Below are positions 1 to 64,000 of a DNA stretch of 64,000 bases, piece by piece. The translations under genes and the position numbers were made by a program. Each line of letters opens with the position of its first letter. Position 1 is the stretch's first letter. This DNA comes from Rhynchonema sp. JSB1_4 (lineage: Eukaryota > Nematoda > Chromadorea > Monhysterida > Xyalidae), in NCBI GenBank assembly GCA_030248065.1, contig JASAMV010008391.1:1-64000 (forward strand), in the 5' to 3' direction. Below the pieces are notes generated by a model, which ran no database searches, had not been told where the DNA came from, and saw nothing but the letters and a program-made list of their open reading frames with translations.

Positions 1-3000
1 AAAACTCCCGTGAGACAATAACTGAGGTACCATCAATTCACGGCTGCTGATGCAGAATCGTGACTTCTGTTGACAGTGTTTTGGATTTGTCTGGTATGAA
101 AATAGAAACCCAATTTATTGTTAGGTGCCTCCATTCAACTAAAAAAGGTTCAACATTTCTGCCGATGAAGCCAACGTAAAAAAGTGCCCGGTTTTTTTAG
201 GATTTCGGCATAAAAGTGGCCGTGCAACAACTTGCATCAGTCTATTGTAAGTCCATGGGGATCAGACGCACGCGACAAAAGTCACTCATGCACAAAGTTA
301 GCATTCACTCTCTCCAGTTGGAATGGAAATTCGTCAAGACAACTGTGATACATAGCTTATTTGACAAGCTTAGGAATTGGTATGCGCCTCTTGTTTCCAC
401 ACAACTGTCCGTAGCTTCTGGTGTTAAAATTTGATATCTGGCTGAACCTTGAGGCAAACGAAATTTCAGCTCGTGATAGGAGGTTGGTAATTGTCATCCC
501 CTAAATGGAACCAAATTGATGGTAACAATCAAATTGCATTATTGAGGGCCAAGCGCGGCATTTCTAAATAAAAGCTTGACAAATAGAAGTACAGTCCTTC
601 AAAATAGCGACAAGCTCAAGCGCGCGACCATTATTTTGCTGCTTCTTTGTATTGCTGACTGGTGTTGCTGACTGACTCGCGCTTAAACTTTCCAGCTTAT
701 TTGGCGAAGACAAAGAGCGCAGTTTTATTTGCTGGACACGATTATATTTATTTTCGTGGAAAATGAGATTCACTATTGCAGTTTTGGTCTCCTACTTTCG
801 AAGCTGTTATATCAAGTTTGGCCGTTGTTCTCAAAAACGTATCTATAGTACTTTACAGTTTACAACGCAACGGCAGCTGAAAACGAAATTGGTCACTGTG
901 GCCGAATAATCTCGATTCAACATTACGGTCACCACGTGATCGTCGTCGAAGTCGATCGTCAACAGCTCCAGCACTGATCCAACTCCAGCTCCAGTGCATT
1001 TGTCAATTGAAACATCAGCAACCATGCGATCGGCGTCGTCAGCTGTTTTACAGTAAGTTTATTATTATTTATTCTGCCGTGACTTCTTGCCACCGGAAGG
1101 TCGCCTTGTATACCAAATAATGTTGAAAGACACACTACACGATGCTGATGGTCACTAATGCTGGTCAGTGGCTATTCGTTACGCAACAGCGACCAGCTTG
1201 AGATCTAATGACAACCTACAGGGATTAGCATGAAACATCATAACACTCGGGGGTTTGTAACATTGCCATTTGACCCACTTCTTAACTCCGAGTGTTCGGA
1301 AATTTTTGAGTGTCAAATGAGTAGTGAACGATCAGCTTCAAACTTGTTTTGAGAAACAGCGCACAACGCAGGTCTGCTCGTTTTTAGATAAAACTTCACT
1401 GCTTGGGTTAGAGGACTTTTTTGTCGAAATATAACAATCTTCAAGAACTGTAACGCGAACATCAGCTGCAGCAACAGAGATTGTCCACCTTATAACAATC
1501 CAGTGTCTCGGTATGACCGCCCAACTCTGGCAACTTCATAGCCAAGTGACCCCATGGGACCAAGCGGGCACTGATCGAGTCCTTTACTGACGTTTTGCGC
1601 TGAACCCGTATAGCTGTTACATGCGCACCTGAATTTTCCACTTCTGAACCCCGTGTCTAGAAAAAGAATGGTTCCGGATTACAATATCTGGCTATCGACT
1701 GTTAAAGATCTATTGACAAAACCTTCAGGTGTTTTAAACCGGAAATTTTCACTTGTAAGGTCTCGAAATCAGTGACAAAGATTGGACCGAAATAACTTTG
1801 TTCAATCCCAATGCAATGAAACTTGTGCTGGGTGTCTTGTAACGACTGAAATTGTCATTTTTGGCACGGCAGGAATATCGTATATCGGGCGAAAACATGG
1901 CAACTGTCCTATGTTTGTGCACCTAAAAAAGTAGGAAAACGCCGCATATACATGGTGAGCCATCTCTATGCATGAGAATATTATGCAAAAAGGGGGGACA
2001 CCGCACCGTGTGCGTGAAGCTCACGAAATCGTATATGTATAGCACCGAGTTTGGATTTTCGAGCGTCGTTTTTTCGTTTGTTTTTGTTGGGCCTCACACA
2101 CATATGCACCCCAAGACCCATCAGAGTGCTGCATCTTGCAGTAACTTTGATAAAAGCGCGTGTAACATCAAGATGCGAACTGAGGGCAACAGTGCGACAG
2201 GACGGGATAAAGCCCGGGGCTTTGTTTTGACCGAACGCTTGTGCTCGCTGTGGTTTCATGCAGCTTATCAGCCCATTTCGAACGTGTGAGTCAAGAAGCG
2301 CGTCTAGTGCTGCACAGTTGATGTTTCACATGACAAGAACTAAAAAATGACGACTGTCTGACCGTGTGAGAGCGGAGACTGCACTGCGCAACAAACCTCC
2401 TATCATTTGGTAAACAGCATATTGTAATTTCTGGTGTCTTTATGAAGCAATTCCTGTTGAGCTCATTTGATATGGACAATTTGTGCGAAGTGTATGGCAG
2501 CCAGGCAGAAAGATTTGGTGCATCACCGAATTAATGGATCCGATTTTGTCCGTTTCTTTTGATTGCGAAGGCCAACTTTTTTAAAACAAGCCACCCTGTT
2601 CACCCGTCGTCCTACTACTCATGATGACATTAATCGTCGGGGTTTTTCTCTCTATTTGTTTGAACTCCTCAATTGCCAAACTGGAGCCTAGGAAAACTTG
2701 CCAAACCATTTCATGTATTTTGTTGAAGCACCCGCAGCAAATCGTTTATTGCTCTCTGAAAGCATACTTGATTTGGCGCACTGGCAGCACGATTTCAATT
2801 TAACCAAGGAGCGCACAAAACGACTGTTGTGATAACATAATGTTCATTGACTCTCCATTTGAAAATTCTCCTCCAAAATCGCTTGTTGTCGAAAATGAGC
2901 TGCGATAAAGGCATACTATATTCGGTTTGGTCAGTCATAAACCAACGTCCCAATTCATCAGCAATGGATATGTATGCTATGCAGATGTACCGGGCCGCTT

Positions 3001-4055
3001 GCAGGCTGCTTTTTGTCAGTTAATGGTTATTGTGGGTAACTTACAGGTGTACGTCATACAAGCAACGGATCACATGTTATATCTCGTATTGGTGCATCGA
3101 ATGAATGAATGAACAATCCTTGTTAAGCTTTCCGTTGTGATGGGTGCCACTGGGACGACAGTGTTTTGTATTCCGAGTTGAACTGCGGTACTCACTAACT
3201 TTAATACTGAGGTTACTCTCGCTCATCGGCATAATCGATCAGACAGGTACCGACCCAAGGTTTCAGTAACGTTGTGCAAGAAATGTCATGCGAATTTTGA
3301 TGTGATTAACTTCGACTTTTCGTTTCCGCAATAGTTGACATTGTTCAATGCACACCAAAGTTATTGCGCCTTCATTCAAACTCACAATGAACGCAAAACC
3401 TCCGCGCCACCACCGTGCATTTCGTGACATTTCCAGTAATAAAAGGATTTTAGTCTCCAAGCATTACCTGTAGCTTGTTGGCTATTTGGATGCATTTGGC
3501 GTAATGTTTGTGGGTACTTTGTCCCCAATGCATCACGCACAACGTAGGCAGCATGTCACAATTTGTCGTTCCCATGTACGTGGCATACCCCAGATCTGAT
3601 TTTCGTACCAAATGCTCCCATTGACATTGAGGTTTGGTGATATGGACTTCACATATCATACACGTAACGTTCCTGTAGGAGTTCACGTTTGTTGGGATAG
3701 CCTCTGTATGTAGTTATAATTCATCATAACCAGACTTATCGAAATGGACCCTGGCACTTGAGTACCATTGCTCTTGAGTATTAATCCTGCCAACATTGCA
3801 GTTTGGTGGCTTACAGCCACGTGCACATCAGAGCTTTAACATTATTTGATTTTTTGTCATCAGCTGTCCCTTTTATATAGTCAGGTATTTTGTTGTTGAT
3901 ATCATTGGCAACACAGATGATTAGCCTGCAGTATTGCGATGTCAAAAACAACTGGGATTGTGATCAGTTACCAATTTTCAGTGTATGCATCTCAACTGTT
4001 TCGCCCATAGCAGCCAAATTATAAATCTTGCTCCGTGCACTAGCGCTTTAAGATA
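1..4055. other. no supported gene
   Basis: No stretch here shows a convincing run of coding sequence with splice signals. A very short possible first exon (ATG at 1024, good GTAAGT donor at 1053) follows serine-rich reading frames but joins nothing convincing downstream. Copies of the GATGTTTC/GAAACATC motif occur near 1009, 1232 and 2320. The rest looks like unique non-coding DNA. Confidence 0.5.
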
Positions 4056-4201
4056 ATGTATGGCGGGGGTCGAAGTGGCGGGCCAAATACAGCAAATCCG
4101 CCGAAAATTGCCTCGTCCAACAATCTGATAAATGGTCGGTGCTCGAGCGGCAATCCGGTGTCGGCAGCGGCAACCGCCGCAACAACTGCTAACAATGCCA
4201 G
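4056..4201 (+). CDS. candidate first coding exon, low complexity
   Basis: An ATG opens a 48-codon frame rich in Gly, Ser, Asn, Ala and Thr (it starts MYGGGRSGG and ends ATAATTANNA), followed by a possible donor (AG|GTTATA). Base composition is much more GC-rich than its surroundings, which suggests coding. It could be the N-terminus of the potassium channel that begins recognisably at 9487, because Kv N-termini are often low-complexity. However, the reading phase (two bases left over) does not match the 9487 exon (which needs one), so an extra exon or a different gene must be assumed. Function unknown. Confidence 0.3.
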
Positions 4202-4413
4202 GTTATAATACTTTAAAGGCTTCTCAAGACAACGTCATCAATTACTTCCCAATTTTCTTGATTGCTCTCGATCTCGACTGAGGAAGAATTGTGTATTAGG
4301 GGGCAAAATAGGTGTCCATTTTATGTCCCGTGCGAGTTCCAAAATAGGAATCGTATCGCCTTCTCGTATACGTACATACTGTACGTGCAATTCAATGAAT
4401 TCAGCCCTGTCCT

Positions 4414-4840
4414 TACCGGTGTTTTCTACTTAAAGCCTGCCCTCGGTGCTCCAACTGAGAAATTTTCCACTTAAACCCTCAAGGGACTCTGATTGCAATT
4501 AGTTTTTTATTGGCCGGTCGAAAATGTCAACTTTTCGATAGTGGTAAACTCGCCCAAATCGTTCAGATCAGTGTGTTGGTGACTAATCTTGTAGTTTCCC
4601 GCTGTTTTTTGGGTGTTTTACCACACTTATGTGTGTACGGATGGTCATAATTTTGTTCAAATGTGGTCCAAGAGTGTCGAGAAGCTCGTCTAACATCCCC
4701 AACCACTAGGCTGAATGCACCCAAATTTCCGCTTGAAGCCCTCGGTAGCTCCAATTGGATTTTTTTCTTTTTGTCGGAGGACCCATTTTCCACCAATTTG
4801 CGGTTGGAGTCCCCGGGGCTTTAAGTGGAAAACTCCGGTA
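4414..4840. repeat. inverted-repeat element, MITE-like (427 bp)
   Basis: The ends are inverted copies: TACCGGTGTTTTCTACTTAA at the left, and a right end whose complement reads TACCGGAGTTTTCCACTTAA. Homology continues inward for another 30-40 bp with more mismatches. There is no coding capacity. The terminal TA and short length suggest a mariner/Tc-type non-autonomous element, but no second copy was found in the window. Confidence 0.5.
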
Positions 4841-7800
4841 TATAACAGTGCCAAGACCTATAACGGGTTGAATGTCCGTTGGACGCGCGGCTGGAAATTT
4901 GTTTCTAGATAGATTCAATGACTTCATTCTTGAATAAACTTTGCTTAATCATCGTAGCCTGCTGCATAATATCAAGCGGTTTCCTGGTTTCCTGAGCCTC
5001 CATAATCTGTGTTTTCGTTTTGCATGAACTGTTGATTTCTTGCTGTTTCTTTGTTTGAGGTCCCATTTGTGTTGTTTGCCGCAATTATAATTTTTCTGTC
5101 AGAATAATTTTCAGAAAAGCCCTTCCTGTTTAACATTAGGAACTAACCTGCGTACCTATATGTAAATTGTGTTTCTGGAAAACCATAGAATTGTCAGAAG
5201 AACATGAAAGCATACACACAATGCAAATGCGAATTTCATTTAACCGTGCCGTGCTGTTTCCCAAACCCATTTTTGAATTCCCCACATCTTACGAACCAAA
5301 CTGTTAAACTGTTGAAGGCTTGCTGATGAGTCCTCAAGTTCACAAAGATACACATCCACTTCTTTTTGTACCCTAAATCGTACAAGCGCCAGACCGTTTT
5401 ATGAGCTCGTAGAAACGCTCTCAACTTAACTGTGTCAAAAAGAATTGAAGTGAATACCCCGAGCTATAATTGAAATAACACACTCACGTCTCCCTGGTCA
5501 AAATAAATTTTTTTCGGCAGAAAAACCGGCACCGAAACCTTTCCGGGTAATCTGTTTTTAACAAAGGGCGCGTCTACCTGAGCCCGTTCAGCTTTGCTGA
5601 TTCGACTTTACTCCAAGCTCCCCGAAAAGCACTAAAATGATGTTACTCCAGAGCTGCGTCGACTTTCGACAGGTATGTATAAAGTTATTGAGACATTCTT
5701 GTGTTTGTTACACTCGAGAAAAAAACAGGCATCAGCAGCGCATCTTGTTTGAACCAATTCTCGGACTTGGGAACCAATTCGTGATTCTTGATATCGGTTG
5801 CTTGGGATCGCAATGAAATGCACTGTACCCACCCAAAATCGTGGAGCCCCGCTCAGGTTTGCAGGTTGGGAGCTGTTAAAAACAGAAGTAGACATTGCCA
5901 GAGCATCATCACGTTCGTTAAAAATCTTATACAAACCTGGGGTTAGTAAGGTACTAACTACAAGGTCAAACAGCTGGACTTATACATCCGTCGTGATAGA
6001 AACTGACAAACTGACGTTGAAAGATCTCCATTGAAAATAACCATGATTTCTGACATGGGCCGTTGGTCCTCAAAATACTACCGCACCGACCGTCCCGATA
6101 TTGAACTGGGGGCTCGGGAATCGAACAATAGGGACTTGCAGAGAGGTCAAACCTGCAGACTCAAGTGAGTGTAGCTTTCTTGTAAACACAATTGAGTTGA
6201 AGAAACTTTCTTGACTTTGTTTATGATACGCATTTTGCAATGCTTCTGACCGATGTGATGTTTTAGCCGGTTTGCAAATATCACTATGCAAGCACGCAGC
6301 TGGATCCGTTCTTCTCGAAATCCTTCTCTCCTGTTTATTTTCGAAATAAGGAGCACTTCCTTGTGGCGAAGGGGCTGTTGTCGCCAGTCAAATTATTTTT
6401 ATGGCTTATTATGACGTTGACCCACATATTTCTGGCGACCAATTCATTTTCATTTCTGCTTTTTGAAATTCCCCGCCCTCTTTTGCGTTCTGATATGACA
6501 TGACCAAACGATTATGTGCGGTCCTATTGGTGTGCGAAGGTTCAATGTGGCCCCTACACTGTGGTGCTGGCAATTGGCCCAGCGGATTTCACTATCAGAG
6601 ACGATATGACGTGATCATAAAATTAAAGTGCTGTGCTGCTGCTCTACCGTAGCATAGCTTCCATAGATTTAGCACGAGCAGTACCTGTTATTCACTTTCA
6701 AATGCCGGCTCATAAGAGGCGGTAAGTTCAAGAAAAATGATTGGAGCACATTTCAAGCCAAAGATCACGTCATTTATAGTAGAGGAACTGCAGTGAAGCG
6801 CAACGATGCTAGACCAATGTTGCTTTAGGGCTTCGTAAAATGGATGCACATAATGCATACCTAGAGCCCTGCCATAGGTATGTATACGTTAAGTCAGGCT
6901 GATCGGGACTGGTCCCGGTTCGGTAGCATTGTGAAACATCAGCAAACCGCTCAATTTCAGAACGCGTCGCAGCCAATCACAAGCGTCGGGCGGTGCACAG
7001 GGGTGTGACCAGAATCGCGTAAATCGAGTCGATGTCGATATGAGTGTGTTCCATACAGAGACCGACTCACTGCTTGGCAACAGCACATATACCGGACCGG
7101 AGAAAACTGCCGGTGCGTTTAAATGGAGGGCAACTGAGCAACTTTATTAATAAAGTTAATATACCTAGTGGTTAATATTGTGACCTGATCGGGCGGGACC
7201 TCAGGTTTGTACATACTGTATACCTACATGTACATCTTCGGTCACAAGCCACAGGATAATATCACTATAAAGGGGGTATAATAAGAGCGTATGCTTTAGG
7301 GAGATCGGGCGGAGCCGGCATTCTTTTTCATTTCTCTGAGGATGCCACTGTAAAAGGGGTGCTACCACTCTCTTTCTGTGGGTCCAGTGAACTACAAGGG
7401 CAGTTTTCCATCTAATGCGATTAACATCAAAGTGCACGTTTTGCACATCTTGATCCTAAAAAGTCAAATCGCCCTAAAACACACTCACTGTCTGTCGTTT
7501 CAAGCCAAGTCTCTGAAAAAAACCAACCTCAGACATCGTTGACATGCGATCTCTCAGTTGACAAAAAAGACAAACAAAGCTCAAAACAGCAGATCCGGCT
7601 TGACCAAATTATTGGTCGCGCTGCTGACTCGCACACACATTATGGGCGGGCCGATATTGGTTTTTGTCGTGACACTTTTTGTCCCACTTCATGGGTATGA
7701 AACAAGTATTGATATCTACACACAGTATATCTGTTACAGCGTGAAGTTTGTTATTATGTGGGCCCAATAACTCAAAGTTTCGGGTCAGAAGTGTCATCCC

Positions 7801-9486
7801 CAGGTGGTCATGTCTGGTGTACCGGTTGTTCATCGTTGACCCAAGGCCCTATACGTATATGTATATGTAGGTGATTTGTTTTGTGTCCGGCCTCGCAGAA
7901 CTGTCAATTTTGGCGCGAAATTTTTAGCCGTATTTAGTTTTTTTGACACCCACACACAAAATGTCAGCTTTCAACTTGCGTGTGGCGTTCGCGGAGTTGA
8001 TCTTTGGTTATTGTGATGTCTGCATGTCTTTTGGAATTTGGCACAAAAACGTCACTTGTATCCTCGTCTGAATACTATTTAGCCTTTAAAACATCTGCAA
8101 TATTTTTGGATCTCCACAACCATGTTGGCTGCGTACACATTCCGACTTGGTAAGTGCCGCAAGGGGCACACGAATTGACTGTTCGTTATTGGCATGTCCA
8201 GGAGTGTTTTTTTAAATTATGATCGTACAGTTTTCTTCGTCTAGCATAGGTACGTATGTACATGTACTTAGTTCCAAAGTGCGATATCTCAACCTGACAG
8301 AATATCTATGCAGAAAGTGTCTTGGTTTTCCGACCATTCTGAGCTCAAAAAGTTCGAACAAACGCGTGGCCTCCCACTTTGACTTGAGTGAGAGAGCACG
8401 CCAAATTGGTTTTAACCGGTTTCTGTGGCACCGCTGCTATAGGGCTCTTAATTGCGTATCACAAACACAGAATGTCAAAGTACAGCACATGACTGCCAAT
8501 TTTGAGTGTTTCTACGTCACTCTTGAGACTTGAAGCTTGTCAAAACTGGCGTGCGTGCGTGTGACTTGAATGCACTCCAACCTTGACGCACGGAAACACA
8601 CAAGACAGAGAGTTTCTGAAAGTTTTAGTTTCTTTTCAACCGACTTGCAACTTTTTGGTATTATAGCTTCTTTTTAGTCAACAGCTCAGACAAATTCAAG
8701 TGTTTATCGTCTATTTTTGGTAACGCCCAGGATTTTTCACCGCAAAAGAATGATATGCAAGCGAGACCACCATTGGTACGCATCGGGAAAATCAGTTACA
8801 TAGACTGGGTGACACAACGCTCGTGAGAGCTATAAATTTGGATGGTTCCAGCTCAAAAGATTCCGCCATGCAGTCTAAATTTTCCTGGAGTTCTAAGCTT
8901 TGGGCCGAAGTTATTTCTTCGAACATGGTTGACTGCTCAGTTTTATCAAGCTTTCAGTGAACTTTACGTTCAAATTGTTAGCCGTATTTTAGTGTCACCT
9001 AAAAAACTTACCAAAATGTACTCCCAAACACACAAATTAATAAGCAAAACCAACAAAGTCACCAATTATCGTCATCAATCTCCGCAATTGAGCTCGCTGT
9101 GTGTAAATTCCCTGGGCCAGACAACCTTAACCCCTTGCGCGTCACCACGAAAGCGTGTCAACACTAACTCGAGCGCTAACACAACAGCTGCAGATGGAAC
9201 TGTGGTGATTCAAAGTTAGAACGCTTGGCACTTTGTCCAGTGCTGCTTTCACCGTTCAGCTCAAACGCATACGTGTAATTTTAAATTGAGTCACGAAAGA
9301 CGTGTAATCTTAGAACAACATTCAAGAGTGTGGTTTCAGAAACAACATTTGCGAGTGTAATTTTTCTTCTGTGTACCAACTGAATTGCAGAACTATTCTC
9401 ATTACTTCAAGCCAGCAATAGAATCGGTGTGATTTCCAACACCATAGGGTGTAATTGTAAATTAAAATGAGGAACATCCGTTTCAG
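4841..9486. other. no supported gene
   Basis: No homologous or well-spliced coding sequence was recognised. If the 4056 exon belongs to the Kv channel, this would be its first intron. One GAAACATC motif lies at 6933. Only scattered short open frames are present. Confidence 0.45.
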
Positions 9487-12400
9487 CGCAACGCTACGGT
9501 AGTTCACCCGAATGTCATCGTCAGCACAACAACCACGTGCCGGCCGTAGACCCGCAGCTGCCGGATGCCGATGACGTGGACTCGATCAAGGATCAATTAT
9601 TGCACATCAATATTGGTGGCACCAAGTTTCTGCTTCACTCGCGGCAGCTCATATTGAGGTTTGCAACACACCTGCGACTGTGTCGTTTTTATGCCCATAA
9701 TTTTGTACACTCTTCAAACAATTACTATTCGTGGCTGTATGAAACACGGCGTTAGCTGCTTTGAAGCGTCACCGACCAAATTTTTGCATTTCAGGTGCCC
9801 ACAAAGTTTCCTCGCCACTTTCGCCCGTTGTACAGATACGGAGCGTCGTACGCGATGTGACGGGTTCTTCCGCGAAACTGCGCAGACCAGCGCAGAACCG
9901 GCCGCAGACCACGACGGCGCGTACTTTTTCGAACGCAGTGCCAAACTGTTCGACTGTATCTACAAGTTCTACGTCAGCGGCCAATTGCACAGGCCAATGG
10001 ACACTTGCTTACAGGTATGTATATGTGTCATCGCATGTATTGTGATCGAGTCAAAATATTTATTCAGAATTATCTTGCCGATCCCGAAACAAATCCCAAA
10101 TTTTTCCTCAGGAATTTCTTGACGAACTAGTGTTTTGGGGCATCCCTGACACGTACATAGCACCGTGCTGCAGTCCCATCAATTTGGAGGAACCTGAAGA
10201 TATGGAAATGGAGGATCAATTTAAAGTTGGTCACTTTTCATATTTTGGTTATTATTACGGTCAATTCCTTAATTTAAAATTTTGAGAAATACAGTTATTT
10301 TGACCAGACGCTCAAGTACGGCGAGCAACGTCGCAAGATCTGGGACACGTGCGAGGGCGACGGCACAACGATATCCAACATTTTTGCATTCGTATCCATC
10401 GGTTTCGTCATTGTGTCCGTAACATCGTTGGTCGTCAGCTCACTACGCGACTTTCAAGTGCCTATCAATCGAACTAAGGTGATGTTTCATATCCGAACTT
10501 GCGAGCATCTGACACTCAGATGTGTGATTTTAATAGTTATGTACATTTGCGAGAACGATTGGAAAGTAGCGCTTGTGGTCTAGGAACTAGCGCCGGTTGC
10601 TTATCATCGTGTGTGAAGAAAATCAGTTAACGTTGATTACGCAGTAGCACATGAATTTTACGGCTTCGTTGTCGGTTGTCGATTTTCCAACAGAAACAAA
10701 ATTTTTAACTTTTTAGACTGATTCAGACGACGAAACAACGGTTTGTCTCCGATGCAGAACCTCCCAGAGAAAAAGTGTTGTGTCTCAACGAATTGTCATG
10801 TTATTTGTAGTCCTGATGGCAAACATGACAGTTCAGCACTGCACATTATTTTATAGCACTGTGTTCGATAGTTGTAATCCATTTAACGGTCAAACTTATG
10901 CACGAAATTATCGGTGCCTCAGTTTACTGTATATCAGCACGAGTGGGGTGATTGCGGGGCCAGAGCTGTTCGGTGTCGGGAGAGATATTTGCACTTTGTC
11001 TTTCCTCGGTTGTGACGTCATGTCGCTCGCTATAGTTGTAGAATGCAACCCGAGACTTGATATATCTATAATTATTAGTTCCTGTCTCTTCTTTTACAAA
11101 CTTTATTCGTAACCCCAGCTCAATTTTACAGACTTATTTCGAACCCGACCCAAACGGCAACGGTTCGATAGAACGAACGGAGGTGAAAATACGCTGGGAC
11201 CCGCATCCGGTATTCGAGTACATCGAGACCATTTGCATTATCTGGTTCACGTTCGAGTTCTTGCTCCGAATTATCGTCGTTAGTTTTTGCTGATTTTTAC
11301 TATTCTTTGGGATTACAGTTCAAACGTGCTGTTGCGAAACTCTCTTCATTCTGAAACTTTGTGAATAGTATATATACATATGCACAGATGTGACAAAAAC
11401 TCTGGTTGAGTTTGAGCGCAGTGGTGTTACAGCCCAGAGCCCAGCAATAAGCTCTGCTGGTCGGGCTATGTATTTGAGGCAAATTTGCCAGAGGCCTTCG
11501 CGCTGACGAGCCCTGGCACCATCGTCCGTCTGCGAAAGCAGGGCGAAACAGACCAACATCACTGCACTCAGTACGTACAGTACATTGTGGTTTGGTTTCA
11601 CAATCTCCCATCACATCCTACAGCTACAGCCTAAAACCACTCTATGTTGCAAAAAATATATGCGTTACTTACCGAAAATGGCGGATCCTTAAAAAGATGG
11701 ATCCTGAATCTACGGACTTGAGTGCCTTGAGAGGAGCCGTCAATCTGGCAAAGGTGGTAAACGTATATGCGGGTGTTCTTTGAGGGCACGGAGTGCATAT
11801 GACGCGTGGTGGGGTTGCCGTTTCGACCCAAAGTCTAATACCGCGGCTGCCTGGGTCTCGTCAGTTAGACGGACAGCCAGCCCCAAAAACCTGATGGTAC
11901 AGTCTCAGCACCAGACTAAAGTCTGGGTAAAATCCTGAGTCTGTTTTGTATTTTTTCTAACATTGCCATTTTCCAGTGTCCGAACAAACGCGAGTTTCTC
12001 AAAGGCACCCTCAACATCGTCGACATACTGGCGATTGTGCCCTTCTACTTCGAGATGTCCCTGCGTCTGGCTGGATTCAGCACCGAGTCACTCGAAGACT
12101 TCAAAGGCGCATTGCTTGTGGTCAGTTAGGCTCATGTTTCATATTAGATTTTAGAGTCGACCAGGGGCACGGATAACAAGTGTAACACACACACACCACT
12201 GCGGTTTTGGAATTGCAGGTGTGAATAAAAAATAAAAGAGAAAGCACATTCGACCATCAGTTGATCAGCATTCATGGTAAAAATTGGCAAAATAAAGGAG
12301 AAAACACCGAAAATTATCAGATTCGAGTGCTGCGGGTGTTGCGCGTGATGCGAATTCTCAAACTCGGCCGTTACTCGTCCGGTATGCGTACATTCGCGTT

Positions 12401-13506
12401 GACACTAAAGAACAGTGCCAAACAGTTGGGCATGATGTGTATGGTTGGTTGCAAACTTCCAACATTATATTAGTTGATTTTGTCTATAACTTGGTTACGT
12501 CTGCCTACTGAAGTGTCTGGCATCTCATTCTAAGCACCATACATAGTAACCTTCCATAGGGTCGTTGAAAAATATTTTTGACCATGAATACATCAGTGAT
12601 GCTCGTTCTCAACTTGTTTGAGCTCATGGTCCATCTGAAGGCTTGGTCCTTGCTTTTGTTTATGAAATCTGAAAGAAACAAAGTGGCACAAAAACATATT
12701 GCTCTTTATTGGTCAACGAAACTCTTGTTCTGGATCCATTCGTTCCACAGAAGGGCATAGTACTATGTGTACTAGGACTGAAACATCACCCACGCAGGTG
12801 TTCGCGACAGGCATAATCTTCTTCTCAACGATGATGTATTTTATGGAGAAGGACGAGCCGGACACTCCATTCACATCAATACCAGCCGCGTTCTGGTGGT
12901 GCATCGTCACGATGACTACTGTGGGATATGGCGATGTTGTGCCGACCACTGCCAGTGAGTCAGGCTGGCTGATGTTTCACAACTGGGTGGGAAAGACTAG
13001 TCGATGTGCACTTTGGACCTCCCATGTCTAAGCACAACCTACTTGGGTTTCACGCTCAACTTGTGAAGATTTTGATGCGACCAATCAAAGACAAACAATC
13101 CCCCGACCATAATGCCAACAAAATGCACACAGGCCATCGGTATCAGGAACGATGGAGGCGGATTGACTATGTTTTTTGCAGTCAGAACGCCTATTACATG
13201 ATGCTCTGTTGACAAGAATCACGTCGTGCCTCACGGTCGTGTTGAGTATCAATAGTCAACTTGGTTATGAGAAGTTACTTCTGCAACACCCTGCAGATGT
13301 GCGCACACTCATTTCAGATATACCACCGATAGGTATTATAACAAAACTTCCCCTCACGTCACGGATTGTGTTCAGCTTTCAAATGTATTCCCTTTGTTTC
13401 AGTCGGCAAGCTGATCGGCAGTGCAGCCATAATGTCAGGGGTGCTCGTGCTGGCTTTGCCAATCACAATCATTGTTGACAATTTTATGAAAATGTCCGGC
13501 AAATAA
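9487..13506 (+). CDS. voltage-gated potassium channel alpha subunit, Kv family
   Basis: Ten exons give about 465 residues: 9487-9658, 9795-10014, 10112-10225, 10287-10478, 10717-10740, 11132-11278, 11977-12120, 12321-12443, 12798-12954 and 13403-13506 (TAA). The N-terminal T1/BTB domain contains HINIGGTKF and [33 protein letters not shown] recalls the Shaw/Kv3 T1 end. S1 ([13 protein letters not shown]), S2 ([13 protein letters not shown]), S3 ([13 protein letters not shown]) and S4 ([16 protein letters not shown], five spaced arginines) are in order. The pore reads [14 protein letters not shown], the potassium selectivity filter. S6 reads [13 protein letters not shown]: the usual PVP is PIT, as in the modulatory 'silent' Kv subunits, and the C-terminus ends only seven residues later. 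It should form a plasma-membrane tetramer subunit. Start codon not identified; the gene converges with the CDF gene. Subfamily uncertain. Confidence 0.9.
11406..11575. repeat. dispersed intronic repeat, copy 1 (diverged)
   Basis: This Kv intron segment shares the order of short blocks AGCAATAAGCTCT, GCCAGAGGC, TCGC, GACGAG, CCTGGCA, CGTCTGCGAAA and GGCGAAAC with copies at 24881-25085 and 61719-61905. It is the most diverged of the three. No coding potential, and no terminal repeats were found. Confidence 0.5.
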
Positions 13507-14121
13507 TGATTAAAAATGTACATTATATATTTTGTTTTTATTTATTTTGATCATTTCGATTTGTTATTGTGTTGTTTTAAACAGAGTTCGTCATTATGCG
13601 GTGATTCACGCCTTATGAAAACTGGTTGATGCAATTTGTTTTGAAATTCATATATTTTATATTATGTTAACAAATTTGATTTTACAATCTCCAGAGATAA
13701 ACACCTCAAAACGGCATGCCCGGTGATTCCGTCAGAGTGGTAAAATTCTTGTGATATAATGAAACTTTGTGTAAATTAATATGTAGATTCCTGTCAACCT
13801 TGGTCAGTCACTGTCTAGAAAAAACTGATAACGCCAGAATTATAGTTTTTTCTCAAATATAAACATTTTTATTTGTTGTGATGTTATGGCAATAAAATCA
13901 CCCATTTCCAGTTGTGATGACACAAAAGTTAATTTGGCTGTGCCGTCGCTTTAACATTGGAATCTTTAGAATTGTGATCAGAACACAATCACATTTAAAT
14001 GATTCAAAGAGAATCTTACGGATAAGTAGAACATCGTTAAAAACGGTTTAATTGTGAAACGTGAGGGAAAATATTTTAACGATTTCGAGCCGTATTGACA
14101 GAGCTCCTTGATTTTTTCATT
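13507..14121. other. intergenic, convergent 3' ends
   Basis: AT-rich sequence between two convergent genes, probably holding both 3' UTRs. AATAAA-like signals occur, for example near 13891. No coding sequence was seen. Confidence 0.6.
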
Positions 14122-16987
14122 TCACCGATTCGGCCACATTTTGCTCGCCGTCGCACCCATTCGCTCGCGTTCCGTGTCCAACTGTAGACGACGCAGCTCG
14201 TTTTTGGGTACTGTTTTCTATTGTTTGAATTCAAATTCCAGTTAGAAGAAAATGTCTTTTTCACCTTGTACTCGAACACATCGTATTTCGCCTTGAGCAA
14301 TGCGCTTGATTTGTTCAACACCTCGTCAACGTTTGTGGCACGCTCTGATGGAATAAGGTTTATAGTTTTCCGATGTTATAAAATCAAACTGCTAACCAGA
14401 TAGGGGGATAATATGGGGTGGAACGAGTCTGGACTATACACCTGGTTTAAATCAAGTTTAAAGAATCATGTTGTTATGATGCCTATTGTTGAAAAGTATT
14501 GCAGAACAATCAAACGTCGTAATCTCTGGCCCCTTAAACGCACCAACGACCAACGTCACGCTCAACGATATTCTGTCCATTGTCAACGACCAGATTCGCA
14601 GATCCTGCACACGGGTGACACCATCGATTGAAAGTAGTGATTCGACGATTTCCGAGAAATCTATGCCTTGCAAGATGCCTGAAACAACAAGGCGAACTTG
14701 CAGCGTTTTCACGACGGGTGTGCACTGGATACAATCGGATTTTTTCAGGAATACATAGCTCTCGGACAGCGCTGCCTTGAAAATTTAGGATCACATGGCA
14801 TCAAGTAACCTTCCGCCATCACATTCAGCACATCGCGCAGCAATAACAACGACGAAATCACGGTCAATGGCACGAACACGAACGCCAGTACAAGGTCGAT
14901 CACGTCATAGTTGTGATAAAACAGCACAGAAACAGTTAATTTCATTAAGGTAGACTGCAATTCAAATTTTCCGCACAACGCAAAACGAAAGACTCGCAAG
15001 GAACGGAACCGTATGTTATCATGCCCCAACGGTATCCCACCCTAAGCATTCTTCCTCCCCTCACCGGTAGGAACCACACGACCAACGACAACGCCAATAC
15101 CAGTACACATTGCAAGGCAAACCACACAGTCAGTGCCACATAAGGACGCATGGGAATGTGCTTCAGGGTGCGGCGAAGTAGCAGACTGCGCTCACGGGCT
15201 GAAGGTTTTGGCAGATGTTTCAAACTTGGTGATCTAATCTGCGGATCGCAAGCTTGATACTGGTAGAGATCAATAGTCAACTGAAATGTAGTTGGTTCAA
15301 ATCACGTGACAAATCCTGTCGAATCCGATCATCAAGTTCAATATCAACCCACACTCTTGTTCTCACAATTCTCCAAGCATACCACCAAAATACATTATCA
15401 GCGAACTGGCGTTAATATTACAGTAACCCCCGTCACGACATACCGTACAGCGGAAATTCGGCCACAATGGATTTGTGTTGATTGAGCATCTCCTGCGCCC
15501 TTGTATCCCGATGCTGCGGCGCCACCCAGTGACCGTAACCCATCACCGATAGAACACTGCAAAATCAGGGTATTCAGTTGCGCTGTAATTATTTTCTTGA
15601 GAGTCTTCAGCCCGTGATCGGTGCTTGTGAGTTCCGATATCATACTAACGAAGTGCCCGTGCCCTGGTTAGGGAGAGTGGTTCTTGGCTGATTCTGAGCT
15701 GGTTCGCGTCCTAAAAACAACGGAAACGCTGCTAGAACTATGACAGAATTAGCAAGAGCCGAGAACCAGCTCAGAAGTCGGTGGCCACTACGTCAACAAC
15801 CTGAAACCAAATCAGGTCTGGTGGCAGGCAATATGACGCCAACAAATGTTTCACAATCCAGACAGAGCGGGACTCACACGGCGGCGAACAGCACGCCGCA
15901 ACCGGCCGTTGCCATGAACGCGATCTTGTTGGTGATGCCGTAAGTGGCCTTGATAGCGTCCTCAACGGCAAGAAACAGAGCGCCACCGACCACAGCCCAC
16001 GCAAGTAGCAACATCGCCAGCACCAGGAATAGTTCTGAAAAATTAATTATGCAGCGTCGTCGCTTTAGACGTCCGTTTCGCCCTCTTTTTTCGGCAGGCG
16101 GCCGGTGTACCAGGTTATCATCAGTATTAGAATGCACCAGAATAAACCAACCGTCAGCACTAAACTAACCAATTTTATACTTCCTATAATTAGCCAGTCG
16201 ACTCGTGGGTCTGCCGGCACATTGAAGTAGAAAGGCGAGGAACAGTAGTCGCGAGAACAGTACCATAAACGCAGTGCTGTTGACAAACAGACACAAACTG
16301 TACGAAAAGCAGGCGCCTGAGGAAAAAATCGAAGAAATATTGACGGCAATTCTTGGGGTGGACTCGAAACTTTGACTTCTGACTGCCGGCGGTTTTCTAA
16401 ACCGCACTGAACTACATATGTATAGGCAATCCGCCAGCTCATGGCACTGGCGCACACAGGCTGCATGCTACATTACTGCCGTCAATGAATGCATCTATTC
16501 TCTGCAGTTATCCGTTGAAATCTTCCATCCCTTCTCTTTTCAGTCAGTTCAATCGTCAACTCTTTTCAGTGGGCAAAGCGCAATACTCGATACATCAATT
16601 CGAAGTCACGCGTATTGAGCTGTCAATATTGGCACTCTCCCCCTATATCTATCTATCCGTTGAAACATCCCCAAATTTTGCAACAATGCAGAATAGTGTT
16701 ATGTCAACTAGCAAATGATAACCGGATAAATTAAAAAGCGGTCATCAAAGTATGACACCCGCTCAAAGTGTACATTTTGTTTAGAAAATGGCGTGTGCTG
16801 CTGCGCATGCGCTGTGTGTATAAAAAGTGCCATGAGCCGATGGATTACCCATATACCTGCGCAGCACACAACAACGCTAACCAACAATTGTGCCAACTAT
16901 AAAAACAACAGCGATGAAGCCGCAGAACAACAGCAGATTGCGTGCACGCGCCAATGCTTCGCGGTCAACGTCCCTGGCGTATAGTAC
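14122..16987 (-). CDS. cation diffusion facilitator (SLC30/ZnT)-like protein, degenerate metal site
   Basis: Nine exons on the minus strand give at least 358 residues: 16987-16882, 16316-16170, 16034-15878, 15556-15444, 15198-15065, 14954-14810, 14678-14544, 14344-14265 and 14181-14122 (TGA). Phases agree throughout. Six hydrophobic segments fit the CDF fold: TM1 RNLLLFCGFIAVVFIVGTI, TM2 LFVNSTAFMVLFSRLLFLAF, TM3 LVLAMLLLAWAVVGGALF, TM4 IAFMATAGCGVLFAAV, TM5 VALTVWFALQCVLVLALSL, TM6 DVIDLVLAFVFVPLTVI. A typical CDF C-terminal domain follows (DFSEIVESLLSIDGVTRVQD, then LRIWSL). The metal-binding His/Asp pairs expected in TM2 and TM5 are absent, so it may be a non-transporting partner, as known for ZnT6. 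The N-terminal exon was not found; an open frame at 17117-17362 on the same strand is a weak candidate. Confidence 0.8.
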
Positions 16988-17848
16988 CTTGTGTGTGAAA
17001 CATCAAAAACTCTGTCACATAGCACGGTGTTGACTGACACATACGTATAGTGCAGCCACGTGCTCATGAGACGACTCTTTTTAAAGTTTGCTTGGCCAGA
17101 TTAAAAAATGCGCCGGTTACACGGGTTTTCTCAAACAAAAGAAAGAGATTGGGCCCAGAGACATGATGACAAGTTCCAGCTGACTGACCTCTATTTGTTG
17201 CGTGCTTACGCGAACAGCAAAATCGTTCAACACACAAATGTTTTGGGAGTCGAAAGGGAATTGACGCACCGAGGTGGAGAGCGAGTTTTTAAAAAATACA
17301 TGCATTTCTCTTTCTTTCATTTCGGGAATGCGTGGAACCGGAACATTATTGGATCCGTTCAAGTCAACTTCAAAATAAGTCGTCTCATGAGTTCGTGGCT
17401 GAACTATATATTACATACATTCTATTTCGCAGATGAAATGAGATGAAGCAAACGTGAAACACACGACTCTGCAGAGGATTGCCATTTGGAATTTAGATTC
17501 TTGGATTCAGTATTGGCACATATACACGTATGTAAACATGTCTACGAAAGTGTAACAAACTCAAAGCGACTCGCACATCGGACTTTACACATAATTTTGA
17601 TATTGTAATTGGACACTCGGTTAGGTTCTGTTCTGTCCTGTTATCAAGCATTGTGAGCTCCTATTGGGTTTCTGCGGTTGTACAGTGCAATTCCAAACTT
17701 AGGTGTCGCGCCCCTAACTGACCTGTTGTCCTCCCTGCTGATTGGCTGTATCGGCGGATGGAGGAATTTTGTAATGCGCAAATCCGGAACCACTGCTGAC
17801 GTCATCAGAAAGACGGGTGCCGGTCATAGTCCTAAGAGACACGGACAA

Positions 17849-17973
17849 AACGGTGGTGGAAAAAACAACGGAGAATAACTGCGGTGGAAAAACAGCGGGA
17901 AAAAGAGCGGCTAAAAAAACAGCGAGAAAAAAACAGCTGAAAGAAAAGCAGCGGGCATGAAAAAACAGCGCGT
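17849..17973. repeat. degenerate AACAGCGG-A-rich tandem array
   Basis: About eight units of the type (A)nACAGCGGG(A)n, roughly 13-17 bp each, repeat head to tail with point changes. The array is the inverted counterpart of 18128-18252. Confidence 0.65.
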
Positions 17974-18127
17974 TCCGAAATTCGTCTACATTTTACGAAA
18001 GCGGTGTTCTATTTTGCGAATTTGTGTCCCGGTACCGGTTCAGCATCAGCTTAGATTTCTTTAAAAGGCTGTACATATTAAACTTAGCCGCATCTAGGTA
18101 TACATAGTTGTATTGGTTTCGGATTTC

Positions 18128-18252
18128 GAAACCTGCTGTTATTGTACCCGCTGTTTCCCCCCGCTGTTATTTTCCACCGCTGTTTCTGCCCGGCTGTTTT
18201 TCCTCTGCTGTTTTCGCCCCCCATTTTTTCCGCCGCTGTTTTATCCGCCACA
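18128..18252. repeat. degenerate CCGCTGTTTT tandem array (inverted partner)
   Basis: Eight or so units of C-rich DNA followed by CGCTGTT and T/C-rich spacers. This is the reverse complement of the array at 17849-17973, so the two could pair into a long imperfect hairpin with a loop of about 150 bp. Confidence 0.65.
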
Positions 18253-19523
18253 CGTCCCGAAGTAGCGAACGTTTGGAATCCTATTTACGGCTAACTGTAT
18301 TAAACAATAAACAATTTTTAAACTTCTTATTCACCCATACGAAATCGGTTTTGGATCCTCATTCAACCGCTGCTGTCTCGGCTCTGTCATTTTTATTGTC
18401 TTGCAGCGATTGGTCAAATTATAACTTTCAATTTCGCTATTTCGTCAAAAATGTTCACATTCACATGCTGTCGCTGGCAGCTGCCCTCTTGTCTTTATTG
18501 ACGTTTAAAATCGTTTCACATGTCGCTTCAATCGAATACCTTTGTGGTCAGGAACTGAAATAAAAAACCAAAATTATATGGAAACCAAACTTTAAAATTG
18601 TCGTTGTTTAGACAAAGCAAACCCGTTCGAAACAAGGGAACAGACCGAGGTTATGCACCGGCATGGGAGCGATTTGGAGTTTGAAAACAGGAAAATATTA
18701 TGGTTGTGCATTTGTACAATGTTTGGGCAGCAACGCCCCAAAACGTACAGCACACTTCAACAGCCAGGAAAGTAGAATACAAAAACGGTCCATACGTTGG
18801 TCATGCAACAGAGCAAAATCTGATGTGTTGCAGTCTGCATGTTATTCAGTCAGTTTTGGTTTCCTTGCATGCCATTTGTTGAGTACGGCATTGCAAGACG
18901 GAAAGTATGGGCATTTTTCTGCACAAGCACCCGGACTTTTCTGGTTAGTTCCCATTCCCACCTTGCAAAGTCATCTGGATCGTGTCTCGGGCATGGCTCA
19001 TGCCTCATGCTACACATTACTTTGAAACTCCACTGTTTTCATTCAGATCACAGTTAAATTTACCTTTTTTCTCCACAATCTCACAGTGCTGATTATCTGC
19101 ATTTTGCTCAACTATGTAGTAAAGTTAGTGGAATTTCAATTAAAGTTGTTTTCACGACGAAAGTCTTGTTAATTTGTGGTGGTAGTAGTTTGACCTGACG
19201 CATTCAATTTAAAAAAACCTCAATGTCAAAAGTCAAGTTTTTACTGTTTTCATGCTGTTGTGGTTTTTGTAAGCACTCTGCCAGCACAGACAACACATTT
19301 GTATAGTCCGACCAATTGCTCATGGAACCGATTTTTTAACTGGCCTGGTGAGATTTTGCTGGTCCTCCGTAGCTCGATTCACAGAGAAAAGGACACTTTT
19401 CTCTGGGAATCGGATCTGCAGAGGAGCAGCAGAATGGGAGGTCAGCCAACCGAAAAAAAAGCGTCTCATGAGCAGTTGGACAGACTTATATAATAACCAT
19501 ACTGTATTTCGTCAAATGGAAGC

Positions 19524-19596
19524 TTCTATTAGAGGGAACTTCAGTTAGAGGAAATACGGAGCGTATTTCCTCTAATTGAAATCCCTTCTAATAGAA
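19524..19596. repeat. 35-bp-arm palindrome
   Basis: The arms at 19524-19558 and 19562-19596 are imperfect reverse complements (about 32 of 35 positions). Each arm contains TTCTATTAGA and AGAGGAAATACG. The loop is only three bases. Probably a small foldback element. Confidence 0.7.
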
Positions 19597-20767
19597 ACCC
19601 CCTGCGACAACTTAAGATTGCGCTGTGGGCCCTAACTACACCGTGAACGGACCTGAAAGAATTGTACGATCCATGGAAACAGTTCGGTTCTATTCCCAAC
19701 AGTCTTGCCATTCTGTTGCACGTGCGCATTCAACGTCGACTGCCACCATGCGCCAGCCAATCCAGTTTTCTTATTTACCGCTACACACGTCCTTTCTGGA
19801 CAAAACTGCTTGCTGGTTGATACAGTTTTCGGTGGCCCTTCAGTTTTATGGGTGTGTCGAGCGAGTAACTCGGCACCTGCAAAAGGCATGCATTAGAGTA
19901 AACACCACTAGCAACGTGTCAATTAATTGAGAGGTTTTTTGGTTAACCGTTGTGTACTGCCATGTTTTCAAAAACCATGGTTGCAAACCAAGGGCATCGT
20001 GAAGGTGCTGTGGTTTATTCGGCGATTTGACAAAGGTACCTTGATTCATCCGGATAAAATGGTGATAGAGAATAGTCTCAAATGTTTCACAGAGAAATGT
20101 GACAAAAACGAATGAAATTCACCGGAAAATCATTTCGACATGAAGGACATCAGTCACTCTTTTCATTTTCAACGATTGCCCTTTTCAACACACCAATGAT
20201 CGAAAAAGAAAACTGCACAATTAAGTGCTGCATGATATCACGTTTTTTTGCAAGATGAAAATGAATTTGAAGGCATCGGCAGCTATAGCTGCACATGAAA
20301 AGTGGGGATCAAAAGTCAAGTATTAATATTCTGGCGGAAATTCAAGTTAAGAAAATATTGGCAAAATGTCGAGATAAAATGATCGTTTCACTTTAATTCA
20401 AGTTTCGTCCTGTTTTTCACGCAATTTCGGTGGCATTTGTTGGTCATTTTTTACCTCGGTTTCGTTCTGTTTTGGTGAGTTCTCAACTTTGGTCGCAGTT
20501 TCAATTCTTGCGATGTCCTTGGTAGGTGAATGGCAGGGACAGTGTTCGTTTGAACTGAAAACGATGGGCTGGCTGGTGTTTCACAAAAGCAGAAAATGCA
20601 AGCCGCTAAACAAGTTTGTCATCATACACAAGTGCGCAGAAGTTGTGACAACATTTTGCGTTTGTTGTCGAGGATTCTCACGAACATCAACAAGGCGAAA
20701 CAGGCAAAAAGATCGTATTCGTAACGACAAAATTTTATGCTCGGTTGTGGCTTCGGACAAGTTTGTT

Positions 20768-22284
20768 TCAGCATTTTAAAATGTACAAAGCAACAGTCAC
20801 CAACCAGCTGGTGTACGTATCGAGATCGTCACAACAACTGCATTGACTCTCACTGGCTGTTGTCCATTGAGGCGTGCCAATGCCGGTCCCAACGAACACC
20901 TTCAATGGGTCAAACTCAAAGATTACTTTTTTTGCTTGTAAGTAAAATACAAGGCACAAAACAAAACATACCGGTTTTGGTTTCATTGCTGTTGTTGTGG
21001 TGACTGATGTCGGTTGTGGATGGTCATCGCTGTCCGTCGCTGATAACGATACTGAGCTGACACGCAGGGCACGACGGATGTCGAAGAATTCTGCATTGTT
21101 TTTGGTTACATGTACTTGGTTTGTTTCATATTATGGATGGTATCATGTGCCGAGGATGACCTGATGCACCATCCGGAGAACAAGGTAGCCAAGCACACTG
21201 TACTTTACATATGTTGCAGTTTCACAGCTTTTAAACTGATGAATTACCAATTGCTATTACTACATACTAGCCTTTTACACATTGCTGCTGTCATCAACGT
21301 CTGCAAATTTGAAACATCATCAAATGTGAATACTCACTTTCGATGGTCACCGGCGGTCGTTGCTTGAAGCTTTTGCTCAGCTGAGTTCTCTCATCATTCA
21401 ACATCTGACAAAAAGCTTGTGAATAAAAATTATCATAATTTTGTCGCAAAGTTCAAAATGTGCACGAACGTACATCATTCTGTTTTCGATTTCTTGATCT
21501 TGGATCAATCCTTGTCTTCAGATAACGCCACACGATCAGCACGCCAATCAGCAGCAACGCGTGCGCGCCCGCCATTCCGAACAGGGCGAATGCGGTGGTT
21601 GAAATACCTTAGCAGAAACATCTGATCCGGCAAAGGGCATTTGTCATCAGTTTCAACCAGTAGTCAGCAGGCGAACTCACTGCGGGAATCAACCTCCAAC
21701 GGTCTGAGCCAGAAATTCCATGTATCTTGTGTTGACACAAATACTGAAAATTATAAATACTAAGTCGAAGCTTGATAATTGTTGATTATCATATGACAAT
21801 GACGCACGAGTTGAAAATCTGAACTAGGATTTACCGATTCCCAAAATCAAATAGCAGCTGAGAAGCACCATGTGCTGACAAGCGTGCACGGTGAGCATGC
21901 GAAACATCGTGGGGTAGTTCTCTCGCTGAAATTGTTGATTTTGTGCAAACTAAAAAGAAGCTCAGAAAAAGAAATATATATTGAATACCAACGTGTAGTT
22001 CACTGAACGCAATTATGAGTGACTTGCTAATGAAAATAGACATGATAGCGCCGGTGCACCACAAACAGGCTAGGGGCACATGGTGTAGTTGATTGGCTAA
22101 CAACAATAGCGGGGCAAATGGGAAGGCTGAAATGCAAAATTGAATTGAGCTGAAAAATAGATTGTAGAAAAAATAATTTCCACCAACTTATGCCGATCTG
22201 CATCAAAATCACCAGAATCATGATTACAGGCCAGAGCAGCGGTCTGGGAATGGGTTGTGGCGGGTACAGATTGGCTGCGAACAT
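20768..22284 (-). CDS. four-helix membrane protein of unknown family
   Basis: Seven phase-consistent exons: 22284-22188 (ATG), 22126-21993, 21925-21835, 21743-21681, 21607-21474, 21404-21338 and 21090-20768 (TGA), about 302 residues. Hydrophobic segments are LLWPVIMILVILMQIGI, LACLWCTGAIMSIFI, HMVLLSCYLILGIG and HALLLIGVLIVW. A short loop (STQDTWNFWLRPLE) lies between TM3 and TM4. The cytoplasmic-type tail is basic, then rich in Ser, Asp and Thr (VSSVSLSATDSDDHPQPTSV). The last exon may instead stop at a GTATGT donor at 20971 and continue elsewhere; the read-through adds a further hydrophobic stretch. I do not recognise the family. TMEM192 was considered and does not fit well. Confidence 0.6.
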
Positions 22285-23099
22285 GATGATGATAAGATGT
22301 TCTTGTTACTTGTTGCGGAATTGTCAGTTGAAAACGGTGTAAAATGATGATCGAAACAAGACTTACAAATGTGGTCAACGTTGTGATCCATTTCATTATG
22401 TATTCTTTCACTCATAGTGACCGGTTGATGTTTCACATGCTGGGAGGCATGCATGCAGTATTTTGACACCTTCCAAGCACCACACTCCATGAAATGTCTG
22501 ATTCATACTGTGTGGCAAACAAGTAGTACCTGGGAGAAAATCAGATGTGTTGGTCCACGAGGAAGACACTTTTTATATGTAAAAAGCGCGCCAACCGAGT
22601 ACAGAGTGGTAAAACGCTCATGAAAGAATCAAAGGGACAATCATGAATAGAGATCTACAATGTAAAGGAAATCCCTTTGTTGATTATTGCCCCACTATTA
22701 CTCAAATGGGTAGGCAAATTAACAAAATCTGTTTCATCAGGAAGTAATACAATAAACATGATAAAATTCTATTAAAAAACTGATACACGTACGATAAGTT
22801 CATAAGAGTAGCAAGGCTGAATAAATAGGGGTACCCATAATCGAGATAACATAATAAAATTGCAGTAATTTAACATTTTTATGAATCACAATTCACAACT
22901 GAACATCTAACCCTTGACAATAATTATAACACCTCAGAAATGCACAACAATTGAAAAAAACCCGAATCTCAGTCTACATACGCAATGTGGTGCCCATTGA
23001 TCTCGATATTTATAAAAACAAAAGGATTCTAACTATAAAAATAAATAAGAGACACAATCAGCAGAATAATTAAAATGGAAGAGAAAATAAACAGAATAA
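22285..23099. other. intergenic
   Basis: AT-rich DNA, probably promoter of the upstream minus-strand gene and 3' UTR of the SLC35F6 gene. The motif TTGATGTTTCACATGC lies near 22425. No coding sequence was seen. Confidence 0.5.
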
Positions 23100-26000
23100 T
23101 CACGCCACCACTTCATTGTCGTGATCGGGGTCCTGATCTTGGTCGGGCACCAGCGGTGAAGTGTCGTCCAATCTGTTAGCACCCCAGAATGGGAAACAAC
23201 AGTTGAGTGCCCAGCCTGAAAATACACTTTTGTTGTCCAGGACGGCGCTAAGCCAGTCGTAGTTGTTGCAGTTTATGGCCGTACCGACAAGCCAAAAATG
23301 AGTAGCGTGTGACGAAGCTTGGTACAAAAATAAGAAAACATCAACCTTTGCTATCGAGCCAGGGCAGCAGTCTCGTGCGTATCCACGGCCCGAATATGAG
23401 ATCGTTATAGAGGAACATGCCGAGAATGAGCACAACAAAGCCGACAACCTGCAAGCATTTGGTCTGGGTTTCGTCTCTGCAAAATAATCACCCGAATGTT
23501 GACACAGGGCACGATCTACCCCGAACCCACCGTGAGCCACACGAATTTCTGCCAGAGCAACGCCAGACTGACCACCCAGATGACCAACGTGCGCACACTG
23601 TCCAGCACCATACGTGTCGTCGCTGACAGCTCCTTGGTGACGCTGATGCCGGCAAAGTTGAAGAATGCTATGCTGCAAAGTTTAGAGAGAAATTCAATTA
23701 AATTTATGGTATGTCCCTGTTGGGTTGTTGTGATGCTCACGAATGGCGCTTTGAAGCTGTCAAACACAAGGGACAGCCAGTTCGATCGCACTACGCACAT
23801 AAATGATATCGCGGCACTTGTCACCAGTGGTGTCGTTGGGGGGGGAACGTGGGGGGGTTGCCCCCCTAGTATCCGGTATCTTGATTTCTTCACCCAGCGG
23901 TATCCGATATCCTGACTTTCTGTCCAGGGGTATCCTACCCTAAAATTTTTCCGAAAACCGTAAAAATCGCCCATTTTTACCTCTAAAATGCTCAAAATCG
24001 CTTGCTAGCGCAAGCATAACCCCAAAAATGACCGTTTTTGCGCTTCCAACACCAATTTTGCTCAATTTTCCTCTAAAAAATTGAGCTTTTTTAACACCCC
24101 CCCCCCGGGTATCCAAGATTTTTTATTTTGGGAGGCCGCCTCCCTGGTGTCCGAGATTTTTCATTTTGGGTATCCGGTGTCCGAAAAGTTTGGATTTTGG
24201 GTATCCGGTATTCTGACTTTTTGATTTCCCAACGACACCACTGCTTGTCACCAAATAAACTGAGAAGTTTGAGTGGAAAAAGAACTAAATTCCATGTTTT
24301 GAGCAGCAACTTGCACTAAAAACGGGAAACTGACACAACTGATGGCATCCTTCACCCAACAACCCTACCTAATAATGGTGCCGACCAAAGCGACAGCGAT
24401 CAACGGTTGTTCGATGATTTGTTGGAATGCGAATGGCACGTCTTCGAGCACAAAATCGGGATTGTGCGAAAATTGAGGACCGACTTTGATCCAGTGCATC
24501 GGGATGATTAGAACAGACAGCGTGACCATGCCGAATAGACCTGTGGTGGGGAACAATGATTATTTTTGGCGCATTTGGTGGTCAGCGTGATCGTAGGTTG
24601 CTTGATTCGTTTATCGTTTTTGTATATTGTAGCTGGTTATGCGATTCAAACACGCCGTGCTCGTACTAGCACAATTTAACGCTTATTCCTGGTTCTGCTA
24701 AACACATTTATCCTTCACCAACCTTCCAATCCAACAGCCAACAACGGCGGCACGTCATACTTCATCACGTATTTCTGTTCGTACACCATCTGACACGCGA
24801 CAATCACTTGAGCGACCACGATCAGAAGATCACCTAAAACTCGTTTCAAGCGCTTGTTATTTTTGGTTCATAGCGACGTGGCTAACTTGTGGTTTAATTA
24901 CCCGTTGCCGTCTCTCACTGGCTTGCACTTTTGTGCGCAGCAGTGATGGTTTACTTGAGCAATAAGCTCTCGAGGTCCTTTTTGGAGGTCAATTGGCCAG
25001 AGGCGTTCGCACCGACGAGGCCTGGCATCTCGCCCGTCTGCGAAAACAGGCCGAAACGAGCAAAACTCACTGCTGCTACATTATCATATATGTTACAAGA
25101 AATGCTAAGACCAACCAATGAGCACGTTTTTAGCGTCCTGAGGGTCCGAATCACCAAAAAGAATGTCTGCGAGTCCCACCACGACCAATCCAACCAGCAC
25201 CGTGCACATGCCCAACCAGCGGAACGGGCGCAGTTTGGCGCCGAGGAAGAACGTCGACAGCAGACCGGTGAAGATGATTACCGAACCTATAAGCTTTTTG
25301 AAATCTTGGCTGATTTTTACAGGCAAACGTGTCGTAAAATGATTTCTAACGACTGACCCTAACGAAATTATAACTGTTCGCGACCAGTCAATTATCAGAC
25401 ACTTATCAAAGACCAATCAAAAACCTCCGAACAGAGACGTGCGATCATTTAAAGCGGACGACAAAATAACAGAACAACGCCCCAACTGCTCACCTCTCAA
25501 CATCTGAAAGCTGGACGCGTAGGTCATGTTGAGTCCGACATACATGATCGACGTGCCACACATGTCACACAGCGCTGCTGGCAGAAACACGAATGGATTG
25601 AAATGCGGCAGTTGTGGCGGACCGTCGTCGATTGGGCCTGCAGGCACGTGACGGTGACAGTCAAATGAGAAAACAGCTATCAAGTCGACTGGCAATTTAC
25701 ACATACAGTAGTTGCTTTTCGGTTTACGTTGGAATGATTGCGCGCCGCGCTTATTTTATGCATTTTTATTGTCTATCATTTATTAAGCAAATTATTTTGT
25801 AAAAAGAACATGAACGACGCACCCAAATCAATATCCGTAAATCCGCTGTTGCGCCGATAACGCCACATTTTGTACGAATAAACAATGAAGAAGGCAAACA
25901 AACACGAGAATTCACCGATGAACATGCACACGGCCTGCAAAGAGATAAACTTGTGGCGGTGAGGTGACCCATAAAATAAAATCGCTCAAGTTGCTTGGAC

Positions 26001-29000
26001 GGGATGGGCTGTTTTTTTTACTTGTCGACCGGAAGGCTCGCCCCCCCCCCGATGTTTGGCACGGTACAGTAGGTATTCCGCCCCGATTTTCACCCCAGTA
26101 CAGTAGGTATCCCCCGATTTTGCCCCAAGAGTGCCAATTTTTGACCAAGATGGCCAAAATTAGTGTAAAATCAGTGGTTTTTACCTCAAATTACCAAAAA
26201 TTTGCGCGCTGCGCTCAAAGAGTACGTTTTCACACGATTCCACACACAATAAACACATTAAAAATTTTCACCCAAAAACCTAACCCCCCAAACCCCCCTA
26301 GGTACATAACCCCCCAGGCTATCGGCTCTGGTACAGTAGGTATCCCCCCTCTCCGAGCGCGGTACAGTAGGTATCCCCCTCCAGAGTACCTCCAACACTG
26401 GAGGGGTCCCCCCTCGGGTACGTCTGCTCCCCCAATTTTTGCCTAAAATAGGCCAATTTAGGCCTAAAATAGGAATTTTTAGGCATAAAATTAGTGATTT
26501 TTAAGTCATTGTCGTCAAAAATCGCCAAAATACCCTTTTTATTGCGATTTTTTTTCCAAAAAGGGGCAAAAATGAGTCAAATTTTCGTCCTCAAAAAATT
26601 GGCTTTTCTCCAAATTTGGGTCCTCCCCCCAGTGTAGTTCCTGGGGGAGGGGGCCCCCCTTGGGGTAGGTCGTACGTCTGTTCCCCCCTCTATGGTACGC
26701 CTGGCCTGCCCCACTGTTCCCCCTTCGGCCTCCGGGTACGTCTGCTGGTCTGCTCCCACAATTTTTGCCTAAAATAGGCAAATTTTGGACTAAAATAGGC
26801 ATTTTTAGGCATAAAATGAGTGACTTTTAGGTCAATGTCGTCAAAAAATAACAAATACCCTAGGGGCGAAATGAGCAAAGTTTTCGACCTCAAAAAATGA
26901 CTTTTCTCCAAATTTGGTCCTCCCCCCTTCCCCCCCAGGCAGTGTAGTTCCTGGGGGGAGGGGGTCCCCCCTCGGGTACGCTATCTCCCCCTCAGGTGGT
27001 ACACTATCCCCCTATCTCCCCCTCCGGGTACACTATCTCCCCCAATTTTTGCCTAAAATAGGCATTTTTAGGCCTAAAATGGGCATTTTTAGACCAAAAA
27101 TGTGTGATTTTTAGGTCAATGTTCTCAAAAGTCGCCAAAATGCCCTTTTTATGAAGAATTTTTTTCAAAAAGGGGCAAAAATAGGTCAAATATTCTGCCT
27201 CAAAAAGTGACTTTTTCCCGAATTTGGGTCTTCCCCCCTTCCCCCCCCCTCGGGGGTACACTATCTCCCCCTCCGAAAAAAACGAAGGGTCCGCTATCTC
27301 CCCCTCCGGACCAGGAACTACACTGCCCCCAGGCAGTGTTGGAGGTGGGGGGTTTGGGGGTAGCCCCCCCCCCCAGTACAGTAGGTATCCCCCTCGCCTG
27401 GTACAGTAGTAGGTATCCCCCCCGATGTTTGGCATGGTACAGTAGGTATCCCCCCCCCGATTTTCACCCCGGTACAGTAGGTATCCCCCCGATTTTGCCC
27501 CAAAAGTGCCAATTTTTGATCAAAATGGCCAAAATTAGTGTAAGATCAGTGGTTTTTGCCTCAAATTACCAAAAATTTGCGCGCTGCGCTCAAAGAGTAC
27601 GTTTTCACACGATTCCACACACAATAAACACATTAAAAATTTTCACCCAAAAACCTAACCCCCCAAACCCCCCTAGGTACATAACCCCCCAGGCCATCGG
27701 CTCTGGTACAGTAGGTATCCCCCCTCTCCGAGCGCGGTACAGTAGGTATCCCCCCTCCAGAGTACCTCCAACACTGCCCCCAGGTGGGTACGTCTGTTCC
27801 CCCTCCGAAAAAAAGTGACTACCGCCTGTTCCCCCTCCGGACCAGGACCAGGAAACACACTGCTCCTCCCCCTTCCCCCCAGGTGGGTACGTCACTGGTT
27901 CCCCCTCCGAAAAAAGGGGGTACCGCCTGCTCCCCTCCGGGACCCAGGAACTACACTGTTCCAAGCTACCCAGGGTAGTACTTGGGGGGGGGGGGTTCAT
28001 CTATCTATCGTCAACACTTTTTGATTTCATCTATCTATCGTCAACACTTTTTGATTTCATCTATCTATCGTCAACACTTATGGGCAAATCTATCTATCGT
28101 CAACACATTTCGACACCAAAATGGGTATTTTTGCCTCAAAATGGCTCAAAATCGGTATTTTTTGTCCCAAATAGGCAAAAAATCGCGCGCTACGCGCGGA
28201 TTTAGTACATCTAAGTACATTTTCATTAATATTTACACATTATTACCTACTTAGTACACTATACTATACCTTGATTTTTGGCGACCCCCCCCCCCACCAT
28301 CTATCTATCGTCAACAAGTTTGGGTCGACCCCCCCCCAGATTTCGGACTTGGGTCATCTACCGTATTCCCTAAAATAGGGCCCCCCAAAAATAGAGCCCC
28401 CCCCAAAAAAAATACAGCCCCCCTAAAAGGGGTCAGTGAAAAAATAGAGCCCCCCCAAAAAAATACAGCCCCCCCAACTTGGAATTCCCCGCTTGGGGGT
28501 CGTAAAGTCAAGTTCTTGCATAAGACACCTTATGTACAACGTTTGTGGTTGAGTATATGATGACGTCAAGCCTTTTATGGAAGATCTGCACCTAATAACA
28601 CTCAATAATGACCAGTAACACCCTGACAGAACTCCATTTTAGGGGTATTTTTTGGAACATTTTTTGAGATTTTGGGCAGCGAAAAAATATAGCCCCCCAA
28701 AAATACAGCCCCCCAAAAATACAGCCCCCCTAAAAGGGGTCAGTGAAAAAATACAGCCCCCCCCTTGTATTTTAGGTTTTACGGTATCTATCGTCAACAC
28801 ATTTCGGGTCCCACCTCCCAATTTATCTATCGTCAACTGACCAAGTACTACACTGAAGCTACCTACCCTTTAGGGGATGGAATCAGTGTAGTTCCGGGGG
28901 GGGCGGGGGGTCCCCCCCCCCTAAGGTACACTAACCGCCGCGACCAAGGTACACTAGTACACTAACCGCCGCGCCAGGTACACTAACCGCCTCAATTTTT

Positions 29001-29520
29001 GCCTAAAATCGGCATTTTTAGGCCTAAAATGGGCATTTTTAGGCCTAAAATGGGTGATTTTTAGGTCAATGATGTCAAAAGTCGCCAAAATACCCTTTTT
29101 ATGGAGAATTTTTTCTAAAAAGGGGCAAAAATCGGTCAAATTTTCTACCTCAAAAAGTGACTTTTTCCTGAATTTGGGTCCTTCCCCCCCCCCCCCCCCC
29201 CCCCCCCCAGGGAGGTACACTAACCGCCTCACGAAAAAAAGGGGTAGGTACACTAACCGCCGCGCCGGACCAGGAACTACACTGGATGGAATCCACACCC
29301 TACCCCCCCCCCCCCGGCCACTACACTGACTAGCAGCACTGTCTGCACTTGCACTGACCTGCATGAACGGATGATCAAATTTGACGCCTTTTGCCACTAA
29401 CTGATCGGCCCATTTTGCCGCCAACGTGTTCAACGATCCGGTCACCACCATCAGCAATGCGATTGTCATTTGATATGTGGTCCATCGCCCAGAACTGGTG
29501 TCAGTAGTTGGCTCCGCCAT
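23100..29520 (-). CDS. SLC35F6: SLC35F6-like nucleotide-sugar-transporter-family membrane protein
   Basis: Nine exons give 423 residues: 29520-29359, 25934-25823, 25637-25494, 25286-25116, 24833-24723, 24540-24369, 23672-23520, 23476-23346 and 23215-23100 (TGA). All phases agree. The sequence follows vertebrate SLC35F6 closely: MVVTGSLNTLAAKWAD near the start, then FVFLPAALCDMCGTSIMYVG, MTYASSFQMLRG, IIFTGLLSTFFLG, GLVVVGLAD, EQPLIAVALVG and FFNFAGISVTKELSATTRMV. Ten helices are expected in this drug/metabolite-transporter fold; the vertebrate protein is lysosomal/mitochondrial-associated. The tail is acidic (DQDQDPDHDNE). Intron 1 is 3.4 kb of repeats; intron 6 holds a hAT MITE and intron 4 a dispersed repeat. 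Confidence 0.95.
23825..24243. mobile_element. hAT-type MITE with 8-bp target duplication
   Basis: Perfect 16-bp terminal inverted repeats (CAGTGGTGTCGTTGGG and its complement) bound a 419-bp non-coding element. It is flanked on both sides by the 8-bp direct repeat CTTGTCAC (23817-23824 and 24244-24251). CAGTG-type ends and an 8-bp duplication are the signature of hAT transposons. The interior repeats GTATCCGGTAT-like units and C-tracts. It sits in an SLC35F6 intron. Confidence 0.88.
24881..25085. repeat. dispersed intronic repeat, copy 2
   Basis: It shares long near-identical blocks with 61719-61905: GCTAACTTGTGG, AATTACCCGTTGCC, GCTTGCACTTTTGTGCGCAG, and GGCCAGAGG followed by TTCGCACCGAC. 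It lies in an SLC35F6 intron. There is no coding capacity and no obvious inverted ends, so a SINE-like or other non-autonomous element is possible. Confidence 0.65.
27999..28110. repeat. 30-bp tandem repeat
   Basis: Three to four head-to-tail copies of a 30-bp unit containing ATCTATCTATCGTCAACAC. Degenerate single copies of the core recur at 28300, 28790 and 28830 inside neighbouring repeats. Confidence 0.8.
28359..28786. repeat. TACCGTA-ended MITE, copy 1 (428 bp)
   Basis: Begins TACCGTATTCCCTAAAATAG and ends with the complement of TACCGTAAAACCTAAAATAC. Near the ends are C-tracts in AAATACAGCCCCCC units; the middle is unique, non-coding sequence. A full-length copy in the opposite orientation lies at 37988-38417. 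Confidence 0.85.
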
Positions 29521-30022
29521 TTCGCTTTTGCTTGCACCGTTGACCGTTTGAAAAATGCTACCCGACCAGCCAGCGGCGTTTATCTTTGTCCCTCAGCTGC
29601 CTCAGACTTCAGACAGAATGTTGTCAGTCAGACTTTGTCTGAGTGCTTTGGTCTTGCCTGTCACGTCCTCACTTTCGTGAAATTGGTCAACTCGTCAACC
29701 GTTTTCATGAATTCCCGATCCCGACCCGCTGCGCTTCTTGGTTTTTTCTGCTTTTTGTGCTGCTTTGCTCCTTTTCTCTTTCTTTGCATTCGCTTGCCAG
29801 CATCATGACAAATCTTCGCTCTTTTCTAACTGTCAGATCCCCTAGAGACAATTTGACCACAACTCCCCAGTTTCCAACTTCCATGTGGTTCGCTGTGTGA
29901 AAAATAGAGCAGTTGTCGTTCAATATGATGTGGACCTTTGGAACGGACTTCCAAAGAGCGTGGTTTCAGCTGCCTCTACTACGGCCTTTAATAATAAACT
30001 TAACTCACGTGGTCGAGGTATG
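29521..30022. other. gap upstream of SLC35F6
   Basis: Likely promoter and 5' flank of the minus-strand SLC35F6 gene. It is interrupted on its far side by the mariner insertion. No coding sequence was recognised. Confidence 0.5.
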
Positions 30023-30024
30023 TA

Positions 30025-31313
30025 CCAGGTCATTCAGAAAGATTTCGACTGTGGCCGCACCGTGGCGCTCGGCGCAAACACACGTTGTGTGTTAGTTGTG
30101 CCAACGTTTACAAAGTAGGCTGCAACTGATGTTACACCAAAGCTGTAAATAAGCGCCTGTGGAGGGGGGCTGACTACCCACGACTCGAGCTTTCAGAAAA
30201 AATGGAAAAAAGTGAGTATCGATCCGTCATCAAATTTTTGACGCTGGAAGGCGTTGATCACAATGAAATCCATCAACGTCTGGTGAATGTCTACAAGGAC
30301 GATGCTCCATCGCTGTCAACTGTCAAATATTGGAGAAGTGAATTCAAGCGCGGACGGCGGTCGATTGAAGATGACCCGCGCAGTGGTCGACCGGCAACGG
30401 CAGTGAACGACGAAACGATTCGAAAAGTGGAACAAGCAATCCTCGACGACCGATTGATTACATACGAACAATTAGCTGAGGACTTGGGCCTTTCACACGG
30501 CAGCCTCTTCGCCATCATCCATGACCATCTTCACATGAACAAGGTGACCCAAAAATGGGTACCCCGAATTCTGACCCCGGACATGAAGACATCGCGAATC
30601 GACTGTTCAACGGAAAATCTGCAGCTAATCAACGCTGATCCGGATGATTTCTATGGTCGATTAGTGACCGGTGATGAATGCTGGATTCACCACTACGACC
30701 CACTTACAGCTGCCGAATCGAAACAATGGAAACACAAGGACTCACCGACCAAGACCCGACCTCGGGCTGCCCGTACGGTCGGCAAGATCATGATGACGAT
30801 TTTTTGGGACCAAGACGGTCCGATCTTGCTGGACTTTCTGCCGCACAAACAGACAGTCACCGGACTCTACTACAGTGAACTCATGCAGAAACTACGCGAA
30901 GCCATCAGGCAGAAACGCCGCGGCATGTTGACCCGGGGCGTTTTGCTGCTGCACGACAACGCCCCAGTGCATCGATCGAATGTTGCGCAACGTGCCATTC
31001 GCGACTGCGGCTTCGACGAAATCAATCATCCGCCCTATTCACCGGACCTGGCCCCCAGCGACTTCTACCTGTTTGCCGATTTGAAGAAAGCCTTGCGTGG
31101 CAGGCGATTCAGCTCGGACAATGAGCTGAGGTCGGCTGTCGACGAATATTTGCAAGGCAAGAACAAAGAGTTCTACCGCTCTGGCGTGCGTGCCTTGACC
31201 GGCCGATACGAACGTGTGTTGGCAAGTCAGGGCAACTACATCGAGTAGAACCACAAACCTAAGGCAGACGGTGGGTGGGTGGGGCACAGCCGAAAACTTT
31301 CTGAATGACCTGG
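30025..31313 (+). mobile_element. complete mariner transposon (1,289 bp)
   Basis: The terminal inverted repeats begin CCAGGTCATTCAGAAAG at both ends and stay similar for about 30 bp with a few mismatches. A TA dinucleotide flanks each side (30023-30024 and 31314-31315), the mariner target duplication. Length and single-ORF structure are canonical. Confidence 0.95.
30202..31248 (+). CDS. mariner transposase
   Basis: An uninterrupted 348-codon frame, the usual mariner length, encodes the enzyme that cuts and pastes the surrounding element. The N-terminal half is a paired helix-turn-helix DNA-binding region (YWRSEFKRGRRSIEDDPRSG, then YEQLAEDLGLSHGS). The catalytic DDE/D core has TGDECWIHHYDP (first Asp), LLLHDNAPVH (second Asp) and YSPDLAPSDFYLF (third Asp), with 34 residues between the second and third Asp: D,D34D, typical of mariner. 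No stop or frameshift was found, so it may be active or recently active. The usual WVPHEL linker motif reads WVPRIL. Confidence 0.97.
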   Translation: MEKSEYRSVIKFLTLEGVDHNEIHQRLVNVYKDDAPSLSTVKYWRSEFKRGRRSIEDDPRSGRPATAVNDETIRKVEQAILDDRLITYEQLAEDLGLSHGSLFAIIHDHLHMNKVTQKWVPRILTPDMKTSRIDCSTENLQLINADPDDFYGRLVTGDECWIHHYDPLTAAESKQWKHKDSPTKTRPRAARTVGKIMMTIFWDQDGPILLDFLPHKQTVTGLYYSELMQKLREAIRQKRRGMLTRGVLLLHDNAPVHRSNVAQRAIRDCGFDEINHPPYSPDLAPSDFYLFADLKKALRGRRFSSDNELRSAVDEYLQGKNKEFYRSGVRALTGRYERVLASQGNYIE

Positions 31314-31760
31314 TATAGTCTCTCGCCACATTTCCTCCAAATTTTCAGCCGTCCTTGACTGATCTCCTCAGTCACTGGGTTGCTGCTTTCCAGATTTCCG
31401 TTGCTGAGTTGCCGTTTTTGTATGATCGTTGTGTTAGTTCGGTTTGCGTCAATCGCAAATCTCGTTTTGTTAAAGTGGTTAACTCGCTCTTGATTTGCAC
31501 GAAAACAATAAAACTAATAGGCAACAATTAACGTTAAACGAATTTATTCTGAAATAGCTTGTGCATTGAGTTGACATGAACAGGCTGACCTAGACTTGAT
31601 TGTCATGTTTAAACATACTGTAGATATAAGTTGCACAAGCCACATGAACCAAAAACTGAATAAATTATGCAACAATTGATTTCACATTCCATCGACATGG
31701 CGTTGCTTAACTGTAAAGTTCAGAACAACACAATATTCTGGCCTTCAACGAAAGATTGTT
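31314..31760. other. intergenic
   Basis: AT-rich sequence between the mariner element and the 3' end of the cysteine-rich secreted-protein gene. No coding sequence was seen. Confidence 0.5.
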
Positions 31761-32746
31761 TTATGACGACTCTCGTGGTGATGCATTTGATGCAATCCGT
31801 GGGGATCCGCGCAATCCTGTCGTGCATTATATATAATAATCGTTCGTCCTTTTGATTATGTTTTAAGCCGCTGAACTAACCTGCTTGTGGCGCTCCTCAC
31901 CACCACAATCGATTATGTTTCGGTTGATGCATTCACATTCTTGCGCCGAGCAGCTTTCGTGGTCCAAGTCAGCGTATCTAATTTATAGTTGCAAGCAATT
32001 GATAAACTGGTTGGTTTGGAACAGGTGCTGAATCCGGAGAAACTTACTTCGTTTGCATATCTGCAACACATGCGCGTTGAGATTCTACGCGACACTTGCG
32101 AAATTCCGGGCGTTGGGTACAGCTGGAAAACGTGAGAAAATTGTACCAACCAACATCTTGTTCAATGTCAGCTATTTTATTAAATTGCCTAACGCACGCT
32201 TTCGGCACTTTGATTTGCTGACGTCCACTTCCGCATTTGCTCTTGGCGCACAACCAGAAATTTATGGAGTTCGCGTCCGGTTCGTCAACCACCGGCTCCA
32301 TTCCGTTCAACTCCGGGCAACTGAAAATGCTGACTGGTGCAGGATGATCGAGGCGTTGAAAATCACGATGAAGACGCGACTAACTCCAAATGGCAATCCA
32401 TCACCGCTTTTTTGTTGCACCAGCGCATTCCGGTGGTCACTGCGCCGCATTGTGCCGCCGTCGGTGGCGAGTCACGGTCACCACCACCAATCGCCTGTGC
32501 CTTCCCGTGCTCGTTGACAGTGATCTGCTCAGATGGCGTTTGCTCTTTCCTGTCTCCGCTGGACGCGTGTTCATTGGTGACTGGTGCTTCACCGGTCGCA
32601 CTGCCAGCAGCCTGTATTGACATGACATGTTCATGAGTTCAGTGCAGAAACAAGTTACATAAGTGGGCATATCGACACCACATCTCACACACCTGTACTG
32701 TCAAGAAGCAGACGAACGCAGCAACCAATATAAATTCAGTCTTCAT
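31761..32746 (-). CDS. secreted cysteine-rich protein, novel
   Basis: Five phase-consistent exons: 32746-32693, 32611-32385, 32320-32048, 31977-31901 and 31816-31761 (TAA), about 228 residues. It starts with a clean signal peptide (MKTEFILVAAFVCFLTVQ). An acidic, Ser/Thr-rich linker follows, then a cysteine-bearing region: RWCNKKAVMDCHLDCPEL, WLCAKSKCGSG, ACVRQF, SCTQRPEFRKCRVE, ACVADM and SCSAQECECINRNIIDCGG. The cysteine spacing matches no family I can name; it is not a TIL or Kunitz domain like its neighbour. The position next to a secreted inhibitor gene on the same strand suggests a secretory or extracellular role, but that is inference. Confidence 0.65.
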
Positions 32747-34483
32747 TGCAAATTTTTACGAAGCAATTGTTTTTTGAAGTGAAAATCATCGACCAGACCA
32801 GTCGAATTGTAACTTACAAAAACCACAAAAACGTTAGTCACATAAAACTCATTTTGTTTGGCTCGTCATTGGCCTGGGTACCAAAACACACCGTGACTGC
32901 TGTCAGCTCAGTTTGATGAGGACATATCCCATTGAGCTCACAGTCGTAAACAGTGTTTGCAGTGGGCCATGCATGGTTGCCAAGGGCAGGAAAACAATAG
33001 ATCATCGAAATCGCAGGCATTGGGTTGTTTGAGGGCATGAAGGAATTATCCCGATATTTTGTACGAAAAGCAAAAGCAGTTTTGCGTGCAACAATCCTTG
33101 GCATGTACGAGCTGTGGTGCGCAGTGCACTCCAAAAAATTCTGTGGTTATGTCTACAGCACGTCACGGTGTGAAATTGGCGCATGGCACTGTTTGAAACA
33201 GTGTCATTTCAGCTCGCAAACTCGCAAAAAGCCGATTAGGATTGGGATTGATTCTAACTTTGCATGGGAGTTTGGCTTGCGCGTGCTTTCCTAAGCTGGA
33301 AAACCGATAATTTCGACAAATTTAATTTCTAAAATATACCTAGTCTGTCTTATCCTGTCACATTGTAGTTTTATGACTATTGATGTAAGTTTGCTGCTTT
33401 TATCCGTAAGTGTGTACCATTTAAGGTCGATTTATACTTCTGACTTCCGGGAAGTAGAAGTCAAAATCCGGAGAAGTCACTACCACGCAGAAGTGCCCGG
33501 CACGGCAGTGATCGCTTGTAGTGATTGCCTGCTCCGGTCTGCGTCCATTGACCGCTACCTGCCGTCTATTGTTCTTGCTCTGTTAATGAGCTGACCGCAT
33601 GGGCAGTCACAAATTTCTGACTGCTACTGCCGGGCAGTCACAGTATAAACCGACCTTTACCTCCCTACGAAAAACAAGTTATAGGCTAAACAAGGTTAAA
33701 TCTAAGCGGAAATGATGTTCCAGCAGAATTTGTGTTTTGCTCAGTTGAGTGATTTGAAAGCAACAACATCGAAGTTTGAATGATCAGATCATGCAAGAAC
33801 CGATTCGAGCGCGTGTATGAACACAAATGCGAGTTTGCGAGTTGCGAATTAGCGACTTTGCGAGTGCGAGTTTGCGTGCTCGTATGTGAGTTGCGAATTT
33901 ACGTTGTGAACACAAATGCGACATGAAATTCTGGCTCGGAAACTCGCAACTCGTAAAATCGGAAACTCACAAAACCGCTAACTCGCATGCATTGTGAAGT
34001 TAGCTATCATGCACACGCTTTGACAGCACATGCCTGATGTTGTGCTGATTAGCTTGTTTGAGACAAAGTTCCATCGTGTTTTCATTATTTGTGTGCAGGC
34101 CTGATGCGAGCAAGTCGCGTGGTTATTATGAACGGTAATACAGCAGCTTTGTCATTTCATAATGGTTTCATGTCTTTGTCATGCTTATGTGTTTTAGGAC
34201 GCGTTTTTACACCACAAGCTTGATAATGCCTGACTTTTACTGACACTACATGCACACAATTGTATGAAATACAATTGGCAGCAAATGCTTTGCCCACGAA
34301 ACATGGCACGTGACAAGCACAGCAGTTTTGAGTCGTCAGAAAAAAATGGAAAACAAGGTCTCCTGTCTGGATAGCACGCCACTCTCTCCGTGAGACTTGT
34401 TGTTTCTTCGGATGTCTACTTGCCGTCTGAAACAATCATACATGTGGAGCGTCTCGGTTTGTGAGTGGGCACATGAAAACAAT
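32747..34483. other. intergenic with GCGAGTT repeats
   Basis: No supported gene. A minus-strand stretch at 32850-33180 has several cysteines in more than one frame and could be a decayed secreted-protein gene, but no frame is convincing. 33820-33995 holds many GCGAGTTGCGA-like units and, further right, their complements (AACTCGCAACTCG). Confidence 0.4.
33820..33995. repeat. GCGAGTT short-unit repeat with inverted part
   Basis: Units such as GCGAGTTTGCGAGTTGCGAA recur from 33828 to about 33905, and complementary units (GGAAACTCGCAACTCG) from about 33938 to 33985. A weak hairpin is possible. Confidence 0.55.
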
Positions 34484-36086
34484 TCAAGTCATAATTTGCA
34501 GCTCACGTGCTGTGCGCGCCACGTGCTCCACTCCCGCTCCATTACATTTGTTGAGGCAGTCCGGTTCGGTGAGGAAGTTGTTGGCATTGCCACCGAAGCT
34601 TGAGAACCAGAAAATCAGGCACTTTTGGTGCGCCACATTCCAGTAGTACCGTTGCACGTACTGCTGGGGGCCGTATAAGTTGGGCGACCCTTGGTCCATA
34701 CTCAACAGACAGTTTTCTAAAAAAAGTAAATAGCAGCTACAATAGGTACACTGCGGTCATGCTCTTGTAGTCGATAAGTTTAATTATCGCCACTGACTCT
34801 TGTCAAAATGATGGGGACACGTATCCTTATGTATGCATTCGCCCATGTATCTTTCGCGAATGTAGCCCAATTTACACTCGCAGCCTTGGTTGCCGGAGCT
34901 GCACTGGTGCGGACACTCGAGGTGACCATACGGGTTATCGCAGGTCGGCTCGTTATGACACAGCATGTAGCAGACGTTCAGTTCTTCGTTTGCTTTGCAT
35001 TGAACTGAAACTGTTGATATCATCAAATTGCTGTCATGTACTAGGTACATTTTTTTTCTTTGCGTATATTGATCACAATGTTTCATTTGTTCATGTTGTT
35101 TTATGATGTTTCAAACTATTTTGTGCTGGAATAAAATGTGACTTACGGTACCGTAAGCATCAGTGTCGGTTGTATTCAAATGATCAAGTGCCCAACCTAT
35201 GCTCTAGCGTCTCACCCAACCTACATATGTCTCACTTTCAACCTTTTGAAGCGGGCCCCACAAGGGCAGAGTTCAACCTATGCCTCAACAACCGTATACC
35301 GTGATGGGGACACGTATCCTTATGTATGCATTTGCCCATGTATCTTTCGCGAATGTAGCCCAGTTTGCACTCGCAGCCTTCGTTGCCGGGGCTGCACGTG
35401 AGCGGACACTCGAGGTGACCGTACGGGTTGTCGCAGGTCGGCTCGTTACGACACAGGTTATAGCAGACGTGCTCCTCCTCATTCTCCTTGCATCGGTGCA
35501 CTGAAACGATTTCGATTTTGGCATCCGGCCTGAATAACTGCAAGATGTTGTGCGACGAACCTGGGCACTCCTGTTCTGTGACGCACGGTCCGCCGACGAA
35601 CTTTCGATAGTAGCCAGACTGGCAGATGCAGCCGCGCGACGTCGCTGCACACGAGTGCGGGCACTGGCCCGTTCGGTGGTTGCACGTCGCTTCCGTGCAT
35701 TCGACGCCGCAAGGGTGCACAATTTCGTTCTTGTTGCAGTAAATCGGTGCCGGCGACGTCTCTGGCGGCGGTACTGTGTCGATGTAGTAGAGGGCCCACT
35801 TCTGGGCGCAGAGCACTTCTTGTGGCGGACAGTCCGGCTGATTTGGACAGTATGGTTTGATCTCGGTGCACAGTGGGATGTCGGGCGGACAGTGCGTGTT
35901 GTAACAGTATTTGTCAACGCCACGTGACCACGACGTCTGGCTCAACGATGCTAGTACCTGAGTGCAATATGAACGGTTAATTAGTTTTCCATTCATCTTG
36001 TCAATGTTGACATTCAAGAACAACTAAGGCATTATATTACGTTTAATTTTTTTACAACCTACCAGAGCAGCATGTGTGAAATGCAT
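34484..36086 (-). CDS. secreted TIL-TIL-TIL-Kunitz protease-inhibitor-like protein
   Basis: Five exons give 353 residues: 36086-36063, 35957-35561, 35500-35300, 35004-34798 and 34716-34484 (TGA). The signal peptide is MHFTHAALVLASLSQTSWS. A cysteine-rich N-terminal part is followed by three trypsin-inhibitor-like modules: NEIVHPCGVECTEATCNHR..., EEEHVCYNLCRNEPTCDNPY... and EELNVCYMLCHNEPTCDNPY.... The second and third are near duplicates, each on its own exon with phase-1 introns on both sides. The last exon is Kunitz-like (RYYWNVAHQKCLIFWFSS, then GGNANNF) but lacks the cysteines equivalent to 14 and 38. TIL and Kunitz domains usually inhibit serine proteases; loss of the loop disulfide puts that in doubt here. 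The first intron of the module region (60 bp) has no in-frame stop and could be retained. Confidence 0.8.
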
Positions 36087-37411
36087 GACGATCGACAGAC
36101 AGCTGACGCTAGCTGCAACAAAATAAGTGGGTGGTTATGACTGAATTTTGTGGATGATCGCCGGCATCATTTATACCGCTGACATTAATTGTGGGAACCA
36201 ATGAGCTCCAACGTCTTTCATAAGAAACATCTGGTATTGTCTATTGCTTGCGCACTTGCTCGCATTCACACGCTCTGAAAAACGGACGCATTTACGAAGC
36301 GAGTGCTTCACAATCTTATTGCTTTCCCTGGACAATGCCAAAAGATCGTTAATAGATCTAGAAATGACAATAACATTTGTGGGATCGGATCTTCATATCT
36401 AAGTACTTTTAGGAAACAATGCGCAATCAACTATTTGTTGCTTTCAGCCACTCTCTTTGATTGGTAACCAACACTTGATACTCAGAGCAAGTATACTGTT
36501 ACAGCCAGCTTACGACTCTTTGGCGTCACGTTTATGAGCAATACAATGAACAATGCCCACTGTTTATTGTTCCAATTTCGTGCAACATTGACCATCACAG
36601 CAGGTTGGCATCATTTACAAATGCAAAACCAGCACCCAAGAAATGGCAGTACGCCCACCCATTGATCTCACCAATTTCATGTAAGGCTAAAGAAAAGATC
36701 ATTCCAATTTCACGCAACGTTATACCTAAAAGATCGTCATTGCAAGCCCACCTGTGCGTGACTTTCAACTGTCGTACATCAATCAACAGCTCGAGTTGCT
36801 CAGCGATGATACTGGAACACAAAGCTCATGCCCAAACAACAAAAGCTTTTGATTGATCCAATGTTCTTATTTAAAAAAACTTGGTCCAGGACCTGCTCAA
36901 GTACTCACTCGTCATAAGCACAGTTTCGTTATAAGAACATTATGGCAACGGTCCCATTGATGTTCTTATAACGAGGCGCCACTGTAGTGGCTGCTGAGCA
37001 TTACTGCTGAGGACAGGACTACCACGAATGAACACACGCACTTGTGCCGTGAACCACACATACAGTATGTATTATACATGCTGCATAGTATTACGATCTA
37101 TCAATATCAGACGTAAGTAGACCAAGAAGGGTAGTCTATTCGATTAGTCAGGGTTTCACATTCACACGCATGCTCACCACATGCAATACTTCTAACACGC
37201 ATATATAATAAAACACCAAACGGATATTTGCTGTGTGCCGTTTAATTCAATATCCTGCGTGACTGTGTCATCGCTGAGTGGCACAGGTTTTGGAAATGTG
37301 CGTTGCCTGCGTTCTGCCGCAGACAGCAAGCTTCTGCTTCTTTAAACCGTTGATCAGGTTGATGGAAGACTCATTACTATTGTAATCAGTTTATCCTGCA
37401 GAGGCTCTGGC
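36087..37411. other. intergenic with a short palindrome
   Basis: No supported gene. CGTTATAAGAACAT at 36927-36940 is mirrored by its complement at 36960-36973, followed by a GGCGCCACTGTA-type end; this resembles the tip of a mariner/Tc MITE. GAAACATC is at 36223. Confidence 0.45.
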
Positions 37412-37725
37412 GGGAAGACTCATTATTTCTTTGAAAATAAAACGGATTAAACGGAATCCCCGTAATGAGTTTTCCCCCCAGGGCCGTTTCCCAGGAAGAC
37501 TCATTGTCATTATGCATGTTGTATGTGCCCGGCGTGTGTTCAGCCTAAGCCTAAGCCTAAGTTTAAGCCTGAGCCAAGACTGAAGCCAACATATATGCCT
37601 AAACGTGAGCGTAAGCCTAAGCCTAAGCCTGAGCTCAAGCCTGAGCCCAAACATTGGTTCAGGACCAAGTTCCAGCTGGATTCCGTTTAATCCGTTTTAT
37701 TTTCAAAGAAATAATGAGTCTTCCC
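37412..37725. repeat. foldback element with 48-bp perfect arms and telomere-like core
   Basis: 37412-37459 and 37678-37725 are exact 48-bp reverse complements starting GGGAAGACTCATTATTTC. Between them lies a degenerate array of AAGCCT units (37546-37640; TTAGGC on the other strand) and a partial internal copy of the arm start at 37494. Downstream (37740-37790) further AATCCGTTT units and the arm end recur. No coding capacity. Confidence 0.88.
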
Positions 37726-37820
37726 CCCCCAGCACGCAAAAATCCGTTTAATCCGGTTAATCCGTTTAATCCGTTTTATTTATAATGAGTCTTCCCGGCA
37801 CGCTTTAATCTAACGGGAGA

Positions 37821-38638
37821 TACCGTAAAAACCTAAATAGAGCCCCCCGGAATAGAGCCCCCCTCGGAATATCGATCGAAAATAACACCGGATTTGGAAC
37901 GCTCTCGCTGAGAAACGAAAATAATTTTTTGAAAATGGGGTCAGTGAATTAATAGAGCCCCCCCTTGTATTTAGGTTTTACGGTAGATACCGTAAAACCT
38001 AAAATACAAGGGGGGGCTGTATTTTTTCACTGACCCCTTTTAGGGGGGCTGTATTTTTGGGGGGCTCTATTTTTGGGGGGTGTATTTTTTCGCTGCCCAA
38101 AATCTCAAAAAATGTTACAAAAAATACCCATAAAATGGAGTTCTGTCAGGGTGTTACTCGTTATTATTGAGTGTTTTTAGGTGCAGATCTTCCATAAAAG
38201 GCTTTACGTCATCATATACTCAACCACAAACGTTGTACACAAGGTGTCTTATACAAGAACTTGACTTTACGACCCCCAACCGATGAATTCCAAGTTGGGG
38301 GGGGCTGTATTTTTGGGGGGCTCTATTTTTTCACTGACCCCTTTTAGGGGGCTGTGTTTTTTTGGGGAGGGGGCTCTATTTTTTTGGGGGGGGGGCTCTA
38401 TTTTAGGGAATACGGTAATTCATATAAACGGAATCCAATCCAACTCAACTCTGGATTTCTCTTTCGTTGAATTTTTGGTCAGGCTTCGATTCAGGCTTAG
38501 GCTTAGGCTTAGGCCCCAGCCAGGAAGACCGGTGCACATTTCTCATGTCCACGCCTTACCGTATTCCCTAAAATAGAGCCCCCAAAAATAGAGCCCCCCC
38601 CAAAATACAGCCCCCCTTGTATTTTAGGTTTTACGGTA
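37821..38638. repeat. cluster of three TACCGTA-ended MITEs
   Basis: 37821-37985 (165 bp, diverged interior), 37988-38417 (430 bp, near full-length and inverted relative to the copy at 28359) and 38557-38638 (82 bp, internally deleted) all have TACCGTA ends and GAGCCCCCC or GGGGGGCTC units. The first two abut with two bases between. Near 38496 a further TTAGGC run (AGGCTTAGGCTTAGGCTTAG) lies between copies. Confidence 0.85.
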
Positions 38639-39184
38639 TTTAAAGCCTGAAACGAGACCTTAACACAATTAGGATACGGCACAGAGATCGGAAACGGGCC
38701 GGGTAAAGTCGGCCCGGTCGGTGAAAAGTCCGGCCCGGTCCCCCCAAATCTCCGGCCAGGCCGGGCCGGCCCGTTTCCGATCTCTGATACGGCAGTTTCG
38801 CGTCAGTTGGATTCCGTTTGTGTGAATTCTATCTCCGTGTCTTTAATCTCCTTTACTTTGTGTCAGAGGTCGCAATCGGGCCGGGTTTGGCCGGCCCGGC
38901 CTGGCCCGGCGAGAGGCCCCAAATCTCCGTCCGGCCTGGCCCGAGGTGGCCAAAGCCCGGCCTGACCGGGTTCAGATTTTTACCCGATTTTTGTCATTAT
39001 AGTGTCTAAAATTACAGTAATTTATATTTTCGAAAAGTAGCGATTTTTTTTCAAAAAAAACTATTTTCTGTTTTTTTTTTCAAATAAATTACCAGTACTT
39101 GAGGAATTTTGAAGTCAAAAACACCCATTTTTTAGCTGTTTTTGCTTTGCTTGTCGGTTGTTAATATTAATCCCTGCCTGCGAC

Positions 39185-40560
39185 TGCGTGTTTCAGTTCC
39201 TGGGGACTGGGGAGGGAGGGGGTCCCCCCTAGGTACACTAACCGCCGCGACCAAGGTACACTAGTACACTAACCGCCTCAATTTTTGTCTAAAATAGGCA
39301 TTTTTAGGCCTAAAATGGGTGATTTTCAGGTCAAAAGTCGGAAAAATACCCTTTTTGTGGAGACTTTTTTCCAAAAGGGCCAAAAATCGGTCAAATTTTC
39401 TACCTCAAAAAGTCACTTTTTCCTGAATTTGGGTCTTCCCCCCCCCCCCCGTTCCCCCCAGGGAGGTACACTAACCGCCGCACGGAAAAAAGGGGTAGGT
39501 ACACCAACCGCCGCGCCGGACCAGGAAGTACACTGGTGCCCACCCATAGTCTAAAGGGGCAAAAATTTTCTTGAGGGTCCAAAACTTTGTTACAAAATCG
39601 ATTAGAAAGAGGCTAAAACAGGTTAAAGCAAGGCTTTGGTCAAAATACCGTATTGCGGGAAATAGACCCCCCCCCTTAACCCCCCCCCCGATCCGAAAAA
39701 AATAACCCCCTCACCCCCCCCCCCAAACACACCCCCACCCCCCCCCCTCCCCCCAAATAGGTAGTGGTAGGGCTGTGTTGTTGTGTCAAACGTTGTTTAA
39801 GCTTGTGTCACAACAGAATACAGCTTTTAAGCATAATTGCCGTTGTTGAAGTAGAAAATACGAAACAGCATTTTTATTGGCTTATTACATGATTTTTTTC
39901 GCGGGGGGGCCAAATGAAAAATATAACCCCCCCCCCCAAAACCCCCCAGACCCCCCCAAAATGCCCCAGTGAAAAAATAGACCCCCCGGGTTCTATTCCA
40001 AAAATACGGAGCCGTGGGGAAAAAGGGGATACCTGCTGTACCGGGGTAAAAATCGGGGGGATACCTGCTGTACCGGGGTAAAAATCGGGGCGATACCTAC
40101 TGTGCCGGGGTAAAAATCGGGGGGATACCTACTGTGCCGGGGTAAAAATCGGGGGGCTACCTACTGTGCCGGGGTAAAAATCGGGGGATGCTTACTGTAC
40201 TATACTTGCGTATTTTTCCAGTACTTAAGGATACCCATGGTCCAAAAACGCCTATTTTGGAGAAAATTTTGTCGGGAAATGGCCTGAAACAGGCTAAATA
40301 TGCACTTGGAGATTAAAAAGTGCTCATTTTGAACTGTTTAGCACCGATTTACATTGGTTTTGACAACATCCTTTCGCAACGTTTGAAAATATTTCGGAAA
40401 TTTTTGGAAAAAAACCGTTTTTTCCAAAAGTTGCCACTTGGAAAAATTTCCGGAAAAATAAAAACGTATTTTTCCGGGCCTCGGAAAAAAACGGTTTTTT
40501 TTCGACAAAAAACGGTTTTTTTCCGGCCCGCAAGTATATGCCGTACCGGGGTAAAAATCA
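39185..40560. repeat. C-tract modules and 31-bp tandem array
   Basis: 39200-39540 repeats the module seen in SLC35F6 intron 1 (GCCTAAAAT blocks and poly-C). 39640-40010 is a C-rich MITE relative starting TACCGTATT. 40020-40190 holds about six copies of a roughly 31-bp unit containing GGGGTAAAAATCGGGGGGAT, again at 40540. 40400-40520 has nested GGAAAAA inverted runs. No genes were seen. Confidence 0.75.
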
Positions 40561-40692
40561 GGGGGATACCTACTGTGCCATGGCAAACATCGGGGAGGGG
40601 GACTGGACCTCGTTTTTTTCTATTGTTGCATTTTCAACAGGGCAAACCTTTATGACATTTCAGTCCACACTACAGTTCTGGAAAAAATCGCA

Positions 40693-43328
40693 ATGGCGTC
40701 GGCAACTCAGAACCATGGATTTGGCCAGCAAAACAGAGTGAAAATTGAAAGCATGAACAAGCGCGTTGACCGACTAACTAATGATCCGTGTTTCGAGGTT
40801 CGTGCCTTACCAGGGATTTGGGTTGTTAGCGACTTGACCTGAGATTCGATTTTGCTTTGTCATTTTTTATATTGTTATTGTGACGATGGGTAGAGTCCCC
40901 TTGGCATGGTGTTGAGGTTTATACTGTCCAGGTATATTGAGTGGTCGGTATTGAATATACACAATATCGGGTCGGATATACGAATACACACACGTTGAAT
41001 ATAACACAAGCTGACTTGAATCTAACTTCGTCACAATGTAACACACAAGTTCCACAAGTTCCCAACTGTGCATGCTAGGCTGTTTGCAAGAGAAATACGC
41101 TCTTATCACAAAGTCATGCGCTGTAGCTCAGACACAACATACCACTGAAGTTCACGTGCATGAATTGTCACTACATCCTCCCCCTCCAGGCAAGGCAAAT
41201 ACTGAAATAGAGTGAGGAAAGATTTGGTTTGGTACGCTCCGGCACAGGTTTGACACATTCGAAGGCCTGGTCCACACAAGAACGAACCACTGGACCACCA
41301 ATAGCACACCGTTTCTTTGCCGAATCACGATTGGTCACCTCGGTACAGTTGGTAGCGTCACGATCTGTACCGTTTGAGACCATCGACTGAGCCATCACAG
41401 GATCGCCTTTTTCCTCACCGATGAGCTGCACTGATGGTTTCTCGATTTTCAACGGAGTCGACTTTTGACCGACATTCGACTTCACCGAATCATGACGTGG
41501 TTTCTCGATTTTCACCGGAGTCGACTTTTGACCGACATTCGACTTTACCGAATCACGACTGTGCCGAAATGGCGAATGCGACACAGTGCCCGAACCACGT
41601 GTCGGGCTGGTGGGGTAGGAAACAAACCGACTGTGCACGCCCTTGGGACCACATCCCTCCCCACCAAAACGATGCTGAAAATGAACCTTTTCGCGAAATT
41701 TCACCGGACACAGAGCCCGGGTATGCTCCACCGATCCACAGTGGTAGCATGGGTGCGGCTTCGACGCGCACCGATTCGCGACATGCCCAAAACCAGAACA
41801 TTTATAGCACAAGCGAGACACTTTGAAGAACAATTTTCGTTGACGCAGCGAGCTGACGACAAAGCACTGATCGGTAAAATGAGTTGCACATTTGCAGAAC
41901 AAGCAAACAACACGACTGCCTGCATTCTGAACACCAAGTTTTGAATCACACAGAACAGCACTTGAATTTTTCACATTAAAGTCACGATCAGGCGCTTGTA
42001 ACGTACCACGAGTTGAACACGAATGACGCCAACCGTCATCAATGGTGTTAGTTTGTGCGTCAGTAGTTGAAACATCATTTGACGACTTTTTGAATGTAGG
42101 GCAGCAAATCTGTGCGGCTTGGTAAAAAATGTACCGCACATTATCAAATTGACTGTTGTCACCACAAAGTGACATGCAGTTACGAAGTTTTTCATCAACT
42201 GCATTTGCCGCATTAGTCAAAAGCACTTCGACTGCGTATTGCGCACGGCAAAACGTGCTGTCATTGTCTTCGGTTTTAAAAACATTGTCAGCGAACGACA
42301 AAACAGCGCTGCGGTCGGTTTCACGAATTCGTATATGTCGAAGCTCATCATTCAACAACTCAAACATCGAAACAGTTGCACTTAACATTTGACTCAAAAT
42401 TGAAACACGAAGCTGAATTTCACTCAACCTCACAATCATTTCATCGTTTGTCAGCTTTGACCACTCGTCCTCCTCAAACACAATCAGCCATTCCGAGGCG
42501 CAGTCGTCCCATTTGACGATTTCCATGTTTTCGACCATTTCGACCAGGAACATCGCCAGTTTGATGAGCGGTATCAGTGCCGCGCGAATCCATTTGATGA
42601 CAGCCATTTTTTGGGCTGTGGTTGTGTACGGTACACGGACCGCAAGCTTTCCAAGCAACGACGAAAGCATTTCCATTAGCTGCGGATTCGTTCCGTTAGT
42701 AGGATGCCAGCTATTGTGACGTTGGGTAGAGTCCCCTTGGCATGGTGTTGAGGTTTATACTGTCCAGGTATATTGAGTGGTCGGTATTGAATATACACAA
42801 TATCGGGTCGGATATACGAATACACACACGTTGAATATAACACAAGCTGACTTGAATCTAACTTCGTCACAATGTAACACACAAGTTCCACAAGTTCCCA
42901 ACTGTGCATGCTAGGCTGTTTGCAAGAGAAATACGCTCTTATCACAAAGTCATGCGCTGTAGCTCAGACACAACATACCACTGAAGTTCACGTGCATGAA
43001 TTGTCACTACAATTGTTCTTGTTTGTATTACATTCAGTTTTCTTTTTCTCCAGGAAAGCGAAATCTCTCGAGAATGTCTGGAAGCTACCAACAACCAACG
43101 CATGTGTCGTTTGGAGATTCACAACTATCGCGAATGCAAAGCATTTTGGGTGAGCGAAAAGCGCCAGTGATATCCCATTCTATGTATATTTCAGCAAAAA
43201 GTTTCGCTTTTCAGTACAAGATCTCAAAGGATCGGATACAAAAGGGTCTTTCCCCGCTTCCGCCAGTGGCTGAACGTGACCAAATTGTGCAAGATTACCT
43301 GAATAATTCTCCGAAAAGTTCACGGTAG
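40693..43328 (+). CDS. CHCHD7: twin CX9C protein, CHCHD7/COX23 family
   Basis: Three phase-0 exons: 40693-40797 (ATG), 43054-43149 and 43215-43328 (TAG), 104 residues. The core matches CHCHD7: NDPCFEESEISRECLEATNN, then RMCRLEIHNYRECKAFW, giving two CX9C motifs. The tail GLSPLPPVAERDQIVQDYL matches the vertebrate C-terminus. Such proteins are imported into the mitochondrial intermembrane space by the MIA40 relay; COX23 supports cytochrome oxidase assembly. The N-terminus (MASATQNHGFGQQ) is longer than the vertebrate form. Intron 1 has been enlarged by a 2.1-kb LTR retroelement in antisense. Confidence 0.92.
40871..43016 (-). mobile_element. gag-only LTR retroelement, BEL/Pao-like
   Basis: Two 300-bp LTRs (40876-41175 and 42712-43011) differ at one base as far as I can see. 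The 5-bp direct repeat ATTGT flanks the element (40871-40875 and 43012-43016). Read on the minus strand the LTR starts TGTAGTGAC. A possible primer-binding site (TGGCATCCTACTAACGG) lies two bases after the 5' LTR, and a polypurine tract (GGAGGGGGAGGA) directly precedes the 3' LTR. The 1.5-kb interior holds only a gag-type frame; protease, reverse transcriptase, RNase H and integrase are absent. It lies in intron 1 of the CHCHD7 gene. Confidence 0.93.
41171..42676 (-). CDS. Gag-like protein with three zinc knuckles
   Basis: An intact 501-codon frame starts 36 bases inside the 5' LTR boundary and ends at a TAG that lies in the 3' LTR start. The N-terminal half is helical and capsid/matrix-like (LSEIQLRVSILSQMLSATVS). 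The C-terminal half has three CX2CX4HX4C zinc knuckles: CLFCKCATHFTDQC, CYKCSGFGHVANRC and CYHCGSVEHTRALC. This triple arrangement is typical of BEL/Pao Gag. Two tandem copies of a 20-residue unit (DSVKSNVGQKSTPxKIEKP) follow. Gag packages element RNA; mobilisation would need enzymes from another element. Confidence 0.88.
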   Translation of the reverse strand: MEMLSSLLGKLAVRVPYTTTAQKMAVIKWIRAALIPLIKLAMFLVEMVENMEIVKWDDCASEWLIVFEEDEWSKLTNDEMIVRLSEIQLRVSILSQMLSATVSMFELLNDELRHIRIRETDRSAVLSFADNVFKTEDNDSTFCRAQYAVEVLLTNAANAVDEKLRNCMSLCGDNSQFDNVRYIFYQAAQICCPTFKKSSNDVSTTDAQTNTIDDGWRHSCSTRGTLQAPDRDFNVKNSSAVLCDSKLGVQNAGSRVVCLFCKCATHFTDQCFVVSSLRQRKLFFKVSRLCYKCSGFGHVANRCASKPHPCYHCGSVEHTRALCPVKFREKVHFQHRFGGEGCGPKGVHSRFVSYPTSPTRGSGTVSHSPFRHSRDSVKSNVGQKSTPVKIEKPRHDSVKSNVGQKSTPLKIEKPSVQLIGEEKGDPVMAQSMVSNGTDRDATNCTEVTNRDSAKKRCAIGGPVVRSCVDQAFECVKPVPERTKPNLSSLYFSICLAWRGRM

Positions 43329-45799
43329 CTAGCCGGCAGTCGTGGACAGCACTGTGATAACATTCATTCATTCTTATATATACTGGCAGTTCTAGTTTTG
43401 TGTAAAAATAACTATCTGTGGCTGTACAAACATTAATTTTAACTTGCTAGCGTTCTGATAAATTAAATAGAGGTGAAGTGCGGATTTATGTCATGTGAAC
43501 TTTCATTCTCCCTGGTGCTTCGAACATTTTCACATCGGTTTAGTTGTTCATTGAGATGAGGTCCTGCATTTTTAAACCCGCAGTGACCTTGGTTGAAAAT
43601 AGCGTATTCTACCGCGTGGCCTCCACGAACTTGGTCCAGATTGTTCGGCTCCGGAAATCGACCCAACCCAACTTTCCACGTTGTGGGCTGTGGGAACCTG
43701 GGTCTCCGGAATAAACCGTCGTAATACATATAATTTGGAATGATCAATTAGGAAGTGACACTGACACTCACTTCCACCAGCACCTGTCGTCAAAGTGCAA
43801 GTGCACCGTTACTGCTCTGGTGGGGCACAATCGCAAAGGTTACGGCACACTTACGCAGGTTTTTCCACTTTATTATTTTCCTGCTGACCGCAGCCGGATA
43901 CATACTGCCTCCTCAATATTGTTATTAATTATTGTATTAGTATTGTTGTTCTTGTGCTTGCTATGCGAGAAGCCGAAATAACTTCGTTGTCATGACTCTG
44001 AAGCCATCCTCAGTACAATGCGCCCCACAGCGGCTTTTTCCACCTGCCCATTGGTTCGTTTCAGCGCACAGCCATGTGACTGCGCAAACAAAATCATAGT
44101 GATAAAATAAGCAAATAATAACATGCTTCTATCTGTCTGTGCAGATTCATCCACCTACAGTACACATGTCACGTATGTTTGACATTGGTTGTCATGGTCA
44201 AACAAAAAATTCTTGAACCAAACCCGCCAGCTTCAGCACGCCCTCGTGGTGTGCATACCACATTGTTTACTTAGGGGTAACGTGAGTCTGGGAGTGCGCA
44301 AACTACAAATCACATTTCATGCTTTGCACATATCGCATATCAAAAATGTACCAGAACTCGCACGTAATCGCGCTAAATGCCTGTAATGTCAAACGCAGCT
44401 TGCTTGCTCGCTTTTGAACAGCTTGCACCAAAGACGAGTGATTTGTCATTTTGAAAGCCTTCAGTCAGACACGACTGCTTTGCTTTCAAGATTGTGATGA
44501 ATGCTCCATTTTCGTGCTTGACTGTTCTGCTTCATTTCAAGTTTGAACACCGCTGTGCCCAGTTGACCTGCTTGACAGCTAAATTCAGTATGCAAGTTTC
44601 TGAATGTTGAAAACGATACGATATTGATATTGGTCGCACAATGACTATATAAGAATTCATCAAAATCAATCCTGATTTTGACGTTCAGTCACTCTTAACT
44701 ACTGTGCTATTTGTGATTCTCACAAAACATTTTCAGCTGAAAATAATCTAGCAGATCAACCACGTTGCCGCAGGTCTGAAACATCCCCTTTCCTCCGGGT
44801 TTTGGGTGCGCTCGCGCAACGCAACGCCATCGCCCCCCACTCGCCTCCTTTGCGATTCAGGAAAAAAAATAACAAAATCTTAAAAAACCTCTTTGCCCAT
44901 AGCAACTAAATGTCAAACAAATGTATACTTTATAAAAACATATACTATAAATCTGGGGTACTAAATTGTATGCGTTCTTTGTTGCATAATTATGCCTTGT
45001 TCATTGACACACGAACTGCGCTCGAGATCTGCAGGGTGCTATACCCCATTCATGGTCATCAGGCTGATTCACTTATAGTCACGCCACGCCAACACGATCC
45101 CGATTTCGAAGCTGGCTTGATGGTGAAACATTCAGTCGTGCGTGGGTGCTGATCTGGGAAATGTGACACGTTGAAGAGTGCAACATGGGGGCATGAAGAT
45201 TTTCTCTTTCTTTTCGTTTGCAAGCACAACAGCTCCGAAATCGGGCTCGTGTTGGCGTGGTTTGCCTTTATAACAACCCCACATTATAAGCCAACTCCAG
45301 TTTGGGGTGGAGATTTCAGGAAACCAATGAAAGAGATTAAGAATGTGTCCTTGTTAATTCAAGCACATTACTCAGCAGCAAACTTAGTGAAATGTTTCAT
45401 TGACATGCTGGCAGCGCACACGCACAAAGCTCACAGCGAGCATGTGAAACATTGTTGTTAGATTCCACAGGCAAACGTTGACACGTTTTTTGCCAGCTTC
45501 TTGATTGAGTCTACCGGGGGGCTCTCACCCCCCCCCCCGCCCCCGACCCCCGCGGGGGGGGGGCCGCGCGGGCCCGCGGGCCCGGGGGGCGCGAAATTGT
45601 GATCATGCGCGGCGACCACCAAACTCGAAATGTTCAGTACACAAAATATAACAGGGGCCCGCTTGTTTCCTTGGACCAAGAAAACACAGGAAACACTGTA
45701 CATACGTGTGAAAGTCCATTTTCATTCGACTTTGTGCCAAACGATACTTTTTTTCATTTTAATCACCTTGCCGTTTGTTTCTTCCCCAGGGGACTGAAA
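43329..45799. other. intergenic with repeats
   Basis: No supported gene. 44625-44880 is a diverged copy of the MITE found at 47126-47396 and starts ATTGGTCGCACAATGACT; its right end is lost. 45523-45596 is almost pure G/C with C-runs followed by G-runs. GAAACAT(C/T) motifs occur at 44776, 45137 and 45449. Confidence 0.55.
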
Positions 45800-47751
45800 A
45801 TGCCCATGCCATCCATCTGCCAACGAACCATATTGTGGCGTCGTCTGCTGCCAACCATATTCTTGTGTGTGCTACTGCTCAACTTGACAAAGTTCTACGA
45901 ACACCAAAATTGCAAGCACAATGACTGCGAGAATACAGTAGTTAACAATAACGAGAGTGTGAAAATTACCGGCCATCATGGGAACAACAATTACGCGTTC
46001 GTTTTCTATGCAACAAGTCAGGACTATTTCTGTCATGTCGTAGTCAACATAATGAGAATTATCGGTCCGTTGAATAGAAACCTAACTGGTTCAGATGGTG
46101 ATGTATTACCGGATTACGTTGTGTTGCTGCACGAAAACTTGAATCCTGAGGTTAGACCCTTGTTTTCTTTTGGTCAGGCAGATTGACTGCACCGTGTGCA
46201 GATTTGTCAAATCGCGTGTCCCTGGGATTTCCACAAAGCCAAACTTATATTTGATTTGAGATTTGAGGCTATATCGTGACTCATTATCATTTACAGAATT
46301 TGCTCAAGCAATACCCGTCTCTCCAGCGGTTGAAACATCGCCTGAAGTTGTTGCCAACCACGCAGACTCACAAAATGGATAAAACTAGCGATAAGTACTA
46401 TCAGTATTCATTTCTGAAACTCGAAGTTTTCTCTTTGTACAACGACTACAAACGGGTGATTTATATGGACAGCGATGGGCTGGTGATTCGGAATCTCGAC
46501 CACTTGTTCACATTGGATATCAGACCTTATCAGGCAGGTTGTCTTAATGGGGTTGATGTGCGGTTTGAAACATCCACAAGGGTGCAGGATTGAACCAAAA
46601 GCTTTTCGATGCGGGAATTTGGACTGTCTCGACCGGATGTGTTTAACGTAAAGGCACATTATTGCGTATGTGTGTGTAAACTCTTAGTATTCACCTTGTT
46701 TTTGTGGTCATGCCCACATTTGTTATACGTCAACTTTCTTGGCGATCAGTGTGTTGATCCGTGAACTTTTTCTCCAGGTTGCCGCAGCGTGGTCATACGG
46801 CAACGCACTGCCCAAAACAGAGCCACCGTGGCATTTGACATCAAGTTTCTTTGTGGCCGATCTGACACCAAAGCTCCATGCCGACTTTCAATCTGCCATG
46901 CTGCCAAAGAACAAGAAAAAGGTGCAGGATGACGTGTTTGGCGGTTGCTTCAGAAACGGAATTCTATGCGCATGTGGACGCTGAAACATTAGCTCCAGCT
47001 GGTTCTGCTATTATTGTCATTTTTCTGGAGTTTCAGTGACACCTAAATTGAGCTGAGTGCAATTTCACCACAAACCACAACTGATCACTCATTGAAGAAA
47101 AATTTGTCAACTGAATGTATATAATATTGGTCGCACAATGACTAAATCAGAATTCATCTACCCTGATCTCCAGGTTCAACCTTAACCACTATGCTACTTG
47201 TATTGTTGACAAAACATTTTCAGCTAAACATAATCAAGCAGATCAACCACGTTGCCGCAGGTCTGAAACATTCTCTTTACTACATATGTACCTTGTGTGC
47301 GATCACGCAACGCAACGTCATTGCCCCGTCACTTTCCCTCTTCACGATTCAGGAAAAAAATTTGACCAATTCTTATATAGTCATTGTGCGACCAATACCA
47401 TAGTGACGTTTCAGAATGTTTCAGGTGCTAACATCCTTCGCCAACACCACCAAGACCAACGGTGTCTATGATATGGAGATATTCAACTTTGTGCTTGACA
47501 AAGGCCGCCAAGTGTTTCTGCTTCCAACCTACTACGCCAAATTTGACTACTATTTCCACAACACCAACCACACACATGAGCTGGCGTACACTTTCTACGT
47601 GCATTTTTCGTCACGAAAACCGTTCTATCACAGGGAAACCAAACAATATGAAACTGATTCTGAAATGACCAAAGGAAAGAGTGCAGATTTTAGGCAGCTG
47701 TTTGTTTCGTTCTGGACCGAGGCTCGTTTGTACTGCCCTGGAATAACTTAG
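45800..47751 (+). CDS. GT8-like (glycogenin/GUX-type) glycosyltransferase, type II membrane protein
   Basis: Four exons give about 350 residues: 45800-46150 (ATG), 46297-46537, 46788-46921 and 47425-47751 (TAG). A short N-terminus is followed by one signal-anchor helix (LLPTIFLCVLLLNLTKFY), as in Golgi transferases. The catalytic domain opens NNYAFVFYATSQDYFCHVVV. The metal/UDP-sugar DxD motif is in YKRVIYMDSDGLVIRNLDHL. Later conserved parts are SSFFVADLTPKLHADF and YDMEIFNFVLDKGRQVFLLP. Donor sugar and acceptor cannot be told. Exon 3 might instead start at 46778 if a GC donor (46534) is used. The last intron holds a MITE. A 5' UTR intron probably ends at 45789. Confidence 0.8.
47126..47396. 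repeat. MITE in glycosyltransferase intron (271 bp)
   Basis: Terminal inverted repeats ATTGGTCGCACAATGACT... and ...AGTCATTGTGCGACCAAT (about 18 exact bases, then near matches to about 30). The interior includes AACCACGTTGCCGCAGGTCTG and is shared with the truncated copy at 44625-44880. Non-coding. Confidence 0.82.
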
Positions 47752-48172
47752 CAGCTGTTTCTTTCAAGCAAATACATATATCGTGGATGTTTGGGTCCTG
47801 CCTGATCTTGGGTCCCAGACCCTGTGGCCCGCTAGATGTCGATATTTTTTTAGAATTTTTTATATTTTTGTTGAAAGGATCCTGTGGTTATGTCGTTTCT
47901 TTTATTGGATTGTCAAGGGGTGACCCAGCTCAACACACTGAAACAAAAAGCCATCTGATCAATTATGAATGAATCTTGTCAAAAGTGCCATTGTGATATC
48001 ATTTCCTTTTTGGTTTAGTTGGAACAACCCAGTTCTTTGCCATTGTATTGTGTTTGTATTATTGGTTTACGTGTCGATTGCCTGTTGAGCATTTGTTCTA
48101 CTTTTTCGGGGGTACATTATCAACGGGACTAAGGATGAAAACAGAGAAAAAATAATAAAAAGTTGAACTAAA

Positions 48173-51100
48173 ATGTCTGACACCGAACCAGATCCGGATT
48201 CCGTGAGTGACCTGGCGTACACGATGGTACACGTGACGTCACAGGACGATGCCACTATTGAAACATCACCCATTTACTCGCGAGATTTCATTTACGGAAA
48301 GGGATGGATCTGTGAACAGTAAGTTTATCTGTCATGGTCGAACTGTGATCTGTCAAACATCAGCAATCATTGTACATCGGAGCAAATTCAGTGATGTTTC
48401 AAGTGTTATTCTTCTTTTGGCAATTATGATGCCAGCCCTGGCCCAGCGTGCTTCACTTAGTTGTCTATTACGCACAAGTTTCAGATTCGGTCGTTACCCA
48501 CAAGAGATGATCCTGCGCATGGAGGAGCTCAGCAGCATCCAGCAGATAGCCATACTCGCGCATCACATCTACATTCGTGAGTGGCGCTGGCTGGCTGGCT
48601 GGTTGATGCTTCGCAATTTCATGAATGTTCAACTTTGTCACTATTTCAGCGCAGCACATCGATGTTTTCATTGGTGTGCCGCGCAATCCGCGAAACGCCA
48701 ACCCGCATTGGACCGAGGCTCATTTCATCGCAATGGGACAGGCGAACTTTCAGGTTTGGAAAATCCTTTCAGAACTCCACCGAAACCGGACACGCTTGTG
48801 GGCCACATTCTTGCGAAACTCAGACTGGGCACCTGATTAATCGCAATTTCTTCTTCCCCAGGACAACTCGCAAACGGATCACCGAATGACCGAGAAAAAA
48901 ACGATCTACACAAAAGCAGTTGGTTTGTTCGTCAAATTCGTGTTCTCGCGAAACTACGAGACGCCATACAACAAAACTGGACAGGTTGGCCTGCTGGCTC
49001 TTCAGTGTCTTTTATTCGCGATAATAAACTGATAAAATGATTCTTTTGTCAGGTGGGCATATTTGGCGTGAAGCTTAAAGGCATCGCGCACGGTCACGGT
49101 CGCGTGGTACGAATCGATCCACATGGGGATGGCGGTTATGTCATCGGTAGGGTTGGCGTAAAATCATTTTTTTATCAGAAAAGCTGTTTTTCTTCGACCC
49201 CGATTTTAGGCGACGGGTCTGATTCGGACACGTACGTGGCTGACGACATAGTCCACAGGGACAGAATGAAGAAAGAAAAGAAACGGGATAGGAAGAAAAA
49301 ACTTGAAGAAGCCAGGTATAATCAATGCATAGTATACCTCAAAATGTTCATGGTAAAATTTATTTTTTATGACCGAAAACCTTTTTTTCAGAAAAGAGCC
49401 CCCCGGTGTGATTGAGATCGAAGGCCGAAAATGGCGTCCGCCTTCGTTCGTCGACCACGAAGAATACGATGACTTGATCAAAGTTTTGGAAGAGAAAAAG
49501 AAAGAGAAAATTTATCAACGAAGGTTCATAATTGTCAATTCAGCTAAAACTTTTTAAACTATAGTTGTGAAAATCATGATTGCAGTTACACGGACGCAAA
49601 GGAGATCAAGTCGATTCAGGACGATCTGAAAGTGCAAAAGTCGAACATCATGAAAACACATGCGGACTTGTTGCGTGCAATCGACAAAGAGGACTTTCCA
49701 CAAGTGCGACTTTGTTTTTATGAATGAATTTTATTTACAACCACCTGCCGACTGCCACAGGCGCAGCAATTGCAACGAACCTATGACCGAGACCGATTCA
49801 ATGCGACCAAACAGTACAAGCACTTACCGAGATTCTTAAACGAACGAGAGGTTGGGTGATGTTTCACACGAGTAAAAATATTTCATCGTAGCCAGCCGCA
49901 CGCAAGATGCGTTTCAGCGTTACCATTACATCGAACATTTTGGTCGTCGGGAGCGATCACTGCAAGAGGGCTACCCGGATCCGACTAAGCTGGATGGACA
50001 GGTATGAATGAGGCAAGACATGTACCATCCCTCAGCAGCTGTATCTCCTGACCTGTATCCAACTTGGTAATCGGCTGGATCGGGGCTGGCGTTGCGCTTG
50101 CTCTTTCGTATGGATGCTTCGCCATCCGCTTATGACAAATTTTTTGCCCGCACAAAAGTTCGTTATTGCCTGTGACTGGAAGCAGACATGGTGCAAAAAA
50201 GTCACATGATCAAGGCAAGACCAAACCGCACTGATCACCAATTTAGATACCAGACAAAATCCTTGACAGTTCCAATATTCTGAAACATCTGTGTATATAT
50301 TAATTCAGGTTGAGGGCGACGTGCCTGGTCGTCACTACCACTACAATCCGCAACGATACGGCAGCGACAGAGAGGAATTCAATCCCAACTCGGATCTGTG
50401 GGATGGATACAGAATGGTGGACGGTGGTGGAGGTGGAGGTGCCAGTCCCAGACCGGGAACGATGGGACCGACCAGGTATACAATGTGAATGGAATGGAAA
50501 AGAAAATAGGACCTGATCGGTTTGACCAAGAACTATCCGAGAACCATGGGACCGACCAGGTATACAATGTGAATGGAATGGAAAAGAAAATAGGACCTGA
50601 TCGGTTTGACCAGGAACTACAGTATGTGGGGACTGTCATCTATCACCGTTGTTATCATGCCCATTGGTGACATGTACCTAATCCCAATCAAGATCACAAT
50701 CAAGTCATGAAAGAGATAATACTGAATGCAACCGCAGTGAAAGCACGGAACACAATGAAAGAGAAAACTCTGAATGCTGGTAATGCAATGGATGGGAAAG
50801 TACTGAACGTAATGAAAGAGAGAAAACAGATATATATGGCGAGAAAGTAAGTATAAGAAAATACTGCAATTTTAGCACGAGTCCGAATGGTCAACGTCCG
50901 ACCGATGGCTTCCCCGACGAAGATCGAGTGCAACAAATATTGGAAATGGATCGAAACAATGACCCGAACACGGATGATGAGTTGACGAAAGTGTTGGAGG
51001 AAATGGAGCAACAGGACAGGACTGATCTCGATTGGAGACTGCAGGTGACGAAAAATTACAGTCCTAGGGTGGAATAAACGGTGTAAACGTCAGTTGGGTG

Positions 51101-52445
51101 TAAAGGTAGGCGTAAGCTCCGTCGAAAGCTCGGTCGGTGTAAGCTCGGTGTAAACACGAAACATTGCCTGCTGTTAAAGGGGGCCTTTCGCATTTCAAAC
51201 CCCCTTCAAACCTCGCATGTGTTTAGACAGTGGTCAAGGCGTCATAAAAGTCAAACACACCGGAGGTCTAACGTTCAGCATGCGGCCAGGAGATGCCCTT
51301 CAAGAGGAACATCCGGGAATAAAGTCAAATGTGGACCAGCCCAATTTCCACCTGCGCATTCAGGCAACTCGCCTGATGACAAGGGCGGTCAAGGCGCAGA
51401 ATGTTTCGCAGGATATGTGCCCCTGCCTCACTATAGAATTTTGCTTTTTTTATTTCGAATTGCAATGAATAGTTCATGTTTGGGTGCTAAATGTTTCAAG
51501 GTCTGCTTTTCACGCTGGAACAATTCGTTGAAATTCGAAATATAAAGAAAATCGAAATTCCATAGTTAGCGGTGTTGCAAAGTTTCATGCGAAATATTCA
51601 TTCGCCTTGACACCTTTTTGATCAAGCAGTTTACCTCAATGCGCAGGTATAAATTGGGCTAGTCCGCGGCACACTTTGTTCCCGGATGTTCCTCTTGAAG
51701 TGCATCTCCTGGTTGCGCATGCTGCAGATCTGCAGATTGGGTGCAAAATTTGAGAACGGTTTGAACTGTGAAAGGCCCCTTTAACGTGGAATGTTTCATA
51801 TTTACACCGAGCTCACACCGACCTCGGTGACGTTTACATTGTTTCGAACACACCACTCCCAGGCTGGCATCATAGTGAGTTGACCGGCAGAGTAATTTTC
51901 GTTCATTAAGAGTTGAGTGGTCCCGAAGTATAGCAGAAATTCCCAACAGCTTTCAACATGAGACAGCCCAAATTATGATACTCACTTGCGACAGTTCCGA
52001 TGATAACTACACCCCAAGTATAACCCTGCTAAACCCTCAGACAATTATGCGTCGGCACGGCGTCTCGTGGGACAAACGTGTAGACAAGAAAAAGAAGGAC
52101 GTGTTCGGTAAAGAGCTGAAAGTGCCCACGAACTCACGGATTGGGGACGAAGTTTATGATTTCAAACCGTCCACACCGTTGCCAACGACGAAAGAGGATC
52201 GGGATCGCACACCGGTCGCTTGGTGATGTTTCATTTCATTTTCAAGTATCAAGTAATTAGGCTTCGTGTCATGATAGGTACCTCGAGGTGACGATCGCAC
52301 CCCTGAACCACAAAAGGAACGCGTGCCTGATGACCCTGCTGTGGATGATGCTGCTAACTCGACGAATAAGAAAAACAACACCAAAAATAGTGAAAACAAA
52401 AGTGACAACGCTTCTGGTGAAAAGAAAGGCTGTGCTTTGCAGTGA
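48173..52445 (+). CDS. CEP104-like ciliary/centrosomal protein, without a visible TOG domain
   Basis: Fourteen exons give about 623 residues: 48173-48318 (ATG), 48485-48576, 48650-48753, 48862-48984, 49053-49146, 49210-49315, 49392-49523, 49586-49703, 49761-49855, 49896-50001, 50309-50475, 50876-51044, 51963-52214 and 52278-52445 (TGA). The N-terminal 180 residues match the CEP104 jelly-roll: YPQEMILRMEELSSIQQIAI, LAHHIYIPQHIDVFIG and YTKAVGLFVKFVFSRN. Next come lysine/glutamate-rich helices (EYDDLIKVLEEKKKEKIY) and a CEP104-like pair of coiled segments. CEP104 binds microtubule plus ends and cilium tips through a TOG domain. I see no TOG or zinc-finger region here; the C-terminus is polar and low-complexity. 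The start of exon 13 is the weakest boundary. Confidence 0.72.
51085..51840. repeat. large foldback element in CEP104-like intron
   Basis: TTAAAGGGGGCCTTTC at 51174 is mirrored by GAAAGGCCCCTTTAA ending at 51784. Further in, the arms share CAAGAGGAACATCCGGGAA, and further out GGTCGGTGT and GCTCGGTGTAAA, so the inverted homology extends past the TTAA points. It fills most of the intron between 51045 and 51962. Non-coding. Confidence 0.8.
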
Positions 52446-52751
52446 TCATTCATTGTTCATGTGATAATGTATACTACAGTACATGTATGTTGTCTGATGC
52501 CAATGCGCATCCGAACTGTTATTCCCTAATCAAGTTTATGCAAAATAAAGCAAAAAAATCGAGTAATTTACGTTTCATCATGAAAGAACATATCCGGTTC
52601 AAATGAATGCGTCTTGCCTCACGCAATCAATAAGGACCACATTTTTTAAATTGAAATCACAACATGTCCGGTTGGGTGAGCTGAGCACCGTATAATAGCA
52701 GTGTGGTGCAAACACACTTCTGAGAACGGGCAACTTCTACATATACGACTT

Positions 52752-52892
52752 TCACATCAGGTACACCAGCCAATACACGATGTTGAACGCAACGAACACA
52801 ACGGGATACACCAATCGACCGAGTCGCATCACCCAAGTGGCTCTGTCAGGCGATTGGGATTGTTTTGGCAGATCGGTCAACAGAGTGCGCTG
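52752..52892 (-). pseudogene. duplicate TM4 exon of the Cys-loop channel
   Basis: A copy of 53546-53686 produced by the tandem duplication, with the same 46-residue end (RLGRLVYPVVFVAFNIVYWL) and an intact splice acceptor. It could serve as an alternative last exon or be unused. Confidence 0.75.
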
Positions 52893-53114
52893 CTGCAAAA
52901 GGACACACGTGTGTTCGGACTGAAGTAGAACTGTCGACTTGTGTCAAACGAAGATGCCTGTCCTGGTGATACGACCTGGACATTTTTTGCTGCCAAAGCA
53001 TTCAAAAATAGTATTCGGTCTCACAGTCTTTTCTTCGCCTTCAGCGTCATCCGTGGTTCGTTGTCGTCGTGGCTCCCCCTTCATTTGTGACCCAACAACG
53101 ACACAAACGGGTGC

Positions 53115-53239
53115 GCGTGCCTGATGACCCTGCTGTGGATGATGCTGCTAACTCGACGAATAAGAAAAACAACACCAAAAATAGTGAAAACAAAAGTGAC
53201 AACGCTTCTGGTGAAAAGAAAGGCTGTGCTTTGCAGTGA
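53115..53239 (+). pseudogene. duplicate last exon of the CEP104-like gene, 5'-truncated
   Basis: It repeats codons from VPDDPAVDDAANSTNKKNN to the stop codon of 52278-52445, but lacks the acceptor and first 14 codons. Probably non-functional. Confidence 0.75.
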
Positions 53240-53545
53240 TCATTCATTGTTCATGTGATAATGTATACTACAGTACATGTATGTTGTCTGATGCCAATGC
53301 GCATCCGAACTGTTATTCCCTAATCAAGTTTATGCAAAATAAAGCAAAAAAATCGAGTAATTTACGTTTCATCATGAAAGAACATATCCGGTTCAAATGA
53401 ATGCGTCTTGCCTCACGCAATCAATAAGGACCACATTTTTTAAATTGAAATCACAACATGTCCGGTTGGGTGAGCTGAGCACCGTATAATAGCAGTGTGG
53501 TGCAAACACACTTCTGAGAACGGGCAACTTCTACATATACGACTT

Positions 53546-56340
53546 TCACATCAGGTACACCAGCCAATACACGATGTTGAACGCAACGAACACAACGGGA
53601 TACACCAATCGACCGAGTCGCATCACCCAAGTGGCTCTGTCAGGCGATTGGGATTGTTTTGGCAGATCGGTCAACAGAGTGCGCTGCTGCAAAGACACAC
53701 GTGTGTGTTCGGGTTCGGACTGAAGTAGAACTGTCGACTTGTGTCAAACGAAGATGTCTGTCCTGGTGATACGACCTGGACATTTTCTGCTGCCAAAGCA
53801 TTCAAAAATAGTATTCGGTCTCACAGTCTTTTCTTCGCCTTCAGCGTCATCCGTGGGTCGTTGTCGAAGTGGGTCCCCCCTTCATTTGTGACCCAACAAC
53901 GACACAAACGAGTGCAATGAATTCAGACAGCATGCACGTGCCAAGCCACACGTCACTGGCCTTCGTGTAGTTGACGGGCGGGAGGTGAAGCTGCTGGTTG
54001 AATGCGGTCGCCTGCGAAAATGGTGGGATCAAAGCTTTGTGATCGGTTCGCATTCTATGACAGCTTCCTGTGAAACATCACTTAGAGCGACATATATGCT
54101 GACGGTAATGTGTGCGTCTGCACTGCACCCAACAGGGATGTTTTACTTGGGATCGCTTGTGTTTTCGGGTCACCCGCCAAGTGACCGGTGCATTTGCAGA
54201 GACGATGACCTGGTGCTCCGCCCAAATTGTGAAAATTGGTTGCTGTTATCAAGTAGTGACAATTGAATGGTGATTTTTATGTTTCACTGAGTGATCCAAT
54301 GTATGCCACGTCCAACCATGGCAGCAGTTGCGATGAGTGTGCCCAATGCCATCAGACATGCAGCCGTAGTGTGTGCACGTGCATCAAGCCACAACGCCAA
54401 CCACCCAATGACAACCAGCATCGCGCTTGGTGTGTACATGTGCAATAATGGGGCACCAAGCTGACGACGCAACTCCATTATCATGAAGGCAGACGAATAG
54501 CAGCCTGAAACATTATGAAGCCTCGGCCCGGCCCTATACTGCGGCCCGACCGGCGGTGCACCGGTTGATCGTCACAGTCTTATGGTTGTGGTCGTCTGAT
54601 GAAAACTGCCGTTCAGGTGCTGTGGCACTCAACTTTGAAAGTTTAAGGCTCTTGTGAACGACAAATACCCGACGGCGTACCGGACGCGGTGCAAATCGTG
54701 CTTTGCGTCGTGTTCACGTTGTCCAGGCTGTAGCCAATCAGCGTGGAGCTAAGTCCCGTTCGAAGCTAAATTATGAACATTCTAACGTTGTGCAATCGTT
54801 GAAGAAGTTAAATGAAATAAACGCACTTGAATGGCATTGCTCGTCTTCCATGCATATTCAATGTTGTTAGTTGTTTGTCCGTAACTCGACAACTCCAATT
54901 TTACCGTTTGTCTGTCATGCGGGTATCGGTGCAGATCCAATGGACATGATAGCACCAGGCTCAGACTGCAAGTTTTTAGACCATAATGCCGCAAATTACA
55001 GAAAGAATTAGTCACTGCAAACAACATCCAAGATTGAAACATCACCCACCGCACACTGTGAAACACCATACCACTCGCATACACGCGAATCAGTTCGTTC
55101 TTCTCATAAACGTCGTGAGTCCGACCCTTTATGTCATTCTGTAACAATTCGGTGGTAATATGCATGTTTTTCATAGCTGGACAACTGTCAATCAAGTCAG
55201 TCCCTGTGTTCACCACACGGTTCTCAACTGATATTCTCAAGGAGAACGCGTTCTTTAGCTGTTTCAAAAAAGGGTTGTTGAGAATATTTTTAAACCGATT
55301 TCAATCAGCATTTGCTCCCGACAACTTTTATGCCGGTCGAATCAGAGCTGTCGCTGACCAAAATTCACAAAAATCACAAAAAGCAAAAACGAGGTCATCC
55401 TAAAAACTGGGTGGTGCGGTGTTGAATACGGGGGGATAATCACGAAGCAACCAACCATAAAGAACGTATCCGGCATCCACACCCTGTTGCTATCATGCCC
55501 ATGCGGCAGGGTCACATACGTCGGTACAATTGTGTCATCGTTGCTGTAGTATGTGAGTCGCTCGTCCTGCCATTCTTGACGATAGGTGAGTTGCAGGTGA
55601 CATTGCTGAAATGGGTTTGTGGCTGCGACGTTTCATTCAGATGATGCGCACAGCACCACATGCGTGATACACGTAAATGTGACAAATGTACTCACTCCGA
55701 ATGTGGGTGGAATGCACTTTGTTGGAATGGCACCCTGAGTCGGGGTGGTCGAGGACAGGTTTGACTTGGAATTGGCATGAACAATGTTTTTGCGCACTGG
55801 CTGTGGGGCATGCACTCCTCTTAGACACACATGGCCAGCTGTAGCTCAGGTTTCACGGATTATATAAAAACATTTTGTGCCAATTCAATGTGAAACCCGT
55901 CCCCGACCACCATACCCGACCCGGATGCCAGCAAAGTATGTACCGCCCTGTCTTTGAGTCGTATCACATTGTTGGGGATAGCAATTGAAATCAAATGCCA
56001 CAATCATCATGCCCACGTGTTTGCTATTCTACAACTTGAAAGTTTGCTTCCGAAGTTTTAACTGACCATTTTTCTATCGTCAAGGCTCAACGAACGCAAC
56101 ATCACATTCACTGTGATCACGACTGGACCGTGCGTGCCTGTCGATGGTGTGCGACTTGTTTTTGTCGTGAAATGCCTAACTGCATAAAAAAGTACAGCTG
56201 CGGCACTCCCGTACCAGGTACGCTGGTGTTTGTGCCCTTTGGTCGCACACGTGCGTCGTAACGCGTTTGGTTGTCCTGCCCAGCAGTGAACAGTTTGTCC
56301 AACACTGCGATGTCTGACGATAGATCCGTCCAACACAACA
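53546..56340 (-). CDS. Cys-loop ligand-gated ion channel subunit (anion-channel type)
   Basis: Minus-strand exons: 56340-56215, 56137-56067, 55605-55456, 55138-55072, 55014-54827, 54765-54669, 54504-54317, 54011-53893 and 53686-53546 (TGA). The extracellular domain has RYDARVRPKGTN, GPVVITVNVMLRSLS, LTYRQEWQDERLTYY and VWMPDTFF, as in GluCl/GABA/glycine receptors. The Cys-loop region reads SCPLDLHRYPHDRQTVKLEL: the second cysteine is valine. Loop C carries ICTASGTPSGGCYSS. TM1 is YTPSAMLVVIGWLALWL; TM2 (ACLMALGTLIATAAM) lacks the usual PAR anion motif. TM3 follows LPPVNYTKASDVWLGTCML, and TM4 ends the protein. The TM3-TM4 loop exon and the signal-peptide exon were not resolved. Likely a divergent nematode LGC-type channel; ligand unknown. 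Confidence 0.85.
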
Positions 56341-57619
56341 CTGACCGACACCAAGGTGAGATTAGAATCAACCTGGGCGACAGGACGAACCCGTTTTATT
56401 TTGAGCAACCACATTTCTGCTCTGAAAATTAACTGGAAAACTCACCAAAACCACAGTCGTTGCATGATGTGGTGTGCGCTCACGGTTGCAAGCTTTATTC
56501 AGCGAATGGTTTTGACTCGTTGATGTTTGCTTGATCGCACCAATGCTGTTCTGGCAGATATATTCTACTTTTGTGAATGCCACAATGTTCCTAGTTCGTA
56601 AACAGCAGTTTTGACTCAACTGCACAGCAGACCTTGAAATAGACTGATACATCCCAAACCATAAAAAGCTGATCACATTAACTTTGATAAATTGAAATGA
56701 CATTTAGTTTCACCATGTAACTTGTAACGCGACAGCATATGCGGCACGTTGCTCTGGCGATTCTAATCGGTGCACTCATGTTGTGCTCACCAATAAAAAA
56801 CAAAATTACCCATGGTGGTTTCAGTTCCCAGACTTGTCCCGAGCCCTTTAATACGTGTCTGAGTTTGGGCAAAGCCGACGACGTGCGGCAATGACATTAG
56901 CATAAGTGGTTGATGATTGATTTGTGACAAGGTGCAAGTCAAAAAAGAAAAAATCGGGCTAAGTTTAATGTCGTCGAAATGTAAAACAAGCTAAAGCGGA
57001 AATGTTCCTTGCGTTTGCGTGAAGCCACGACTTGCGTCGACCACATTTGAAGTAGCCGTTGATCATGCATTTGGGACAAGATGCAAGCCAAAATAGAGAA
57101 AAATTTGGCGCAAACACTAAAATTCAAGCACTAAAATATCATGCCAACAGCAACAACTATCAGGCAACTTTTGAGTTCGGATTGATTTCTCTGGATGCAT
57201 CCGTGTATTGCACAGTGTCAGATGCTGGATGTCTTGGAGTGTCAACATGCGGGTCACTGGTGGCGCCGTCAAGATGGGAGAATTGGGTGGACCTGGAATC
57301 GGGATGATCAGTTTGAGCAATGGGTGAGGACCTGGGTTCGAGCCCCAGTCGAAGAAAGCCATTTTTGTTCACAAAGGATTTTGGAATGTACATGCGCTCC
57401 CCGTTATTATGATCAGTTTGATATGAGAGCAAAAACATTAATGTTGCTAAAGAAGTGATAGATATCAAAATTTAGGTTCAGTCTGTTCTGGTCCCATCCC
57501 ATCCACACAGAAAGCATTCTGTTCAGACGTGTTCTCTGCGCGCAGCGATTGGTTATCACTTATCGATGACTTTTTGATGTGGATAGATTCGTACAAAAGC
57601 TTGAAACCGCAATGGAACT
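56341..57619. other. intergenic, no supported gene
   Basis: Probably upstream region of the channel gene, including its missing first exon. A tRNA-like T-arm sequence (CTGGGTTCGAGCCCCAG) lies near 57332-57349 without a matching acceptor stem. Nothing else was recognised. Confidence 0.4.
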
Positions 57620-58482
57620 TCAAACAAGCGAAACGGACCTCCTTGCATTGTGCTGGTACTGCACAACCCTTGGACTCTGTCCACCACCCCCAACCCAGCC
57701 GGGCCCGTGTCGAATCAGTTGTAGTGCGTATGCGATCAACGAGTAGATACCGTAGCCCAATGACAGCAGGACGAAAATGGCAGAAATGAAGAGAAACAGG
57801 CCGACAATCATAGCACAAAGTTGGGACACCCAACGGGCTGGATTGGATGCGGGACAATCGGATACGAGGCAATTGCCCGCAAATCTGGCTGCAAAGGAAG
57901 GGGCGCTCTGGGTGATGTTTTAACGCTTTGGTAAACAAAGCACGACAAAGAGATTTCAACTGTTATTTACTTTTCTCATACTCATGAAACACCAGTAGGC
58001 CTGTATCGGTAGTCACGCAACTCATCAGTTGTTACTTTCGGTCAGCAGAAGACTGCCCTGGAATGTTTCTTCAGGCGAGGCCTGAGCCCAAACAATGCTT
58101 GAGGTTGGTGCGAGTACCCCTGCACTCGGCTCTACTGACAACGATTGGTTCACGTTGACCAAAGTGGTTGATGTCTTTTGCCATTGTGCGCTAATACGGT
58201 GTGCTTTTCTTGTTTCTGACACACACAAGTCGACTCACACTGGACGCAGCAATGTCCATAGACCATCGTTCTGCACTTGCAGCATCGCGTATTGATAATG
58301 GAATGCTGCGGACACTGCCAGTTCAATTCGTTCATCGTTTGATTCCAATTCTCAAAGTGTGACTGTTCGTTGTAGGAGAAATCGATGAGACTGTAGAACA
58401 TGTAGGAAAGGATGGGCAGACAGACAAACGACGCAACGCTCGCGACGAAAAACGCAAAATTCGCGTTGTCGCGATGGGACAT
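57620..58482 (-). CDS. probable small two-helix membrane protein, unknown family
   Basis: The first exon starts at 58482 (MSHRDNANFAFFVASVASFV) with one hydrophobic helix, then an extracellular-type Cys-rich stretch (CPQHSIINTRCCKCRTMVYG, then HCCVQ) before a GTGAGT donor. The last exon, about 57911-57620 (TGA), carries NCLVSDCPASNPARWVSQLC and a second helix (LFLFISAIFVLLSLGYGIYS), ending in a Gly-rich and basic tail. A middle exon around 58180-58090 is likely but its borders are unclear. No family is recognised; the two parts could be separate genes. Confidence 0.45.
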
Positions 58483-59015
58483 CTTTCTAGATTTTCGGTT
58501 GTTGAAATTATTCCGATTTCGGTATTCACATTATATCGCAATTCAGTTAAAATGAAGCATTACTTCAAATTCCAACCAAATCAATTAGCTGTTGACACAT
58601 GTGCAGCATCGCAGCCAACCGACGCTGTGCGAATAAACCAAAGTGCCGAAAACTGTCATGGTAACCAGGCAACAAAGGTTCGTTCTGGTGTCGTCATAAT
58701 GCTTTGGGTGTGAAAAATCAATCATGGACGTAGTGCGGCCGCCCTTGTTTGTTGTACTTATATTGCATGCTAATATCGGCATCGACTAACACTTGGTTCC
58801 ATACCTGCCAAGGCGGCAACGGGTGTGATGTTTGCCATTGGAACAGTACACTCAAAGCATCACCATAAAGTGCTTTCATTAGTCACTGATGTACCCCTTC
58901 TTGCATGACAAAAATGGTCTCTCACTCACGTGAAAATCACGCTCTCAACAAGAAATGACAACAAAGTATGTACATGCTGGTACAATAACAACTGCAAAAT
59001 GCATCCGCGAGTGTG

Positions 59016-62000
59016 TCACATGCGTTCAGCTGCACGCGACGCCAGACTGCGCATGTTGCCATAGACCTTGGACGGGGGCGCACCTGGAAGATTCAAGAAA
59101 GGATTGAAGTTGAATAGAAAACGCTCGTTAAAGGGGGCGCGACATTATTATTTTTCACGATACACCGCCTGATTTTATGTCAGAAATTGAAAGACGACAT
59201 CCGAAGGAACATGTCTTACAAAGACAACAACATTGACCCGCGCTGTTTTCAGCATGAAAATCACCCCCGAACGTCGAATGTCAGGAACAAAAGTCAGTTT
59301 GCTGTAGTCGCTTGGCCGCTTGAAGATTAGGCATCGAGCTCAAAAAATTATGATATGGACTCGGCGCTTATGTAATATTTGCGAAACATTTCAGCTGCCA
59401 CAGAAATTGCAACGTCGACAGGTGCTTGGAGCTGGTTGCCGGAAAAATGTTTCGCAGATATTACATAAGCACCGAGTCCATATCAATTTTTTGAGCTCGA
59501 TGCCTGATTTTCAAGCAGCCGAGCGACTACAGCAAACTGACTTTTGTTCCTGACATTCGATGTTCGGGGGTGATTTTCATGCTGAAAACAGCGCGGGTCA
59601 ATGTTGTTGTCTTTGTAAGACATGTTCCTTCGGATGTCGTCTTTCAATTTCTGACATAAAATCAGGCGGTGCATCGTGAAAAATAATGATGTCGCGGCCC
59701 CTTTAATGCTTTACCAAATTTATGATGCACTAGTTTTATGGTGGACATCTTTGTCATCGAGAAGACCCATTCAAAAAAAAGAGATTCTTGTTCGAATAGA
59801 AAAGAAGATGGAAGCTGTCCACGACGTTAGCTGTTACTGGTGGCCATAGAAAACATCTGAACAGACATTTTCGTCCCAGACGCAAGCGAACAAACGACTG
59901 CCGAAGCAAATAATTTTCTACATGTCTATTTTCTTCAGTTTCACAGTTGCAATTTCAACACAAGCAGTAGCAAGTTGTAGAAGTTTTGCTTCTCATTCAA
60001 GCATGAAACATCAATATTGAAGTTGTCCAGTACGGCATTCAAAAAAAGTTCAACCATTCAAGCAACGTATCTGGCATGTCGGTAGAACATCGCTGAGCTA
60101 CGTGAAACTAAAAAACGATGAGCTCATTTGACTAAACCATGAGACTAGACAGACAGGATTAATTCTAGTTTTGAACCAGATTCAGCTAAAAAATGTCCAG
60201 CGAAAAATAGCAATCAAAATCAAAACATTGAAAGCATTACCCATAATCAGGCTGCACACGGCGTTCCTGGCCACTCTGCAGTTCTGAAACGATCCCAATA
60301 TGCTGATCTTGCTATCGGCGAGCACAATACGCGTTTTGGTGACGTTTTCGATGGTGAACTTGGTGCGACCGTCTTTGCCCGCAATTCGGCCGATCGCTCG
60401 CGATAGGTGCTCGCCTTTCAGGGGTTTCACTGCAAAATCAGGGTCGATTTGGTATGTGTGATGACGACAGTGGGTGGGAATGATGATGACAATGGTGTAT
60501 TACGTTCTGGAAGCTTTTAATTATCGAGTCACAACAAGATTCGCAACGGAGCATGATAACAAGTCCGGCAGAGCACCAGTGGGCCATGTTGGACGCCATG
60601 GTGAAATCTAAGAGAATTGATCACAAACACATAAATACGCCACAATAATTAACCGTCATTGATCTCAAATGTTTCAATAAACAGATCGTCCAATCGAAGC
60701 AACGCCAACGCATCCTGAAAATGTGAAAATGTCGAATTTCTGCGATAAGCCAGCGCGTCTCACGTTTGACTACACACTTGTTTTATCGACACACGAAAGG
60801 TAAGCCAGGGCAAAGACCGCCGATTGCTGACGGCTCGTAATAAGCTAAGGTTCAGCAACAAAAAAAACGACAAACCCAAACCCACATCGACATCAAATCC
60901 GAGCACAAACGCTTTCACAAAGTCAGCGCCTTTCTGCAGATTGGCGACGTCGTGTGTTTTGTCGGATTGTCTCAGCTCAACACATCTTGTCTTCAGATTG
61001 AATCGGATCTGTAGATTCAGATGTTGCACAATCGGAGTGAAGATTTTCAGCCAATTCTGTTTCAGCGGTGCGTAGCGATGCGTGGGCACCGGGATCTTTC
61101 GTTGTTCACTCGGCTGAAAAAAAATGGCTGCATTTTACGAATAAGATGGAATTATTGAGATGATTTTCTCATTCAATTTTTTGAAGATTGAAGATTCAAT
61201 TTTTTCTGGTTTTACGTCAATTTATCAATCACTTGAATTTTTCAGATTAGCACGGCATCGTCATTCTCAAGTGAAACAACGAGAACACATCCGAATGTAT
61301 AACACTGCAGCTATTTTTGCAATTATGGTGTTCCAACGTCGTTTTCATCCACAAACGATCATGAAATCGATTTTTTTCTTCAAGCTAGTTGCCTGGTCGC
61401 TCAAAAACATCGATCAGCATTGTGGTACACGATACATCAGTTGAACAAAAAGCCAACCCCACTAACATCAACAAACGCCTTTTTCGCCCTCACAACACTG
61501 CTGGTGGTGGACACCGCGTCCATCGATTCGTCTGCTTTTCGTTTGCGCGACTTTTTCGACGTGACAACCTTGAATTCCTCCTCTTTTGGCGTGCCATCTT
61601 TCTGGTGGTTTTTGGCCGTCGAACGGGTGATTCTCTGCAGTACGCAGTCTACCCCGTTTAGTCACACGATCGGGGACCATAAAGAAAATCCATCATTGTG
61701 ACATACCAGTGGAGTGTGGCTAACTTGTGGTATAATTACCCGTTGCCCTCTCTCACTAGCTTGCACTTTTGTGCGCAGCAGTGGTTTTACTTGGGCAATA
61801 AGATCTGCTCTACGCCATTTTTGGAGCTCAGTGGGCCAGAGGTGTTCGCACCGACTAGACCTGGTACCTCGAAAACTGGCCGAAACGAGCAAACCTCACA
61901 GTTATTCAGTTTGGTGTTTAGGACCACGGGAATTTGCATCACAATTGAGTGCTGAAACATAATTTCAAATAACCCCAGTGTCTTGCCTCTGACACGGTCG

Positions 62001-62073
62001 CGTTGGTCGAGTCATCCAACAACGGAGGCAGATCGTCGTCATCAGCTATCTGCTCAATCGGAAGATCGTCCAT
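59016..62073 (-). CDS. PNO1: PNO1 (Dim2), KH-domain small-subunit ribosome assembly factor
   Basis: Six exons give 269 residues: 62073-61987 (ATG), 61634-61458, 61113-60886, 60714-60654, 60429-60241 and 59083-59016 (TGA). All phases agree. Matches to PNO1 are strong: [95 protein letters not shown] and the end [23 protein letters not shown]1 binds the 3' end of pre-18S rRNA with NOB1 in late 40S maturation. GRIAGKDG is the second KH-domain nucleic-acid loop. The first intron appears to use a GC donor (GAG|GCAAGA). That intron and the last carry repeats. Confidence 0.95.
59128..59706. repeat. foldback element with about 250-bp arms in last PNO1 intron
   Basis: Starts TTAAAGGGGGCGCGACATT and ends with the near complement ...GTCGCGGCCCCTTTAA. 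The two arms (about 59132-59390 and 59450-59702) are reverse complements with few mismatches along their length; the loop is about 60 bp. Open frames in both arms are mirror images and not genes. TTAA at both ends suggests a TTAA-targeting (piggyBac-like) MITE. Confidence 0.88.
61719..61905. repeat. dispersed intronic repeat, copy 3
   Basis: Very similar to 24881-25085, beginning GCTAACTTGTGG and containing GCTTGCACTTTTGTGCGCAG and GGGCCAGAGG. It lies in intron 1 of PNO1, in the same orientation relative to the host gene as copy 2. Confidence 0.65.
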
Positions 62074-62891
62074 GTCTTTTGTCCAAATCTGGAAACTTCG
62101 CTTGTATTCGATTATAATCTAATGAAAACCGATGGTAACCATCTGACATGATGGTGCGACATAAACATCGTACGCTTCCCGTCAAAACGCAGAACCACGT
62201 GATCCAGGAAATATTTCTGTTTTCTTTCTTGTCCAACTGTATCAGCACAACCAAATGACTTCATACAGTCACCAAAGAACATTGTTTTGTCCCTATCATC
62301 ATATCAAACAGAACGAATCCAAATGAAATATCTGTAAAAAATTCCACAACATCTGAGTGAATTATCTAGTGACACACAAAGAAAATTAGATTACGACTAA
62401 TTAATAAAAAATTCTGTTTAGAAAAAGGTGTGCATCATGAAGACTGCACATACAACTCAAAAATACAGTTTGCATAGACACCAACATTTAGCAAGTATAA
62501 ACGATAAAAGGGAAAATAATGCATACAAGTAGGTGTATTTACGCTGGAAGACTGCATGGCACCCTGAAATTTTAAGTGAGCCTAACGAACGAGGATACAC
62601 ATCAGACCATGAACAATAACCTGTAAAGAGCGCGACATTTTTCAAAAACAAACACATAAGATTTACAAAACCAAATGCTTTAAATGAATTGACAAGAACA
62701 ATCCAAGACACAGGAAAGAATAAGACCAGAGTGTCGAAAGGAAAAGGCAAGAAAGGAAAAAATCGTACACATGTTCAGAACTTTGTAACACTGCTCAAAC
62801 GCACCTCAAGAAAATCAGTCACGCATGATACAATTTCAGCTAATTTAGTCGAAAAACACAACTATACAGATTTATAAAAAAGGGAATCTAA
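62074..62891. other. intergenic between PNO1 and ZIP genes
   Basis: PNO1 promoter on the left and 3' flank of the ZIP gene on the right. AT-rich, no coding sequence seen. Confidence 0.55.
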
Positions 62892-64000
62892 TCATTGTGG
62901 AATGCTGACCCTAATGATAGTGAACAGCACACAGCCAGCCACAAATGATGTCATTTTGATCAATCGCTGTCGTGACGTGGCGCGTTGATGGAATTCGCCT
63001 GCCAACATCTCGACCGATGAAACGTAGAAGAATGTGCCCAATGCGAACGACTGTAGATGCAATGGAAGAGAAAATGGATGAAAATAAAAAAGAAAAGGGA
63101 AGCTATTCAGTCATCGGGAAATAATTCCCAGTCACACACAGTAGATGGGCATGATAACAAGGGTGTTGGCGACAACGATACGATGCATTTGAATGGGATG
63201 CATACAATCTTAATTTGGACAGAACAAAATTGAATAATTATGTCTTCTTTGTGCCCACAGCAAGACACTAAAATGTTACACGCAACGCATATTATTTGCA
63301 CCTTAAAATGCAAAGGTAAATTCGTCGAACGGGAACAATACAAGTGTCCAAAACACGAACATACATACCTCCATCAAATACCTGGTCCTGACGGACGCTA
63401 AACTCTGATCTCTGGGCAGCGCCCTACCGATGATCATGCCACACGGAATCATGGCCGGCAACATAAACACACCGGCGTACCTGTAAAGATGAACAAAAAT
63501 GTTGTTTTGCCATAGTTGACATAAATGTCTATCGGAACATGTTACCGTCTACGAATCACATTGACACCGAACAGCTCATGTCAGTCGGCAACAACAATGT
63601 AAAAAAATCAAAATAACAATAACTCTCTTGTATTGACCAACTCACTTGCATCTCATAGCACCGGGTGGCGCCTGATGAATCTGATTGGCCAACGCCACAC
63701 CGAATGAGAATTCACACAACACTTCGTGCAGCACAATGGCCAACATCAGTTGCCACAAGGCTGCGTACGAGTCCTTCAAACACGACGGCGTCACAAACAA
63801 GAATGCTCTGTGGACTTCGGCTGGCAGGTGTCAAGATTAGTGTTGATGGTCATATTCTGGTCTTGCCTTACCCTTGGTCACGTAAAAGTTGGAGCACATG
63901 TACACTTCGAGATTTACCTATGCTGCAAACTTTGACTCGAACTACATGTGCTCAATTACACAACACTAAAGGCATCCCTAACCGAATCGATGCCCGTTTT
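62892..64000 (-). CDS. ZIP (SLC39) metal transporter, C-terminal part, continues past right edge
   Basis: Three exons on the minus strand: 63820-63646, 63480-63369 and 63050-62892 (TGA), in consistent phase. The ZIP signature helices are visible: LMLAIVLHEVLCEFSFGVAL (the H..E/EFS variant of the metal-binding TM4), then VFMLPAMIPCGMIIGRALP (TM5-6) and SFALGTFFYVSSVEMLAGEF (TM7 start), ending in a last helix, FVAGCVLFTIIRVSIPQ. ZIPs carry zinc or iron into the cytosol. The layout resembles the ZIP1/2/3 group. The N-terminal half lies beyond 64000. Confidence 0.82.

What the first reader, a model, noticed from the sequence alone, without database searches (positions are those of the whole stretch)
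1009..60012. GATGTTTCA motif strongly over-represented and close to the nematode piRNA promoter core
Reading both strands I found about 27 exact GATGTTTC/GAAACATC 8-mers, e.g. near 1009, 1232, 2320, 6933, 10481, 12780, 12976, 16662, 16998, 21310, 22427, 35104, 42069, 46331, 48260, 48391, 49858, 52226, 54071, 55035 and 60005. About two are expected by chance in 64 kb. Many extend to TGATGTTTCAC, and more one-base variants exist. The C. elegans type-1 piRNA (21U-RNA) promoter core is CTGTTTCA, so TGTTTCA is shared. Dispersed copies in introns and intergenic DNA on both strands are what an SNPC-driven piRNA cluster looks like. Whether this lineage makes piRNAs is unknown to me.
Basis: partly seen in the sequence, partly recalled or inferred. 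Interest (0 to 1): 0.85.

Follow-up and report, generated by a model that had tools for sequence, protein, structure and literature searches.

The report
Dispersed half snRNA-promoter sites in nematode
A ten-letter DNA word repeated tens of thousands of times across this worm's genome turns out to be one half of the switch that turns on its small nuclear RNA genes, which would fit it being the on-switch for piRNAs, the small RNAs that guard germ cells.

Summary
The word is real and genome-wide. GATGTTTC occurs 28 times in the window, about 3.6 expected. TGATGTTTCA occurs 37,556 times in the 203.9 Mb assembly, the same word read backwards 345 times. Flanks mostly do not align, so it is not one repeat family. 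The genome is a nematode's (57 cuticle-collagen matches) without canonical SL1.

What the word equals: U4 promoters carry TGATGTTTCAC, and U5, U2 and most U1 promoters the word or a near form, 44-48 nt upstream, nearly always followed by a second half, GAxxGAC. I predicted U4/U5 before reading them; 8 of 8 fitted. Dispersed copies lack the second half (0 of 111). So it is a half PSE/SNAPc site, like the published origin of the nematode piRNA (Ruby) motif. PIWI and SNAPC3 genes are present.

Against: no start-site (YRNT) or low-G+C signal at the expected spacing in 111 sites; C. elegans' own core CTGTTTCA is not enriched. No small-RNA data. Best reading: dispersed piRNA promoters, about 0.6.

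The parts
1008..1017 (-). TGATGTTTCA copy (half-PSE word)
1231..1240 (-). TGATGTTTCA copy
2319..2328 (+). TGATGTTTCA copy (extends to ...CAC)
6932..6941 (-). TGATGTTTCA copy (extends to ...CAC)
10480..10489 (+). TGATGTTTCA copy, within 600 bp of a BTB_2-coding stretch
12779..12788 (-). TGATGTTTCA copy
12970..12979 (+). TGATGTTTCA copy (extends to ...CAC)
15214..15222 (+). GATGTTTCA copy (first T absent)
16661..16669 (-). GATGTTTCA copy (first T absent)
16996..17005 (-). TGATGTTTCA copy (extends to ...CAC)
21310..21319 (-). TGATGTTTCA copy
21615..21622 (-). GATGTTTC 8-mer only
21901..21908 (-). GATGTTTC 8-mer only
22426..22435 (+). TGATGTTTCA copy (extends to ...CAC)
35104..35113 (+). TGATGTTTCA copy, about 125 bp from the edge of a TIL-domain ORF
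36224..36231 (-). GATGTTTC 8-mer only
42068..42077 (-). TGATGTTTCA copy inside a gag-like (zinc-knuckle) ORF
44777..44785 (-). GATGTTTCA copy (first T absent)
46331..46339 (-). GATGTTTCA copy (first T absent)
46566..46574 (-). GATGTTTCA copy (first T absent)
48259..48268 (-). TGATGTTTCA copy, about 210 bp from the CEP104_N-coding stretch
48392..48401 (+). TGATGTTTCA copy, about 75 bp from the CEP104_N-coding stretch
49857..49866 (+). TGATGTTTCA copy (extends to ...CAC)
50281..50289 (-). GATGTTTCA copy (first T absent)
52224..52233 (+). TGATGTTTCA copy
54071..54080 (-). TGATGTTTCA copy (extends to ...CAC)
55035..55044 (-). TGATGTTTCA copy just outside the stretch matched by the ligand-gated-channel family (intronic placement is inference)
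60004..60013 (-). TGATGTTTCA copy

Best explanation
TGATGTTTCA(C) is the upstream, GTTTC-bearing half of this nematode's proximal sequence element (PSE), the site bound by the snRNA-activating complex SNAPc. Tens of thousands of copies of that half alone are scattered over the genome on both strands. Most likely each marks a very short RNA polymerase II unit for one piRNA (21U-like RNA): a SNAPc-based complex docks on the half-site, Pol II starts about 35-45 nt downstream, stops after some tens of nucleotides, and the product is trimmed and loaded into the PIWI protein. Shown: the word, its genome-wide excess, its identity with a half of the snRNA promoter element, the absence of the second half at sampled dispersed copies, and genes matching PIWI and SNAPC3. 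Inferred: SNAPc binding at snRNA genes and at dispersed copies, transcription, the start site, and piRNA identity.
For: Genome-wide excess of about 29-fold over the trinucleotide expectation (sample expectation scaled to the genome) and 109-fold over the reversed word. snRNA promoters: U4 exact in 2 of 3, 9/10 in the third, at -47. U5 8-9/10 in 5 of 5 read (of 8 found), at -46/-45. U1 9-10/10 in 7 of 10 hits, at -45/-44. U2 7-9/10 in 8 of 8 over the cut-off, at -48/-47. U6 TGATGCTACA (8/10) at -56 with a TATA-like element in 4 of 5 over the cut-off. Chance of 8/10 or better in an 8-position slot 0.8%, of 7/10 4.7%. The U4/U5 result was predicted in writing before the letters were fetched. Dispersed copies lack the second half: 0 of 111 score >=5, against 7.0-19.5 for the 16 snRNA tails that built the matrix. 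PIWI-class exons at C1663: the second fragment matches 'Protein piwi' at 1.9e-15 and five other PIWI entries better than any Argonaute (HrAgo1 1.9e-5, argonaute-2 3.5e-4); the first matches Siwi at 1.3e-8 and argonaute-1 at 5.9e-4. C4595 and C3368 have the same four-hit pattern. SNAPC3: 3 exon matches on 2 contigs. Published precedent: the Ruby motif as a SNAPc half-site, with dispersed 'P-type' loci in several nematodes (PMC6436959).
Against: No YRNT or T enrichment at snRNA-like spacing in 111 sites (34-40 sites against a mean of 39.5 for 5-wide windows), nor in 174 [AG]ATGTTTCA sites (52-57 against 59.4). The bump in the 111 at +22 to +26 (54 against 39.5) is the best of 56 windows tried and not significant after that search. 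No A/T-rich spacer or low-G+C dip downstream. The C. elegans core CTGTTTCA is not enriched. One copy lies in a gag-like ORF. Departures: three of ten U1 hits (two without the word, one degenerate), U1 L017 and all four U6 lack the usual second half, five near-identical U2 promoters have TGATGTGACA or TGACGTGACA, one over-cut-off U6 hit lacks the word. In the first PIWI fragment 'Protein piwi' (6kr6) scores only 0.27, worse than the Argonautes. No small-RNA, ChIP or CAGE data. SNPC-4, PRDE-1 and TOFU factors were not searched.
Confidence: 0.6

Rival explanations
1. The sites bind SNAPc or a related Myb-type factor but serve another purpose: other short non-coding RNAs, gene regulation, or chromatin/nuclear organisation, with no piRNAs.
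For: The match to the snRNA PSE half is independent of piRNAs. No start-site or pausing signature is visible. The spread over the genome fits a general factor.
Against: A PIWI-class gene is present, and the only precedent I know for such half-sites in nematodes is piRNA transcription (PMC6436959).
Confidence: 0.25
2. An unrelated transcription factor or recombination factor whose site happens to read TGATGTTTCA.
For: The copies lack the second PSE half (0 of 111) and have preferences of their own 4 and 2 bases upstream (T and G).
Against: The match with U4 and U5 promoters, at fixed position, in a prediction made beforehand would then be coincidence.
Confidence: 0.1
3. The copies are fragments of one transposon or MITE family.
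For: A few copies do lie in repeats (three alignments on C4510 and one between U1-bearing segments); some have paired spacings on C3 and C9.
Against: 113 of 114 sites remain when sites 70% or more identical, ungapped, over 68 downstream bases are merged (copies that differ by insertions, as on C4510, escape this). Gapped BLAST of the sample against itself (65-96% identity, 80 bp or more) found a motif inside only 4 reciprocal pairs of alignments.
Confidence: 0.02
4. Splice-acceptor or coding signal (TTTCAG).
For: TTTCAG is a common nematode acceptor (recalled). Open frames around the sites are somewhat longer than control at some lengths (400 nt or more: 30.6% of 72 against 18.9% of 702; 200 nt or more: 88.9% against 78.9%).
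Against: The base after CA is C 40, T 29, A 23, G 19 of 111: G is the rarest. Median open-frame lengths are alike (306 against 300 nt).
Confidence: 0.02

Closest known systems
Ruby motif of type I 21U-RNA genes in Clade V nematodes (C. elegans CTGTTTCA)
   Same: GTTTC core, thousands of separate copies, a half of the SNAPc motif without its partner, PIWI present (published side).
   Different: The word here is TGATGTTTCA; CTGTTTCA is not enriched. No canonical SL1. 37,556 copies against >15,000 loci quoted for C. elegans (abstract of PMC7917550 in the listing). No YRNT or AT-rich spacer seen. In snRNA promoters here the partner half lies downstream of GTTTC, whereas the paper's text puts GTTTC in the 3' half.
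Plectus sambesii / P. murrayi piRNA promoters
   Same: GTTTC element shared with snRNA promoters; PIWI outside Clade V; P. sambesii not clustered.
   Different: Published Plectus promoters are bipartite, both parts almost always together, and P. murrayi has 3,082 motif sites; here sampled dispersed copies carry one half only.
P-type dispersed piRNA loci (Pristionchus pacificus)
   Same: Spread over the genome (published); here too, with some copies near coding stretches.
   Different: P-type loci show strong downstream pausing signals, not seen here. Intronic placement was not established here.
snRNA PSE bound by SNAPc
   Same: U1, U2, U4, U5 promoters share the word or a near form at -48 to -44, and U6 has a form at -56 with a TATA-like element.
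   Different: Dispersed copies lack the GAxxGACTACCCC half.

Membership tests
Ruby-motif piRNA promoters | Over-represented GTTTC-core word with mostly non-repetitive flanks | tested here: met
Ruby-motif piRNA promoters | Exact C. elegans core CTGTTTCA enriched | tested here: not met
   15 against 21.5 expected in 264 kb; this concerns the C. elegans form only
Ruby-motif piRNA promoters | Motif equals half of the same genome's SNAPc/snRNA motif | tested here: met
Ruby-motif piRNA promoters | PIWI (PRG-1 class) gene present | tested here: met
   (two exon fragments; no full gene model or tree)
Ruby-motif piRNA promoters | YRNT start site about 40 nt downstream | tested here: inconclusive
   not seen in 111 sites at snRNA-like spacing; by my estimate a quarter or more of sites with an extra YRNT in that 5-nt slot is disfavoured, smaller fractions or looser spacing are not
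Ruby-motif piRNA promoters | AT-rich spacer and downstream low-Tm pausing signal | tested here: inconclusive
   nothing seen: flat G+C profile in 96 and 111 sites; size of the expected effect unknown to me
Ruby-motif piRNA promoters | 21-nt 5'-U RNAs bound by PIWI | not testable with these tools
   no small-RNA reads
Ruby-motif piRNA promoters | SNPC-4, PRDE-1, TOFU-4/5 present | not tested
   only SNAPC3 was searched (present)
Plectus-type bipartite piRNA promoters | Both parts at each dispersed site | tested here: not met
   second half at 0 of 111 sites
Nematode genome | Cuticle collagen N-terminal domains | tested here: met
   57 matches over the cut-off; that the domain is typical of nematodes is recalled
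Nematode with canonical SL1 | SL1 22-mer | tested here: not met
   0 with up to 2 mismatches in 203.9 Mb; RF00198 0 matches, but no positive control rang

The most novel reading that the evidence does not exclude
A nematode outside Clade V and the plectids, perhaps a dorylaimian or enoplian, kept PIWI and makes motif-dependent piRNAs from tens of thousands of dispersed half-PSE promoters. Its snRNA PSE has the GTTTC half upstream and the partner downstream, so the 'half-PSE' route to piRNA transcription would be either ancestral to all nematodes or invented more than once.
Probability: 0.35. Interest if true: 0.85.

Novelty: new variant of a known kind. Interest (0 to 1): 0.72.

Why it matters
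Nematode piRNA promoters are thought to have been carved out of snRNA promoters, but in the comparison I read PIWI was found only in Clade V and two plectids (PMC6436959), and an earlier survey listed no PRG-1/PIWI in clades I-IV (PMC4323106, passages). A nematode genome without canonical SL1 that has a PIWI-class gene and about 37,500 copies of one half of its own PSE gives a new, directly testable point on when and how often this co-option happened. It also asks how a 10-bp half-site is read without its partner.

Tried and rejected
Chance: rejected. Repeat family: rejected in the sample. Splice acceptor or coding word: disfavoured. Second PSE half at dispersed sites: absent (with a shorter matrix the right offset ranked 3 of 60 and, with the longer one, 5 of 54; an early count, where it ranked first of 70, included a U1 gene). 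Start-site and pausing signals: not found. Decay test: in 264 kb the eight core positions (3-10) show 36 one-mismatch words against about 31.5 expected (my sums), which hints that copies are maintained; genome-wide, one-mismatch words exceed the reversed control by about 39,000, positions not resolved, so I do not rest on it. Conservation between repeat copies: motif kept in 8 of 8 pairings against 32 of 64 flank 10-mers; the 8 are 4 reciprocal pairs, too few. Species name: not found. The mariner ORF gave 3,643 matches with two organism names among the 120 listed; the TIL ORF and joined Argonaute exons gave nothing; a search for the assembly size gave no paper. RNA-dependent RNA polymerase (PF05183): not completed. 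The bare word is in 284 papers, 20 listed, none about nematode piRNA by title. Rfam on the window: 0 matches. The count column of '1's was a script error and is not used.

Full report
OBSERVATION. The window holds 28 exact GATGTTTC/GAAACATC words, 25 GATGTTTCA and 19 TGATGTTTCA; 3.6 and 0.4 are expected for the 8-mer and the 10-mer. The assembly that holds the window (G000, 203,913,205 bases, 5,747 contigs) has 37,556 TGATGTTTCA, about equally on both strands, against 345 for the reversed word. In 264 kb of held DNA (window, C137, C1676, part of C4510) there are 72 against 1.7 expected from trinucleotides; ATGTTTCA 152 against 23.6; CTGTTTCA, the C. elegans form, 15 against 21.5. The sampled contigs are richer than the genome average (about 0.27 against 0.18 per kb).

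SHAPE OF THE WORD. Among 96 GATGTTTCA sites the base before is T in 79; two and four bases further upstream G (45) and T (46) are preferred. Of the other columns only two, at -22 and at the far end (+128), pass the listing threshold, weakly, out of 249. C is the commonest base after the final A (40 of 111). Of 114 sites, 113 remain when sites with 70% or more ungapped identity over the 68 downstream bases are merged; gapped BLAST of the sample against itself put a motif inside only 4 reciprocal pairs of alignments. AATGTTTCA is also in excess (46 against 7.7); part of it sits in a short inverted repeat.

WHAT IT MATCHES. I located snRNA genes by Rfam models and read upstream of them. U1 (ten hits, nine over the cut-off): seven carry TTATGTTTCA or TGATGTTTCA at -45/-44; two lack it; the one below the cut-off has a degenerate form. 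U2 (nine hits, the eight over the cut-off read): 7-9 of 10 letters in all eight, at -48/-47. U6 (nine hits): of the five over the cut-off, four have TGATGCTACA at -56 followed by a TATA-like element; of four weaker hits three were printed and lack that form (two of them hold GATGTTTC elsewhere), one was not read. From U1, U2 and U6 I wrote a prediction for U4 and U5, then fetched all three U4 and five of eight U5 promoters. All eight match 8-10 of 10 at -47 to -45, two U4 exactly, and all go on with five bases and then GATAGACTACC or a near form. A random 8-position slot reaches 8 of 10 with probability 0.8% and 7 of 10 with 4.7%. The plurality sequence over these promoters is about TGATGTTTCAC-N4-GA(A/T)(A/T)GACTACCCC; I take it to be the PSE of this species. 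The second half is missing at U1 L017 and at U6 and shortened at three U2 promoters. Many of these promoters are paralogues, so the counts are not independent; U1, U2, U4 and U5 as classes are.

ONE HALF ONLY. A weight matrix for the second half scores 7.0 to 19.5 on the 16 snRNA tails used to build it; of 111 dispersed sites none reaches 5 at the right offset, and the mean at that offset ranks fifth of 54. In the 264 kb sample the strong full elements are the two U1 genes; one weak one lies at window 61272 (-).

MACHINERY. Pfam Piwi: 54 exon matches on 17 contigs. Fragments from C1663 (58 and 52 residues) match PIWI-class structures best (Siwi 1.3e-8, argonaute-1 5.9e-4, though 'Protein piwi' 6kr6 only 0.27; 'Protein piwi' 1.9e-15, HrAgo1 1.9e-5, argonaute-2 3.5e-4). 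C4595 and C3368 show the same four-hit pattern and may be paralogues or the second haplotype; their letters were not read. SNAPC3: three exon matches on two contigs. Nematode: 57 cuticle-collagen N matches; some Argonautes look like the worm-specific WAGO group (my recollection, untested). No SL1 22-mer with up to two mismatches and no RF00198 match (without a positive control). Unusual leaders are reported for Trichinella spiralis and SL2-like ones for Prionchulus punctatus, whereas those of Trichuris muris resemble C. elegans leaders (PMC7986045, passages). Another paper did not find canonical SL1 at the ends of T. spiralis ESTs and adds that some chromadorian species may lack it too (PMC1657053, passages). 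So the lineage lies probably, not surely, outside the Rhabditida.

MECHANISM. In C. [quoted passage not shown] Beltran et al. derive the motif from the SNAPc site and report that Clade V keeps only the GTTTC half (PMC6436959, sections read; figures not seen). The present genome shows the same relation in its own words: half of its PSE, dispersed, with a PIWI-class gene present. That is the case for piRNA promoters. Binding, transcription and RNA products are inferred.

EVIDENCE AGAINST. With 111 sites, windows five wide at snRNA-like spacing hold a YRNT in 34-40 sites against a mean of 39.5; with 174 [AG]ATGTTTCA sites, 52-57 against 59.4; G+C is flat downstream. If a quarter of the sites had an extra YRNT within one such window it should have shown (my estimate). 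The best window in the 111, +22 to +26 (54 sites), is not significant given 56 tried; in the 174 the best is directly after the word. The published text places GTTTC in the downstream half of the SNAPc motif; here it is the upstream half, so either the architecture differs or I read the halves differently from the paper's figure, which I could not see.

VERDICT. The word is a half-PSE. The piRNA-promoter reading is the most likely, at about 0.6, with another SNAPc-related role next. Searches for the word, for Ruby-motif papers, for Enoplea and Dorylaimia with PIWI, and for SNAPc with Plectus listed, by title and start of abstract, no report of this motif form in such a nematode; some searches listed only part of what they found, and the library holds open-licence papers only.

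Noticed in passing
window 30202-31248 (+): Open 348-aa mariner/Mos1-type transposase frame; the best listed full-length relatives are about 60-62% identical.
   Followed up: partly
window 26000-29600 and 37500-40200: Dense short tandem and C-rich repeats (AGCCCCCC, GGTATCCCC, CCTACTGTA words) with GC skew of about -0.2 near 26-30 kb.
   Followed up: no
window 9661-10122, 48249-48836, 54782-55267, 35238-36023, 41171-42676: ORFs with Pfam matches: BTB_2, CEP104 N-terminal, ligand-gated channel, TIL, zinc knuckle (gag-like).
   Followed up: partly
window 61272 (-): Weak full-PSE-like element (8 of 10 plus a partial second half) with no snRNA match in the window.
   Followed up: no
L017 (G000:C3984): A U1 gene whose promoter has exact TGATGTTTCA followed by a TATA-like GGTATAAAGG instead of the usual second half.
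   Followed up: no
L012 and L016 (G000:C5667, C1907): Two U1 copies share an upstream sequence without the PSE word; possibly silent copies.
   Followed up: no
264 kb sample: AATGTTTCA is also about six-fold over expectation (46 against 7.7), partly within short inverted repeats GAAACATT...AATGTTTCA.
   Followed up: partly
G000:C1663, C4595, C3368: Three loci with the same series of four Piwi-domain exon hits: paralogues or uncollapsed haplotypes.
   Followed up: partly
G000:C1090 and C2701: SNAPC3 matches on two contigs, possibly two genes.
   Followed up: no
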